A stretch of 51,667 bases of DNA from an uncultured Christensenella sp. (GTDB taxonomy: Bacteria; Bacillota; Clostridia; Christensenellales; UBA3700): the NCBI GenBank assembly GCA_949284695.1, contig CASDWJ010000015.1, positions 1 to 51,667 on the forward strand. Direction: 5' to 3'. Below the pieces are notes generated by a model, which had not been told where the DNA came from, did not search any database, and saw only the letters and a list, made by a program, of their open reading frames with translations. Below, in pieces: positions 1 to 51,667 of the stretch. The position numbers and the translations under genes are program-made. How positions within the stretch are numbered: position 1 is the stretch's first letter; each line of letters starts with the position of its first letter.

Positions 1-10
1 CCCTTTCGGG

Positions 11-86
11 TGGTGCCTCGGGGCGGAATCGAACCACCGACACGGGGATTTTCAGTCCCCTGCTCTACCGACTGAGCTACCGAGGC
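11..86 (-). tRNA. tRNA-Phe (GAA)
   Basis: Full cloverleaf read on the minus strand. The 7-bp acceptor stem is GCCTCGG/CCGAGGC, the anticodon loop CTGAAAA gives anticodon GAA, the discriminator is A, and CCA is encoded (bases 11-13). It is the last gene of a four-tRNA cluster. Confidence 0.96.
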
Positions 87-122
87 ATAATTAAGAGCGA
101 TATCGCTATCACTCTTATATTT

Positions 123-199
123 TGGCGATTCGGAAGGGATTCGAACCCTCGACCTCTAGCGTGACAGGCTAGCGTTCTAACCAACTGAACTACCGAACC
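123..199 (-). tRNA. tRNA-Asp (GTC)
   Basis: Minus-strand cloverleaf with acceptor stem GGTTCGG/CCGAATC (one G-T wobble), anticodon loop CTGTCAC giving GTC, discriminator G as is usual for tRNA-Asp, and an encoded CCA. Third in the cluster. Confidence 0.96.
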
Positions 200-234
200 A
201 TATTAACTTTTTGACAGCGATTATATTTAGTTTT

Positions 235-311
235 TGGTGGGCCATCAAGGACTCGAACCTTGGACCGACCGGTTATGAGCCGGTTGCTCTAACCAACTGA
301 GCTAATGGCCC
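235..311 (-). tRNA. tRNA-Met (CAT)
   Basis: Minus-strand cloverleaf with acceptor stem GGGCCAT/ATGGCCC, discriminator A, encoded CCA and anticodon CAT. The paired first base rules out initiator tRNA. It is probably elongator Met; a lysidine-modified tRNA-Ile2 also has a CAT gene anticodon and cannot be excluded by eye. Confidence 0.9.
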
Positions 312-331
312 CCGGATTAGCTTGTTATCGC

Positions 332-408
332 TGGTCGGGGTGAAGAGATTCGAACTCCCGGCCCCATGGTCCCAAACCACGTGCGCTACCAAGCTGCGCT
401 ACACCCCG
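332..408 (-). tRNA. tRNA-Pro (TGG)
   Basis: Minus-strand cloverleaf with acceptor stem CGGGGTG/CACCCCG, anticodon TGG, discriminator A and encoded CCA. It is the first tRNA after the promoter at 438-467. Confidence 0.96.
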
Positions 409-437
409 AAATTCGTTTCCTTCCGTGCGACTGTTAT

Positions 438-467
438 AATATACTACGCGAGGCACTTTTTTGTCAA
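438..467 (-). promoter_or_regulatory. Strong promoter of the tRNA cluster
   Basis: Read on the minus strand: -35 TTGACA (462-467), 18-base spacer, -10 TATATT (438-443). Predicted start near 431, about 23 bases upstream of tRNA-Pro. No other promoter is seen between the four tRNA genes, so they are probably one transcript. Confidence 0.85.
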
Positions 468-507
468 CGATTTTCAGGCACTTTTTCCAGTTTTTTTTCT
501 TTATTTT

Positions 508-546
508 CGCGCTTTATAAGGCAGGGTAAATACCTTATAAAGCGCG
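508..546. repeat. Perfect 14-bp inverted repeat with 11-base loop
   Basis: Arms CGCGCTTTATAAGG (508-521) and its exact reverse complement (533-546) flank an 11-base loop. It starts 19 bases after the rpsA stop codon and lies about 40 bases upstream of the tRNA promoter. On the transcribed minus strand the hairpin is followed by an A-rich stretch rather than a T-run, so it is not a standard intrinsic terminator. It may protect an mRNA 3' end or bind a protein; both are inferences. Confidence 0.8.
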
Positions 547-565
547 CATTGAAATTGCGGTGAAA

Positions 566-2920
566 TTACTCGCCGTCGTCCCCGTCTTTCTTATCGTCGG
601 CAGCTGCTTCGTCTGCCTTCTTGGAGGATTTCTTTGCGGGTTTTTCTTCTTTCTCTTCGCTCTCGCTTGCAAAAGTCATGAGATTGAACAGGTCGCCGAG
701 GGTTGCGCCCGTGCTCTCGGACTGCCAGGAAGTAGCTTCCTCTTCTTCTGCAGACTTTCTGGGAGCCTTCTTGCGCGGAGCAGCGCCGGTTGCCGGTTTC
801 TCGAACTTCTTCGCGTTGCGGGAAGCTCTCTTTTCTTTTGCCTCGCGATACTCCTCGTCGGAGATCTCTACGTCTTCAGCCTTCTTTTCCTCTTCAGGCA
901 AAAGCGCCTTGATGGAAAGGGTGATCTTGTTGTCGTTGAACTTGATGACCTGAGCGGTGACCTCGTCGCCCTCTTTGTAAAGGTCTGCGGGGTTCTTGAC
1001 GTAGCTTCTCGAAAGTTCGGAGACAGGTACGAGACCGTCGACGTCTCTCTCGATAAGTACGAATATACCGTAGGGGAACACGCTTCTGACCTTGCCCGTG
1101 ATGACCGAACCGACGGGATATTTCTCCGCGGCGATCTCGTAAGGCTTCTTCTGAAGCTGTTTGTATCCGAGCGATACTTTGTTCGCTTCTCTGTTAGCCT
1201 TGAGGATGATGAACTCGTAGGACTTGCCGATCTCGAGCACTTCGCTGGGATGAGCGACGTTGTAATGCGAAAGATCTGCGATGTGAGCGAGGCAGTCAAA
1301 ACCGTACACGCTGACGAATGCGCCGAAGTCGGTCAGTCTCTTGACTTTGCCGGTGACGATCGCGCCAACGGTGAGCTTGCTCCAGAGCTCGTCCTCTTTC
1401 TTAGCTTTTTCTTCTTCGAGGATGACCTTCTGCGAAGCGACGATCGAGCGACCTCTCTTCACGGTGATCTCTTTGGGCTGCTCTGCAACTTCTGCGGGAG
1501 CAACTTCCTCTGCCTTTACTTCTTCGACTGCGCCTTCGACGGGTGTGGTCTCCTCTTTGACCTCTTCGGGTTTGACGGACTTCTTGGGCTCGATCGCTCT
1601 GAGTCTCAAAGTCTTGCCGACGTACTTTTCGAGATCAGCCTGAGGAACGTAACCAAGTTTGATCTGAGAAGCGGGAATGAATATCTTGTAGCTTCCGAGT
1701 CTTGCCTCGAGGCCGCCCTTGACCGCTCTCGCGACGGTGACTTTGAACTCGCCGCCTTTGATGGCTTCTTCGGCTTCCTTGTCCTCAAGGTTGCGCTTGT
1801 CTACGGCTTTCTTGGAGAAAGCGATGCTGTCGTTGCCTTTTTTGCTACCCTTTTCTATTACCATAGCGGCAATGACGTCGCCGGGCTTATAGTTTTCGGG
1901 ATTGTACTCTATACCGTCGAGTTCAGCGTCGGCTTTGTCGATAAAGCCGTCCTTTTTACCGCCGAAACTGATAATGATGCCTTCTGCGTTTGCACTGATT
2001 ACTTTGCACTCTTTGAAAATCTTACCCGCTTTGATATCGGGGTTCTTCTTTTCGGACTCTTCGAGCAGTTTACCGAAATCGTTACTGTTTTTTTGAGTGT
2101 CGTTCATTTGTTTTACTACCTCCTCGATCAACTCTTTCGGAGTTGACGCCCCGGCTGTCACGCCGAGGATTTTAAAATTATGTTTATTTTTTATCACCGA
2201 CACGAGGTCGGCAACGTTTTCTATAAAATAGGTGTGCTCACAATTCCTCAGTGCGATCTCGAAAAGTTTTGTCGTATTGGAGCTTGATCTGCTGCCTATA
2301 ACGAGCATGCCGTCGCACTTTTTGCTGAGTTCTTCGGTCTCGGATTGCCTATCTGTTGTAGTATAGCAAATAGTCTTGAATTTTTCAACTGTTTTACAGC
2401 GGTTTTCGATACTTTTTAATAAATATATATACTTACTTTCGCTATAAGTTGTCTGCACTACCACGCACAACTTTTCATCAACGGGAAGCGCGTTTACGTC
2501 CTCCTCGCAGTCGACGATATAAGCGTTTCCTCCGCACCTGCCGTTGATGCCTACGACCTCGGGATGGGCGGCCGATCCAATGATGACTATGCCGTATCCC
2601 ATAGCATGATACCTTGCAACGAGGTTGTGTATCTTCTTGACGAAAGGACAGGTCGCGTCGATATAAGGTATGCCCTTTTCCTTGAGTTTGTTTTCGACGT
2701 CTTCGGGCACGCCGTGAGAACGGATTATCACGGTGCCGCCGTCGTACTCGTCGGCATCGTTGATGACGCTGACTCCCTTTGCCCGTAATTTTGCGTTGAC
2801 GTAATCGTTGTGGATGAGTTCGCCGAGCGTGCAGACCTTGCCCTGCGTCCTGAACGCGGTGTCGACCGCGTTGCTTACGCCGAAGCAAAAACCTGCGTTT
2901 CTGGCTACCAAAATTTTCAT
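566..2920 (-). CDS. ispH: 4-hydroxy-3-methylbut-2-enyl diphosphate reductase fused to ribosomal protein S1 domains
   Basis: A 784-residue fusion. Residues 1-275 are IspH, the [4Fe-4S] enzyme that reduces HMBPP to IPP and DMAPP in the MEP isoprenoid pathway. The three cluster cysteines are C12 (GFCFGV), C91 (ATCPFV) and C185, and H69 (RSHGVP) and H119 (AHPE) fit the substrate site. Residues 298-372, 388-446, 515-587 and 602-672 are four S1 RNA-binding repeats, followed by a charged tail rich in Lys, Glu and Ala. A Glu/Val-rich insert (about 450-490) separates repeats 2 and 3. I chose ATG 2920 over the upstream ATG at 2944 because it has AAGGAT at SD distance and begins at the canonical MKILVARNAGFC. 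It lies one base after the plsC stop. The fusion is known from Clostridia, where it is often encoded downstream of cmk and plsC. Confidence 0.96.
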   Translation of the reverse strand: MKILVARNAGFCFGVSNAVDTAFRTQGKVCTLGELIHNDYVNAKLRAKGVSVINDADEYDGGTVIIRSHGVPEDVENKLKEKGIPYIDATCPFVKKIHNLVARYHAMGYGIVIIGSAAHPEVVGINGRCGGNAYIVDCEEDVNALPVDEKLCVVVQTTYSESKYIYLLKSIENRCKTVEKFKTICYTTTDRQSETEELSKKCDGMLVIGSRSSSNTTKLFEIALRNCEHTYFIENVADLVSVIKNKHNFKILGVTAGASTPKELIEEVVKQMNDTQKNSNDFGKLLEESEKKNPDIKAGKIFKECKVISANAEGIIISFGGKKDGFIDKADAELDGIEYNPENYKPGDVIAAMVIEKGSKKGNDSIAFSKKAVDKRNLEDKEAEEAIKGGEFKVTVARAVKGGLEARLGSYKIFIPASQIKLGYVPQADLEKYVGKTLRLRAIEPKKSVKPEEVKEETTPVEGAVEEVKAEEVAPAEVAEQPKEITVKRGRSIVASQKVILEEEKAKKEDELWSKLTVGAIVTGKVKRLTDFGAFVSVYGFDCLAHIADLSHYNVAHPSEVLEIGKSYEFIILKANREANKVSLGYKQLQKKPYEIAAEKYPVGSVITGKVRSVFPYGIFVLIERDVDGLVPVSELSRSYVKNPADLYKEGDEVTAQVIKFNDNKITLSIKALLPEEEKKAEDVEISDEEYREAKEKRASRNAKKFEKPATGAAPRKKAPRKSAEEEEATSWQSESTGATLGDLFNLMTFASESEEKEEKPAKKSSKKADEAAADDKKDGDDGE

Positions 2921-2921
2921 A

Positions 2922-3653
2922 TCATATCCTTGAAGCCGCTTCACGCGCCTTAGCGCGTTCGTATTTTTTCACGCTTCCGTGGTATTTTTCTACGATCTCG
3001 TCTATCTGCGATCTCAGCTCGTTCATTTTACTGCGTATCATCTCGGTTATCTCGCCTTTTACCTCGTGGATCTTCTTGCCGATAAATGACGAAATATCTA
3101 TCGGGTCTCCGACAAGAAGCCTGTTCTTCCTGAATGAGAACGGCTTCAGAGGTCTGTAATATATCGTAGGAACGACGATGGCACCCGCTTTTACCGCGAT
3201 CGCGGACGTGCCGTCCTTGAAAGGCAGAAGTTCTTTGAAATCGTCTGTCTTGTTGCACTTTCCTTCGGGAAAAATAAGCAGTCTGCCGCCGCTTTTCAAT
3301 TCTCCGAGCATGGCTTTGACTGCGCCCATGTCAGACGACCCGCGCCTGACCTTGACCGCGCGGCACATCGCCGCCATACCTTGTTCGACAAACTTGCTTT
3401 TCAGCGCTTCCGCCTTGACGGCAATCCTGCCTTTGAAATGAAATAACCTGCTGTAAATGGCGTTGGCGTCGATCGCGGAATAATGATTGCATACGCAGAT
3501 CACGTTTCCTCGGTCGGGGAACTTCTCTTTGTAATATATTTTGGTAGACCACCAGACGACGCGCATGAGAAAGCGCCCGAAAGCGCCGAGCATGCGGTAA
3601 AACAAGTTCTGAGACTTTGCGTCGTCGGGAGTCTTTTTGTCTTTCCCGGACAT
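2922..3653 (-). CDS. plsC: 1-acyl-sn-glycerol-3-phosphate acyltransferase, copy A
   Basis: A 243-residue PlsC-type acyltransferase that makes phosphatidic acid from lysophosphatidic acid at the membrane. The catalytic HX4D motif is at H57-D62 (NHYSAID). The acyl-acceptor motif is FPEGK (E130), where most family members have FPEGT. A hydrophobic, aromatic N-terminal stretch (about 17-40) likely associates with the membrane. SD AAGGCGG precedes ATG 3653. It closely resembles the next upstream gene along its whole length, so it is a tandem duplicate. Its stop lies one base from the ispH-rpsA start, implying coupled translation. Confidence 0.92.
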   Translation of the reverse strand: MSGKDKKTPDDAKSQNLFYRMLGAFGRFLMRVVWWSTKIYYKEKFPDRGNVICVCNHYSAIDANAIYSRLFHFKGRIAVKAEALKSKFVEQGMAAMCRAVKVRRGSSDMGAVKAMLGELKSGGRLLIFPEGKCNKTDDFKELLPFKDGTSAIAVKAGAIVVPTIYYRPLKPFSFRKNRLLVGDPIDISSFIGKKIHEVKGEITEMIRSKMNELRSQIDEIVEKYHGSVKKYERAKAREAASRI

Positions 3654-3714
3654 AAGCTACCGCCTTGATATTTATGTAAAAGTGCAAGCACCCTTTAGGG
3701 CAGAATTCAGACTG

Positions 3715-4443
3715 TCAATTGTCAGACTTATCCGCTTCGTATCTCTTAAGATCGCCGCCGTAGTTTTCCATTATGTCGTCGATCTGACTTCTCAGCGCGA
3801 GCATCCTGTCGTAGACAAGCGCACACGCTTCGTCTTTTACCTCGTGCACGTTCTTGCCGTAAAACTCGCTGAGATCTATCGGATCGCCGACGATGAGCCT
3901 GTTTTTTCTGAAGCCGAACGGACGGAGCGGCTTGTAGTACAGCGTGGGGACTATCTTCGCTCCGGTCTTGATCGCGATCGTCACGGGTCCCTCTTTGAAA
4001 GGCATGAGCTCTTTGAAGTTCTTGCTCTTATTGCGCGTGCCTTCGGGGAAAATGAGTATCTTTCCGCCCGCGGATATCTCTTTCATCATCTCTTTGATCG
4101 CCTTTATGTCGGACTCGCCGCGTCTGACGCTTATCGCATTGCAGAGCGCAGTCAGAAAATTGCCCACGAAGCTGTCGTCCATCGCCTCGGATTTTACCAC
4201 GATCCTGCCCGTAAACCCGAAAAGCTGATGATATATCGCGCATGCGTCCTCTATCGCATAGTGGTTGCATATGCAGATGACTTTGCCGTCGGACGGGAAT
4301 TTTTCTTTGTAAAAGATCTTCGTCGGCCACCAGACTATGGTCATCAGGAATCTTCCTATTGCGCCGAGTATCCGATAGAATATCCCCGGTTTTTTCTCTT
4401 TTTTTACTGCCGGAACGGCGGTGTTGTTAGTGTGTGTTGACAT
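3715..4443 (-). CDS. plsC: 1-acyl-sn-glycerol-3-phosphate acyltransferase, copy B
   Basis: A 242-residue PlsC paralog. The HX4D motif is at H61-D66 (NHYAIED) and the second motif is the canonical FPEGTRNK (E134), so this copy keeps the consensus better than its downstream neighbour. The C-terminal half (VPTLYYKPLRPFGFRKNR, then VGDPIDLS) matches copy A almost word for word. The ATG overlaps the 3' end of cmk by 17 bases, so the two are probably translationally coupled. The pair may differ in acyl-chain or headgroup preference, but nothing in the sequence shows which. Confidence 0.92.
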   Translation of the reverse strand: MSTHTNNTAVPAVKKEKKPGIFYRILGAIGRFLMTIVWWPTKIFYKEKFPSDGKVICICNHYAIEDACAIYHQLFGFTGRIVVKSEAMDDSFVGNFLTALCNAISVRRGESDIKAIKEMMKEISAGGKILIFPEGTRNKSKNFKELMPFKEGPVTIAIKTGAKIVPTLYYKPLRPFGFRKNRLIVGDPIDLSEFYGKNVHEVKDEACALVYDRMLALRSQIDDIMENYGGDLKRYEADKSDN

Positions 4444-5086
4444 AGCGTAAAATAACCTCGATGACTTCGTCTGTCGTCAGATTCGTACTGTCGATGACAA
4501 CTGCGTCGTCAACCTGTACGAGCGGCGCGAAATCTCTGTTCATATCGTTGTAATCGCGGTCGTTGACGTCCTCGAGTATCTTGTCGTAGTCGACGTCAAA
4601 GCCTTTCGATCTCAGTTCTTCGTACCTTCTTCTCGCTCTCTCCTTGGGCGTAGCGGTCAGAAAAAACTTGTATTTGCTGTCCGGAAGCACAAAACTCGTG
4701 ATGTCTCTGCCGTCGAGCACGATATCGTTTTTCTTTGCGATCTCTCTCTGCTGTTCAACGAGAAAGAGTCTGACTTCCCTGATCTTGGAAACGTCAGAAG
4801 CGAGTTTTGAAACGCGGTGTTCCCTGATAGCTTCGGATACGTCCTCGCCGTTGAGAAATATCCTTTTTTCTTCGCCGTCTCCGCGGAATTCTATTGCGAT
4901 ATCTTCAAGCAACGGCACTACTTTTTCCCTGTCGTTGACGTCGGTACCCGTGCGGTCGACGTAAAGAGCGACTGCGCGGTACATAGCGCCCGTATCGAGG
5001 TACAATATCCCGAGTTTTTTCGCAAGCAGTTTGCTGATGGTGCTTTTCCCCGCACCGGAAGGTCCGTCAATGGCGATATTGAGCAT
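4427..5086 (-). CDS. cmk: Cytidylate kinase
   Basis: A 219-residue (d)CMP kinase that phosphorylates CMP and dCMP with ATP. The P-loop GPSGAGKS is at residues 8-15, followed by the typical LDTGAMYRA substrate segment and a LDGRDITSFVLPDS segment near the middle. Length is normal for the family. The start has a good SD (GGAGG) before ATG 5086. The order cmk-plsC-(plsC)-ispH/rpsA is conserved in Clostridia and links nucleotide, lipid, isoprenoid and translation functions in one operon. Confidence 0.96.
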   Translation of the reverse strand: MLNIAIDGPSGAGKSTISKLLAKKLGILYLDTGAMYRAVALYVDRTGTDVNDREKVVPLLEDIAIEFRGDGEEKRIFLNGEDVSEAIREHRVSKLASDVSKIREVRLFLVEQQREIAKKNDIVLDGRDITSFVLPDSKYKFFLTATPKERARRRYEELRSKGFDVDYDKILEDVNDRDYNDMNRDFAPLVQVDDAVVIDSTNLTTDEVIEVILRYVNTH

Positions 5087-5170
5087 AAGCGCCTCCGAAA
5101 ACGAATTAAGCGGAAAACTCCGCTGTTTACAGTTTATCCTATATTATAATAAATATCAAGTAAAATTTTG

Positions 5171-6406
5171 TTAAAGGAATGCGCGCACGACCGCTTTTGC
5201 TGTCGAAAAAGCTATCTGAAGGTTGAACCCGCCCGTCAGCGCGTCGACGTCGAGAAGCTCCCCGACGATGTAAAGACCGCCCGTTTTTTTACTCGACATG
5301 TCTTTTGGATTGATCTCGGCGACGTCGACTCCGCCGCGTGTGATTATACCGAAATCCATCTTGTCTTTGCTTATCAGAGGGAAACGCAGGTCTTTGACCG
5401 TACTGACAAGGGTCTCTCTTTGTTTTTTTGACAGCTCGCAGTTCTTTACGCCGCCGTCGAAGCCGCACTGTGCGAGCACCTTGGGAACGAGAGAACGAGG
5501 CATCAGAGAGCAAAGCGTGTTCTTCACGTCGGCTTTGGGCGCGAGCGATATCTCTCTCAGTACGCGGGCGTCGAGCGTCGCTTCGTCAAGCGCGGGTTTG
5601 AGGTCGACAGATACGTACGCGCCGTTGCCGTAATTTCCCTTTTCGTCGCAATATTCTCCCGTTTTTGACGACAGCGTGAGTATAGCGGGACCGCTTACTC
5701 CGTTGTGAGTGAACAGCATTTCTCCGAATTCTCTTCCCGCCTCTCTGCCGCGGGCAAAAACCGATACTCCGACGTTTCTGAGAGAGAGTCCCTGCAATCC
5801 GTCCACTCCGTCCGCTATGAGCGGTACGAGCGCGGGAGAAGGTTTTTTTACCGTATGTCCCAGTCTGCGCGCGATGTCGTATCCGTCGCCCGTGCTTCCC
5901 GTCGCGGGATATGTCGCGCCGCCCGTAGCGAGCACGATCGCGTCGCACGGATATATACCTTTGTCAGTCGACAAAGCCGCGACATTGCCGTCTTTGACTT
6001 CAACAGAGAGCGCTCTCTCACCGTATACGAACGTCGCGCCGCTCCTCAGAGCGTACTTTTCAAGCGCTTTTACGACGTCGTTGGATTTGTCGGAAACGGG
6101 AAAAACGCGGTTGCCTCTCTCGACTTTGAGCCTTACGCCGAGGCTCTCGAAAAACGCCATACAGTCGGCGGGCGTAAAACCGTAGATCGCAGAATTGAGA
6201 AATTTCGGGTTGGTCACCACGTTGTCGAGAAAAGTCCTGACGTCGCAGTCGTTGGTCAGATTGCATCTGCCCTTGCCCGTGATAAAAAGCTTCCTTCCCG
6301 GTCTGTCGTTTTTTTCGATTACGGTAACGGCGTGCCCCGCTTCTGCGAGACCTCCCGCGCACATCATTCCTGCGGCTCCCGCGCCGACCACGACTATCCT
6401 CGTCAC
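5171..6406 (-). CDS. HI0933-family FAD-dependent oxidoreductase (BaiN/RdsA-type flavoprotein)
   Basis: A 411-residue flavoprotein. The N-terminal Rossmann FAD site is VGAGAAGMMCAGGLAEAG, followed by the family signature RPGRKLFITGKGRCNLTN, a second FAD-contacting motif (VLATGGATYPATGSTGDGY), and the C-terminal GGVDVAEINPKDMSSK and GGFNLQIAFSTA motifs. The exact substrate of this family is uncertain in most bacteria. Translation probably starts at GTG 6406, which overlaps the surE stop by 4 bases (GTGA), with AAGGAT as SD. It is co-transcribed with surE. Confidence 0.9.
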   Translation of the reverse strand: MTRIVVVGAGAAGMMCAGGLAEAGHAVTVIEKNDRPGRKLFITGKGRCNLTNDCDVRTFLDNVVTNPKFLNSAIYGFTPADCMAFFESLGVRLKVERGNRVFPVSDKSNDVVKALEKYALRSGATFVYGERALSVEVKDGNVAALSTDKGIYPCDAIVLATGGATYPATGSTGDGYDIARRLGHTVKKPSPALVPLIADGVDGLQGLSLRNVGVSVFARGREAGREFGEMLFTHNGVSGPAILTLSSKTGEYCDEKGNYGNGAYVSVDLKPALDEATLDARVLREISLAPKADVKNTLCSLMPRSLVPKVLAQCGFDGGVKNCELSKKQRETLVSTVKDLRFPLISKDKMDFGIITRGGVDVAEINPKDMSSKKTGGLYIVGELLDVDALTGGFNLQIAFSTAKAVVRAFL

Positions 6407-7146
6407 AGTTTTATATCCTTCACCGCTTCAAAAAGCGCGGTATCGTTGAAGTTGAGTCTGACGGGCGAGACCGTGGCATACCCGTCGGCGTTGAGCACCA
6501 CGTCGGTGTTGCCGTCGTTGTTTTCGTCGGCAAGCGGATAGCCCGTGATAAAATATCCGCTTCCCTCGACGTACTGATACTCGTCGTTGTATTTTCTGTC
6601 GCCGGTCGTCGAAAATCTGACTCCCTTCAATGCGGGAGGAACGGACGGAAAATTGATATTGAAGATAGTATTCTTATCTGTCGGGAGGAGTCCTATAAGC
6701 AATTCGAGATTTTTCGCCACGAAGTCTGCAACGTACGAATAGTCGCCGTCCTTGCAGTCGTATGACACCGCAATGCCGTAAACTTCGTGCATACACGCTT
6801 CGAGCGCGGCGTTCACCGTGCCCGAATACGCTATATCCGTGCCGATATTGCAGGTATTGTTTATTCCGCTTATCACGACATCGGGCTTGTCTCCCTTCAG
6901 TATCGTGTCTATCCCGAACTTGGTGCAATCGGACGGCGTGCCGTTGAGAATGTAGCTTTCAAAATTTTCCGAAACAGCCATCTGCATATAATTCAGCGCG
7001 CTGTGGAAGGTCAGGCTCCTGCTGCTCCCGCTCCTCTCCGAATCGGGCGCGATTACGGTAACGCTGTGTTCTTGTGCAAGTCTTTCGGCAAGCGAGAGTA
7101 TCCCTTTTGCATAAAGTCCGTCGTCGTTTACGAGTAAAATTTTCAT
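6403..7146 (-). CDS. surE: 5'/3'-nucleotidase SurE
   Basis: A 247-residue SurE nucleotidase, a metal-dependent phosphatase acting on nucleoside monophosphates. The N-terminal VNDDGLYAKG motif carries the metal-binding pair D8/D9, and the S-x-N segment SGINNTCNIGTD and the GTPSDC motif are present. The start has no Shine-Dalgarno sequence. The -10 element of the promoter at 7153-7181 ends six bases before the ATG, so the mRNA is predicted to be leaderless. First gene of its operon. Confidence 0.94.
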   Translation of the reverse strand: MKILLVNDDGLYAKGILSLAERLAQEHSVTVIAPDSERSGSSRSLTFHSALNYMQMAVSENFESYILNGTPSDCTKFGIDTILKGDKPDVVISGINNTCNIGTDIAYSGTVNAALEACMHEVYGIAVSYDCKDGDYSYVADFVAKNLELLIGLLPTDKNTIFNINFPSVPPALKGVRFSTTGDRKYNDEYQYVEGSGYFITGYPLADENNDGNTDVVLNADGYATVSPVRLNFNDTALFEAVKDIKL

Positions 7147-7152
7147 AACTCT

Positions 7153-7181
7153 ATATTACACGAAGCGCGCGCTTTTGTAAA
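7153..7181 (-). promoter_or_regulatory. surE promoter, predicted leaderless start
   Basis: Read on the minus strand: -35 TTTACA (7176-7181), 17-base spacer, -10 TAATAT (7153-7158), then 6 bases (AGAGTT), then the surE ATG. A start 7 bases past the -10 falls on the A of the start codon. It lies just downstream of the oad operon terminator. Confidence 0.75.
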
Positions 7182-7211
7182 CAAAAACCACCCGCGCAGT
7201 ACCGAAATACA

Positions 7212-7239
7212 AAGAAAAAGCCGCGCCATAGGGCGCGGC
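7212..7239 (-). terminator. Intrinsic terminator of the Na+-pump decarboxylase operon
   Basis: An 8-bp stem GCCGCGCC/GGCGCGGC with a 4-base loop, followed on the minus strand by TTTTTCTTTG. It lies 18 bases after the oadA stop codon. Confidence 0.9.
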
Positions 7240-7257
7240 GATATTCTCTTATGTCGA

Positions 7258-8649
7258 TCAGACGGGCTGAATGCCGTTTTTAACGTCGCCCACTTCGCTG
7301 TCCACCTTGTACTTGTTGGCCTGACGGTACTTGAAGTAGTTGAGCGCAACCTGCGGGAAAAGCGCGTAAGACAAAACGTCCTCGTCCTGTTCGATATACT
7401 CCTTGATCTCCTCGCGGTAAGAAGCAAGCTCGGGCTTGATCAGATCTGCGGGACGGCAGGTGATCGGCTTTTCGTCGCCGAGTACCTTCTTGACGATCTC
7501 GGGATTGGGATCTGCGGGAAGTTTGCCGTATTTTCCTCTCAGAACGTCCTTTGTCTCTGCGGATACCATCTTATATCTCTCTCCGCTGATGACGTTGAAC
7601 ACTGCCTGAGTGCCGACGATCTGGCTGGTCGGGGTGACGAGCGGCGGATAACCGAGATCCTTTCTGACGTTGGGGACTTCTGCGAGAACTTCGTCGTATC
7701 TGTCCATCGCGCCCAGCTTCTTGAGCTGTCCGACGAGGTTGGAAAGCATACCGCCCGGTACCTGATAGATCAGCGCGCGGACGTCGGTCTTGAGCGACTT
7801 TTCTGTCAGCCAGCCGTCTTTCTTGAGTCTCTCTGCGACCTTGTCGAAATAAGACGAAAGCTCGTTGAGCGCCTTGAGGTCGAGACCGGTGTCGTACTCG
7901 GTGCCCTGAAGAATAGCGACCATAGGCTCGGTTGCGGGCTGAGAAGTGCCGTTGCCGAGAGCGGAAAGCGCGCAGTCGATGATGTCTACGCCCGCCTCGA
8001 TCGCCTTGAGGTAGGTCATATTGCCCGTGCCCGAAGTCTGGTGAGTATGCAGATGAACGGGAACTTTTACCACGCTCTTGATACCCTTGACGAGTTCATA
8101 TGCGGTGTAAGGCAGAAGTATGCCCGCCATATCCTTTATGCAGATGATGTCAGCGCCCATATCTTCAAGCTCTTTTGCGAGTTTGATGAAATATTCGTTG
8201 GTGTGGACGGGACTGGTCGTGTACGAAATGGTAGCTTCGCAGATGCCGCCGTACTTCTTGCAGCTGTCCATCGCCTGCTTCATATTTCTCGTATCGTTGA
8301 GCGCGTCGAAAATCCTGATGATGTCTATGCCGTTTTCGATCGACTTCTTGACGAACTCGTCGACCACGTCGTCGGCATAGTGCTTGTAGCCGAGGATGTT
8401 CTGACCGCGCAGAAGCATCTGCAACTTGGTGTTGGGCATAGCCTTCTTGAGCTGACGGAGTCTCTCCCACGGATCCTCGTTGAGGAATCTGAGGCAGGAG
8501 TCGAACGTAGCGCCGCCCCAGCACTCGATAGAATAATATCCCACTTTGTCGAGTTTGGACGCGACGGGAAGCATCTCGTCCAGACGCATACGGGTCGCCG
8601 CCTGCGACTGGTGAGCGTCTCTGAGTATAGTTTCTGTAATTTTAACCAT
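7258..8649 (-). CDS. oadA: Oxaloacetate decarboxylase alpha / pyruvate carboxyltransferase (5S-like) subunit
   Basis: A 463-residue HMGL-like TIM barrel carboxyltransferase. It moves CO2 between oxaloacetate or pyruvate and carboxybiotin. Metal ligands fit D11 (ILRDAHQS) and H201/H203 (HLHTHQTSG), and K172 (IKDMAG) is the expected carbamylated lysine. The C-terminal biotin domain found in many OadA proteins is absent; the carrier is the separate protein at 10066-10437. In this it matches the 5S subunit of transcarboxylase. Last gene of the operon, SD GAGG before ATG 8649. Confidence 0.93.
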   Translation of the reverse strand: MVKITETILRDAHQSQAATRMRLDEMLPVASKLDKVGYYSIECWGGATFDSCLRFLNEDPWERLRQLKKAMPNTKLQMLLRGQNILGYKHYADDVVDEFVKKSIENGIDIIRIFDALNDTRNMKQAMDSCKKYGGICEATISYTTSPVHTNEYFIKLAKELEDMGADIICIKDMAGILLPYTAYELVKGIKSVVKVPVHLHTHQTSGTGNMTYLKAIEAGVDIIDCALSALGNGTSQPATEPMVAILQGTEYDTGLDLKALNELSSYFDKVAERLKKDGWLTEKSLKTDVRALIYQVPGGMLSNLVGQLKKLGAMDRYDEVLAEVPNVRKDLGYPPLVTPTSQIVGTQAVFNVISGERYKMVSAETKDVLRGKYGKLPADPNPEIVKKVLGDEKPITCRPADLIKPELASYREEIKEYIEQDEDVLSYALFPQVALNYFKYRQANKYKVDSEVGDVKNGIQPV

Positions 8650-8673
8650 ATATTTTTACCTCGTGATTCAATC

Positions 8674-10050
8674 TTATTTGCCGAACAGAGCAAGCAGAAC
8701 GCCTGCCGCAACGGCACTGCCGATAACGCCTGCGACGTTGGGTCCCATAGCGTGCATCAGCAGATAGTTTCTCGGGTTCTCCTCCTGACCGATGTTGTGC
8801 GAAATTCTCGCCGCCATAGGAACTGCGGATACGCCTGCCGAACCGATGAGCGGGTTGACCTTGCCCTTGGAGACCCAGTACATGACCTTGCCAAGAAGCA
8901 AGCCGCCTGCGGTACCGCCCGCGAACGCGAACACGCCGATGACGATGATCTTGAGCGTCTGGAGCGTAATGAACACCTCTGCGGTCGCTTTCGTACCGAC
9001 GAGCACGCCGAGAAGTATCGTAATGATGTTGATGAGCTCGTTTTTGGACGTATTGGTAAGTCTGGGAACGACTTCGGATTCCTTGAACAGGTTACCGAGC
9101 ATCAGCATACCGAGGAGCGGAACAGCACTCGGAAGAATTACGCCTACGACGAGAGTGACGATTATCGGGAATACGACTTTTTCCGTCTTGGAAACAGGTC
9201 TGAGCTGTTCCATTACGACAGATCTTTCCTTCTTGGTCGTCATGAGTTTCATGATAGGCGGCTGAATTATCTTGATGAGCGCCATATACGAATATGCAGC
9301 GACCGCGATTGACGGGAGCAAGTGAGCCGCGAGCTTGGTGGTAACGTAGATAGCCGTAGGACCGTCTGCACCGCCGATGATAGCGATAGCGGACGCCTCT
9401 TCACCCGTAAATCCGATATTGATCGCGATTATGAAGGTAAGGAAGATACCCAGCTGCGCCGCCGCGCCGAGGATAAGGCTCTTGGGGTTGGCGATAAGCG
9501 GACCGAAGTCGGTCATTGCACCGATACCCAGGAAGATAAGCGGCGGATAGATGACCCACTCGACGCCTTTGTACAGGTAATAGAAGATACCCTGATCCGC
9601 AACGACTTCGTGCGTAGACGTTATTGAAGCGCCGGGGAACAGTGCCTCTACTTTTGCGGTTACAGCCGCGACCTTTTCAAGCATACTCATGCCGGTCGTG
9701 TCGATCTGAAGCATCTGAGCAAGCTGCGCGATCGTACCGCTGATTTCTTCGCCGTTGTATTGAAGCACGGCGGACATATCGCTCGCATCGTAGAAAGTAT
9801 ACCCCAAAGTACCGTACAACACGTTGTACGTGCCCGGTATGTTGATGATGAACATACCGAAACCTATCGCGAGGAGCAGGTTGGGCTCGAACTCCTTATA
9901 CACCGCGAGGTAGATCAGAACGCACGCGATAACGAGCATTATCAGATTCTGCCACAGCGGAGTGAGCGAAGTCATGAAACCCGTGCTCATCCAAAGGTTT
10001 TTCAGGGAATCTACAAGGTCAAGCGACAGAATTGTAGATGAAAACGCCAT
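8674..10050 (-). CDS. oadB: Sodium-translocating decarboxylase beta subunit
   Basis: A 458-residue polytopic membrane protein of the OadB/MmdB/GcdB family. It decarboxylates carboxybiotin and exports Na+. The family signature GGADGPTAIY contains the key aspartate D229, and the second ion-site segment GSAGVSAVPMAAR is near the C-terminus. Family members are usually shorter; here a hydrophilic insert at about residues 88-153 (between the second hydrophobic segment and FYYLYKGVEW) adds about 65 residues. SD GGAGG precedes ATG 10050. The gene sits between the biotin carrier and OadA genes. Confidence 0.94.
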   Translation of the reverse strand: MAFSSTILSLDLVDSLKNLWMSTGFMTSLTPLWQNLIMLVIACVLIYLAVYKEFEPNLLLAIGFGMFIINIPGTYNVLYGTLGYTFYDASDMSAVLQYNGEEISGTIAQLAQMLQIDTTGMSMLEKVAAVTAKVEALFPGASITSTHEVVADQGIFYYLYKGVEWVIYPPLIFLGIGAMTDFGPLIANPKSLILGAAAQLGIFLTFIIAINIGFTGEEASAIAIIGGADGPTAIYVTTKLAAHLLPSIAVAAYSYMALIKIIQPPIMKLMTTKKERSVVMEQLRPVSKTEKVVFPIIVTLVVGVILPSAVPLLGMLMLGNLFKESEVVPRLTNTSKNELINIITILLGVLVGTKATAEVFITLQTLKIIVIGVFAFAGGTAGGLLLGKVMYWVSKGKVNPLIGSAGVSAVPMAARISHNIGQEENPRNYLLMHAMGPNVAGVIGSAVAAGVLLALFGK

Positions 10051-10065
10051 TGTTTTGCCTCCGAA

Positions 10066-10437
10066 TTACGCTATCGTGCAGAGCACCGCGCCGGTGTCGA
10101 TATTCGCGCCTTCGCTGACGGAATAGGTGATCACGCCGTCCTTGGTCGCGACTATGGGGGTGTCCATCTTCATCGCTTCGAGGATAACGACCGTATCGTT
10201 CTGTTTTACTGTCGCGCCGTTGGCGAAACAGAGCTTCTTGACGAGACCGGGCATCTGACTCTTGACCGGTTCGCCCTTTCCTGCCGCCGCGGGAGCCGCA
10301 ACAGGAGCAGCTGCGGGAGCGGGAGCCGCTTTCACAACGGGAGCGGTTGCTACGGGCATAACCGCGCCGACTTCGCCTACTTCTTCGATTTCTACGGCAT
10401 AAGCCTTGCCGTTTACGGTAACATTGAATTTACGCAT
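10066..10437 (-). CDS. Biotin carboxyl carrier protein of the decarboxylase complex
   Basis: A 123-residue biotinyl protein. A short N-terminal beta region (1-30) is followed by an Ala/Pro-rich flexible linker (31-55) and a biotinyl domain with the EAMKMDTP motif, in which K90 is the biotinylated lysine. This is the 1.3S-type or MmdC/GcdC-type carrier that shuttles CO2 between the cytosolic carboxyltransferases and the membrane beta subunit. SD GAGAGG precedes the ATG. Confidence 0.94.
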   Translation of the reverse strand: MRKFNVTVNGKAYAVEIEEVGEVGAVMPVATAPVVKAAPAPAAAPVAAPAAAGKGEPVKSQMPGLVKKLCFANGATVKQNDTVVILEAMKMDTPIVATKDGVITYSVSEGANIDTGAVLCTIA

Positions 10438-10456
10438 ATATATTATCCTCTCTCAA

Positions 10457-10897
10457 TTATTTAATTTCTCTGATGGAGCGGACCCTGAACGGGAGATCGC
10501 TCATTTCGACAGCCTCTGCGCCGTAATACGCCGCGATAGCCGCCGTTATTGCCGCAACAACTTCTTCTTCGTCAGAATCTGCAACGACGGGAGCGGGGAT
10601 TTCCTTCACCTCGTCGACGACAGGAACTTCGTTGCCTTTTTTCGCCGCAATCATCGCGGGCAAATGTTGCAGATACGCAACAGCCTTGATGATGACAATA
10701 AGCAGGATAAGCACGACGAATACCATGCCGAGTCCCATGACGAAGACAAGCAGACCCGTAACTGTACGCTCGCCGAATCCCATATCCTTGATGCCGAGTG
10801 CGTCGGGACTACCCTCGGGGTCGCACGCGATAAGCACGCTTGACATCAAGACTATAAGCACGAGTATTACGGATATCAAAGCAAGTCTTTTCTTCAT
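10457..10897 (-). CDS. oadG: OadG-family gamma/delta subunit of the sodium pump
   Basis: A 146-residue small membrane protein. It has an N-terminal hydrophobic segment (1-24) ending in LIACD, which resembles a lipobox, and a second membrane segment (about 47-74, LLVFVMGLGMVFVVL). A cytosolic tail ends in the recurrent FRVRSIREIK of clostridial OadG proteins. OadG anchors the carboxyltransferase to the beta subunit. Whether the first segment is cleaved or lipidated is unclear. It follows the carboxyltransferase gene by 10 bases. Confidence 0.85.
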   Translation of the reverse strand: MKKRLALISVILVLIVLMSSVLIACDPEGSPDALGIKDMGFGERTVTGLLVFVMGLGMVFVVLILLIVIIKAVAYLQHLPAMIAAKKGNEVPVVDEVKEIPAPVVADSDEEEVVAAITAAIAAYYGAEAVEMSDLPFRVRSIREIK

Positions 10898-10907
10898 ACT
10901 ACTCTCC

Positions 10908-12314
10908 TCAGATACCGAGCAGCATCATAAGCGCCGACGCGATATAGGGACGCAGATTCTTCGCTTCGACTACGTTGTCGATGTAGCCTTCCTGCGCGCC
11001 GAGCATCGGGTTTGCCTGTATCTTTGCATATTCTTCGGCAAGTTTGGCTCTCGTCTTTTCAACGTCTTTAGCCTTGCCGAGCTGATCGCTCATAAGTGCG
11101 TTGACTGCAGTCTCGCCGCTTATCGGAGAGACGACCGCGTTCTGAGTAGCGAGCGTATAGTCGAAACCGATGCCCTTGCTCATCAGCACGCTGTAACCGA
11201 AGCCGATCGCCTTGCCGACAGCCACGCCGATCTTGTCGACAGAGCTGTTTGCGACGGTGGCGACGAGATCGCCCGTTACTTTAGCCGCGCCCGCGAGTTC
11301 TTCTTCAAGGGTCGGGTTTACGCCGAGAGTGTCTACGAGGGTCACGAGCGGAATGTCGAAGCCGTCGAGTTTCTCGATGAAAGAAGTCAGCTTTTTCACG
11401 CCGTCCATGCTGATATAACCGTCGCCGACCTTGCTGTCGGTAGCCGCTATACCTACGCTGATACCGTTGATCCTGGCAAGAGCGCAAACCACTTCGGGTG
11501 CGTATTCGCCGCAATAATCGACGTATTCGCCGTTGTCGACGACAGCTTTCACTTTTGCCGCCGCGGAACACTCCTTGTTGAGCGCCGCGCTTACGCGGTT
11601 GGGATCGTCGATGGCTTCTTCTTCGTCAGCCGCAAGCAGAATACCCGTCAGAGCCGTCAGCTGCTTCTTGAGATCAGTTTCGCTCTTGTAGACGAACTGC
11701 GCGATATCGCTGCCCTTCTTGCGTGCCTTGTAACCGATCATATCCGCAAACTTGGGATAGTCCTTCTCTTTGGAAGCGAGATACATCGGCGAGTTGACCG
11801 ACAGAATCGCGCTTTCGGACATAAACACAAAGTCCGCCATTGCCGCAAACGACGCCATCATGCCGACCGCGTTGCCCTTGACAATACAAAAATGAGGCAC
11901 CTGACCGCTTACGATAGCCGCTTCTGCAAGCACTTTCGCAAAGCCTTCAAGTACGCTCACTCCTTCGCCCACTCTTGCGCCCGCACAATCGATGACGGAA
12001 ATCAGCGGGGTACCGGTCTTGACCGCTCTCTGCATGCATCTGACGATCTTGTCAGCGTGCGCCTTGCCGAGACTTCCCTTGAGGACTTCCGCATTCTGAG
12101 CAAACACGTGGAAGGGGCTTCCGTTTACGGTAGCGTATCCGGTAACAACGCCTTCGCCGAGCGCGCTTGCAGCGTCGTCGAAGCCCTTGCCGGTAACGAA
12201 CACGTCGGTTTCGACAAAACTGCCTTTGTCGACGATCCCGTCAAGAAAACTTCTGACTTTAGAGCAAGCTTTTTCGATCGCTTTGGCGCTGACCGTGAGA
12301 TTGCTGTTCTCCAT
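10908..12314 (-). CDS. Acyl-CoA carboxyltransferase-type subunit (MmdA/12S-like), divergent
   Basis: A 468-residue crotonase-fold carboxyltransferase, shorter than the roughly 510 residues usual for MmdA or PccB. Both halves are recognisable: GEGVVTGYATVNGSPFHVFA, then GSLGKAHADKIVRCM, and a C-terminal half with VTLVDTLGVNPTLEEELAGA. The usual SGGARIQEG loop reads CAGARVGEG, the usual GPCAGGAVY reads GNAVGMMASF, and the C-terminal GGAY segment reads IGFGYSVLM, so the oxyanion loops differ from typical members. It heads the operon with the Na+ pump and a 5S-like subunit. Methylmalonyl-CoA, malonyl-CoA or glutaconyl-CoA are possible substrates, and none can be assigned. SD GGAGGG is before ATG 12314. 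Confidence 0.85.
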   Translation of the reverse strand: MENSNLTVSAKAIEKACSKVRSFLDGIVDKGSFVETDVFVTGKGFDDAASALGEGVVTGYATVNGSPFHVFAQNAEVLKGSLGKAHADKIVRCMQRAVKTGTPLISVIDCAGARVGEGVSVLEGFAKVLAEAAIVSGQVPHFCIVKGNAVGMMASFAAMADFVFMSESAILSVNSPMYLASKEKDYPKFADMIGYKARKKGSDIAQFVYKSETDLKKQLTALTGILLAADEEEAIDDPNRVSAALNKECSAAAKVKAVVDNGEYVDYCGEYAPEVVCALARINGISVGIAATDSKVGDGYISMDGVKKLTSFIEKLDGFDIPLVTLVDTLGVNPTLEEELAGAAKVTGDLVATVANSSVDKIGVAVGKAIGFGYSVLMSKGIGFDYTLATQNAVVSPISGETAVNALMSDQLGKAKDVEKTRAKLAEEYAKIQANPMLGAQEGYIDNVVEAKNLRPYIASALMMLLGI

Positions 12315-12376
12315 ATTAAACCCTCCAAAAATATATAAAGTTTTAATTATCTATTGAATAATTTACACCATTACAC

Positions 12377-12405
12377 ATTATAAATATTTATACCCTAAAA
12401 ATCAA
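12377..12405 (-). promoter_or_regulatory. Promoter of the Na+-pump decarboxylase operon
   Basis: Minus strand: -35 TTGATT (12400-12405), 17-base spacer, -10 TATAAT (12377-12382). Predicted start near 12370, giving a leader of about 55 bases that contains the SD GGAGGG. Confidence 0.8.
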
Positions 12406-12423
12406 CTAAATTTCAGCTAAATT
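12402..12423 (-). promoter_or_regulatory. Tandem 11-bp direct repeat overlapping the -35 box
   Basis: Minus strand AATTTAGCTGA followed directly by AATTTAGTTGA, one mismatch. The second copy runs into the -35 hexamer of the operon promoter, a position suited to an activator or repressor. The binder is unknown. Confidence 0.5.
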
Positions 12424-12448
12424 CGACGCGTGAATGACAAAAATTTCA

Positions 12449-12466
12449 CATTACTGTTTTGTAATG
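12449..12466. repeat. Inverted repeat CATTAC-N6-GTAATG
   Basis: A 6-bp perfect dyad with a 6-base spacer, about 45 bases upstream of the main operon promoter and downstream of the second promoter candidate at 12521-12526. It could be an operator, for example for the nearby TetR protein; this is inference. Confidence 0.4.
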
Positions 12467-12520
12467 GTTATTATGATTTAACGCCGGCTTTTACCCTCGG
12501 GAAACGTACACAAATGAGTA

Positions 12521-12526
12521 ATTATA
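12521..12526 (-). promoter_or_regulatory. Possible second upstream promoter (extended -10)
   Basis: Minus strand TATGCTATAAT, an extended -10 (TG-N-TATAAT) without a good -35. If used, it would give a leader of about 200 bases across the repeats at 12402-12466. The rest of this 451-base intergenic stretch (12315-12765) is AT-rich with no gene. Confidence 0.4.
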
Positions 12527-12708
12527 GCATACTAAATACTCAAAGACAGTGCCAACGGGTAACAAAATCCTTTTCGCAGGCTTTCAGGCAAATATCGGGT
12601 TTTTTATGAGCCGCACGCGCCGCCGTCCCTTCGTATCGGCGACGCACGTTTTTGTATTTCTTTGCACGTCTCATAATATATATTGATATATAATATCTTA
12701 TGTTCTTG

Positions 12709-12748
12709 CAAAACAAAGTCGGTCGCCTCAGAAAGCGACCGACTTTGT
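12709..12748 (-). terminator. Strong terminator after the TetR gene
   Basis: A perfect 14-bp stem (12713-12726 with 12735-12748) and an 8-base loop, followed on the minus strand by TTTTGC. It starts 17 bases after the TetR stop and separates that gene from the decarboxylase operon. Confidence 0.88.
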
Positions 12749-12765
12749 GCAAAAAACTTCATATT

Positions 12766-13392
12766 TCAGAGGCGAAAATATTTATCGGCAAAGATAGCCT
12801 GCACAATCATTGCCGCGCCCTTGATCGTAAGTAGCGTACCCGTCAGCGACGCAAGCGACATCGCGCCCGATACAGGGTCGAGAAATGCGACTATCCCTGC
12901 CACGATCATGAGCACGTCTTCTACGAGACCGTCGTAGAGCCACCTCGACACGTGTCCGTACAAAAGATTTTCGTAGAACGCAGTCACTATACGTCTGGTT
13001 TCCTCGTCCGTTCCGTAACTGCCGAAATACTTGTCGATATACGTCGCGACGCAGTATTCGCACGTTTCCCACAAGTATTTTTCGAATATCTCGCGAGCGG
13101 TCGAATTGTATACGTGCATCATTGCCTTTTTGTTTTTAAGCGTGAATTCGAGAGAATATCTGATGCAGTCTTTGAAAGTGTCCATCGTCGGATATTTTTC
13201 AGTCAGATCGTTCAAAGCGTCCTTCATCAGTACGCGCATAAGCGCGGGCACGTCCTCGAAATGGTAATAAAACGAATTTCTGCTTATGCCGCAATCGTCG
13301 GCGATGTCTTTGACCGTGATCTTGTTGAGCGGTCTCTCGTTGAGCAGTTTCATAAAGGAAGCCTTGATGGCTCTTACTGTAAAATCCGGCAT
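12766..13392 (-). CDS. TetR/AcrR-family transcriptional regulator with hydrophobic C-terminal extension
   Basis: A 208-residue regulator. The N-terminal helix-turn-helix is clear (about 25-47: TVKDIADDCGISRNSFYYHF). The middle (50-160) is a helical ligand-binding domain. The last 45 residues (about 163-208) are unusually hydrophobic for TetR, with a DPVSGAMSLASL turn and GTLLTIKGAAMIVQAIF, which loosely recalls one repeat of DUF308/HdeD membrane proteins. SD GGAGAG precedes the ATG. It is encoded just upstream of the Na+-pump operon in the same direction but behind its own terminator, so it is a candidate local regulator; its ligand is unknown. Confidence 0.85.
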   Translation of the reverse strand: MPDFTVRAIKASFMKLLNERPLNKITVKDIADDCGISRNSFYYHFEDVPALMRVLMKDALNDLTEKYPTMDTFKDCIRYSLEFTLKNKKAMMHVYNSTAREIFEKYLWETCEYCVATYIDKYFGSYGTDEETRRIVTAFYENLLYGHVSRWLYDGLVEDVLMIVAGIVAFLDPVSGAMSLASLTGTLLTIKGAAMIVQAIFADKYFRL

Positions 13393-13463
13393 GGTCGTCT
13401 CTCCGATACTTGATCTGTATTTATTTTATCATCTGCCCGCCGAGAGCGTAACAGAGCGAAAGT

Positions 13464-13490
13464 AAAAAAATCGCCCCGTGACGGGGCGGT
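13464..13490 (-). terminator. Terminator after rluB
   Basis: GC stem CGCCCC/GGGGCG with a 5-base loop, followed on the minus strand by a run of seven T. It lies 13 bases past the rluB stop codon. A T-rich tract on the other side could also make it work on the plus strand. Confidence 0.88.
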
Positions 13491-13503
13491 GATTTTTTGC
13501 CGT

Positions 13504-14217
13504 TTACAGGCTTTTAAGATATGCGATCTCACCGTCGGTAAGATATCTGTACGCTCCGCGCGCGAGACCTCCGAGCCTCAGCTCTCCGACGGCGATACGC
13601 TTGAGGAAGACGACTTCTCTTTCTACGGCTTCGAACATCTTGCGCACCTGCCTGTTCCTGCCCTCGGTGATCGTGACTCTGAGGCGCGATATACCGTCCT
13701 TGTATTCGAGAAGTTTTACTCGGCTCCTGTTGGTCTTTTCGCCGTCTATGATCACGCCTTTTCTCAGCTGAGCCAGCTTGTGCTCGGGCATTTCGCCGTT
13801 AACTTTTACGATATAGGTCTTTTCAACTTCGTGGCTCGGATGCGTCAGCGCAAACGTCAGATCGCCGTCATTGGTCAAAAGCAGAAGCCCTTCGGTGTCG
13901 TAATCGAGTCTGCCGACGGGCACGAGATGAGGCACGTTGAGGTCTGTAAGGTAGTCATAGACCGTCTTTCTGCCCAGTTCGTCGCTGACCGTAGTGATAC
14001 AGCCCTTAGGCTTGTACAACATTATATATGTGTGTTCGGATACGGGTTTGACCTTCACTCCGTCCACCGTCACGCTGTCGTTGGCGGGGTTGACCGACGT
14101 GCCGAGTTCCGTGACCACCTTGCCGTTGACCCTGACCCTGCCTTCTTCTATCAGCTTATCCGCGCCGCGACGCGAAGCCGCTCCGCACGATGCCAAAAAT
14201 TTGTTCAATCTCTCCAT
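13504..14217 (-). CDS. rluB: 23S rRNA pseudouridine synthase, RluB family
   Basis: A 237-residue RsuA/RluB-type pseudouridine synthase. The S4 RNA-binding domain occupies residues 1-48 (MERLNKFLASCGAASRRGAD), and the catalytic aspartate is D105 in GRLDYDTEG. The motif GRNRQVRKMFEAV near the C-terminus is typical. It has no obvious SD, and its first 62 bases overlap the end of dacF in another frame, so it is probably translated by coupling or re-initiation. The S4 start is so well conserved that a later start is unlikely. Confidence 0.93.
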   Translation of the reverse strand: MERLNKFLASCGAASRRGADKLIEEGRVRVNGKVVTELGTSVNPANDSVTVDGVKVKPVSEHTYIMLYKPKGCITTVSDELGRKTVYDYLTDLNVPHLVPVGRLDYDTEGLLLLTNDGDLTFALTHPSHEVEKTYIVKVNGEMPEHKLAQLRKGVIIDGEKTNRSRVKLLEYKDGISRLRVTITEGRNRQVRKMFEAVEREVVFLKRIAVGELRLGGLARGAYRYLTDGEIAYLKSL

Positions 14218-15397
14218 TTGTGCTGTCTATATGCCAGTCTCCGACGAGATTCATCAGAGAAAGCAACGCTCCTTTGTGCTTTATCTCATTTATAGTAATA
14301 ACTTTTCGGCTAAAAATCAAGCGATTGTCGTCATATACGTCGAGAGTTCCCACCTCGTCGCCGGCAGAGAGCGTGTCGGGATAGCTTTTAAGAGGTCTGA
14401 AGATATATCTGAAATCCTCGCTTTCTCCGTCTTTGAAAGGGTAACGGATGTCTTTTTCGAGTCTAAGAGAGATCTTCTCGCCTCCGAGCATGAACTCGTC
14501 GAGATTTTTCGTGCTGTCTCCTATCGTCAGGTAATCGTATTTCGCGAACGCGTCGGATAGCAGCGCTTTCGTCCTCTCCCACATATCGGGACAGTTGATA
14601 ACCACGCTTACGAGCTGCATGCCGTCACGCTTTGCCGCCCCCACAAAACATCTGCCGGAATCGGTCGTATACCCGGTTTTTACTCCGTTCGCGCCGTCGA
14701 AGGACGACAACAACTTGTTTTTATTGTAGATATATCTGCCGTCGGGATAATCGTCTGACACAACCTTGTGCGATTTGCTCGAGACGATTTCGGCAAAAAG
14801 AGGATTGGCGAGAGCGTACGCGGTAATGGCGGCAAGATCGTGCGCCGACGTGTAATGATCCTTTGAATGAAGCCCGTGCGGGTTGTCGAAATGAGTATTC
14901 TCAAGACCGAGACCTCGCGCAAAGTCGTTCATCATTTTCACAAACCCGTCCACGCTCCCGCCGCATGCGATGGCTATAGCCGTAGCCGCGTCGTTGCCCG
15001 ACTGCAACATCAGACCGTAAAGAAGATCAGAGAGCTTCCACCTCTCTCCCTTTTTCAGATAGATGGACGACCCCTCAATTCCGACCATATCGTCAGTGAT
15101 CTCGACCACCTCGTCCGCCGACGAATTTTCTATCGCAACGATAGCTGTGGCGATCTTGGTCGTGCTCGCCATTTCAAGTCTCATATCCTTGTTATACGAC
15201 GACAGCACCCGACCCGATTCAACCTCTATAACTATCTGTGAAGAACCGCTCTGCATAGCGTAAACTCGGGGTAAATTGAGAAGTATTTCGGCTAATAGAA
15301 TAATTATTATTATAAATATCGCGCTAATTGATAATAATTTTCTGCTTACTTTTTGTCTTTCAAAAGATTGAGCGCCGCTGAAATCAAGGTTTCCCAT
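14156..15397 (-). CDS. D-alanyl-D-alanine carboxypeptidase, DacF/DacB type
   Basis: A 413-residue penicillin-binding protein 5-type carboxypeptidase that trims the terminal D-Ala from peptidoglycan stem peptides outside the membrane. N-terminal membrane anchor or signal at about 20-48. Active-site motifs: S78-T-T-K81 (MASTTKIAT), SGN (LQSGNDAAT) and KTG (GVKTGYT). SD GGAGG precedes ATG 15397. The start codon lies inside gerW (52-base overlap) and the end lies inside rluB (62-base overlap). Its place beside gerW, DUF2953 and rluB resembles the B. subtilis spore cortex and chromosome segregation region, so a sporulation role is likely. Confidence 0.92.
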   Translation of the reverse strand: MGNLDFSGAQSFERQKVSRKLLSISAIFIIIIILLAEILLNLPRVYAMQSGSSQIVIEVESGRVLSSYNKDMRLEMASTTKIATAIVAIENSSADEVVEITDDMVGIEGSSIYLKKGERWKLSDLLYGLMLQSGNDAATAIAIACGGSVDGFVKMMNDFARGLGLENTHFDNPHGLHSKDHYTSAHDLAAITAYALANPLFAEIVSSKSHKVVSDDYPDGRYIYNKNKLLSSFDGANGVKTGYTTDSGRCFVGAAKRDGMQLVSVVINCPDMWERTKALLSDAFAKYDYLTIGDSTKNLDEFMLGGEKISLRLEKDIRYPFKDGESEDFRYIFRPLKSYPDTLSAGDEVGTLDVYDDNRLIFSRKVITINEIKHKGALLSLMNLVGDWHIDSTNGEIEQIFGIVRSGFASRRG

Positions 15398-15708
15398 TTC
15401 CCTTCCCCCTCCTTTTTGTCAACTTTTACAAGGCTCGCTTCGCCTCTGTCGCACACTAAAAATCCTATCGGCGTGATATTGATTCCGCCTCCTCCGCCAC
15501 CCGCGAACGGGAACGGAAAAGGCGATTTCTCACTCCCGTTGCCGTACTGCCCGCCTCCCGTTACAAACCCGACCGTCACCTTGGAAAACGGCAGCACGAC
15601 GTTGCCGTCGGGCATCGCGATCGGCTTGCCGATCACGTTCTCGCCGCTCATCATATTCTTCAGATTGTCCATCGTAACGTTGATAAGTTCGTTCATCTCT
15701 CCTTCCAT
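15346..15708 (-). CDS. ytfJ: GerW-family sporulation protein (YtfJ)
   Basis: A 120-residue GerW/YtfJ protein. Recognised by the MDNLKNM segment, VIGKPIAMPDGNVVLPFSKV, a Gly-rich stretch (GGGGGGINITPIGFLV) and the C-terminal LISAALNLLKDKK. I chose ATG 15708 (with GGAGA eight bases upstream) over an upstream TTG at 15777 that has no SD. In Bacillus, YtfJ is needed for normal spore germination and is made in the forespore. It is encoded 168 bases downstream of the DUF2953 gene, as ytfI-ytfJ are in Bacillus. Confidence 0.9.
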   Translation of the reverse strand: MEGEMNELINVTMDNLKNMMSGENVIGKPIAMPDGNVVLPFSKVTVGFVTGGGQYGNGSEKSPFPFPFAGGGGGGINITPIGFLVCDRGEASLVKVDKKEGEGKWETLISAALNLLKDKK

Positions 15709-15876
15709 AATCGTTTCTCCGTTTACATTTATTTTCGATAAAATATCTGTGTCGGCTTTGTTGGTATTTTCAATCAACTAAGCCCGCGGTTACGCGGCTT
15801 GCGCCCGATCTTCGTGTCCGCCTCACTCGCTTTATTGTTTTTGCCGCTTGTTTACAACATATATTTTGAAGATACG

Positions 15877-16518
15877 TCACTTGGCTTCCCGTGCTTCTCT
15901 CCTTGCCTTCGTCTGCGATCTCTTTGCCTTGATCACAACGCGTGCGACCGCAAAAATCACGCTCATAGTGCCGTATCCGGCGTCTACGTCGAACGTAAGC
16001 ACGGTATTTTCGTGTCTGAAATTGGGAAAAACCGCTACGTCTCCCTCTCTGACCTTTAATTTATCCCGCATTGCAACGCTTACCGCACCGAGTACCGCCG
16101 CTACGCTTGCGGCGATGACAGACGTCTCCATACTGTCTCCCGTACCTATCGTCAGATATGCACGCAGACGCTTGAGTCTGACCCCGGGACAATTTACAGC
16201 CGCGCGCGCAAACGCCGCTATTTTTTGCGCTAAATACCCTGCGCCGCGCCCGTCTCCCGCACTCTCGCCCGAATGGTTGCCGCTTGTTTCCTGCTGACGT
16301 ATTTTTTTGAGTTCACGCGAATTGATCTGACTGTAAAAACTCCCCGAGCACTCGAATGCCTTGTACCTGAAAACGTGAATATTGCCGAATACGAACGCGT
16401 CGGACACAAACGTACCCGTCTGAAGATCGAAATAACCCTGCACCCGTATGCCGACGATAAGAAATGACGCAACAAGCACCGTCAACGCTGTCAGAATTGC
16501 TATCATCACGTAAACCAT
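15877..16518 (-). CDS. DUF2953-domain membrane protein (YtfI-like)
   Basis: A 213-residue protein with one N-terminal membrane helix (about 3-24) and a DUF2953-type C-terminal half (KLKVREGDVAVFPNF, then LTFDVDAGYGTMSVIF). The end is very basic. The function is not known; the gene regularly precedes ytfJ. The start has no SD; a weak -10-like CAATAT sits six bases before the ATG, as in the predicted leaderless genes of this window, but without a convincing -35. Confidence 0.8.
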   Translation of the reverse strand: MVYVMIAILTALTVLVASFLIVGIRVQGYFDLQTGTFVSDAFVFGNIHVFRYKAFECSGSFYSQINSRELKKIRQQETSGNHSGESAGDGRGAGYLAQKIAAFARAAVNCPGVRLKRLRAYLTIGTGDSMETSVIAASVAAVLGAVSVAMRDKLKVREGDVAVFPNFRHENTVLTFDVDAGYGTMSVIFAVARVVIKAKRSQTKARREAREAK

Positions 16519-16705
16519 ATCACTATATTGCGCAAACGACGGCTTTTTATGTCGTTATGCAGAGATATGACGTTTGTTGCGCCGCTTTAATTTTTCCGAC
16601 CTGCAGGCGAAGTTCTTAATTAAAATAACGCACAAAAACGTCGGTGATCGACGTTTGTACGGCGAAGACACTAATAAATTCTTTTGATTTCTTATTTTCG
16701 GGTGA

Positions 16706-16729
16706 TAAAAAAACGCACCTGACGGTGCG
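16706..16729 (-). terminator. Terminator of the LysR-linked redox operon
   Basis: Stem CGCACC/GGTGCG with a 4-base loop (16714-16729), followed on the minus strand by a run of seven T (16707-16713). It lies after the lipoprotein gene. Confidence 0.85.
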
Positions 16730-16794
16730 CTTTGATATGGTTTGATATAAATCCTGCTTGCTACGCTTTGCGTATATCGGTCTGCCGACATTTG

Positions 16795-17337
16795 CTACAC
16801 GGAAAGTTCTATGCGCGTGTTTTGTTCCGTCAATGCCTCTTTGAGTCCGCTGACGTCGTTGACTTTGCCGAGAGGCGTATAGGAATAGGAAGTAGAAAAA
16901 CTCTCGTAAAAAATCACAATGCAGTCGTCTCCCCACAACATCACGTCGCCCGCCTCGATGCGCGACACTTTTCTCGCGTCCGTCGGCAGACTAAACCCGA
17001 TATAACAATATTTCTCGTGCGGCATGTCGCTCATGACGAGAGTCATGGGAAGCCTGTCGCGCAGACTTTCGGTCGTCTCGTTGTCGTACAGCGTGATGCC
17101 GAAAGTTTCGTTGCCGTTTACCGTCATTGTCAATTCGTCTTTTTGCACGGAACCGCTCACGTTATCGCTCGCGGGATAATTGACGTCTGTGTCTTCGCCG
17201 CCCGTTTCCTGTGCAACGTCTCCAGAAAGATCTGCGCTTCCTGAGTTATTGCAGGCAAAACACATACAACAAATTGCCGCCATAAGGCACAATACTGCGA
17301 ATTTCTTCAATTTTGAGTTACCCGACAAGGCTTTCAC
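16795..17337 (-). CDS. Cyclophilin-like fold lipoprotein
   Basis: A predicted secreted protein of up to 180 residues. The signal region KKFAVLCLMAAICCMCFAC is followed by a Cys that may be lipidated, though the lipobox (CFAC) is atypical. After a linker comes a cyclophilin-like domain (about 68-178): LTMTVNGNETFGITLYDN, LPMTLVMSDM, AGDVMLWGDDCIVIFYE, SYSYTPLGKVND. GTG 17337 lies within the alcohol dehydrogenase gene and has no SD; TTG 17310, 7 bases after that gene's stop, gives a cleaner signal peptide and may be the true start. Such proteins often sit with flavodoxin-type and alcohol dehydrogenase genes in gut Clostridia. Ligand unknown. Confidence 0.8.
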   Translation of the reverse strand: MKALSGNSKLKKFAVLCLMAAICCMCFACNNSGSADLSGDVAQETGGEDTDVNYPASDNVSGSVQKDELTMTVNGNETFGITLYDNETTESLRDRLPMTLVMSDMPHEKYCYIGFSLPTDARKVSRIEAGDVMLWGDDCIVIFYESFSTSYSYTPLGKVNDVSGLKEALTEQNTRIELSV

Positions 17338-18490
17338 CGAGTATTTTTATCACGTCTTCGCGCGTGAGCACCTTATAGCCGCCCTGCATTATCAGAGTGC
17401 TGTCCGCGATCGCTTCGAGCTTGTCGGCGGTAACTCCAAGCTCGCCCGCATTGAGAACGAGACCTATCTCTCTCATCCACTTTTCCATAGCGATCAGCCC
17501 CGCATGTGCCGTCTCCGGGTCGCTCTTGCCATTGCCGTCCACGCCCCACACATTGACTGCAAATCTCGCGAATTTCTTTATACCGTACGGCATCACAGTC
17601 CTGTAATAAGGCAGAGACACGGCGGCAAGCGTCATGCCGTGAGTCGCGTCGGTATGCGCGCTGATAGCCTGTCCGATCATGTGCACTTCCCAGTCGGTCT
17701 CCTTGCCCATCGCGACAAGCGTATTCAGCGCCCAGGTAGCCGTCCACATGATATTGCTTCTCGCCTCGTAATCACGCGGATCTTTGACCGCAACGCGCGA
17801 ACTGTGGATCAGAGAACGCATAAGTCCTTCCATTATATAGTCAGACGTGTTGTCGTCGTCTCCGGAGAAATATTGTTCCATAATGTGGGACATTATGTCG
17901 AATATACCCGACACCATCTGATATCTGGGCAACGTAAAGGTATATTCCGGATCGAGGATCGAGAATACGGGGAAAACTTTTTCGCCGAAAACCATGCCGA
18001 CTTTCATCTTCTTTTCGGTGTTGGTGATCACGGAACCGCCGTTCATCTCGCTGCCCGTGCCTACCATCGTCAATACGCAGCCGACGGGGATTATTTTGCA
18101 ATCGGGCTCCTCGAAGCGGACGTAATATTTCTCCCAGACGTCGTCCTCGCAGTATGCGGACACGGAAACGCCCTTGCAGTAATCGCAGACAGAGCCTCCG
18201 CCGACCGCAAGTATCAGATCGGCGCCGAACTCGCGCGCGGCTTTTGCGCCCTCGAGCAGTTTTTCGTAAGTCGGATTGGGCATAACGCCGCTTACTTCTC
18301 TGACTTCTTTTCCGCACTTTTTCAATATCCCGACCACTTCGTCGTAAATGCCGTTCTTTTTTATCGAACCGCCGCCGTATACGAGCAACACCTTTTTGCC
18401 GTAGCCGTCGAGTTCTTTGGCAAGATTTTCGATCGACTTCTTGCCGAAATAAAGTTTTGTCGGATTGCAATATTCAAAATTTCCAAGCAT
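17318..18490 (-). CDS. Iron-containing alcohol dehydrogenase (butanol dehydrogenase-like)
   Basis: A 390-residue group III alcohol dehydrogenase, probably NADPH-dependent and reducing aldehydes to alcohols. The metal ligands fit D198 and H202 (GIFDIMSHIMEQYF), H270 and H284 (WEVHMIGQAISAHTDATHG). The nucleotide site GGGS is at residues 39-42 with a second GGGS at 97-100. It resembles YqhD/BdhA. SD AAAGGAGG precedes the ATG, 14 bases after the flavoprotein gene. Second-last gene of the LysR-linked operon, which suggests a role in aldehyde detoxification or redox balance. Confidence 0.93.
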   Translation of the reverse strand: MLGNFEYCNPTKLYFGKKSIENLAKELDGYGKKVLLVYGGGSIKKNGIYDEVVGILKKCGKEVREVSGVMPNPTYEKLLEGAKAAREFGADLILAVGGGSVCDYCKGVSVSAYCEDDVWEKYYVRFEEPDCKIIPVGCVLTMVGTGSEMNGGSVITNTEKKMKVGMVFGEKVFPVFSILDPEYTFTLPRYQMVSGIFDIMSHIMEQYFSGDDDNTSDYIMEGLMRSLIHSSRVAVKDPRDYEARSNIMWTATWALNTLVAMGKETDWEVHMIGQAISAHTDATHGMTLAAVSLPYYRTVMPYGIKKFARFAVNVWGVDGNGKSDPETAHAGLIAMEKWMREIGLVLNAGELGVTADKLEAIADSTLIMQGGYKVLTREDVIKILGESLVG

Positions 18491-18504
18491 AATAAGATCC
18501 TCCT

Positions 18505-19050
18505 TTATCGAATGATATTTCCCACTTTATAAGCGTATCTGAGATTGTAGCTGCCCTTTATATCTCCGACGTCGGTCACGTTGCAGGCAAGCACGCTGGA
18601 ATCTAACGTTACGCCATCGAAACAATTGATCCACTCCCATATTTCGCTTATTGCAATATCGAACGCGTCCTCGCTGTCATCCGCGCACGCTCCGATAAAT
18701 ACCACTTTCGTAAAATTGTAGTCTCTTACGAAAAGCGGATTGAGCCTGTCCAGAAAAGTCTTGAGCTGTCCGCTGATGCTGCCGTAATACAAAGGAGAAG
18801 CGAACGCGAGCACGTCTGCTCCCGCCACGACGTCGATGAGTCCGTTCACGTCGTCGTTTATAACGCAATCCGCACCGTTGTTCTGACAATGCAGACAGCC
18901 TCTGCAAAACCCGAGCTTTATATCTCTAAGGCTTATCGTCTCAACCTTGTTGCCGGCATCCTCGGCGCCTCTGACAAACTCGTTTACCAGCGCCTGAGAA
19001 TTGCCTTTCTCGCGGAAAGACGACGAGATCACCACGATTTTTTTACTCAT
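18505..19050 (-). CDS. NAD(P)H-dependent FMN reductase / flavodoxin-family protein
   Basis: A 181-residue flavodoxin-like protein. The FMN phosphate loop [14 protein letters not shown] is near residue 9, and [18 protein letters not shown] is the typical second FMN-contact segment. C49-x2-C52-x2-C55 with C62 ([19 protein letters not shown]) recalls the cysteine cluster of iron-sulfur flavoproteins such as Isf. It overlaps the upstream acetyltransferase gene by 8 bases. Likely an electron-transfer or quinone/nitro-group reductase; the substrate is unknown. Confidence 0.9.
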
Positions 19051-19624
19051 CTTGTACCTCGATTATATTTTTGATCTTTTTTGCCGGAACGCCGCCTACG
19101 ACCGTATTGCTTTCGACGTCCCCGGTTACGACCGCACCCGCCGCCACGACAGCGTTGTCGCCGATATTTACTCCGGGAAGTATGGTTGCGTGAGCTCCTA
19201 TCCAGACGTTTTTACCTATTTTTACCGCCTTGGGTAACATGTCCGCGCGACGGGCGGGATCGGTCATATGATTGAGCGTCGCTATCACGACCTGATGACC
19301 GATCAGCGTTCCGTCGCCTATCACGATACCCGCATGATCCTGAAAACAGCACCCAGAGTTGATGAATACGTTTTTGCCGAGTCTGATATTGATACCGCAC
19401 TCGGAATAAAACGGCGCAAAGCACCTGAAAGACGGGTCGACCTCGCGTTCCGTAAGCCGTGAAAACACGGCGGGAACGTCGCCGTCGCATATCAGTCCCG
19501 CGTTGAATTCCCTGAGTATTGCCGACGAACGCTCGGCAAGCAAGTGCATGTGCCTGTGCTCTCTACTGCCCGCTTCTATAACGCTTGCTTCGGCTACGAA
19601 CTTTAAAAACTCCGCATTTTCCAT
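19043..19624 (-). CDS. Sugar O-acetyltransferase, maltose/galactoside acetyltransferase family
   Basis: A 193-residue left-handed beta-helix acetyltransferase with the Maa N-terminal region (1-60) followed by hexapeptide repeats: [61 protein letters not shown]. The catalytic His fits ATLNHM. It transfers acetyl groups from acetyl-CoA to sugars. First gene of the operon, SD GAGGTG about 6 bases before the ATG. Why it is paired with redox enzymes is unclear. Confidence 0.92.
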
Positions 19625-19644
19625 TCTGCACCTCGTCTGTATTT

Positions 19645-19673
19645 ATTATATTTCGACGCGAATATTATGTCAA
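19645..19673 (-). promoter_or_regulatory. Promoter of the acetyltransferase-flavoprotein-ADH operon
   Basis: Minus strand: TTGACA (19668-19673), 17-base spacer, TATAAT (19645-19650), both perfect consensus. Predicted start near 19638, giving a short leader with an SD. Confidence 0.88.
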
Positions 19674-19684
19674 ATACTTATATT

Positions 19685-19700
19685 TTATGGTTTTCCATAA
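19685..19700. promoter_or_regulatory. Dyad TTATGG-N4-CCATAA, candidate LysR operator
   Basis: A perfect 6-bp inverted repeat with 4-base spacer between two divergent promoters. It abuts the -35 box of the lysR promoter on one side and lies 11 bases upstream of the -35 of the divergent operon on the other. This is the classic place for LysR autorepression and target activation. Confidence 0.6.
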
Positions 19701-19729
19701 TTGACAAGCATAGTTTTATCGGATATTAT
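19701..19729 (+). promoter_or_regulatory. lysR promoter, predicted leaderless start
   Basis: TTGACA (19701-19706), 17-base spacer, TATTAT (19724-19729), then 6 bases (ATAAAT), then the ATG of the LysR gene at 19736. A normal start position falls on the start codon. Confidence 0.8.
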
Positions 19730-19735
19730 ATAAAT

Positions 19736-20617
19736 ATGGATATAAGAGAATTAAAGTATTTTATCGCTGTCGCGGATTGCGGAAGCATCACCAAAGCCGC
19801 AGAACAACTTTTCGTCACTCAGCCCAATCTCTCGAGGCAGATACAAAAACTCGAACGCGAGACGGGCAAAAAGCTGATCGAGCGCGGAGCAAGGCAGATC
19901 ATCCTGACAGAGGCGGGCAGACTGCTCTACAAACGCGCGTGCGAGATAGCGGATCTGTTCGAAAAGACGCAGGGAGAACTGCTTTCCGACGACGACAACG
20001 TCGGCGGCAAGGTCACGATAGGCGGCGGAGAATCGTATGCCGTGGGTCTTATCGCTAAGGCGGCGCACGCAGTCGTTTCCCGTTATCCGCACGTGAAATT
20101 CGATTTCTTCAGCGGCGACACGGACGCGGTATGCGAAAAGCTCGACAAGGGTCTCGTCGACTTCGGCGTGCTGATAGAGCCGTCAAGTCCGGAGAAATAC
20201 AACTCCATGAGACTTCCCCTGACCGACACATGGGGTATACTTGCAAGAAAGGACAGCGCTCTGGCGGCGAAAGACGTCGTTTCCGCCGGAGAGCTGAAGG
20301 GTTTGCCGCTGATATTTTCAGTGCACTCCTTCAAGAAAAATCCGATAACGGAGCGCTTCGGCGCGAGTCCCGACAAAATCAACGTCGTCGCGACGTACAA
20401 TCTGTTGTACAACGCGTCGCTTATGGTCGAACAAGGCATCGGCTACGCCGTAGGGATAGACCGCATAATCAACGTCAGCGGCGACAGCAAACTCAAGTTT
20501 CTGCCGTTCGTCCCGCCGCTCGAGACTCACCTCGACGTCGCCTGGAAGAAAAACGGCGAACTCTCGCGTGCCGCAAAAGTCTTTCTTTCTGCTCTGAAAG
20601 ACGTTCTCAACGAATAA
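19736..20617 (+). CDS. LysR-family transcriptional regulator
   Basis: A 293-residue LysR regulator. The winged helix-turn-helix is at residues 1-60 (MDIRELKYFIAVADCGSITK, then LFVTQPNLSRQIQKLE), and the effector-binding domain covers about 90-293. The canonical MDIRELKYF start sets the ATG at 19736; the longer upstream reading has no support. There is no Shine-Dalgarno sequence and the -10 box ends six bases before the ATG, so the mRNA is predicted to be leaderless. It is divergent from the acetyltransferase-flavoprotein-ADH operon and is its likely regulator. The effector is unknown. Confidence 0.93.
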   Translation: MDIRELKYFIAVADCGSITKAAEQLFVTQPNLSRQIQKLERETGKKLIERGARQIILTEAGRLLYKRACEIADLFEKTQGELLSDDDNVGGKVTIGGGESYAVGLIAKAAHAVVSRYPHVKFDFFSGDTDAVCEKLDKGLVDFGVLIEPSSPEKYNSMRLPLTDTWGILARKDSALAAKDVVSAGELKGLPLIFSVHSFKKNPITERFGASPDKINVVATYNLLYNASLMVEQGIGYAVGIDRIINVSGDSKLKFLPFVPPLETHLDVAWKKNGELSRAAKVFLSALKDVLNE

Positions 20618-20620
20618 AGC

Positions 20621-20654
20621 ACAAAAAAACAGGCTTATGCGCCTGTTTTTTTTA
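20621..20654. terminator. Bidirectional terminator between lysR and scpB
   Basis: Stem AAACAGGC/GCCTGTTT (20627-20634 and 20641-20648) with a 6-base loop, flanked by an A-run on the left and a T-run on the right. It can end both the convergent lysR (+) and scpB (-) transcripts. Confidence 0.92.
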
Positions 20655-20670
20655 TTGAACCACATAGTTT

Positions 20671-21501
20671 TCATTCTTCGTCATCGTCGTCGGATTCTGC
20701 CGCTTCTTCTGCAGCGACTGCCTCGGCAATATCCTCGTCGTCATCGTCGTCTTCGTCTGCCGCCGCTTCTTCGTCCGCTTCAACGAACGAATACTCCTCT
20801 CCTTCAAGAAAGTCGGGGCTTTCGTTCGGGTCGATGAACTCGTCGAGTTCTCTCTCCATACGCTGACGTTCAAGCTCTTTCTGCTTTGCCTTTTCTTCAG
20901 CTTCCTCAAAGCTGTCCGCGATGTCGACCTCTCTGTAAAGTCCCTCGCTGACCCTGTTGTAGTTGCCGAGCACGACAAGCCTGTCGAGCACTTCCTTGTA
21001 ATCGGGCAGATCGTCGAGATTCCTGAGCCCGAAGCGCTTGAGAAAGAGTTCGGTCGTGATATACAGCACGGGTCTGCCGGGGGTATCTCTCCTGCCGTGC
21101 GCTTCTATGAGACCGACTCTCATCAGCGTGGCTATGGCATAATCCGCACTCCTGCCACCTCTGATGTCCTCGATCTCGCCTCTCGTCACGGGTTGTTTGT
21201 ATGCGACGATGGACATGACTTCGAGAAGCGCGCGGGACAGTTCTCTCTCCTTGACGGGTTTGAGCGCCGCCGCGACGATGTCGCCGTACTCCTTGTTGGA
21301 AGCGAACTGCACTTTGTCGCCTATACACAAGAGGACGATGCCGCAGGGATTCTGATATTTCTGTTCAAGCCCCTTGATAGCGTCATTGAGATCTTTTCTC
21401 GTCGTGCCCTCGGGCAGCTTCGCAAGAATGTCGGAACGCTTTATCGCAACGCCCGCCGCAAAAATTATCGCCTCGACGATATGTATAAGATTAGTCGTCA
21501 T
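20671..21501 (-). CDS. scpB: Segregation and condensation protein ScpB
   Basis: A 276-residue ScpB, the kleisin-binding subunit of the SMC condensin complex. The two winged-helix domains cover about residues 5-165, with the conserved VMSIVAYKQPVTRGEIEDIR and GRRDTPGRPVLYITTELFL. Beyond residue 195 there is a long tail that ends in about 50 mostly acidic residues (Asp/Glu/Ala), longer than in most ScpB proteins. It overlaps scpA by 11 bases. SD GGAGG is before ATG 21501. Confidence 0.95.
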   Translation of the reverse strand: MTTNLIHIVEAIIFAAGVAIKRSDILAKLPEGTTRKDLNDAIKGLEQKYQNPCGIVLLCIGDKVQFASNKEYGDIVAAALKPVKERELSRALLEVMSIVAYKQPVTRGEIEDIRGGRSADYAIATLMRVGLIEAHGRRDTPGRPVLYITTELFLKRFGLRNLDDLPDYKEVLDRLVVLGNYNRVSEGLYREVDIADSFEEAEEKAKQKELERQRMERELDEFIDPNESPDFLEGEEYSFVEADEEAAADEDDDDDEDIAEAVAAEEAAESDDDDEE

Positions 21502-22297
21502 ACTTGTCCTCCGTCCTGGTCAGCTCCTCGAGGTCGATCTCTTTGCCGTCCTCGGTATCGTTGAGCGTGAGCACGATATCTTCGTAAAAACTCTCCTGAG
21601 TAGCCGTCAGATACTGCTTTTTCATAAGCTCGAGCATAGCCTGAAAAGTGGTGATTATCTCTGTTTTCGACGCGTCTTTCTTGTAGAGGTCAGAGAACTT
21701 TATCTCTTTCTTTTCCTGCAGAACGGTCGAAATAAGCGTGATCTTTTCGCTGACGGTAAACTTGTCCTTTTTGATCTTCTTGACCGCCATCTGCTGTTCT
21801 TCTTTCGTCATGCTGAGCAGTATGTGCCCGTACGCTTCTATCAGTTTGTTGCGGTCAAAACTCTTTATCACTATATCCGCGTCGTCGTCGGTATACATCG
21901 GCTCGCGGTAATACTGATTGAGCACCTCTATCGCCGCCATCTTGTCAGCCTGCTCCTTGAACAGATTGTAGATGATGACCTGACGGCGCAGTTCTTCTTC
22001 GGGGTTGTAGTCCTCGTCTTCTTCGACAAACTCCTCTTCCTGCGGCAGGAGCGCGCGCGACTTGAGCTGAAGAAGGGTCGCCGCCATCAGCATAAAATCG
22101 GTCGCAAGATCCATGTCTACGGTATCGAGCTGTTCCATATACTCGAGGTACTGATTGGTGACGTCGGAAATGCGACACGTCATTATGTCGAGTTTCTGCT
22201 CTCTGATCAGCGTGCACAGAAGATCGAGCGAACCCTCGAAGTCCGCCAGTCTGAGTGGTACTACGTCGCTTGCGTGATACTCGTAAAACCCCGACAT
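21491..22297 (-). CDS. scpA: Segregation and condensation protein ScpA
   Basis: A 268-residue kleisin that bridges the SMC heads. The N-terminal signature is ADFEGSLDLLCTLIREQKLDI, followed by MDLATDFMLMAATLLQLKSR and the C-terminal winged helix (ISTVLQEKKEIKFSDLYK). SD GGGGGAG before ATG 22297. The gene lies in the scpA-scpB pair that follows the M50 protease, an arrangement seen in many Clostridia. Confidence 0.95.
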   Translation of the reverse strand: MSGFYEYHASDVVPLRLADFEGSLDLLCTLIREQKLDIMTCRISDVTNQYLEYMEQLDTVDMDLATDFMLMAATLLQLKSRALLPQEEEFVEEDEDYNPEEELRRQVIIYNLFKEQADKMAAIEVLNQYYREPMYTDDDADIVIKSFDRNKLIEAYGHILLSMTKEEQQMAVKKIKKDKFTVSEKITLISTVLQEKKEIKFSDLYKKDASKTEIITTFQAMLELMKKQYLTATQESFYEDIVLTLNDTEDGKEIDLEELTRTEDKYDD

Positions 22298-22306
22298 CTC
22301 TCCCCC

Positions 22307-23038
22307 TTACAACCCGAATATCGCGTTGAATATAGATTGCATCATATCTATTATCGCGTTCATATACAGACTGAGCACGTCGAGATAGGGCGAAATGTAC
22401 CCGAGCACGGTAAAGAGCACGAGCAACCCGAGAAGCAGGAACGAGCCGTACCTGTAATTGAACGCAACGTATTTGTTGTCAGGCTTTGCCAGCGTTTCGA
22501 CAAGGCGGAAGCCGTCGAGCGGATAGACCGGGATCAGGTTGAACGCCATCAGCGTAAGGTTTATCAACACGATATACTGCAACAAATATGCAAAATAATA
22601 GAACGCATAATAGCCCGCGGAATATCTGACGAGACCGCCGAGCACCGCCGATTTCGTCGCCGCAAGATACGCCGCGAAAAGCCCCGTCGCGACGAACGCG
22701 ATCAGGAAATTGCACAGCACGCCGGCAAGCGATACCGTGATCATGCCTTTCTTGTAATCTTTGAACCGTCTCGGATCGATGGGTACGGGTTTCGCCCAGC
22801 CGAAGCCGACCACGGCAAGCATCAGAAATCCGATCGGATCGAAGTGCTTGACGGGATTCACGTTGAGCCTTCCCGCGAGTTTTGCGGTGTCGTCACCGTT
22901 CCAGTACGCGACAATGCCGTGCGCGAATTCGTGCATGACTATCGCTATCAGCAATGCGGGAAGATAAGCGAGTATGGATATGAACACCATGCGCTTGTCG
23001 TCCGCGGTCGCAAGTTGTCTGATAAGTGAAATAAGCAT
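22307..23038 (-). CDS. Site-2 protease family (M50) intramembrane metalloprotease
   Basis: A 243-residue polytopic protein. The zinc site is H36-E37-x2-H40 (VMHEFAHG) in the first transmembrane helix, and the second metal motif is NLIPVYPLDGFR. It is the compact YwhC/Rip-type M50 peptidase without a PDZ domain. The start codon overlaps the lysA stop by one base (TGATG), so it is probably translationally coupled. The substrate is unknown. Confidence 0.9.
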   Translation of the reverse strand: MLISLIRQLATADDKRMVFISILAYLPALLIAIVMHEFAHGIVAYWNGDDTAKLAGRLNVNPVKHFDPIGFLMLAVVGFGWAKPVPIDPRRFKDYKKGMITVSLAGVLCNFLIAFVATGLFAAYLAATKSAVLGGLVRYSAGYYAFYYFAYLLQYIVLINLTLMAFNLIPVYPLDGFRLVETLAKPDNKYVAFNYRYGSFLLLGLLVLFTVLGYISPYLDVLSLYMNAIIDMMQSIFNAIFGL

Positions 23039-24357
23039 CAGTCTTTATACTCCACGGATACGTCGTTTCTGACTATATCCTCATAAGTCTGCGGCTTTAC
23101 CGCATAAGCGATTTTGCCGTCCTTGACAAACACGACGGGCGGCACGAAATTGCGGTTGTAGTTGCTCGACATAGAATAATTGTATGCGCCGGTCGTGAAA
23201 ACCGCGATTATGTCGCCGCGCTTTGCCGCGGGAAGCGCGATATCCTTGAGGATTATGTCGCCGCTCTCACAGCATTTGCCCGCAACGGTAACGACTTCGG
23301 TCGCCTTTTCGTCGGCGCGGTTTGCAATGACCGCGTCATATTTCGCGTCGTAAAGCGCGGGACGGATATTGTCCGTCATGCCGCCGTCGATCGCGAGGTA
23401 TTTTCTTATACCTTCGATATCCTTTATCGCTCCGACCGAGTAAAGCGTAACGCCCGCCTCGCCGACTATCGAACGCCCGGGCTCTATCATAAAGAACGGC
23501 TTTTTGATACCCTTTTTCTCAACTGCCTGTTTGAGCGAAGAAGTCAGAAGCGCGACGTAATCGCAATATTCTTTTACGTCGTACCTGGGATCGTCGCCGC
23601 TGTAATAGACCCCGAAACCGCCGCCGAAGTTGAGTTCGTCGACCTCGACTCCCCTGTTCCTGAGCGTGACCACGTAGTCGGTCACTACGTCGACCGCGAG
23701 CGCGAAAGCCTGTTTGTCGAAGATCTGCGAGCCTATATGGCAATGCAGACCCGCAAAGCGCAGATGACTTTTCCTGAGTATCGCGTCGACCGCCTTGTCT
23801 GCATATCCGTTTTTGACCCCGAAGCCGAACTTGGAATCAACCTTAGCCGTCTGTATAAACGAATGAGTGTGCGCTTCAACGCCCGGGTTGACGCGGATGA
23901 GCACTTTCTGTACGAGACCTTTTTCTGCGCACATTGCGTCGAGAAGTTCGATCTCGTCGAAACTGTCGACAACAAAAGTCCCAACGCCCGTCTCAAGCGC
24001 AAGACTTATTTCGCCGACCAGCTTGTTGTTGCCGTGGAAATATGCCTTCTTCATGTCGAAGCCGACCGAATTTGCCGTGTATATCTCGCCGCCCGAGACT
24101 ACGTCGATATACATATTCTCCTGCTTTGCGAGCTCGTATATCGCCTTGCAGGAAAACGCTTTTGACGCATAGGCAACGCCGCCTTCGCCGTAAGTGCTCT
24201 CGACCGTCTCTCTGAAAGCGCGGCACACGCTCCTGATATAGCTCTCGTCCATAACGTAAAGCGGGGTGCCGTATTTTGCGACAAGGTCGACAGCGTCCAC
24301 GCCGCCGATCTGAAGGTGTCCTTTTTCGTTTACATTCATCGTATCTCTGTAATTCAT
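23038..24357 (-). CDS. lysA: Diaminopimelate decarboxylase
   Basis: A 439-residue fold-III PLP enzyme that converts meso-diaminopimelate to lysine. The PLP lysine is K66 (YASKAFSC). Other typical segments are FAGLHCHIGSQIF, ELNFGGGFGVYY, IEPGRSIVGEAG and GKCCESGDI. SD AGGAG precedes ATG 24357. It heads a transcript from the promoter at 24380-24408 that runs into the M50, scpA and scpB genes. Confidence 0.96.
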   Translation of the reverse strand: MNYRDTMNVNEKGHLQIGGVDAVDLVAKYGTPLYVMDESYIRSVCRAFRETVESTYGEGGVAYASKAFSCKAIYELAKQENMYIDVVSGGEIYTANSVGFDMKKAYFHGNNKLVGEISLALETGVGTFVVDSFDEIELLDAMCAEKGLVQKVLIRVNPGVEAHTHSFIQTAKVDSKFGFGVKNGYADKAVDAILRKSHLRFAGLHCHIGSQIFDKQAFALAVDVVTDYVVTLRNRGVEVDELNFGGGFGVYYSGDDPRYDVKEYCDYVALLTSSLKQAVEKKGIKKPFFMIEPGRSIVGEAGVTLYSVGAIKDIEGIRKYLAIDGGMTDNIRPALYDAKYDAVIANRADEKATEVVTVAGKCCESGDIILKDIALPAAKRGDIIAVFTTGAYNYSMSSNYNRNFVPPVVFVKDGKIAYAVKPQTYEDIVRNDVSVEYKD

Positions 24358-24379
24358 ATCATTTCTCCTATACTATAAG

Positions 24380-24408
24380 ATTTTAACAAAAACGCGCCGT
24401 CAAGTCAA
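24380..24408 (-). promoter_or_regulatory. lysA promoter
   Basis: Minus strand: TTGACT (24403-24408), 17-base spacer, TAAAAT (24380-24385). Start near 24373, with the SD in a short leader. Confidence 0.75.
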
Positions 24409-24693
24409 TTTATTGTTTTATAATTATATCCGCGCTTATATGCTCGCATATCAGTATTAAAAACGGTTTAAAATGCGGACAAAGGTGCAGACCTGTATCA
24501 ATATCGGCGAAAATATGATAACGAGAGTATATTTTAGTATTTTTAATGATCGTATTTTTTTAAAATTGAAAATGACTATTTATTATATTTAGATATTATT
24601 TAGTATAATTGCGTATATTTTATTATTGCATATTGTTGAATAGTAAAACAACATAAGTTATCCGACTTTATTTCACGCTCTGCACTAAAAACG
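24409..24693. other. AT-rich intergenic spacer, no gene seen
   Basis: About 285 bases, very AT-rich, with no convincing reading frame, tRNA or terminator. It separates lysA from the DD-carboxypeptidase gene. Confidence 0.6.
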
Positions 24694-24730
24694 AATAAAA
24701 AAATCACGCACCTGACGTGCGCGATTTTTT
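24694..24730 (-). terminator. Terminator after the second DD-carboxypeptidase gene
   Basis: A 10-bp stem with one G-T pair (24702-24711 with 24717-24726) and loop of 5, with T-runs on both sides, so possibly bidirectional. It lies 52 bases past the stop codon at 24783. Confidence 0.85.
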
Positions 24731-24782
24731 AATGTTTACGACAAGTTGCTGTTTGCCGTTCTTCTCAGCCAAAAATAAGTCT

Positions 24783-25991
24783 TCACCGCTTGCCTGCCAT
24801 ATCCTTGATTATATCCCACAAAGTAGCCTTGGGTATATCGCTGTCGCTGACGAGATCGAAGAAATATTCTTTGCCGCCGTGAGTTATCTTAATTCTGCCT
24901 ATCACGTCGCCTTTGCTCACGGGCGCTTTTATCTTGTCGGGCAATTCGTACTCGACCTTTATATCGTCGCCCTTCTTTATCAGCACAGAAGCGTCGACTG
25001 CGGCTACGGGCGTCATCGTCTTAACTCTGCTTTTCTCTACGTCTACGCTTCTCTCTATCTTCTCCCCTTTCCTGCATACGACCTCGTTCCTGAAGTTGGC
25101 GAAAGCATAGTTGAACAGCTTGCAAGCCTCGGCAAATCTCGTCTTGCTGTCGTCCGCGCCTATGACCGTCGCGACAGTCTTAATTCCGTTTCTTTCCGCG
25201 CAAGCCGATACGCAGAATTTTGCCACCGCGGTATATCCCGTCTTACCCCCTATACAGCCGCTGTACTGACGTATCATCTTGTTGGTGTTGGTCAGCGTCG
25301 TGACTCTGCCCGACGGATGAACGAAATCTTCTGTCCATATCTTCGCATAATCGTGATATTTGTCGTATCTGAGAAGATCTCTCGTCATAATATTGACGTC
25401 GCGAGCGGTAGAGTACTGCTCTTTTTCAGACGGCAAACCGGTAGGATTGGCGAACTTCGTGTCGGTCATGCCGAGTTCTTGCGCCTTGGCGTTCATTTCG
25501 TGCACAAAGCCTTCGGCGCTTCCGCTCACTGTCTCCGCAAGCGCTACCGCCGCGTCGTTGGCTGAAGCGACTATCACGCCCTTGAGCAGATCGTCGACAG
25601 TATACTTTTCGTGCGCGTCGAGGAACATCTGACTGCCCCCCATCGACTGCGCGTATTCCGACACGGTTACCTCGTCGTCAACGCTGATTTTGCCCTCGTC
25701 TATCGCCTCGAAAACGAGATCTGCGGTCATTATCTTGACCATGCTCGCTATCTCGTGCTTGCTGTCGGCATTGTAAGCGTAAAGCTCTGCGCCCGTCGCA
25801 TAGTCGGCAAGATATGCCGAATGGCAATTGACGCTCAGGCTATCCGAATTTCCCGTGTCTGCCGTATACTCCGCATTGCCTGCAACTAATGCGGTTTCAA
25901 CTTCGGATATTTCACTTGCAGTCGCCGTTCCAGAACAGACCGCCGCGGCAACGGCGAGCAACACCGAAGATATGATCAGTTTTTTCTTCAT
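24783..25991 (-). CDS. D-alanyl-D-alanine carboxypeptidase (PBP5 family)
   Basis: A 402-residue secreted PBP5-type enzyme. It has a signal peptide (1-26: KKKLIISSVLLAVAAAVCSG), S83-x2-K86 (IASMVKIM), SAND (VASANDAAVA) and KTG (GKTGYTAVAKFC). The C-terminal region (about 300-402) is the PBP5 beta domain with a final amphipathic helix likely to touch the membrane. SD AGAGGTG before ATG 25991. It is a second copy in the window; the other one is the larger protein at 14156. It is probably the housekeeping enzyme, an inference from context only. Confidence 0.92.
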   Translation of the reverse strand: MKKKLIISSVLLAVAAAVCSGTATASEISEVETALVAGNAEYTADTGNSDSLSVNCHSAYLADYATGAELYAYNADSKHEIASMVKIMTADLVFEAIDEGKISVDDEVTVSEYAQSMGGSQMFLDAHEKYTVDDLLKGVIVASANDAAVALAETVSGSAEGFVHEMNAKAQELGMTDTKFANPTGLPSEKEQYSTARDVNIMTRDLLRYDKYHDYAKIWTEDFVHPSGRVTTLTNTNKMIRQYSGCIGGKTGYTAVAKFCVSACAERNGIKTVATVIGADDSKTRFAEACKLFNYAFANFRNEVVCRKGEKIERSVDVEKSRVKTMTPVAAVDASVLIKKGDDIKVEYELPDKIKAPVSKGDVIGRIKITHGGKEYFFDLVSDSDIPKATLWDIIKDMAGKR

Positions 25992-26026
25992 ATTTCACCT
26001 CTCTTTAAAGATTGTGATTAGTATAA

Positions 26027-26053
26027 GAAAAAAGCGCCGCAAATATGCGACGC
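26027..26053 (-). terminator. Terminator after the VbhA-like gene
   Basis: Stem GCGTCGC/GCGGCGC with one T-G pair and a 6-base loop, followed on the minus strand by six T. It lies 89 bases past the small-protein stop at 26142 and ends the deoB transcript. Confidence 0.85.
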
Positions 26054-26141
26054 AACTGCTTTCGGTGCTCTGCCTGTACCGTTTTATTTCAATGCGTATG
26101 ACAAACAACCGCCGACTATCGTTACGGCTTGTTGAAATCGT

Positions 26142-26336
26142 TTAATTTTTCTTGTAATTTACAATCACTTCAGACATAAGTTCGTCTTCGGTCATTTCTC
26201 CTGCCAGATACTTTCTGAGACTTTTTTCAGTTTCCGGCTCTACGTCCATACCTTCGATACCCCATATCGCTTTGATATCGCTGATCTTTCTATCGATCTC
26301 TTGCTGAGTCAGTTTCTTTTCTTTTCCTTTCTGCAT
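26142..26336 (-). CDS. Small VbhA-like (Fic antitoxin-type) protein
   Basis: A 64-residue protein. After a basic start, KISDIKAIWGIEGMDVEPET and KYLAGEMTEDELMSEV resemble the antitoxin VbhA family, in which a helix carrying [S/T]-x3-E-[G/N] blocks the ATP site of a Fic AMPylase. Here the EG pair is present (GIEG) but the residue four before the Glu is Ile, not Ser or Thr. No Fic-type gene is found in the window, so it may be an orphan. SD AAAGGAGC precedes the ATG. It follows deoB by 12 bases and is co-transcribed with it. Confidence 0.65.
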   Translation of the reverse strand: MQKGKEKKLTQQEIDRKISDIKAIWGIEGMDVEPETEKSLRKYLAGEMTEDELMSEVIVNYKKN

Positions 26337-26348
26337 ACCGTTGCTCCT

Positions 26349-27503
26349 TTAATCGTTCGGCGCGGCGTCGACTTCTTTTACCGTATATTTTACGCCGAAA
26401 AAGTCGGCAATGCGCTCCGCTATATAATAAAATCCGTCTATCGTGCCGAGATTTTTCGCTTTTTTGCCTTTTGTGTAAATGAGAAGCGGCACGTTTTCTC
26501 TCGAATGGTCGGTAGACGGCGTGGACGGGTCGCACCCGTGGTCGGCGGTTATTATCAGCATATCGTCGTCGCCGATTTTCTTCAGAATATCGGGCAAAAT
26601 CCCGTCGAACGCATTGAGACAGTCCGCATATCCTTTCACGTCGTTTCTGTGCCCGTAGACCATGTCGAAATCGACGAAATTGGCAAAGACGAGCGCGTCT
26701 TTTTCCGCTTGATAATTCAGTATACCGTCGCCGACCTCTTTATTGCCGTGCGCAGGAATAGCCTTCGTTATGCCGTAGCCGCAGAATATGTCGCTTATCT
26801 TGCCGACGGACACGACCTCTGTGCCGTTTTCGGCAAGCGCGTTCAGCACGGTTTTCGCGGGCGGCAACAACGCGTAGTCGCGTCTGTCGGGAGTGCGGTA
26901 GAATTTGCCCTGTTTATCTCTCGCGAACGGTCTCGCTATTATCCTTCCCACGCTGTCTTTACCCGACATTATCTTTCTCGCCTTTTCGTAACAGTCGTAA
27001 AGCCTGTCGAGCCCGAACGTCTCCACGCTCGCGGCGATCTGCAATACGCTGTCTGCAGATGTGTATACTATGGGAAGCCCCGTCTTTTCGTGTTCTTCGC
27101 CCAGTTCTTTGATTATCTCTGTGCCGCTCGCCGCCTTGTTGCCGAGCACTCCGTCAACGCCCCACGCGGCGCAAAGTTTATCAATTATGCGCGCAGGGAA
27201 ACCGTCGGGATAAGTCGGATGAGGCGATCTGACGATAAGCCCCGCGATCTCGTAATGCCCGGTCGTAGTGTCCTTTCCTGCCGACTTTTCAACGAGCCGA
27301 GCAAAACTCGCCTCGGGTAAAACTACTGGCGCGCCGAAGTCAATCCCGTCGATATTGTCGAAGCCGAGCGAATGCAGACAGGGAGCGTTTACGTAAGGAT
27401 ATATCGCCTTATAAGTGTTGCTCCCCTCGTCGCCGAACACCGCCGCGTCCGACGCGCCGCCTATGCCAAGACTGTCGAGGACTATCAGATAACAAGTTTT
27501 CAT
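26349..27503 (-). CDS. deoB: Phosphopentomutase
   Basis: A 384-residue alkaline phosphatase-superfamily mutase that interconverts ribose (deoxyribose) 1-phosphate and 5-phosphate. The metal-binding D10 is in VLDSLGIGG, and the active-site threonine fits KDTTTGHYE (T81). Late metal motifs are FVDFDMVYGHRND and ADHGCDPSTPSTDHSRE. The start has no SD; the -10 box ends six bases before ATG, so the mRNA is predicted to be leaderless. No other nucleoside catabolism gene is beside it, which is unusual for deoB. Confidence 0.95.
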   Translation of the reverse strand: MKTCYLIVLDSLGIGGASDAAVFGDEGSNTYKAIYPYVNAPCLHSLGFDNIDGIDFGAPVVLPEASFARLVEKSAGKDTTTGHYEIAGLIVRSPHPTYPDGFPARIIDKLCAAWGVDGVLGNKAASGTEIIKELGEEHEKTGLPIVYTSADSVLQIAASVETFGLDRLYDCYEKARKIMSGKDSVGRIIARPFARDKQGKFYRTPDRRDYALLPPAKTVLNALAENGTEVVSVGKISDIFCGYGITKAIPAHGNKEVGDGILNYQAEKDALVFANFVDFDMVYGHRNDVKGYADCLNAFDGILPDILKKIGDDDMLIITADHGCDPSTPSTDHSRENVPLLIYTKGKKAKNLGTIDGFYYIAERIADFFGVKYTVKEVDAAPND

Positions 27504-27509
27504 AACTAT

Positions 27510-27538
27510 ATTTTAACATCAACGCGGCGGTTTTTCAA
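27510..27538 (-). promoter_or_regulatory. deoB promoter, predicted leaderless start
   Basis: Minus strand: TTGAAA (27533-27538), 17-base spacer, extended -10 TGTTAAAAT with TAAAAT at 27510-27515, then 6 bases (ATAGTT), then the deoB ATG. Confidence 0.8.
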
Positions 27539-27611
27539 TACCTGCGCATATCGTCTCCCCTCTTTTCTTTGCTTTTTTGACAACATAAGCGGTTTTGCGA
27601 GTCGGCGCAGA

Positions 27612-27620
27612 TGCTATAAT
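27612..27620 (+). promoter_or_regulatory. Extended -10 of the Spo0A-C gene, predicted leaderless start
   Basis: TG-C-TATAAT (27612-27620), a perfect extended -10 with no good -35, followed by 6 bases (CTATTC) and the ATG at 27627. There is no Shine-Dalgarno sequence. Confidence 0.75.
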
Positions 27621-27626
27621 CTATTC

Positions 27627-27971
27627 ATGCACAACAAAGCGTCAGTATCCACCTATCTGCTCTCTCTCGGCGTGAAGCCGTCAAGCAAAGGTTACCGCTA
27701 TCTCGTAGAACTGATAACCGCCGCTCTCGACGGCGATGACATTCTCCCGCTGAAGTACGTCGGATACAGAAATCTTTCGCAAAAATACCGCGCGAGCACC
27801 GATTGCGTGGATAAGAATATTCAGAACTGTATTTCCAAAGCCTGGCTCGACGGCGATATCGACGCGCTTTACGGCGAATTCGGCAATACCATAGATATCG
27901 ACAAGGGCAAACCCACCGTCAAGCAATTCATAATGCAGGTATGCGAAAACCTGTCATCGAAAGATGTCTGA
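27627..27971 (+). CDS. Spo0A C-terminal-domain protein without a receiver domain
   Basis: A 114-residue protein that matches the DNA-binding effector domain of Spo0A over almost its whole length: SVSTYLLSLGVKPSSKGYRY, LSQKYRASTDCVDKNIQN, then SKAWLDGDIDALYGEFGNTI and KGKPTVKQFIMQV. The receiver domain is absent, so it is not controlled by phosphorylation of itself. In the recognition helix the arginine-rich SRVERAIRHAIE of B. subtilis Spo0A is replaced by DCVDKNIQNCIS, so its target DNA may differ. The promoter and ATG suggest a leaderless mRNA. It is followed by the SpoIIM-like gene. A role in sporulation control is inference. Confidence 0.88.
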   Translation: MHNKASVSTYLLSLGVKPSSKGYRYLVELITAALDGDDILPLKYVGYRNLSQKYRASTDCVDKNIQNCISKAWLDGDIDALYGEFGNTIDIDKGKPTVKQFIMQVCENLSSKDV

Positions 27972-28075
27972 AAATGCCCGTCGCGCAAGATATCCGCGCC
28001 GGCTTTATCTTTAAGACTCTCGACGCTTTACTGCGTGATTTACGCGAATTTTGCCGCGTTTTGCAATATCCTGTC

Positions 28076-28104
28076 GCATAACGCCCGACCTGCGGGCATA
28101 GAGT
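28076..28104 (+). promoter_or_regulatory. Sigma-E-like promoter of the SpoIIM-like gene, predicted leaderless
   Basis: GCATAAC (28076-28082), 14-base spacer, CATAGAGT (28097-28104). It fits the Bacillus sigma-E pattern KMATATT-N14/15-CATACAHT in part (the ATA core of -35 and CATA---T of -10). Six bases then separate it from the ATG at 28111. Confidence 0.45.
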
Positions 28105-28110
28105 TGTAAT

Positions 28111-28728
28111 ATGCGGAAGGGAAAAAAGAAGTTTTGTCTGAATATCAATTATTTGAAAAACACGGTCGCGGCGTTCGTCGACGAACACTCGGCTCTTATA
28201 GCCGTCGTGCTCTGCGCCTGTCTTACCGGAATCCTTCTCGGCATCGTCGTCGCGGTCAGATTCGGCGATGAATATTACAAACTCAACCTTTTCGCCTCTC
28301 TCAAACTTGGTGAATACGGCAAATTCTCTAACTTCTTCAAGTTCTTTCTTCTCGCACTCGCAACGCTCGCGATAAACTTCACCTGCGTATTCAAAAAATA
28401 TTTCGCCGCACTCGGCTTTCTGTGGACGGCGTTCCTCGGATACCGCTTCGGTCTCTGCGTCGTCGGCGCCACAAACGTCGCGCTTGCGGACGGGATATTG
28501 ACGGCGGTATTCTTCTATCTGCCCCTGCTCGCGGGATACCTGTTCCTGTCTGTCGTATCGATCGGCGCGGCAAGCAGATACTGGATCGCGAAAGGCGCGA
28601 CTCTCACTTGTTCGCGCGCGGTGACGGAATTGCTTTCATTCTACGCGGCGCTTCTGCTTTGCTTCGTCGCGCTTGCCCTCGTCGTCTGCGTGATAATGCC
28701 GTGGGCAGTCGCTCTGATATTGCTCTGA
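28111..28728 (+). CDS. Multi-pass membrane protein, SpoIIM-like
   Basis: A 205-residue protein with about six hydrophobic helices (near 28-50, 75-92, 94-106, 110-130, 135-155, 170-205). The overall pattern, including IAVVLCACLTGILLGIVVAV at the first helix, suggests the SpoIIM/DUF95 family, whose SpoIIM member helps build the DMP (SpoIID-SpoIIM-SpoIIP) peptidoglycan-remodelling complex during engulfment. The match is weak and other membrane families are possible. No Shine-Dalgarno sequence. It follows the Spo0A-C gene by 139 bases. Confidence 0.6.
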   Translation: MRKGKKKFCLNINYLKNTVAAFVDEHSALIAVVLCACLTGILLGIVVAVRFGDEYYKLNLFASLKLGEYGKFSNFFKFFLLALATLAINFTCVFKKYFAALGFLWTAFLGYRFGLCVVGATNVALADGILTAVFFYLPLLAGYLFLSVVSIGAASRYWIAKGATLTCSRAVTELLSFYAALLLCFVALALVVCVIMPWAVALILL

Positions 28729-28765
28729 GTCAAAGAACTTTCAAACGCGCAGAGCGATTTTTTTT
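28722..28765 (+). terminator. Terminator of the SpoIIM-like gene
   Basis: GCTCTG (28722-28727, overlapping the stop codon) pairs with CAGAGC (28750-28755) and a run of eight T follows. The loop is long (22 bases), so this is a weaker candidate. Confidence 0.55.
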
Positions 28766-28913
28766 GATCAACGCTCAACGTCGGGCAGGTCGACTTCATT
28801 GAATATTCGTCGACGCACTGACGACCGACTTTTCAAAGCACTTCAAATCAAAATCGGGCGCAGGACTTGCCGTAATTCCGCAAACCTTGAAGCGGGAAAC
28901 GCGTTTAAGGCAA

Positions 28914-28940
28914 ACAAAAAGCGGACGGTTGCCCGTCCGC
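28914..28940 (-). terminator. Terminator after rny
   Basis: Perfect 8-bp GC stem GCGGACGG/CCGTCCGC with a 4-base loop, followed on the minus strand by TTTTTG. It lies 22 bases after the rny stop. Confidence 0.92.
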
Positions 28941-28961
28941 ATTCTTGCTTGAAAAGATATG

Positions 28962-30569
28962 TTATTTCGCGTACTCGACGCGCCTTACTTCTCTTATCAC
29001 GTTTACTTTGATCTGTCCCGGATATTCGAGTTCCGCTTCCAGCTTCTTCGCGATCTCCTTTGCCATGAACATGGTCTTGGAATCGTCGACTTCGTCCGGC
29101 TTGACGATGACTCTGATCTCTCTGCCCGCCTGTATCGCGTAAGACTGCTCTACGCCGTCGAACGAATTGGCTAAGCTCTCGAGCTTCTCGAGCCTCTTGA
29201 CGTAATTTTCGAGCGACTCACGTCTCGCGCCCGGTCTTGCGCCCGATACCGAGTCTGCCGCCTGCACGATTATCGCTTCGAGCGTCTGCGGCTCTACGTC
29301 GCCGTGGTGAGCTTCTATCGCGTGAATGACCGCGCGGCTTTCCTTGAACTTCTTTGCAAGCTCTACGCCGATGGTGACGTGAGTGCCTTCGAATTCATGG
29401 TCGACCGACTTGCCGATGTCGTGAAGAAGTCCCGCTCTCTTTGCGACCTTGACGTCTGCGCCGAGTTCCGCCGCCATCATACCTGCGAGGAAACATACCT
29501 CGAGGGAGTGGTTGAGAACGTTCTGACCGTAACTGGTACGGTACTTGAGTCTGCCGAGAAGTTTGATGATCTCGGGGTGCAGACCGTATATATTCGCGTC
29601 AAACGCCGCCGTCTCGCCCGCTTCTTTGATCTGAGCGTCCATCTCTTTCTTTACCTTTTCGACGGTCTCCTCTATCCTTGCGGGATGAATCCTGCCGTCT
29701 GATACGAGTTTTTCGATCGTAAGTCTCGCGATCTCGCGTCTCACGGGATCGAAGCCCGAGATGGTCACAACGTCCGGAGTGTCGTCTATTATCAGGTCGA
29801 CGCCCGTACAATTCTCGATCGAACGGATGTTTCTGCCGACTCTGCCGATAAGCCTTCCTTTCATATCCTCGTTGGGAAGAGATACGACCGATACCGCAAT
29901 TTCGGAAGCGTGGTCAACCGCGCATCTCTGAAGCGCCATTCCCACTATGTTCCTCGCCTTTTTGTCGGCGTCTTCTTTTGCCTGCTGTTCGATCTCTCTG
30001 ACCTTGACTTCTGCGTCCTTTCTCGCCTCGTCGACCATTTCTTCTATCAACACTTCTTTCGCTTCGCTCTGGGTCATGCCCGAAACCTTTTCGAGTTCCT
30101 GCACCATAGCGGCGTGAGCGTTCCTGACTTCGCCTTCGAGCTTTTCGAGTTCTGCCTCCTTCTGCTCTACCTGCTTCTTTTTCTCGTCGATGAGGTCGGA
30201 TTTTTTATCGATAGCGACTTCGCGTTTTACGAGCTGATCTTCACGTTGAGAGAGTCTCTGTTCCGTTTTCGACAACTCGGCTTTTTTCTCGCGCGTCTCT
30301 CTGTCCAATTCCTGACGCAATCTTTGCTGTTCTTCCTTTGCCTCGACCTTTGCTTCCTTGAGATACGTTTTTGCTTCGCTCTGGGATTCTGCTTTCAGCT
30401 TGTCGCATTCCTGCCTGACGCTGCCGACAGCGCGGCGCGCATAGAACCTGTAAACTACCAAACCGATCGCCACTCCGACGACAGCCGTCGCGATCGCGAT
30501 GACCGCAACTATACCGCCGGAAATTCCCGCCCCAAGGAGGAAGGTCAAGCCGATGTTACTGCTTAACAT
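28962..30569 (-). CDS. rny: Ribonuclease Y
   Basis: A 535-residue membrane-anchored endoribonuclease that starts mRNA decay. It has a transmembrane helix at about 10-38, a long Glu/Lys-rich coiled coil (45-210), a KH RNA-binding domain (about 225-285, [20 protein letters not shown]) and an HD catalytic domain ([10 protein letters not shown], then [12 protein letters not shown]). SD GGAGG is before ATG 30569. It follows recA in the conserved clostridial order but has its own promoter. Confidence 0.97.
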
Positions 30570-30631
30570 TTAAACCTCCTGATATTCAATTTTTAAGTTT
30601 CGTATACCCGAACACGTCGGGGTATTGTCTT

Positions 30632-30661
30632 ATTATAACCTTATTTTACGCGCGTTGTCAA
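30632..30661 (-). promoter_or_regulatory. rny promoter
   Basis: Minus strand: TTGACA (30656-30661), 18-base spacer, TATAAT (30632-30637). The leader contains a small dyad (ATACCCCGA/TCGGGTAT) near 30605-30625. Confidence 0.88.
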
Positions 30662-30704
30662 TGTAAATCAAAATTTTTGACCTATATCGACGATTTTTAT
30701 CTTT

Positions 30705-31712
30705 TTACGCGTTTGCGCCGAGAATTTTTTCCTTGATCTCAGCCATCAGCTCGGGATTGTCCTCAAGATATCTGACGGTGTTGTCCCTGCCCTGACCGAT
30801 CTTCTCGTCGTTGTAGCTGAACCAGGAACCGCTCTTGACGATGATCTTCTTCTCGATCGCCACGTCGAGCACGCAACCCGCCTGAGAGATGCCCTTGCCA
30901 AATATGATGTCGAACTCTGCGGTACGGAACGGGGGTGCGAGTTTGTTCTTGACGACTTTCGCCTTGGTATGGTTGCCGACGAACTCGGTGCCGTCCTTGA
31001 GCGTATCGCCTTTTCTGACTTCCACTCTTATGCTCGCGCCGAATCTGAGCGCGCGTCCGCCCGGAGTGGTCTCGGGATTGCCGAACATAACTCCCACCTT
31101 TTCTCTTATCTGGTTGATGAATATGATGCAGGTGTTGGTCTTGCTGATGATACCCGTCAGCTTTCTGAGCGCCTGAGACATAAGTCTCGCCTGCACGCCG
31201 ACCGAACTCTGACCCATTTCGCCGTCGATCTCCGCTCTCGGAGTAAGCGCCGCAACGGAGTCTATGACGATAAGGTCGATAGAATTGCTCCTGACGAGCG
31301 TATCCGCGATGTTGAGCGCCTGTTCGCCGTCGTCGGGTTGCGATACGTAAAGATTCTTCACGTCTACGCCGAGATGCTCTGCGTATACGGGATCGAGCGC
31401 GTGTTCTGCGTCGATGAACGCCGCGATACCGCCGCCCTGCTGGCAGGACGCGATAGCGTGAAGCGCGACCGTGGTCTTGCCCGAAGATTCGGGTCCGTAT
31501 ATCTCTATTATTCTTCCGCGCGGCCAGCCGCCGATGCCGAGAGCCATATCGAGCGTCAGGCAACCCGAACTGAACGTGTCGACCTTCATAACGGTCTCGT
31601 CGCCCAGTTTCATTATAGAGCCTTTGCCGTACTGCTTCTCGATCTTGGCGATGGCGTCTTCAATAAGCGCGGATTTTTCCTTTGCCTTATTGTCGTCAGT
31701 CTTTTTTTCCAT
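30705..31712 (-). CDS. recA: Recombinase RecA
   Basis: A 335-residue RecA, the ATP-dependent strand-exchange protein that also triggers LexA cleavage. The Walker A GPESSGKT is at 73-80, with [40 protein letters not shown] and the C-terminal [17 protein letters not shown]. Length is normal. It follows cinA by 10 bases with a good SD, so they share a transcript. Confidence 0.98.
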
Positions 31713-31722
31713 AATTACCTCG

Positions 31723-32457
31723 TTATATTTTTCTTTTTATAGTCTGTCCGACGGCTGTCTCGCCGCGGATAACTCCGATAAAATGATACAGCGCGAAATT
31801 GGTCGCCGTATTGCGCACGTATTTTCTGTCGCCGTCTATTAAAAGTTCGAGCACGAGCGCGCCCTCGGCGCATGCAATAGCGACATAACAGAGCCCGACG
31901 GGAGTGTCGAACTCGTCGCTCTCGGGACCCGCGCAACCCGTCGTGGACACGGCGTAATCGGCAATGCGGTTGGCAAGCAGACCCTGAGCCATCTCGCAGA
32001 CCACCTCCTCGCTGACTATGCCGCAGCTCTCGATCGTCTGTACTTTGACGTGCAGTCGCCTTATCTTGGCGCTGCTGCCGTATGTCACGAGCCCCTCGTA
32101 AAAGACCTCGCTCGCGCCGCTTACGTTGACTACGCGCGAGCTGATGAGCCCGCCCGTGAACGACTCCGCGACGCTGAAAGTCTTGCCCGCGTTCTTCAGT
32201 TCCTTGACGAGGACATCTTCGAGTTCTTCTCCGTCTTCGGAATAGAGAGACTTGCCGAGAAGGCGTTTCAGCCCGTTTACGACTCCGTTGAACGCGACTT
32301 CGTCTGCACTGTAATTTATCACGGAAATCGTGAAGTCTCTGTATTCTTCGTTTATTTCCACGCTAACGCCGTCGATCGCGGACGCTTTGACGGCTTCGAG
32401 CGCTTCTGCGTCAATATCGAACGCTTTGAGCGTACAAAGGTTTTTGCAGTTTATCAT
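31723..32457 (-). CDS. cinA: CinA C-terminal amidohydrolase-like protein, lacking the N-terminal domain
   Basis: A 244-residue protein that lacks the N-terminal MoCF-like domain of full CinA (about 410 residues). Residues 1-75 resemble the CinA middle domain, and 80-244 are the nicotinamide-nucleotide deamidase domain: [20 protein letters not shown], then [17 protein letters not shown]. The usual GIAGPGG motif reads [16 protein letters not shown], so activity may be reduced or altered. It sits between pgsA and recA, the normal place of cinA. It may hydrolyse NMN, or have lost that role. Confidence 0.85.
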
Positions 32458-32484
32458 AAGTTCCCCTTTTTACTTTTTTGCGGG

Positions 32485-33117
32485 TCAGTCTTTTTTCTCT
32501 TCCCCGTCCGTTGCGCTCTCCTTGTTGTCCGAGAAAAGCGCTCTGTTTTTGACTATATAGTTGATGCCCGAATATACGGTGAGCACGGTCGCTATGATGA
32601 GCATTATGCCCGCCGCCCACATCGTCGACTCGCCGAACGAGCCGCCTATCGGCACGAAAAGCGCGGTGCCTATCGCGGCAAGCGTGATGACCGTCTTTGC
32701 CTTGCCCCATATGTCTGCGGCAAGGATAAACTTCTTGGAAGCGGCTATCTGTCTGAGCAGTCCGATTATCAGCTCTCTCGCAATGATGACGATCGTGCAG
32801 ATCATCGCGACGTACTTCATGCCCCAGATGAAGTTGCCTTCCATGATGAACGCAAGCCCCGTCAGCACGCAGACTTTGTCCGCGATCGGGTCGAGGAACT
32901 TGCCGAGCGTCGTGACCTGATTGTTCTTTCTCGCGAGATATCCGTCGAGAAAATCGGTCAGCGCGGTCGCTATATAGAGAAGCGACGTCACGAAACAGAT
33001 GATGTCTCCCACTTGCTTGTTTTCTATATCGTAAAAGTGCATTTCAAGACAAAACAGCACTATAAGTACGGGAAGCATGAATATCCTCGTAACGGTTATT
33101 TTTGTAGGTAAATTCAT
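32485..33117 (-). CDS. pgsA: CDP-diacylglycerol-glycerol-3-phosphate 3-phosphatidyltransferase
   Basis: A 210-residue polytopic membrane enzyme that makes phosphatidylglycerol phosphate. The CDP-alcohol phosphotransferase motif is complete: D55, D58 (DFLDGYLAR), D76 and D80 (GKFLDPIAD). Its start overlaps the rimO stop as ATGA (4 bases). Confidence 0.96.
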   Translation of the reverse strand: MNLPTKITVTRIFMLPVLIVLFCLEMHFYDIENKQVGDIICFVTSLLYIATALTDFLDGYLARKNNQVTTLGKFLDPIADKVCVLTGLAFIMEGNFIWGMKYVAMICTIVIIARELIIGLLRQIAASKKFILAADIWGKAKTVITLAAIGTALFVPIGGSFGESTMWAAGIMLIIATVLTVYSGINYIVKNRALFSDNKESATDGEEKKD

Positions 33118-34430
33118 ATCACAGTCTCTCCTATAAGGTCACAGCCTTCGCTGTCTAATATTCTTACGTCGTAGAAATTGCCGATTTCGAGACTTCTGCG
33201 AGATCGGAACCATACCTTTGCGTCGACCTCGGGCGCGTCGCGGTAAGTCCTGCCGACAAATGACTGGGCTTCTTCGTCGATGCCTTCGTAAAGCACCTTT
33301 TCTATTTTCGCTACACGCCTGACAGTCAGGTCGTTCATTATCTTTTCCTGCAGACGGTACAGCCTGTCGTAACGCGCCTGCTTGACTTCTTCGTCTATCT
33401 GACCGTCCATTCTCGCCGCCGCGGTGTTGTCCTCCTGCGAATATCTGAAGAAGCCGCACCTGTCCAGCTTAGCCGTCCGGAGAAATTCTTCGAGCTCGTC
33501 GACGTCGCTCTCGGTCTCTCCCGGGAAGCCGACGATGAACGTGCTCCTTATGCAGAAATCGCCTTTGGCGCGTATCTTGTCAAACAGCGAGATTATCCCC
33601 TGCTTGGTGATGCGTCTGTTCATCCTCTTTAATATCTTATCGCTGATATGTTGACACGGTATGTCAAGATATTTGCAGATTTTCGGGTTGTTTGCGATAT
33701 AATCGAGCAATTCGTCGCTTATCCCCTCTGGATAGAGATAGAGAAGCCTTATCCATTCGATATTCAGCGCGCTGAGTTTTTCGAGCAGATCTATAAGCAT
33801 ACATCTGCCCTCGAGGTCGTAGCCGTACCTCGTCACATCCTGAGCTACGATGACGAGTTCTTTTATCGGATAATCCCTCAGGAGATCTTCCGCTTCCTCT
33901 ACAAGCTCGTTGACGGGAACGGACGTGTATTTGCCGCGTATCTGCGGTATCGCGCAATACGTGCAATGATTGTCGCACCCCTCGGCTATCTTCAGATACG
34001 CATAATGCGGGGGCGTGGTCAGCACGCGCGCCCTGGTGTGCTTTCTGAAATCCTTGTCGTTGGGTATACAGACCGTGTTTTTGCCGTCGAGATCTTTGAT
34101 TATGCGCGGCAGAAGGTGGTAACTGCCCGTGCCGAGAAACGCGTCGACCTCGGGGAAACCGTCCTTGAGATCGTTCATATAGCGCTGAGGCAGACAGCCT
34201 GTGACGATGAGATATCTGCAGTTGTCTTTCTTGTACTCCGCCATTTCGAGTATAGTCGAGATCGCCTCTTTCTTCGCCTCGTCGATGAACGCGCACGTAT
34301 TGACGACGATGACCTCCGCGTCGGCGGGATCTGAAGTGAACTCAAACCCGTCCGCCTGAAGATAGGCGAGCATATTTTCTGAATCTATTCTGTTTTTGTC
34401 GCATCCGAGCGACACAACTCCTATTTTCAA
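33114..34430 (-). CDS. rimO: Ribosomal protein uS12 methylthiotransferase RimO
   Basis: A 438-residue radical-SAM methylthiotransferase that adds a thiomethyl group to an Asp of ribosomal protein S12. The first cluster is held by C10 (LGCDKNRID), the Cys of NTCAFID and the Cys of TGCLPQRY; the SAM cluster is C-x3-C-x2-C (CDNHCTYC). A TRAM-like domain forms the last 65 residues. Translation appears to start at TTG 34430 with SD GAGAGG. An 8-bp hairpin lies just upstream of the SD (34446-34467). Confidence 0.95.
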   Translation of the reverse strand: MKIGVVSLGCDKNRIDSENMLAYLQADGFEFTSDPADAEVIVVNTCAFIDEAKKEAISTILEMAEYKKDNCRYLIVTGCLPQRYMNDLKDGFPEVDAFLGTGSYHLLPRIIKDLDGKNTVCIPNDKDFRKHTRARVLTTPPHYAYLKIAEGCDNHCTYCAIPQIRGKYTSVPVNELVEEAEDLLRDYPIKELVIVAQDVTRYGYDLEGRCMLIDLLEKLSALNIEWIRLLYLYPEGISDELLDYIANNPKICKYLDIPCQHISDKILKRMNRRITKQGIISLFDKIRAKGDFCIRSTFIVGFPGETESDVDELEEFLRTAKLDRCGFFRYSQEDNTAAARMDGQIDEEVKQARYDRLYRLQEKIMNDLTVRRVAKIEKVLYEGIDEEAQSFVGRTYRDAPEVDAKVWFRSRRSLEIGNFYDVRILDSEGCDLIGETVI

Positions 34431-34445
34431 TTATCCCTCTCAAAG

Positions 34446-34467
34446 CTCGCGGCAAGGTCGCCGCGAG
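34446..34467 (-). other. Hairpin just upstream of the rimO Shine-Dalgarno sequence
   Basis: Perfect 8-bp stem CTCGCGGC/GCCGCGAG with a 6-base loop, about 6 bases from the SD. No T-run follows, so it is not an obvious terminator. It may affect mRNA processing or rimO translation. Confidence 0.5.
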
Positions 34468-34566
34468 ACTGTTATTCGTATTTTCCGACCGATGCCCGCC
34501 GTGCAAGCCGCTGCCGCCGAGCGATAACGGGCACGTAAAACGGAAACAGCGGTACGTGCGGTGAAA

Positions 34567-37500
34567 TTACTCCCCGTCCCCTCCGTTGTCGTTGGAGAAC
34601 AGCTTGTCGTATTCCTCTTTTGTTATCAGGATCTCCCTCTGCTTGTTGCCGGGGGCGGGTTGCGAGATAAAGCCGCGCGCTTCCATCATATCGAGAAGTT
34701 TAGCCGCTCGCGGGAAGCCGAGATAGAGCTTTCTCTGAAGCATGGATATCGAGATCGAGCCGCTGTCTATCGCAAGTTTTACCGCCTGCGCGAACATCGG
34801 GTCGTGACCGCCGCCGCCCTCTCCGCTGTCGGACGTGACGGAAGCCTGACTGGGTTCTTCGGGTACGAAGTCGATGATCTTCTGTATCTCCTCGTCGAAA
34901 TAAGCCTCGTTGTTGGCTTTGACCTGTTCGACCACCGTCAGCACTTCGGATCCCGAGATGAACGAACATTGCAGACGTACGGGAAGCGGCTTGGTACTCA
35001 GCTTGTAAAGCATGTCGCCCTTTCTGAGCAGTTTTTCAGCGCCCGCGTAGTCGAGTATCGTCTTGCTGTCCACGTTGGAGACGACGGCAAACGCTATTCT
35101 CGTGGGAAGGTTCGCCTTGATAGTACCCGTTATGACGTCGACGGACGGTCTCTGAGTTGCGACGATTATGTGCAGACCCGCGGCGCGCGCCTTTGCCGTC
35201 AGGCGCTTAACGAGAGCTTCGAATTCTTTCGCCGACTGAGACTGCATTATATCCGCCGCCTCGTCGATGATGATGAGGATATACGGCATCTTCTGCATCT
35301 CTTTGTTGCTTCTGCAGAGCGAATTGTATTCTTCGATATTGGACAGCTTGTGCAGCTTAATCTCAGAATATCTCCTCTCCATCTCGTCTATCGCCCACTT
35401 GAGCGCGTTGATTATCTTTGCGTTGTCGCTGAGTATCTCGGGTATGAGAAGATGCGGCAACCCTTCGTACTTGTTGAATTCGACCTCTTTGGGGTCGATG
35501 AGGATGAGCCTCAGATCCTCGGGGGAATATTTGTACAGCATGCTGACGAGCATACAGTTGAGGCATACGGATTTACCTGCGCCCGACGCGCCCGCAACGA
35601 GTGCATGCGGGAACTCGGTGATATCGCCGACGTAACATTCTCCGTCAATGTCCTTGCCGAGCGCAAAGTAAAGACCGCTCGACTTGCCGTTGTTGAATTC
35701 CTTTGAATTGATGATCGGCTTGAGACCGACGGTACCTCTGTTGTCGTTGGGGATCTCTATGCCGACGTATCTCTTTTTGGGGATCGGGGCTTCGATACGT
35801 ATGCTCTCCGCCGCGAGACACATCGCGAGGTCGTTGTAATGCTGAGGTATCTTGTTGACGCTTATGCCCGGCGGGACTTCGAGCTCGAGTCTGCTGAAAG
35901 TCGGACCTTTGACCACGTTGACGACCTTTGCGTCTATGCCGAAGTTGGCAAGACACGTCTCGACGCTCTCTATCTTTTCTTCGAAATCCGTGCCCGAATC
36001 GACTTCTTCGACGTAATCTTTCAAACAATCGATAGCCGGCGGGACGTAAGGCTTGCGCTTTATAGGTTTCTTCTGCTTGGGCGGCTCAGGCGCAGCGGCA
36101 GTATTTGCGCCCGTCGAAGATACGGACGAGGTCACGCCGGCTGACGGCGGGACAACGGGTCTTACAGGCTCTGTCTTTTTCGGTTCCGCAGGCATTGTAC
36201 GTCCCGGTCTTTCCTCTTTCTTCGCGCCGTCGGCGTTACTGCGCTCGTAGTCGTCCTTGCTTCCCGTAAATCCTTTGAGAGGATCGCCGCCGCGCTCCGT
36301 CTTGTCCTCTGCTTCTCCGAACGCGTCCATAGACCCGCTGAGCAGAGACTTGCCCGAAACGGGTTTTTCGTCCTCGCTCTCGTCGAGAAGTTTGTCGATA
36401 TTGGAGAACAGACTGCGCGTAACTTCGTCGTCCGACCTGTCGTCGCTCTCCTCTGCGGAGTCGCTCACATCGGGTGCGCTTTCGTCTTTCACGTCGGGAT
36501 AGCCGCTGACGGTCACGCCGCTGTCTGAGGTATCGCTCACGTCTTCTGCTCCGCTCTCGTCCTCGGGAGCTTCGCCCGTGTTTTCCTCCTGCGCCTTTTC
36601 CTGTTCTTCGCGCATGCGGCGCATATTTTCTTCCATCGTGCGGAGGCGCGAACTGGTGCTGTAACCTTCGTATATATCCTTCTTATCCGTTGCTCCGGGT
36701 TTATCGGACGCAGGTTCTTCTTTCTTTGCTCCCCTGTAAAGAATGTCCCAGGAACTTCTCGCATCCGCTCTGGTCTCGTCTGATACGGCGGGTTTTCTGA
36801 CGTCTCTGCCGTTGTACAACTTGTCCATCGCGTCCTGTTTGCGGCGCTTGTTGTACACGTCGAGAGCCTCGTCTACCACCTTGTCGCTGATAGTGTCGTC
36901 TGCGCTGCGGTCGGAATCGTAATAATATGAGGAATAATCCTCGGTGCGATCCTCGCCGCCTATATCCTCGATATCCTGATACGATACAGGTTTTTTGCCG
37001 AAGCGCCTGCTTACGCGGTTGGAATGGTGCCTGCCGTCCGCGTCGCCGTTGTAGATCTCTCTTTCGCGCTCGGGACCGTCGTACACCGCCGTGCTCTGAT
37101 CTGCATAACCCGACGACTGAGTCCCTGTCTTGTCCTTTTTATTGCGCCTGAAGCCGAACTGCCTTGCTCTGAACGTGATCTCCTTGTTGAGTTGAGACAC
37201 TACGAGAAGCGCGACGACTCCTATCAGGATGAGTCCCGCGAGCACTTCGGATACGATATAAAGTTTTGTCGGAAAATAGAGGAACAGCGCCCCTATCCAG
37301 CCGCCCGCAGTATCCGCGTTTTCGTAGCATGCCTTCATGTACCCGCCGTAACCCGCGTCTACGTAAGCTCTCGAAGAATAGAGGTGTATCATGGATATCA
37401 CGAGCGCGACCGCAACCGCGTAAAGCAAGGTGACCGATACCGTTACGCTCCTCTTTCTTTTGAGCATGACGGCGAGACCTATGAGCATACCGCTGATCGC

Positions 37501-37683
37501 GTACGCGTAGATCGCGTAACCGAATACCCCCGTAAAAAATCCGGTAACGACCGCTCCCGCCTTTCCGAACACGCCGAAAAGAATGAGGCTCAGCACTAAA
37601 AACACGCTGAAAACCGCAAGCCCGTTGGCAAAGCCGGAATTTTTGGAGCGGACGTTTTCCGCTTCAGGTCTTTTTCTTTTCAA
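34567..37683 (-). CDS. ftsK: DNA translocase FtsK/SpoIIIE
   Basis: A 1038-residue DNA translocase that moves chromosomes through the closing septum and, in sporulating cells, into the forespore. It has four membrane helices (about 15-165), a long charged, Ser/Asp/Glu-rich linker (about 180-560), a RecA-like motor with Walker A GASGAGKS near residue 700 and LILIIDEAADIMQS-type Walker B, and a C-terminal gamma domain (about 965-1030) that reads DNA orientation. Translation starts at TTG 37683 with SD AAAGGAG. The linker is longer than in B. subtilis SpoIIIE (about 790 residues in total). Confidence 0.95.
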   Translation of the reverse strand: MKRKRPEAENVRSKNSGFANGLAVFSVFLVLSLILFGVFGKAGAVVTGFFTGVFGYAIYAYAISGMLIGLAVMLKRKRSVTVSVTLLYAVAVALVISMIHLYSSRAYVDAGYGGYMKACYENADTAGGWIGALFLYFPTKLYIVSEVLAGLILIGVVALLVVSQLNKEITFRARQFGFRRNKKDKTGTQSSGYADQSTAVYDGPEREREIYNGDADGRHHSNRVSRRFGKKPVSYQDIEDIGGEDRTEDYSSYYYDSDRSADDTISDKVVDEALDVYNKRRKQDAMDKLYNGRDVRKPAVSDETRADARSSWDILYRGAKKEEPASDKPGATDKKDIYEGYSTSSRLRTMEENMRRMREEQEKAQEENTGEAPEDESGAEDVSDTSDSGVTVSGYPDVKDESAPDVSDSAEESDDRSDDEVTRSLFSNIDKLLDESEDEKPVSGKSLLSGSMDAFGEAEDKTERGGDPLKGFTGSKDDYERSNADGAKKEERPGRTMPAEPKKTEPVRPVVPPSAGVTSSVSSTGANTAAAPEPPKQKKPIKRKPYVPPAIDCLKDYVEEVDSGTDFEEKIESVETCLANFGIDAKVVNVVKGPTFSRLELEVPPGISVNKIPQHYNDLAMCLAAESIRIEAPIPKKRYVGIEIPNDNRGTVGLKPIINSKEFNNGKSSGLYFALGKDIDGECYVGDITEFPHALVAGASGAGKSVCLNCMLVSMLYKYSPEDLRLILIDPKEVEFNKYEGLPHLLIPEILSDNAKIINALKWAIDEMERRYSEIKLHKLSNIEEYNSLCRSNKEMQKMPYILIIIDEAADIMQSQSAKEFEALVKRLTAKARAAGLHIIVATQRPSVDVITGTIKANLPTRIAFAVVSNVDSKTILDYAGAEKLLRKGDMLYKLSTKPLPVRLQCSFISGSEVLTVVEQVKANNEAYFDEEIQKIIDFVPEEPSQASVTSDSGEGGGGHDPMFAQAVKLAIDSGSISISMLQRKLYLGFPRAAKLLDMMEARGFISQPAPGNKQREILITKEEYDKLFSNDNGGDGE

Positions 37684-37742
37684 TTTGTACTCCTTTCCCG
37701 TACTGCACGCATATTTCCCGTATGCAAAACCATATCGGGATT

Positions 37743-37771
37743 ATTATAGCACACGGGGCGACAGATTTCAA
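37743..37771 (-). promoter_or_regulatory. ftsK promoter
   Basis: Minus strand: TTGAAA (37766-37771), 17-base spacer, extended -10 TGCTATAAT (TATAAT 37743-37748). Start near 37736, leader about 50 bases. Confidence 0.85.
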
Positions 37772-37897
37772 TATAAAATAATATATAAATTATTACCTTT
37801 ATTCCGCACGTTAAAATACCCGCGCCATACAGGAAACACGACTTTTTCCTCTTTGCGTCAGTCGTGTGCCGACAAAATTTAAAAACCGTTTTATGCA

Positions 37898-37929
37898 TAA
37901 AAATACCTCTCCGAAAATTCGGAAAGGTA
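37898..37929 (-). terminator. Terminator in the spacer between the dUTPase gene and ftsK
   Basis: An 11-bp stem with one G-T pair (37904-37914 with 37919-37929) and a 4-base loop, followed on the minus strand by TTTTTA. It is 260 bases beyond the dUTPase stop codon. Confidence 0.88.
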
Positions 37930-38189
37930 CAAAAGACAATATGCGCCGTCAGCATTTACTGCCGATATGGTCGGGCAACGAAAATATGTATAGCATCGGC
38001 ACGCAACTTGGCTTTCGATCTCTGACGAAGCGCTTGAAGATCATACCCTCGCCGATACCGCTAAGACAAGTCAACGGTTGCGTCTCAAAAGGAGCTATGC
38101 CGGGCGTTTTTCGTCGGCATATGCCGTCCTCTCCTGTCCCGGGACCGCTGCCCGACGCCTGACGCTTACCGTAGCAATTTTAATAAATG
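37930..38189 (-). other. 260-base GC-rich stretch before a terminator, possible untranslated RNA
   Basis: No convincing reading frame on either strand, but the GC content is higher than in other spacers of this window and the stretch ends in a good terminator. A possible promoter element TGCTATACA (extended -10) lies at 37987-37995 on the minus strand. It could be the 3' UTR of the M16-dUTPase operon or a separate small RNA. No known RNA family was recognised. Confidence 0.35.
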
Positions 38190-38588
38190 TTACTTTTTAT
38201 CGCACTTGTAGCCTTGCTTTTTGCTGAGTCCGTTCTGACGGTCGAAGTTTTCTTTGTTCTTGTTGAGATAGAGGTCGAACAGCTCTTTCGAATCCATGCC
38301 CGAAGTCAGACACATACTGACGAAGAAGTGAAGGATATCGACGATCTCGTACTTGATCTTCTCATCGTCGAGCGGCTTGGGGTTCTTCCACCACTTGAAA
38401 TTGACTTCGTCTATCAGCTCCGCCATCTCGCTCATCATAGCAAGCGTCTGACGTTGAAGCCACTCCGCTTTGTCGCTTCTGTCAAGCCCTCTCCTCTCTG
38501 CGATATCGTCGTTCAAGGCTTTCTGCATAAGAAAAATCTTGTCCAGTTTGTCCATATTTTTATCTTCAAGTATTTCTTTAACGTCCAT
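38190..38588 (-). CDS. Dimeric all-alpha dUTP diphosphatase family protein
   Basis: A 132-residue all-alpha NTP pyrophosphatase. Metal and substrate motifs EMAELIDEVNFKWWKNPKP and EIVDILHFFVSMCLTSGMD match the dimeric dUTPase (dUTPase_2) family, which hydrolyses dUTP to dUMP. The ATG at 38588 has SD GGAGG; the longer upstream reading has no support. It follows the M16 peptidase gene by 11 bases. Confidence 0.88.
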   Translation of the reverse strand: MDVKEILEDKNMDKLDKIFLMQKALNDDIAERRGLDRSDKAEWLQRQTLAMMSEMAELIDEVNFKWWKNPKPLDDEKIKYEIVDILHFFVSMCLTSGMDSKELFDLYLNKNKENFDRQNGLSKKQGYKCDKK

Positions 38589-38599
38589 GTTTTCCTCCG

Positions 38600-39862
38600 T
38601 TATTTCTTTATCGCGGCGTAGAGGTCGTCGGATATCTCTCTGCCGACGTAGGCGAGACTGACCTTCGTCCTGTCGAACTCGCGCGCGAACGCGTCGTTGA
38701 AGTCCGCAAAGGTAATTTTGTCGAGTTTTGCGATAAGGTCGTCGAAATCGACGAGCCTGTCTGCCATAAGAAGCCACTTGCTGTAAAAACGCATGAGCGC
38801 GCCGTTGCTCTCCTGCCCGAGTATATATGCGGCTTTCGCCTGCTGTATCCCGCGGTGAAATTCTTCCTCTGTAAACCCGTTTTTGCGCACGTCGTCTATT
38901 ATGTCTGCGACAATCCCGACGGCTTTCATCGCCGACTTCGCATTGGTGCCCACATAGACCGCATTGTAGCCGTTATTGAAGTAACTCGAGTTGTAAGAAT
39001 ATACGCTGTAAGCAAGCCCGTGTTTTTCTCTGACCTCTGCGAAAAGTCTGCTCGACATGCCGCCGCCGAACACGTAGCCTCCGGCGTTCACGGTCAGATA
39101 ATTGTCGTCGACCATGCTTACGCTCGGGAACGCCATAGCGATATTGGCTTGCTCTATCGGCTTGAACAGAGTCTTGCCGCCGCCCGTAGTTACGTGCGCG
39201 ACGTCGTGCCATTGCCTGCCCGCTTTTGACGCGAATCTGCCCTCGAAATATTTCCCGACGATCTTCCTTGCGCGGTCTGCGCTCATATTGCCGATGATCG
39301 CTACGACGGTATTCTGCGCGCAGTAGTTCTTATCGATATAATCGAGAAGATCCTCTCTGCCGAGTTTGCCGACCGTTTCCCTCGTGCCGAGTATGGGTCT
39401 TGCAAGCGGATTATCGCCAAAGTAAAGCGCGCTGACCGCCTCAGTGCAGACGTCTGCGTTGTCGTCGTCGCTCATCGATATCTCCTCGAGCACGACTTTG
39501 CGCTCTCTTTCGAGCTCCTCTTTGTCAAAGACAGAGTTGAAAAGTATATCAGACAATATCTCTGCGCACTTCTCCCCGTCCTCGTCTATGCTGAAGGTGT
39601 AAAAGCACGTCGAAGTCTTGCTCGTGAACGCGTTGATCTGCGCGCCGAGAGCGTCTATCTCCATTACGATATCGAGAGAACTCCTCGTCTTTGTGCCTTT
39701 GAAAAACATATGCTCGAGAAAATGCGATACGCCGTTGTTGTCGGCTGTCTCGTTCTCGCTACCCGCCCCCGTAAGCACGCCGATCGCGACCGAACGCGTG
39801 TTTTTTCTCTCGAGATGTACGAGCCTCAGCCCGTCAGAAAATTGATAAACTTTCGCTTTCAT
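38600..39862 (-). CDS. M16-family zinc metallopeptidase
   Basis: A 420-residue insulinase-type peptidase. The inverted zinc motif is H47-x2-E50-H51 (SHFLEHMFFKGT), and the distal ligand fits E127/E128 (VVLEEISMS). A second, inactive M16 C domain (about 165-400) has FPSVSMVDDNY and YAVYVGTNAKS-type segments. It resembles the clostridial YmxG/PqqL group often found beside pnp, recA and sporulation genes. SD GGAGGG precedes the ATG. Confidence 0.92.
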   Translation of the reverse strand: MKAKVYQFSDGLRLVHLERKNTRSVAIGVLTGAGSENETADNNGVSHFLEHMFFKGTKTRSSLDIVMEIDALGAQINAFTSKTSTCFYTFSIDEDGEKCAEILSDILFNSVFDKEELERERKVVLEEISMSDDDNADVCTEAVSALYFGDNPLARPILGTRETVGKLGREDLLDYIDKNYCAQNTVVAIIGNMSADRARKIVGKYFEGRFASKAGRQWHDVAHVTTGGGKTLFKPIEQANIAMAFPSVSMVDDNYLTVNAGGYVFGGGMSSRLFAEVREKHGLAYSVYSYNSSYFNNGYNAVYVGTNAKSAMKAVGIVADIIDDVRKNGFTEEEFHRGIQQAKAAYILGQESNGALMRFYSKWLLMADRLVDFDDLIAKLDKITFADFNDAFAREFDRTKVSLAYVGREISDDLYAAIKK

Positions 39863-39937
39863 TATCCCTCCAATATATATCAGTATAAAATATTATGCGC
39901 GTTTTGTAAAGTAATAACCTGCGTTTGCCGTGCGGGC

Positions 39938-39966
39938 GAATATAGGGCAAGACGCTCTCATATATT
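39938..39966 (+). promoter_or_regulatory. Sigma-E-like promoter of the deacetylase-like gene
   Basis: GAATATA (39938-39944), 14-base spacer, CATATATT (39959-39966). It matches KMATATT-N14/15-CATACAHT at 13 of 15 positions. The predicted start is near 39973, with the SD GGAGG right at the 5' end of the mRNA. Confidence 0.6.
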
Positions 39967-39982
39967 GCAAAAGGAGGCGTTT

Positions 39983-40747
39983 ATGAAGCTGGTCGGCAAA
40001 AGTTTAAATTCAAACGCAAAGGAGAGGCGGTTGTCCGCAATGATCGAAATACTCTCCGACTGCGCGATCGTGGTCATGCTCGTCAGTCTTTGTCTGATAG
40101 GGCTCGGAGACAACGGCGCATACAATACCGCGTTTTCGTCGGGCGGTGAAAATTCTCCCATATACCGCGGAGAAAACACGCGCGCCGAGGTATCCGTGAT
40201 GTTCAACGTATATCAGGGCAACGAATATCTCGAGAGCATACTCGATACCCTTAAAGCGTACGGCGCGCACTCGACGTTTTTCGTCGGAGGTTGCTGGGCG
40301 GACGACAACAACGCTTTAGTGCAAAGAATAGTCGACGAGGGGCACGAAATTGCCAACCACGGCTATTTCCACAAGGACGCGAAAAGCCTCTCTTACAATG
40401 CCAACAAGAGCGAGATCGTCGCGACCAACGACCTTATAAAGGCAATGACGGGCAAAACGCCGACGCTTTTCGCTCCGCCCTCGGGAAGCTACGGCAAAGA
40501 CGTCCTCAGCGTCTGCTCCGACCTCGGCATGAAAGTTATAATGTGGAGTCGCGATACCATAGACTGGCGCGACAAGAACACGGAGACGATATACACGCGG
40601 GCGACAGACAAGATCGAAGCGGGCGAACTCATACTCGCCCACCCGACTTACAACACCGCCGAAGCACTGCCCGACATATTAAAATATTATAAAGAAAGCG
40701 GGTTGACGGCGGTCACGGTGTCGCAGATAATAAGCAAGACGGTGTGA
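39983..40747 (+). CDS. Polysaccharide deacetylase-like protein (PdaB-type, altered catalytic motif)
   Basis: A 254-residue protein. There is a basic start, a membrane or signal segment at about 22-42, and a NodB/CE4 domain from about 65. The normal first motif TFDDG, which holds the catalytic Asp, reads MFNVYQG. The metal motif HxxxH is present (NHGYFHKD), and motif 3 reads APPSG where Arg is usual. Clostridial sporulation deacetylases of the PdaB/YlxY type often have FNVYWG-like forms here. The SD is AAAGGAGG. It may be a weak or inactive enzyme, or use a different base. It stands alone, facing the M16 gene. Confidence 0.85.
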   Translation: MKLVGKSLNSNAKERRLSAMIEILSDCAIVVMLVSLCLIGLGDNGAYNTAFSSGGENSPIYRGENTRAEVSVMFNVYQGNEYLESILDTLKAYGAHSTFFVGGCWADDNNALVQRIVDEGHEIANHGYFHKDAKSLSYNANKSEIVATNDLIKAMTGKTPTLFAPPSGSYGKDVLSVCSDLGMKVIMWSRDTIDWRDKNTETIYTRATDKIEAGELILAHPTYNTAEALPDILKYYKESGLTAVTVSQIISKTV

Positions 40748-40990
40748 CGGACTGAGTTTTTTCAACTCAAAGCGCAATAACAAAACGCGCGGAAATCGCG
40801 CAGTATTCAGCAAGAATGATCTCGCTGTGAAACCGCGACTCGCGTAGCGAAGAAAAGGCGCGTCAACAAATAAACACACTACGCAGTGACCGCCTCGACG
40901 CAAGCCATGAAACGCTTATTTTGCGTTACGAAAGAATATGACAAAGCGAATCTCAAGCATTAAACCTGAAAATACAATTTAACGGCAACG
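40748..40990. other. Intergenic spacer, no gene seen
   Basis: About 240 bases between the deacetylase-like stop and the pnp terminator. A small hairpin TGAGTT/AACTCA (about 40753-40770) follows the stop, with no clear T-run. No coding signal. Confidence 0.5.
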
Positions 40991-41017
40991 AAAAAGCGCG
41001 TCGGAAAACCGACGCGC
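40991..41017 (-). terminator. Terminator after pnp
   Basis: Perfect 9-bp stem GCGCGTCGG/CCGACGCGC with a TTTT loop, followed on the minus strand by TTTTTCG. It lies 22 bases after the pnp stop. Confidence 0.92.
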
Positions 41018-41039
41018 ATTGTCATTATTTTGTCCGGTA

Positions 41040-43118
41040 TTACAGCTTTTTCACGAGGCTGAGCGAAATGCCCTTCTCGGAAATGCCGTCGACTTTGACG
41101 ACGACTTTGTCGCCGATGTTGACGACGTCCTCTACCTTCTCGACTCTCTTTTTGTCGAGCTTGGAGATGTGGATCATGCCGTCCTTGCCGGGAGCGATCT
41201 CGACGAACGCGCCGAAACTTGCGGTGCGTACGACAACGCCTTCGGTCTCAAGACCGATCTCGGGATCGTTGACGATAAGTTCGATGATCTGACGAGCCTT
41301 CGCGATCATATCCTCGTCCGGGCTGGCGATGTAAACGTCGCCGAAATCGTTGATGTCGATCTTGACGCCCGTCTCGTCGATGATCTTGTTGATCGTCTTG
41401 CCGCCGCTGCCGATGACGTCTCTGATCTTGTCGGGGTTGATGTTGAAGGATATGATCTTGGGAGCGTACTTGGAGAGGTTTGCTCTCGGAGCGGGAAGCA
41501 CCGCGAGCATCTTGCCGAGTATCTCGAGTCTGCCGACTTTAGCCTGAGCGAGAGCCTTGCGCAGTATCTCCTCGTTGATGCCCTTGATCTTTATATCCAT
41601 CTGGATAGCGGTGATACCTTCGGTCGTGCCCGCTACCTTGAAGTCCATGTCTCCGAGGAAGTCCTCGAGACCCTGTATGTCGGTCAGAACGCTGACCTTG
41701 CTCTTGTCCTCGTTGGAGATAAGACCCATAGCGACGCCTGCGACAGGTCTCTTGAGCGGAACGCCCGCGTCCATAAGCGCGAGGGTGCTGCCGCAAACGC
41801 TTGCCTGAGAGGTACTGCCGTTACTGCTGAGGACTTCGGATACCGTTCTGATAGCGTACGGGAAGCTGTCCTCGCTGGGGAGCATAGGCTCGAGAGCACG
41901 CTCTGCGAGAGCGCCGTGACCGATCTCGCGTCTGCCCGGGCTCTTCATCGGCTTAGCCTCGCCCGTGCTGTACGGAGGGAAATTGTAGTGGTGGATATAT
42001 CTCTTGCAGACCTCGTCATCGAGACCTTCGAGCTTCTGAACCTCGCTGATACTGCCGAGCGTAGCGCAGGTCAACACCTGAGTCTGACCTCTCGTGAACA
42101 CGCCGCTGCCGTGAACTCTCGGGAGAACGCCGACTTCGCACCAAATAGGTCTGATCTCGGTCAATGCTCTGCCGTCGGGACGTATGCCCTCGTCGAGGAT
42201 CTTGGCTCTGACTTTAGCTTTCTTCATTGCATAGAGGACCTCGCCCATATCCTTCTTGCCTTCGGGGAACTGCTCCGCGAAGTGGGTGTAGACGTCGTTG
42301 TCGAGATCTTCTTCTGCCTTCTCTCTCTCCTGTCTGTCGAAATGGCTGAGCACTTCGTCCATCTTCTTGTCAGCGTACTCTTTGACTGCCGCTTCGATCT
42401 CGGGAGCCGGATGATAGAGCTCGGGAACGATCTTCTCCTTGCCGATCTCTTTCTGAATGCCTTCGATGAACGCGACGATTTTCTTGATCTCCTCGTGACC
42501 GAACAGGATCGCGCCGATCATTTCTTCTTCGGTGACCTCGTTCGCGCCCGCCTCGACCATCAGTATCGCCTCTTTGGTGCCGCTGAGCGAAAGGTGAAGT
42601 TTGCTTCTGTCTCTCTGAGCGGTGTTGGGGTTGATGACGTACTCGCCGTCAACGTAACCGACTACGACCGAGCCTGTCGGTCCCGCAAACGGAATGTCGG
42701 ATATAGTCAGCGCAATAGAGCTGCCGAGCATTGCGTAGACCTCGGGCGGAATGTCCGTGTCGACGGAAAGGCAGGTAGCTACGACCGCAACGTCGTTGTA
42801 GAAGCCCTTGGGGAACAGAGGTCTGAGCGGACGGTCGATGAGTCTCGACGTCAGGATAGCCTTGTCGCTGGGGCGTCCTTCGCGCTTCTTGAAGCCGCCG
42901 GGTATCTTGCCGACGGAATACATCTTCTCTTCAAAATCGACGCCGAGGGGGAAGAAGTCGATGCCGTCTCTCGGTGCCTTTGCCATGGTCGCGTTTACCA
43001 TAACCACGGTGTCGCCGCATCTGACGATACAGCTGCCGTTAGCCTGTCCGCAATACGCGCCCGTTTCGACGGTCACTTCTCTGCCGCCGATCTGAGTGGA
43101 AAAAATCTTTCTTTCCAT
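41040..43118 (-). CDS. pnp: Polyribonucleotide nucleotidyltransferase
   Basis: A 692-residue 3'-to-5' phosphorolytic exoribonuclease. It has two RNase PH domains (about 10-215 and 310-545, the second with the active-site region VAGVAMGLI and DFLGDMDFKVAGTTEGIT), a KH domain (about 550-610, RDVIGSGGKTINKI) and an S1 domain (about 620-690, ASFGAFVEIAPGKDGMIHIS). SD GGAGG before ATG 43118. It follows rpsO, the common bacterial order. Confidence 0.98.
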   Translation of the reverse strand: MERKIFSTQIGGREVTVETGAYCGQANGSCIVRCGDTVVMVNATMAKAPRDGIDFFPLGVDFEEKMYSVGKIPGGFKKREGRPSDKAILTSRLIDRPLRPLFPKGFYNDVAVVATCLSVDTDIPPEVYAMLGSSIALTISDIPFAGPTGSVVVGYVDGEYVINPNTAQRDRSKLHLSLSGTKEAILMVEAGANEVTEEEMIGAILFGHEEIKKIVAFIEGIQKEIGKEKIVPELYHPAPEIEAAVKEYADKKMDEVLSHFDRQEREKAEEDLDNDVYTHFAEQFPEGKKDMGEVLYAMKKAKVRAKILDEGIRPDGRALTEIRPIWCEVGVLPRVHGSGVFTRGQTQVLTCATLGSISEVQKLEGLDDEVCKRYIHHYNFPPYSTGEAKPMKSPGRREIGHGALAERALEPMLPSEDSFPYAIRTVSEVLSSNGSTSQASVCGSTLALMDAGVPLKRPVAGVAMGLISNEDKSKVSVLTDIQGLEDFLGDMDFKVAGTTEGITAIQMDIKIKGINEEILRKALAQAKVGRLEILGKMLAVLPAPRANLSKYAPKIISFNINPDKIRDVIGSGGKTINKIIDETGVKIDINDFGDVYIASPDEDMIAKARQIIELIVNDPEIGLETEGVVVRTASFGAFVEIAPGKDGMIHISKLDKKRVEKVEDVVNIGDKVVVKVDGISEKGISLSLVKKL

Positions 43119-43205
43119 TACTAACCTCCAATTAGTACGTTATATATACCTTTATTTTTTATCGCGAATTGCCGCGTTTATAGCCCGCGGGCGGCTTTCG
43201 CACAG

Positions 43206-43238
43206 AAAAACGGGGTTGCCGAAACCGACACCCCCGTT
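43206..43238 (-). terminator. Terminator/attenuator between rpsO and pnp
   Basis: Minus strand: AACGGGG...CCCCGTT outer stem with a partly paired inner part, followed by TTTTT. It ends most rpsO transcripts; some read-through may feed pnp. Confidence 0.85.
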
Positions 43239-43243
43239 GCCTT

Positions 43244-43510
43244 TTACTTTCTGAGACCCAGTTTTGCGATAAGCGCGCGGTAACGCTCGATATCGCTGTT
43301 CTTGAGGTAAGCGAGCATGTTGCGGCGCTTGCCGACCATCTGCTTGAGACCCCTCATGCTGTGAAAGTCCTTCTTGTGTACCGCGAAGTGCTCGTTAAGC
43401 TGCTCGATTCTCGCGGTGAGAAGTGCGATCTGAACTTCGGGAGAACCGGTGTCTCCTTCGTGCTGTGCGTACTGAGCAATGATCTGCTCTTTGGTAAGAT
43501 TCTTTTCCAT
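43244..43510 (-). CDS. rpsO: 30S ribosomal protein S15 (uS15)
   Basis: An 88-residue S15, the normal length. It has the typical [39 protein letters not shown] and [20 protein letters not shown] chose ATG 43510 because GGAGG precedes it; the longer reading is not supported. In bacteria S15 usually regulates its own mRNA through leader structures; the leader of about 80 bases here could do the same. Confidence 0.98.
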
Positions 43511-43599
43511 TGTTTTGCCTCCTTCGTTGGAAAATAAATTTGCCTGCGACTGAGAAAGACATCGGAGTTTTTGACTATCCCGGTCGAGGTACATAAAGA

Positions 43600-43628
43600 A
43601 TATTAACATAAATAAAAATATTTATCAA
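43600..43628 (-). promoter_or_regulatory. rpsO promoter
   Basis: Minus strand: TTGATA (43623-43628), 17-base spacer, extended -10 TGTTAATAT (TAATAT 43600-43605). Start near 43593. Confidence 0.8.
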
Positions 43629-43928
43629 CCGATTTGCGGCGGATAAAAAAACTTTTTTCGTAAACGGTTTTTGCTGCTGAGACGAGTATAAAAACAAGAG
43701 CTCCCCGCCCTCCGAAAGCGCCGAAATACAGCTCAACGCACCAATTCCCGCAAACAGATACGGCAGTCTTCTTACGCACCTGAAATCCTCGGGAAGGTAA
43801 AACGCGGTTTTTCGCAAAATGCTTTGCAGGACAATGAATGCCGGGATCTCGTTTTTTTGCGATTCGCAACGAACTTAGCGCGACATTCCGGCATATCGCG
43901 CTCCGTTCCGCAAACGACTGTTCAAGCG
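43629..43928. other. 300-base spacer between hemZ and the rpsO promoter
   Basis: Only low-quality reading frames that overlap each other without SD. No terminator with a good T-run was found after hemZ, only a 7-bp hairpin (AGCGCGA/TCGCGCT, about 43878-43903). Confidence 0.5.
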
Positions 43929-45362
43929 TCAGATATTTGCGCCCTCAGTGAAAAACGTCCGTTTTTTGTCAAAAACTTCGCTTCCCCTCGCGAGATAGAC
44001 GTCGAGACCTTTGGGATTGGCGCACCTCTCGAGCAGATTGCGCGACAGATCGAGCTTTTTGGATATACCTCCCGCCCCGTTGGCGATAATAGTCGTCGTC
44101 TCCTCCATGATGTCCACGTTATACAGACAATATTTGCCGGGCAACGCATAGCCGACGTTTTCGAGATTGCCGCTGACGTACTTCTGGCGGTACATATAGT
44201 AGGGAGAGTATCCCGCTTTCTGCACCGCTTCTCTCGCATAATCGACCATCTTTGCCGCGAGTTCGTCAGACGTGTTGTCATAGCCGCCTACTTTGAGAAC
44301 AGAGCCCTTTTTCAGGGCAAGCGTATGAACGGTTACGTTTTCGGGACGGAGCGCGATCGCGCATTCTACCGAATGAGCGAACTCGTCGAATCCCTCCCCT
44401 GGAAGCATTGCAATGAGGTCCGTATTTATATCGAACGAATATTTCCTCGCGCTGTCGTATGCGCGGTATACGTCGTCTACCGAATGTCTCCTGCCTATGA
44501 CGTCGAGCGTGGACTGATTGAACGACTGCGGATTGATCGAAATGCGCGTTACTCCCGTTTCGTCCATAATTTTTAGTTTACTTTCGGTTATTGTATCAGG
44601 TCTGCCGGCTTCGACGGTGAACTCCTTCTGACCAAAGTCGCAAAGAGAAAGTATGCGCAAAAAATCGTCGTCGGGTATGCAGGTCGGAGTGCCTCCGCCG
44701 ACGTATACGCTCCTTATCCTGCACCCCGTCCCGGCGATCAGTTTTTTGCAGTCCTCGAGTTCTTTGACGAGAAGCTCGCAATATGCGGGCACGTGTTTTC
44801 TGATTTTTGAAAGTTCTGCAGAGATGAACGAACAGTAAACGCACCTCGTCGGGCATATCGGGATATTGACGAAAACGTCCGCAACGCCGTCCTCTTTGAG
44901 ATAGACGTCTTGCTGATTTGCGACGATATCGGCGACGAGCCTCGTCTTGCTTTTGCTGACTCTGAGGTCTTCTTCAAACACTCTTTCAGCGTCCTTCCCT
45001 TGCGACAAAAGGTCGTGAAAAAGTTTCGTCGGACGTATCCCCGTAAGAGAGCCGTAAGGCAGATCAACTCCCGAGATCGTTTTCAGCACGTCGTACAGCG
45101 CAACCTTGGAAAAACGCTTGATTTGTGCAGTTTTAGCCAGTTCGCTTCTGAATAGATCTATTTTTTGACTTATTTCATAGCAATTTGACGGGATAAATTT
45201 GCTGTAAATCGCAACTTTTACCTGCTCGTCATCGGTGTCGAGCTTTAGAAATAGGCTTTCTCCGTCCTCTCTGTCGACGACGTGGGGCTCAAACTCCCTG
45301 ATGACTTCCATGTAGTCGGCATAAAATTTTTCGGCATTGGTTTCAAACCTTACAGCAATCAT
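43929..45362 (-). CDS. hemZ: Coproporphyrinogen dehydrogenase HemZ (radical SAM)
   Basis: A 477-residue HemN-like radical-SAM enzyme. The cluster motif is C170-x3-C174-x2-C177 (IPICPTRCVYCSF). An N-terminal extension of about 160 residues is typical of HemZ in Bacilli and Clostridia. Later segments include GGGTPTCIPDDDF and FTVEAGRPDTITE. HemZ is predicted to act in oxygen-independent coproporphyrinogen oxidation; no other heme gene is near, so it may have another role here. It overlaps the MBL gene by 4 bases. Confidence 0.92.
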   Translation of the reverse strand: MIAVRFETNAEKFYADYMEVIREFEPHVVDREDGESLFLKLDTDDEQVKVAIYSKFIPSNCYEISQKIDLFRSELAKTAQIKRFSKVALYDVLKTISGVDLPYGSLTGIRPTKLFHDLLSQGKDAERVFEEDLRVSKSKTRLVADIVANQQDVYLKEDGVADVFVNIPICPTRCVYCSFISAELSKIRKHVPAYCELLVKELEDCKKLIAGTGCRIRSVYVGGGTPTCIPDDDFLRILSLCDFGQKEFTVEAGRPDTITESKLKIMDETGVTRISINPQSFNQSTLDVIGRRHSVDDVYRAYDSARKYSFDINTDLIAMLPGEGFDEFAHSVECAIALRPENVTVHTLALKKGSVLKVGGYDNTSDELAAKMVDYAREAVQKAGYSPYYMYRQKYVSGNLENVGYALPGKYCLYNVDIMEETTTIIANGAGGISKKLDLSRNLLERCANPKGLDVYLARGSEVFDKKRTFFTEGANI

Positions 45363-45970
45363 ATATCCATCAGCACGGGGTTGTGCTTCCTCTCGTAATC
45401 AAGCGTCGTCTCCCTGTCGTGTCCCGGAAGAACACGGTAATTGCCATCGAGCGCAAACAGCGACTCTGCGCTTTTCTTTAGTTTTTCAAAACTGCCGTCG
45501 TAGTTGTCATAGCGACCGTACGAATCTCTGAACAGAAGATCGCCGCAGAATATCGCTCCGTCCGCTACGTAACAGACACTTCCTTCGCTGTGTCCCGGCG
45601 TATGTATCACGCTTACCTTCATGCCGCACAGATCGAGGACTTCCCCGCCCTCGAGCACGACGTCGACGTCAAACGGCGCTACGTTCACTCTTGCGAGCCA
45701 GCCGAAATTCTTTGTGCTGTCAGCGATTTTTTCTATATCCGATTTGTGCATATAAATTTTTGCGCCCGTCAGTTTCTTCAGAGCGGCGACTCCCGTGATA
45801 TGGTCATAGTGACCGTGGGTAACAAGTATCGCTTTTATCTCAACGCCCTCCTCCTCTGCAACTTTTCTGCAAAGCGTTGCGTTGTAGCAGTCGACCAGAA
45901 ACCCCTCTTTCGAGCTCTCGTCGTAAACGAGGTAGCAATTGGTTATCAGAGATATGTTCTTTATCCGCAT
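45359..45970 (-). CDS. MBL-fold metallo-hydrolase (glyoxalase II-like)
   Basis: A 203-residue metallo-beta-lactamase-fold hydrolase. The zinc motif is H52-x-H54-x-D56-H57 (VTHGHYDHITG); further ligands fit VIHTPGHSEGSV and FCGDLLFRDSYGR. This is the compact YcbL/GloB-like group that hydrolyses thioesters such as S-lactoylglutathione; the real substrate is unknown in organisms of this kind. SD GGAGAAAGG precedes the ATG. Encoded between dtd and hemZ in one operon. Confidence 0.92.
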   Translation of the reverse strand: MRIKNISLITNCYLVYDESSKEGFLVDCYNATLCRKVAEEEGVEIKAILVTHGHYDHITGVAALKKLTGAKIYMHKSDIEKIADSTKNFGWLARVNVAPFDVDVVLEGGEVLDLCGMKVSVIHTPGHSEGSVCYVADGAIFCGDLLFRDSYGRYDNYDGSFEKLKKSAESLFALDGNYRVLPGHDRETTLDYERKHNPVLMDI

Positions 45971-45980
45971 ACCTTTCTCC

Positions 45981-46418
45981 TTATTTGTCTATTATCATCG
46001 TGACGGGTCCGTCGTTGGACATATCTATATGCATGTGTTCGCCGAAAACACCGCTCGCGACCCTGCCGAGCATGCTTTCAAACTTCTTCAGCGTGTAGTC
46101 GTACATTGGTTTTGCAACGGCAAAGTGCGCCGACTTTGAAAAATCGGGTCTCCTGCCCGTCGCGGCGTTGCCGTACAGCGTGAAATTGGACACGCACATC
46201 ACTTCTCCGCCGATATCTTTGAGCGTCTTGTTGAGTTTGCCGTTTTCGTCTCGGAATATCCTCATGCCGACGATCCTGTCTACAACGTAATCTATCTTCT
46301 TTTCGTCGTCGCCGTCCGTATAGCCGACAAGCACGAGAAATCCCTCTCCTATGGACGAAATCTTCTCGCCGTTCACGGTCAGCGTCGCGCTGTTCACTCT
46401 CTGTATTACCGCTCTCAT
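45981..46418 (-). CDS. dtd: D-aminoacyl-tRNA deacylase
   Basis: A 145-residue DTD that removes D-amino acids, and glycine from tRNA-Ala, to proofread translation. Starts with the canonical MRAVIQRVNSATLTVNG, has CVSNFTLYGN (usually SQFTLYG) and ends with NDGPVTMIID. I chose ATG 46418 for its SD (GAGAGG); a 20-residue upstream extension is not supported. Confidence 0.96.
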   Translation of the reverse strand: MRAVIQRVNSATLTVNGEKISSIGEGFLVLVGYTDGDDEKKIDYVVDRIVGMRIFRDENGKLNKTLKDIGGEVMCVSNFTLYGNAATGRRPDFSKSAHFAVAKPMYDYTLKKFESMLGRVASGVFGEHMHIDMSNDGPVTMIIDK

Positions 46419-46892
46419 TTTTACCTCTCTTTTGTTGTTCGTTGAATTTTCCGCCGTCAAGGACTTGTATATTTTCAACGCGTTAATTTAAATTATCCGT
46501 CTGTTTGCCCGCTTATCTTCGTATGCAGGCGGTTTTTCCTCGCTCGCGCCGACGATACGTCTGTATTTCCCGACCCGCACGATCGCGATCTTCAACTGTC
46601 TGAAGCCTCGCGCCTTGTGAAGTCTGTTTCTCTCGGGACACCTGCCGATGCAGCTCTCTTTACGGCATAAAACTGCGGCGCACGACCGCCGCTTTTCTTT
46701 GCTTATGCGACAAATACGTCAAAAGTGCTTTATCTAACTCTTCGCGCGCCTCTGTCGCATAATCATACTAAAGGAGACCTTTTCGACTGATTTCAGATAT
46801 AAGCCCGCGCAATGCGCCGATATCGTTAAGTATCATGAACGCTTCAAGCGGATATATTGCCCTACCGCGTTTCCCGACCGAAGTATGCGTCG
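46419..46892. other. 474-base spacer between dtd and rel, no gene seen
   Basis: Mixed base composition. A reading of about 35 codons on the minus strand (near 46650-46760, DYATEAREELDKALLTY) lacks a start and matches nothing known. No clear promoter or terminator. It may be the eroded remains of a gene. Confidence 0.45.
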
Positions 46893-49052
46893 TCAGACGT
46901 TGTTCGTTCTCGATACCGACGTGACTCCCTTGAGTTGCTTGATCTTGTTTATCAGGTTTTCGAGATCGGACACGTTGCTTATCTCGACGGTCACGGTTAT
47001 CACCGCAGTGCCGTTCTTTTCGGCGCGCGCGTTGATGTTGGTCATCGTGATCTTCATATTGTTGATCAGCGTCGCGACCTCTATGACGAGACCGTTTCTG
47101 TCATCCGCGGTTATGCCGAGCGAGGAGACGAATTTTTCTCCGACCGCGTTCTGCGCCGGCCATACCGCCTCTATGAGACGTTCCGGCTCAAGATATCTGA
47201 CGTTGGGACAATCCGCTCTGTGTATCGTAACGCCGCGGCTTCTCGAGATATATCCGATTATCTCGTCTCCCGGCACGGGCGTACAGCAATGCGAGAAGCG
47301 TATTTTCAGATCGTCGAAGCCTTTGACGATTATGCCGCTGTCGTTCTTGCGTTTGCGCACGGTCGAAGGCTTGACCTCGATGACGGGCTCTTTCTTGCAT
47401 TCTTCGACCTTGTAGAACTCGATCATCTTGGTCAGCACCTGATTGGTCGTCAGTTCGCCGTAACCGACCATGCCGAATATCTCGTCGGGATCGGATATGT
47501 TGTATTTCTGCTTTATATAGTCGCGCCAGGAAGGAAGCGCCACGAGATCGGCAAGCTGATAGTTCTTGTGTTTAGCCTCGCGCTCGAGCATATCCTTGCC
47601 GCGTTTGACGTTTTCGTCGCGCAGTTCTTTTTTGAAAAAGCTCTTTATCTTGCTCTTTGCCGACGGCGTTTTGACGAATTTCAGCCAGTCTCGCGACGGT
47701 CCTTTTGCGGTGTTCGACGTGATGACCTCAACGACGTCGCCGTTGGTCAGCACAGTGTCCACGGGCACCATTTTGGAGTTGATCTTGACGCCTACGCACT
47801 TGTTGCCGACCTGCGAGTGTATCGCATACGCAAAGTCTATGCCGGTAGCTCCCGCGGGCAGATTTACGACCTCTCCCTTGGGCGTGAACACAAACACCTG
47901 ATCGACGTAGAGGTCGAGTTTGAGCATATCGAGATATTCGCGTGAATCGCTGACGTTGTTCTGCAGTTCCATCACGCTTCTTATCCAGGCGAGTTTGTTG
48001 TCGTCTATCGAAGAACTGCCGTCCGCTACGCCCTGTTTATACTTCCAGTGCGCGGCGATACCGTACTCGGCGATGCGGTGCATTTCGTGCGTTCTTATCT
48101 GTATTTCGAACGGCGAGCCGTAACTCGACAGCACCGTCGTATGCAGAGACTGATACATGTTGGTCTTGGGCACGGAAATATAGTCCTTGAATCTGCCCGG
48201 GAGCGGCTTCCACATCGTGTGGATCGCACCGAGCACCGCGTAACAGTCTCTCACCGTATCCACGATGATCCTGACCGCCGTCAGATCGTATATCTCCTCA
48301 AAGCTCTTGCCCTTCTTCATCTTGCGCCATATGCTGTAAAAATGCTTCGGGCGCCCGTTTATATCCCCTTTTATGCCCAGTTCTTCGAGCATTTTGCGAA
48401 GATCGGTGGTGATCGACTCGACGAGCTTCTGCCTTTCGACCTTGGTGGATGCGACTTTTTCGGCTATTTCGTAATAATCGTCCGGGTGCAGATATCTGAG
48501 ACAGAGATCTTCGAGTTCGCCTTTGACGCTCGCGATACCGAGACGCGCCGCTATGGGAGCGTATATCTCGAGAGTCTCGGTAGCGACTCTTATCCTGTCC
48601 TCTTCCTTGCGGAAGGACAACGTGCGCATATTGTGCAGTCTGTCTGCAAGCTTGATGATTATGACTCTTATGTCGTTGCTCATCGCGAGGAACATGCGCC
48701 TCAGGTTCTCCGCCTGGGCTTCCTCGCGCGATTTGAAGTTGAGTTTGCTGAGTTTGGTCACGCCGTCGACAAGCATTACGACGCTGTGACCGAATTCTGT
48801 CTCGATCTCCTCCTCTGTAACACCGGTATCCTCGACCACGTCGTGCAGAAGCGCGGCGATGATCGTATCGCAGTCGAGACCGAGCTCGACGAGTATCGTC
48901 GCTACAGCCACGGGGTGCACGAAATATTCCTCGCCCGAATGTCTCAGCTGACCTTTGTGCGCTGATTTGGCAAAGTAATACGCGCGGACTATCCTCTGAT
49001 AGCTCGCGTCCGAATAAGTGTTTTCGATCTGTGTGAGAAAATCTTCTATCAT
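46893..49052 (-). CDS. rel: Bifunctional (p)ppGpp synthetase/hydrolase (Rel/SpoT)
   Basis: A 719-residue long RSH protein that makes and degrades (p)ppGpp in the stringent response. The HD hydrolase has H46 (YFVHPVAVA) and H70-D71 (ALLHDVVEDT). The synthetase domain (about 220-345) is followed by a TGS domain (about 385-450, VFVFTPKGEVVNLPAGAT), a helical region and a C-terminal ACT domain (about 645-719). Both catalytic domains look intact. The SD is weak (AAGGA close to the ATG), with the promoter about 40 bases upstream. Confidence 0.96.
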   Translation of the reverse strand: MIEDFLTQIENTYSDASYQRIVRAYYFAKSAHKGQLRHSGEEYFVHPVAVATILVELGLDCDTIIAALLHDVVEDTGVTEEEIETEFGHSVVMLVDGVTKLSKLNFKSREEAQAENLRRMFLAMSNDIRVIIIKLADRLHNMRTLSFRKEEDRIRVATETLEIYAPIAARLGIASVKGELEDLCLRYLHPDDYYEIAEKVASTKVERQKLVESITTDLRKMLEELGIKGDINGRPKHFYSIWRKMKKGKSFEEIYDLTAVRIIVDTVRDCYAVLGAIHTMWKPLPGRFKDYISVPKTNMYQSLHTTVLSSYGSPFEIQIRTHEMHRIAEYGIAAHWKYKQGVADGSSSIDDNKLAWIRSVMELQNNVSDSREYLDMLKLDLYVDQVFVFTPKGEVVNLPAGATGIDFAYAIHSQVGNKCVGVKINSKMVPVDTVLTNGDVVEVITSNTAKGPSRDWLKFVKTPSAKSKIKSFFKKELRDENVKRGKDMLEREAKHKNYQLADLVALPSWRDYIKQKYNISDPDEIFGMVGYGELTTNQVLTKMIEFYKVEECKKEPVIEVKPSTVRKRKNDSGIIVKGFDDLKIRFSHCCTPVPGDEIIGYISRSRGVTIHRADCPNVRYLEPERLIEAVWPAQNAVGEKFVSSLGITADDRNGLVIEVATLINNMKITMTNINARAEKNGTAVITVTVEISNVSDLENLINKIKQLKGVTSVSRTNNV

Positions 49053-49093
49053 ATCCTTACCGCATTATGCCGCTTATGCGCCTCTATACATAT

Positions 49094-49121
49094 ATAATAC
49101 CACGTTTTTGCAAGGTATCAA
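49094..49121 (-). promoter_or_regulatory. rel promoter
   Basis: Minus strand: TTGATA (49116-49121), 16-base spacer, TATTAT (49094-49099). Start near 49087, leader about 35 bases. Confidence 0.65.
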
Positions 49122-49153
49122 TACCCAAAATGAAATAAAATGCCCGCATTTCT

Positions 49154-51442
49154 TCAATTTTCGCTCTGCGTGCAGATCGCCCTGTACAGAGCGCTCGAAG
49201 TCAGATCAGACTTTACACCTTTGACGCATCTGATCTCAGGTAAAATCGTTATCAGACCAAGCTCAGCGAACACGTAAACGCATATCGAAAACTTGTGCCT
49301 GTCCACCTCGGTTTCGGACGCTACGTCGGCATACAGCGCGTTCAGATCTGTATAACGACTTATCCCCGTGCGTTTCCTGACTGCGCGGTATACTGCGCCG
49401 AATTCGTCGTATACGGGCGCGTACGCGCGGTAAATATCCGCAAGGTCTCCCATTGCAAACACCTTGACCGCTCCGTCTCTTGCGAACTCGTCGCCGCCGC
49501 AAAGTGGCATTTCGAGGAGCACGACTTCAGAATAGAACGCCGTCGCGCCTCTCGTCGGACAAAGCAGTATCTGCGTGACGGGCAACTTGCCGTCTCCCTT
49601 GCCGTAGACCACGTCGAGAGAAAACCTCTTTGCCGCGCTTTCTGCCGTGCGCCTGTCGAACGCGACGAAGCACGTGCCGTAACGACGATCGGCAAGCCTT
49701 TCCGCTTCTTCTTCGGATACGCCTACCCGTTGCGCCGCGTCAGTCGAAGCGCCTTTTGCGCGCCTTAAGTTGTATTCAAAGCACACGTCGTCGCCGGGAA
49801 GCCCGCCGGGAAGCACACTCCTGACGACCGCCTGAGTGCGCTCGACGTTGTTGAACACGTTGTAAGAAATGTCGAGATAAAGGCGTTTTTCCGCTTCGCT
49901 GTTGAGATATTCTCTGTCTTCGTACATGCCGAAAGCGAGCACTTCCATGTTCTTGATACGCGCTTTGAGGTGCGTGCCGTCTCCGAAGGGCGCGAACGAA
50001 CTTTTGCGCTCGTCTATCGCGAAAACGGGAGCGGGATTGCCCTCGCCGAACGGTTGGAGATACATCAGCTGTTTGGTCACCGCCACGTCGAGCGGCGCGG
50101 TCAGCAGACGGTCGCATTTTCTCTCCGCCTTTGCCGAAATATCGCCGTAAACCTCTCTCGCGTACGCATTGACCGCGGTGCGGAAATCCTCGAAATTGCT
50201 CTCCTCAAGCCCTACTCCGCATGCCATCGGGTGACCGCCGAAGCGAGTCAGATAGCAGGAAGCGTGCTTTACGCATTCGAGTATGTTGACGCCCGCGACG
50301 CTTCTCCCCGACCCCTTGAGTACACCTTTGTTGTTGGTAAAAAGTATTACGGGACGGGAGAACATACCCGCAATCCTCGACGCGGTAATGCCGAGCACGC
50401 CGTCGTCCCAGTAACGGGCGTAAAGTATTATAAACGGATCGTTCTCGAAATCGTAGCCTTTGAGTTTCTCGAGACAGTCCTCTGTCAGATCGTCCGTCAG
50501 CTGCTGGCGCGCGTCGTTGGCTTTGTTTATATCGTCCACAAGGCATTTGAGCAGGAACATATCGTTTTCAACGAAAAGATCAACGACCTCGTTGGCGTCT
50601 TTGACTCTGCCCATCGCGTTTATCCTCGGCGCGAGTTTGAACGCGATATCCGACGAAGTGACGGGGTATTTCATACAGCTGTCGACAAGGAGCGCGATGC
50701 CTCTCCTGTACCGCTTGTTTATGCTGATAAGACCGTAGTAGGTTATCACTCTGTTGTCTCTGAGAAGCGGCACGACGTCCGCAACCGTCGCAAGCGCGGC
50801 GATATCGTAATATTTTTTGCTTTCTTCCACGCCCGCGAGCGCCTCTACGAGCCTGAGCGCCACTCCCGCGCCGCAGAGGTCTCGGAACGCCGTATCAGTC
50901 TTTGCGCAGACGTGCGGATTGAAAACGGGACACGCAGGAAGTTTTTCGCCCGGCTGATGGTGATCGGTGATCAGCATGTCGAGCCCGAGTTCTTCCTGCG
51001 CGTAGTCTACCTCACCGACCGAATTTATGCCGCAGTCTACGCTGACAACGACCTGCGCATCGGTATTTTCTGCGATGTTGTCGAGCGCGGCAACGCTTAT
51101 ACCGTAGCCGTCGCTGTGGCGGTTGGGGATAAAGTAACCGACTTTTCCTTTGCTGTTGGCGGAAAGATAAGAATAAAGTATCGAGACCGCGCAAACGCCG
51201 TCGCAGTCGTAATCGCCGTATATCACTATACTCTCGCCCTCATCCATCGCCTTTCTCAGCCTGTCGGCGATCTCGGCTATGCCCGAGTACTCGTCGAGCG
51301 GAGTGAGCGACGAAAGCGACGGGTTGAGAAAAGCGCGCGCTTTTTCAACGTCGTCGATCCCTCTGTCGATCAGAAGGTCGGCAACGAGCTGATCGATCGC
51401 GAGCTCTTTCGCCAGTGCAGATGATCTTTCCTTGTCGTCCAT
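49154..51442 (-). CDS. recJ: Single-stranded-DNA-specific exonuclease RecJ
   Basis: A 762-residue RecJ, a 5'-to-3' ssDNA exonuclease. DHH-family metal motifs: D77-Y-D79-C-D81 (YGDYDCDGV), the D136 region VSVDCGIN and D160-H161-H162 (LITDHHQPGE), then a DHHA1 domain with GRSVAGVNILECV and FGGHPMACGVGLE. An OB domain (about 455-555) and a further C-terminal region follow. Longer than E. coli RecJ (577) as is usual in Bacillota. SD GGAG before ATG 51442. Confidence 0.95.
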   Translation of the reverse strand: MDDKERSSALAKELAIDQLVADLLIDRGIDDVEKARAFLNPSLSSLTPLDEYSGIAEIADRLRKAMDEGESIVIYGDYDCDGVCAVSILYSYLSANSKGKVGYFIPNRHSDGYGISVAALDNIAENTDAQVVVSVDCGINSVGEVDYAQEELGLDMLITDHHQPGEKLPACPVFNPHVCAKTDTAFRDLCGAGVALRLVEALAGVEESKKYYDIAALATVADVVPLLRDNRVITYYGLISINKRYRRGIALLVDSCMKYPVTSSDIAFKLAPRINAMGRVKDANEVVDLFVENDMFLLKCLVDDINKANDARQQLTDDLTEDCLEKLKGYDFENDPFIILYARYWDDGVLGITASRIAGMFSRPVILFTNNKGVLKGSGRSVAGVNILECVKHASCYLTRFGGHPMACGVGLEESNFEDFRTAVNAYAREVYGDISAKAERKCDRLLTAPLDVAVTKQLMYLQPFGEGNPAPVFAIDERKSSFAPFGDGTHLKARIKNMEVLAFGMYEDREYLNSEAEKRLYLDISYNVFNNVERTQAVVRSVLPGGLPGDDVCFEYNLRRAKGASTDAAQRVGVSEEEAERLADRRYGTCFVAFDRRTAESAAKRFSLDVVYGKGDGKLPVTQILLCPTRGATAFYSEVVLLEMPLCGGDEFARDGAVKVFAMGDLADIYRAYAPVYDEFGAVYRAVRKRTGISRYTDLNALYADVASETEVDRHKFSICVYVFAELGLITILPEIRCVKGVKSDLTSSALYRAICTQSEN

Positions 51443-51471
51443 AATTTCTCCACGCGCGTATTTATATATCT

Positions 51472-51500
51472 ATTATATACGAAAGTGTCCCCGTCCGCAA
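51472..51500 (-). promoter_or_regulatory. recJ promoter
   Basis: Minus strand: TTGCGG (51495-51500), 17-base spacer, TATAAT (51472-51477). It lies between the IS30-type transposase end and recJ. Confidence 0.65.
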
Positions 51501-51535
51501 CGGATAAAACGTGCGTTCGCGGGAAAAGTGAATTG

Positions 51536-51667
51536 TCAAACCAAGTGCAACACTTTTTGCAATTCTTGTTCAAATAAATCTGCCGGTGTTTTGTACCCAA
51601 GCACTTTTTTAGGTCTGGCGTTAATTAACGCCAGATTCTTTTTCAGAGTCTTCTCTCTCACGTGAGA
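51536..51667 (-). mobile_element. IS30-family transposase, C-terminal end (runs off the window)
   Basis: The last 43 codons and the stop of a transposase read leftward from the window edge. ALINARPKKVLGYKTPADLF followed by EQELQKVLHLV matches the C-terminus of IS30-family DDE transposases. The stop at 51536 is followed within a few bases by TTGACAATTC-type sequence, which may be the element's terminal repeat. The rest of the element is outside the window, so it is unknown whether it is intact. Confidence 0.8.

Follow-up and report, generated by a model that had tools for sequence, protein, structure and literature searches.

Six-base promoter-to-ATG spacing predicts leaderless mRNAs in a family of Christensenellales

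In four genomes of the host's Christensenellales family (f1, whose nearest named relatives include Candidatus Ornithoclostridium), -10 hexamers ending exactly six bases before the start codon are found at 60 ATG starts, whereas the 14 other spacings between 0 and 14 average 12.8. The explanation that we favor overall, and consider very probable from the sequence pattern, is that ordinary sigma-A promoters give leaderless mRNAs at these genes, an arrangement that would serve about 3-4% of genes. In the window, i.e. the whole 51,667-nucleotide stretch of DNA that was analyzed, the best reading of surE, lysR, deoB and the Spo0A-C gene is that their mRNAs are leaderless, as predicted from the promoter position. 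Extra upstream promoters may also provide leadered mRNAs besides the leaderless ones.

The spacing is defined as the number of bases between the end of the -10 hexamer and the start codon, so that a spacing of 6 puts the hexamer at -12 to -7. The first-pass annotation had described this spacing for five genes (Table 1), three of them with a -35 element at 17 bases. Inspection of the letters confirms the three -35 elements, giving TTTACA-17-TAATAT-6-ATG for surE, TTGACA-17-TATTAT-6-ATG for lysR and TTGAAA-17-TAAAAT-6-ATG for deoB, and the -10 position holds for these genes and the Spo0A-C gene, while the box preceding the fifth gene, at 28111, is not sigma-A-like. The surE hexamer has 4/6 consensus bases and fails the 5/6 filter used below; the best -35 of the Spo0A-C gene at 16-18 bases matches only 2/6. 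A gene of the G012 genome with a very similar LysR N-terminus carries TTGACA and TAAAAT at spacing 6. The conserved N-termini of SurE (MKILLVNDDG) and DeoB (MKTCYLIVLDSLGIGG) and the HTH of LysR begin at the called ATGs. Since the open frames of SurE and DeoB span 250 and 387 aa for proteins of 247 and 384 aa, the nearest upstream stop is no more than three codons away and both starts are secure.

Table 1. Predicted promoter elements and genes in the window
Feature	Position	Strand	Remarks
surE -35 element TTTACA	7176..7181	-	TTTAC retained in several f1 orthologues
surE -10 element TAATAT, ends 6 bases 5' of ATG	7153..7158	-	
surE, 5'/3'-nucleotidase, predicted leaderless	6403..7146	-	PF01975 4.4e-53; predicted TSS = A of ATG, 7146
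lysR -35 element TTGACA	19701..19706	+	
lysR -10 element TATTAT, ends 6 bases 5' of ATG	19724..19729	+	
LysR-family regulator, predicted leaderless	19736..20617	+	PF00126, PF03466; predicted TSS = A, 19736
deoB -35 element TTGAAA	27533..27538	-	
deoB -10 element TAAAAT, ends 6 bases 5' of ATG	27510..27515	-	
deoB, phosphopentomutase, predicted leaderless	26349..27503	-	TIGR01696, NF003766 above cut-off; predicted TSS = A of ATG, 27503
Spo0A-C gene -10 element TATAAT, ends 6 bases 5' of ATG	27615..27620	+	
Stand-alone Spo0A C-terminal DNA-binding domain protein, 114 aa, predicted leaderless	27627..27971	+	PF08769 1.4e-19
CATAGAGT box, ends 6 bases 5' of ATG	28097..28104	+	resembles a sporulation-type (sigma-E type) -10
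205-aa protein, no family match, possibly leaderless from sporulation promoter	28111..28728	+	

For the genome-wide profile, gene starts were called by coding score only, with the upstream DNA unused; plausible ATG starts were taken, and hexamers of the form TA...T with at least 5/6 consensus bases were compared at spacings of 0-14. The resulting peak is one base wide, with 18 sites at spacing 6 in the sample of the host's own genome, 15 in G012, 13 in G002 and 14 in G024 (means at other spacings: 3.9, 2.8, 1.4 and 4.7, respectively) and no excess at spacings 5 and 7, where each f1 genome has 0-2 and 1-3 sites, respectively. Chance would account for about 13 of the 60 sites, and internal in-frame ATGs carry a spacing-6 hexamer in 25 of 10144 cases versus 60 of 2114 starts. 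The earlier claim that the shared spacing is not chance is thereby upheld; only three of the host's 18 sites lie in the window, so that 15 are independent of the sample on which it was made. No spacing-6 peak was observed at GTG or TTG starts in the samples, in line with the AUG preference of leaderless genes. A loose 4/6 definition of the -10 put 27 sites at spacing 6, fewer than at spacings 0 (49) and 13 (28), and was dropped because the AT-rich background swamps the peak. A gene-free count, which took every -10 box preceding the ATG of an ORF of 60 codons or more, peaked weakly (34 at spacing 6 and 27 at 7, versus about 15) and was rejected; the gene-based test was adopted because its starts removed the spacing-7 signal.

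The spacing-6 sites also differ from the 179 sites at other spacings. A -35 of at least 4/6 is present at 36/60 of them versus 40/179 of the others (p 1.6e-7), and T occupies position -1 at 53/60, compared with 124/179 of the others and 1032/2114 of all starts. None of the spacing-6 sites (0/60) has a gene on the same strand that ends within the preceding 25 nt, versus 34/179 and 639/2114; by this proxy, based on gene neighborhood only, the genes would stand first in their transcription units. The 24 sites without a -35 of 4/6 include the Spo0A-C gene, and the -35 is poor at, for example, L022 10500 and L028 1465. At four sites (L017 8549, L022 10500, L171 14421 and L199 10891) the hexamer is the tail of a CATANNNT box, so these need not be sigma-A promoters. 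No Shine-Dalgarno (SD) sequence was seen in the upstream sequence of the five window genes, as annotated, and 57/60 spacing-6 sites have no SD match; this absence follows in part from the layout itself, since a -10 spanning -12 to -7 takes up the position of an SD, and is not independent evidence.

Comparison with relatives shows that the spacing is kept within f1, as the first-pass annotation had proposed to examine. It is found for deoB in 15/17 f1 genomes (with TTGA at the -35 place in 11/13 genus orthologues, by eye), for surE in 19/19 for which the N-terminus was available (A2 and T6 present and 4/6 or more of the hexamer matching), and for the Spo0A-C gene in 17/22, the five others, of genera g3 and g5, having an SD instead. 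The surrounding DNA diverges while the spacing persists, and among non-f1 orthologues 1/24 passes, weakly. Summed over five pairs of f1 genomes (about 57-62% median identity), spacing 6 is retained in 14/30 cases, compared with 1/79 for other spacings. For G025, from another family of the order, 0/10 spacing-6 cases are common to it in four pairs and its spacing profile has no peak (4 versus 4.9). MiaB, inspected by eye in 30 genomes, has spacing 6 in ten (f1 7/8, f150 2/2, f146 1/2) and an SD in G021 (f1) and both f16 genomes; spacing 6 was not found in the remaining ones.

The strict pattern TTGACA..TATAAT-6-ATG occurs in 35/41 genomes, the host's own included, with 0 reversed-pattern matches. 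When strict sites were re-found in 32 loci, 22/31 opened a frame of 80 codons or more, versus 23% of the 1315 ATGs in these loci, so that some are not gene starts. In an order sample of 200 genomes from 33 families, counted like the phylum sample without gene context, matches sum to 699 at spacing 6 versus 255 at spacing 9. The excess is found in f1, f3, f13, f14, f16, f140, f146, f150 and f154 (p < 0.005 each, uncorrected for 33 families) and more weakly in f17, f152 (one genome) and f153 (p 0.02-0.03); the remaining families of this sample, such as f4, f10, f12, f141 and f145, show no clear excess. These promoter-to-ATG counts suggest that several other families of the Christensenellales use leaderless genes similarly. 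A phylum-wide feature is rejected because no spacing-6 excess was observed in the sample of 299 genomes (149 with a match at spacing 6 versus 158 at spacing 9).

Under the favored explanation, the observed arrangement of hexamer, 6-base gap and ATG would act as a sigma-A promoter. RNA polymerase would start 7 nt past the hexamer, so that +1 would be the A of ATG, and the 5'-terminal AUG would be bound by the ribosome without an SD, as work on other bacteria indicates. Selection would keep the arrangement within f1, and single genes could switch between the leaderless and the SD-led state.

It is improbable that the promoters are real but transcripts begin off the ATG by a few bases to either side, so that translation would rely on a start further downstream or on a short leader of unusual type instead of a 5'-terminal AUG. 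Transcription start sites often shift by 1-2 bases, and in two f154 MiaB genes seven bases separate the -10 from a GTG (by eye); against such an offset, spacings 5 and 7 are not enriched in f1, T at -1 followed by A at +1 makes a usual initiator, and conserved residues of SurE, DeoB and MiaB begin directly after the ATG. Still less likely, and in our judgment barely credible, is that AT-rich DNA before starts, retained to keep the mRNA open or to bind S1, resembles -10 boxes without any promoter. The high counts of the loose definition at many spacings would fit it, as would the AT enrichment between roughly -20 and -10 in non-SD genes of some phyla, ascribed in the available part of that source to S1 together with leaderless promoters (PMC5397173). 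However, composition would not be expected to yield a one-base peak, -35 boxes, a lack of close upstream genes or a hexamer kept amid diverged DNA.

The five genes had further been proposed as a translation class of their own (regulators, sporulation, nucleotide salvage), for which the analysis gives no support. A regulon with a special initiation mode of this kind seems about as doubtful as the offset start, perhaps slightly more so. The set does contain the Spo0A-C and SpoIIE genes, though the latter has almost no -35 (1/6), and the promoters of deoB and Spo0A-C lie back to back. However, besides SpoIIE the host's 18 sites include DNA polymerase IV, MiaB, NAD kinase, NadD-YqeK, an MMPL transporter, a GNAT and a methyltransferase; many nameable members are unrelated housekeeping and repair genes, and the membership of Spo0A-C varies between genera.

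The gene at 28111 seems to have a promoter of another kind. Sigma-E-type promoters follow the consensus KMATATT-N14-CATACANT-like boxes, and the CATAGAGT-6-ATG layout suggests that the gene may be leaderless from a sigma-E-like promoter, a weaker case than the four sigma-A ones. GAATATY-N14-CATAR is found by eye in 6/9 close genus orthologues; the host's own copy is outside these six and has two mismatches in the sigma-E-like -35. The product had been called SpoIIM-like, a name that is not borne out, as no SpoIIM match was found in Pfam or NCBIfam. No clear spacing peak for sigma-E-like boxes was observed in the genome samples. CATA boxes 5 bases before ATG are slightly common in two genomes (8 each). 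Two loci with similar proteins and no Pfam match, L197 9141 and L232 6527, have CATATCTT 5 bases before ATG and a near -35, which we note as a lead only.

Leaderless mRNAs of this kind are known from other bacteria, and the Christensenellales group appears to be a new case. Their supposed rarity in Bacillota needs qualifying: the reports, as far as available, give 8.6% of mRNAs in S. pyogenes, 81% of those common to S. agalactiae (PMC6431027); for three solventogenic clostridia the share is about 2-3% of transcripts (PMC9045289). In Streptococcus, too, the leaderless set is conserved between species, but 5' ends were mapped there and are predicted here, with a lower share (PMC6431027). Leaderless shares comparably low to ours are given in excerpts on other clostridia, including 4% of one TSS class in C. 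phytofermentans and 15 genes in C. difficile (PMC5171806, PMC7438776; also PMC9045289); relative to what these describe, the present set stands apart by SD absence and by spacing conserved between genera. The TA-led Firmicutes genes of Zheng et al. 2011 likewise have a TAtAAT signal, preceded by TG in some genomes, that stands directly before the start of a minority of genes in place of the SD, but their cases, in the portion available, are concentrated in Lactobacillales and Mycoplasma rather than a Christensenellales family (PMC3160421).

It is a speculative and rather unlikely extension that a set of Christensenellales families has evolved or kept a distinct leaderless set through selection on exact spacing, exchange with SD-led starts and a joint reach into sporulation. 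If true, since the set reaches sporulation (Spo0A-C, perhaps SpoIIE and the 28111 gene), these genes could be tuned jointly through the state of the initiation machinery. For annotation, gene finders that rely on SD only may misplace leaderless starts. Spo0A-C and MiaB, whose predicted state, leaderless or SD-led, differs between genera, would offer a natural experiment on leader gain and loss. The favored reading would add a Clostridia clade, known here mostly from metagenome assemblies, to the Bacillota with conserved leaderless genes.

Five genes had been annotated at first pass with a -10 element ending six bases before the ATG: surE (7146, -), lysR (19736, +), deoB (27503, -), the Spo0A-C gene (27627, +) and a gene at 28111 (+). 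The letters and places of the boxes are right for all five, but that of the gene at 28111 (CATAGAGT, six bases from ATG) is not a sigma-A -10. The other four carry a sigma-A-like -10, with a -35 at 17 bases in surE, lysR and deoB. The ATG starts of SurE, DeoB and LysR are secure because the conserved protein begins at the ATG, SurE and DeoB also having a stop just upstream. The Spo0A-C product is a stand-alone Spo0A C-terminal domain (PF08769 match), with matches in 36 of 41 searched genomes, many of which lie in open frames of full Spo0A length. In four of nine close genus members (L134, L135, L136 and L140), CGACAA is found upstream of the Spo0A-C gene; we take it to resemble a Spo0A box.

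Features around the Spo0A-C gene (window coordinates)
Feature	Position	Description
deoB/Spo0A-C intergenic region	27504-27626	123 bp; two predicted leaderless promoters back to back
Spo0A-C gene	27627-27971	Stand-alone Spo0A DNA-binding domain, 114 aa, without receiver; divergent from deoB
Gene at 28111	28111-28728	Hydrophobic 205-aa protein of no known family; genus-conserved beside the Spo0A-C gene; sporulation-like promoter

The source assembly comprises 1.85 Mb in 46 contigs (81% complete), the window being contig C15 of 51,667 bases. Its nearest titled records by SurE, with up to 88% identity, are uncultured Christensenellaceae and Candidatus Ornithoclostridium, which NCBI taxonomy places in the order Christensenellales. 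Gene calling, by coding score only, covered 699 kb of this genome (38%). It also took in 400 kb from each of four other genomes: G012 and G002 from the same genus, G024 from the same family (f1), and G025, which belongs to a different family of the order. Each spacing was tested at every plausible ATG start with a -10 filter of TA...T and at least 5/6 consensus. The scan of these samples confirms the -10-to-ATG spacing and places it beyond chance: in the four f1 genomes the peak at spacing 6 is one base wide, with 18 sites in the source genome, 15 in G012, 13 in G002 and 14 in G024, versus means of 3.9, 2.8, 1.4 and 4.7 at the remaining spacings between 0 and 14. G025 has no such peak (4 sites vs a mean of 4.9), nor was one found at GTG and TTG starts in the samples, and a looser -10 filter masks it. 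In-frame internal ATGs have a -10 at spacing 6 in 25 of 10,144 cases. In the samples, the excess above background amounts to about 3% of genes for the source genome and G024, and to about 4% for G012 and G002. Three of the 18 source sites lie inside the window; chance would yield about 4 of the 18, and any single site may be one of these.

The 60 f1 sites also differ from other starts in their surroundings. A -35 of at least 4/6 accompanies 36 of the 60, versus 40/179 at other spacings (p 1.6e-7), and T occupies position -1 in 53/60, compared with 124/179 at other spacings and 1032/2114 among all plausible ATG starts. A same-strand gene ends within 25 nt upstream in 0/60, 34/179 and 639/2114, respectively. 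A Shine-Dalgarno (SD) sequence is absent from 57/60 sites, an absence partly forced because the -10 occupies its place. In four of the 60, the hexamer is the tail of a CATANNNT box; these may therefore reflect a different sigma factor or chance.

Comparison with relatives bears out the spacing in most f1 orthologues. With the criterion at spacing 6 set as a hexamer matching at least 4/6, A2 and T6 included, we found the arrangement kept at deoB in 15/17 f1 genomes and 0/8 others, at surE in 19/19 and 1/10 (the lone pass, G030, being an AT-rich 4/6 match), and at the Spo0A-C gene in 17/22 and 0/6. Excluded before counting were deoB fragments L098-L101, the truncated G010 surE (L129), two surE matches lacking a locus, Spo0A-C loci L160 and L161, and weaker Spo0A matches without loci. 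Where the arrangement is missing within f1, an SD is present in 5/5 Spo0A-C genes (genera g3 and g5) and in one of two deoB cases. Among 80 SurE records, 30 pass the spacing-6 filter, one of them beside an SD-like string. All passes fall among the first 33 of the list, in which two fail and one is too short for a verdict; the remaining 47 comprise 27 with an SD-like string and 20 with neither. Records from Clostridium and Caloramator carry an SD. In loci L242-L274, many surE promoters have in common TTTAC and a TG preceding TAAAAT or TAGAAT (extended -10), at a fixed distance to ATG.

Five pairs of f1 genomes, with a median protein identity of about 57-62%, retain spacing 6 in 14/30 orthologue cases and any other spacing in 1/79. 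The source-G012 pair (84%) keeps 8/9 at spacing 6 and also 11/26 at other spacings because the genomes are closely related, and four pairs with G025 keep 0/10 and 3/42; these pair counts are not all independent, since genomes recur in several pairs.

In an order sample of 200 genomes, nine families have an ATG more often 6 than 9 bases after TTGAC-N-TATAAT (p < 0.005, uncorrected), with a weaker excess in f17, f153 and f152 and none clear in families such as f4, f10, f12, f141 and f145. A phylum sample of 299 genomes lacks the excess (149 genomes matching vs 158 at spacing 9). By eye, MiaB has spacing 6 in 10/30 chosen genomes (f1 7/8, f150 2/2, f146 1/2) and an SD in f16 genomes. In f154, MiaB (L348, L349) has an apparent GTG start seven bases past TATAAT, possibly a leaderless GUG variant.

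The separate functional class proposed at first pass is not supported, as the spacing-6 genes of the source genome are mixed, including DNA polymerase IV, MiaB, NAD kinase, NadD-YqeK, an MMPL transporter, a GNAT, a methyltransferase, MurB and SpoIIE, the last two with poor -35 boxes.

The gene at 28111 loses its SpoIIM name, for which no family match was found in Pfam or NCBIfam. By eye, GAATATY-N14-CATAR, which we take to resemble a mother-cell sigma-E promoter, lies upstream in 6/9 close genus orthologues, and an 8-base CATA box ends six bases before ATG in 7/9, the source copy included; four more distant members, whose alignments fall short of residue 1, were left unjudged. No clear peak of sigma-E-like promoters was seen at other genes' starts in the samples. 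A sigma-E-like promoter class placed near the ATG is a lead suggested by these motifs. Similar proteins starting MDYSKYYL, without a Pfam match, are encoded at L197 9141 (+) and L232 6527 (-), with CATATCTT five bases before ATG and no SD.

Leaderless arrangements are already known as a kind. Leaderless Firmicutes genes were placed in Lactobacillales and Mycoplasma (Zheng et al., PMC3160421), and mapped leaderless fractions are 8.6% in Streptococcus, largely conserved (PMC6431027), 2-3% in three clostridia (PMC9045289), 4% of one TSS class in C. phytofermentans, with the RBS generally retained (PMC5171806), and under 1% in Enterococcus (PMC7724050); C. difficile has 15 leaderless genes (PMC7438776) and B. 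amyloliquefaciens 28 leaderless mRNAs (PMC4634765). Our literature search for leaderless genes in Christensenella or Christensenellales found no report on the lineage. Leaderless mRNAs, with +1 predicted at the A of ATG, are strongly supported by the sequence evidence, and as far as this search goes, the novelty lies in the lineage and in single genes changing between predicted leaderless and SD-led forms.
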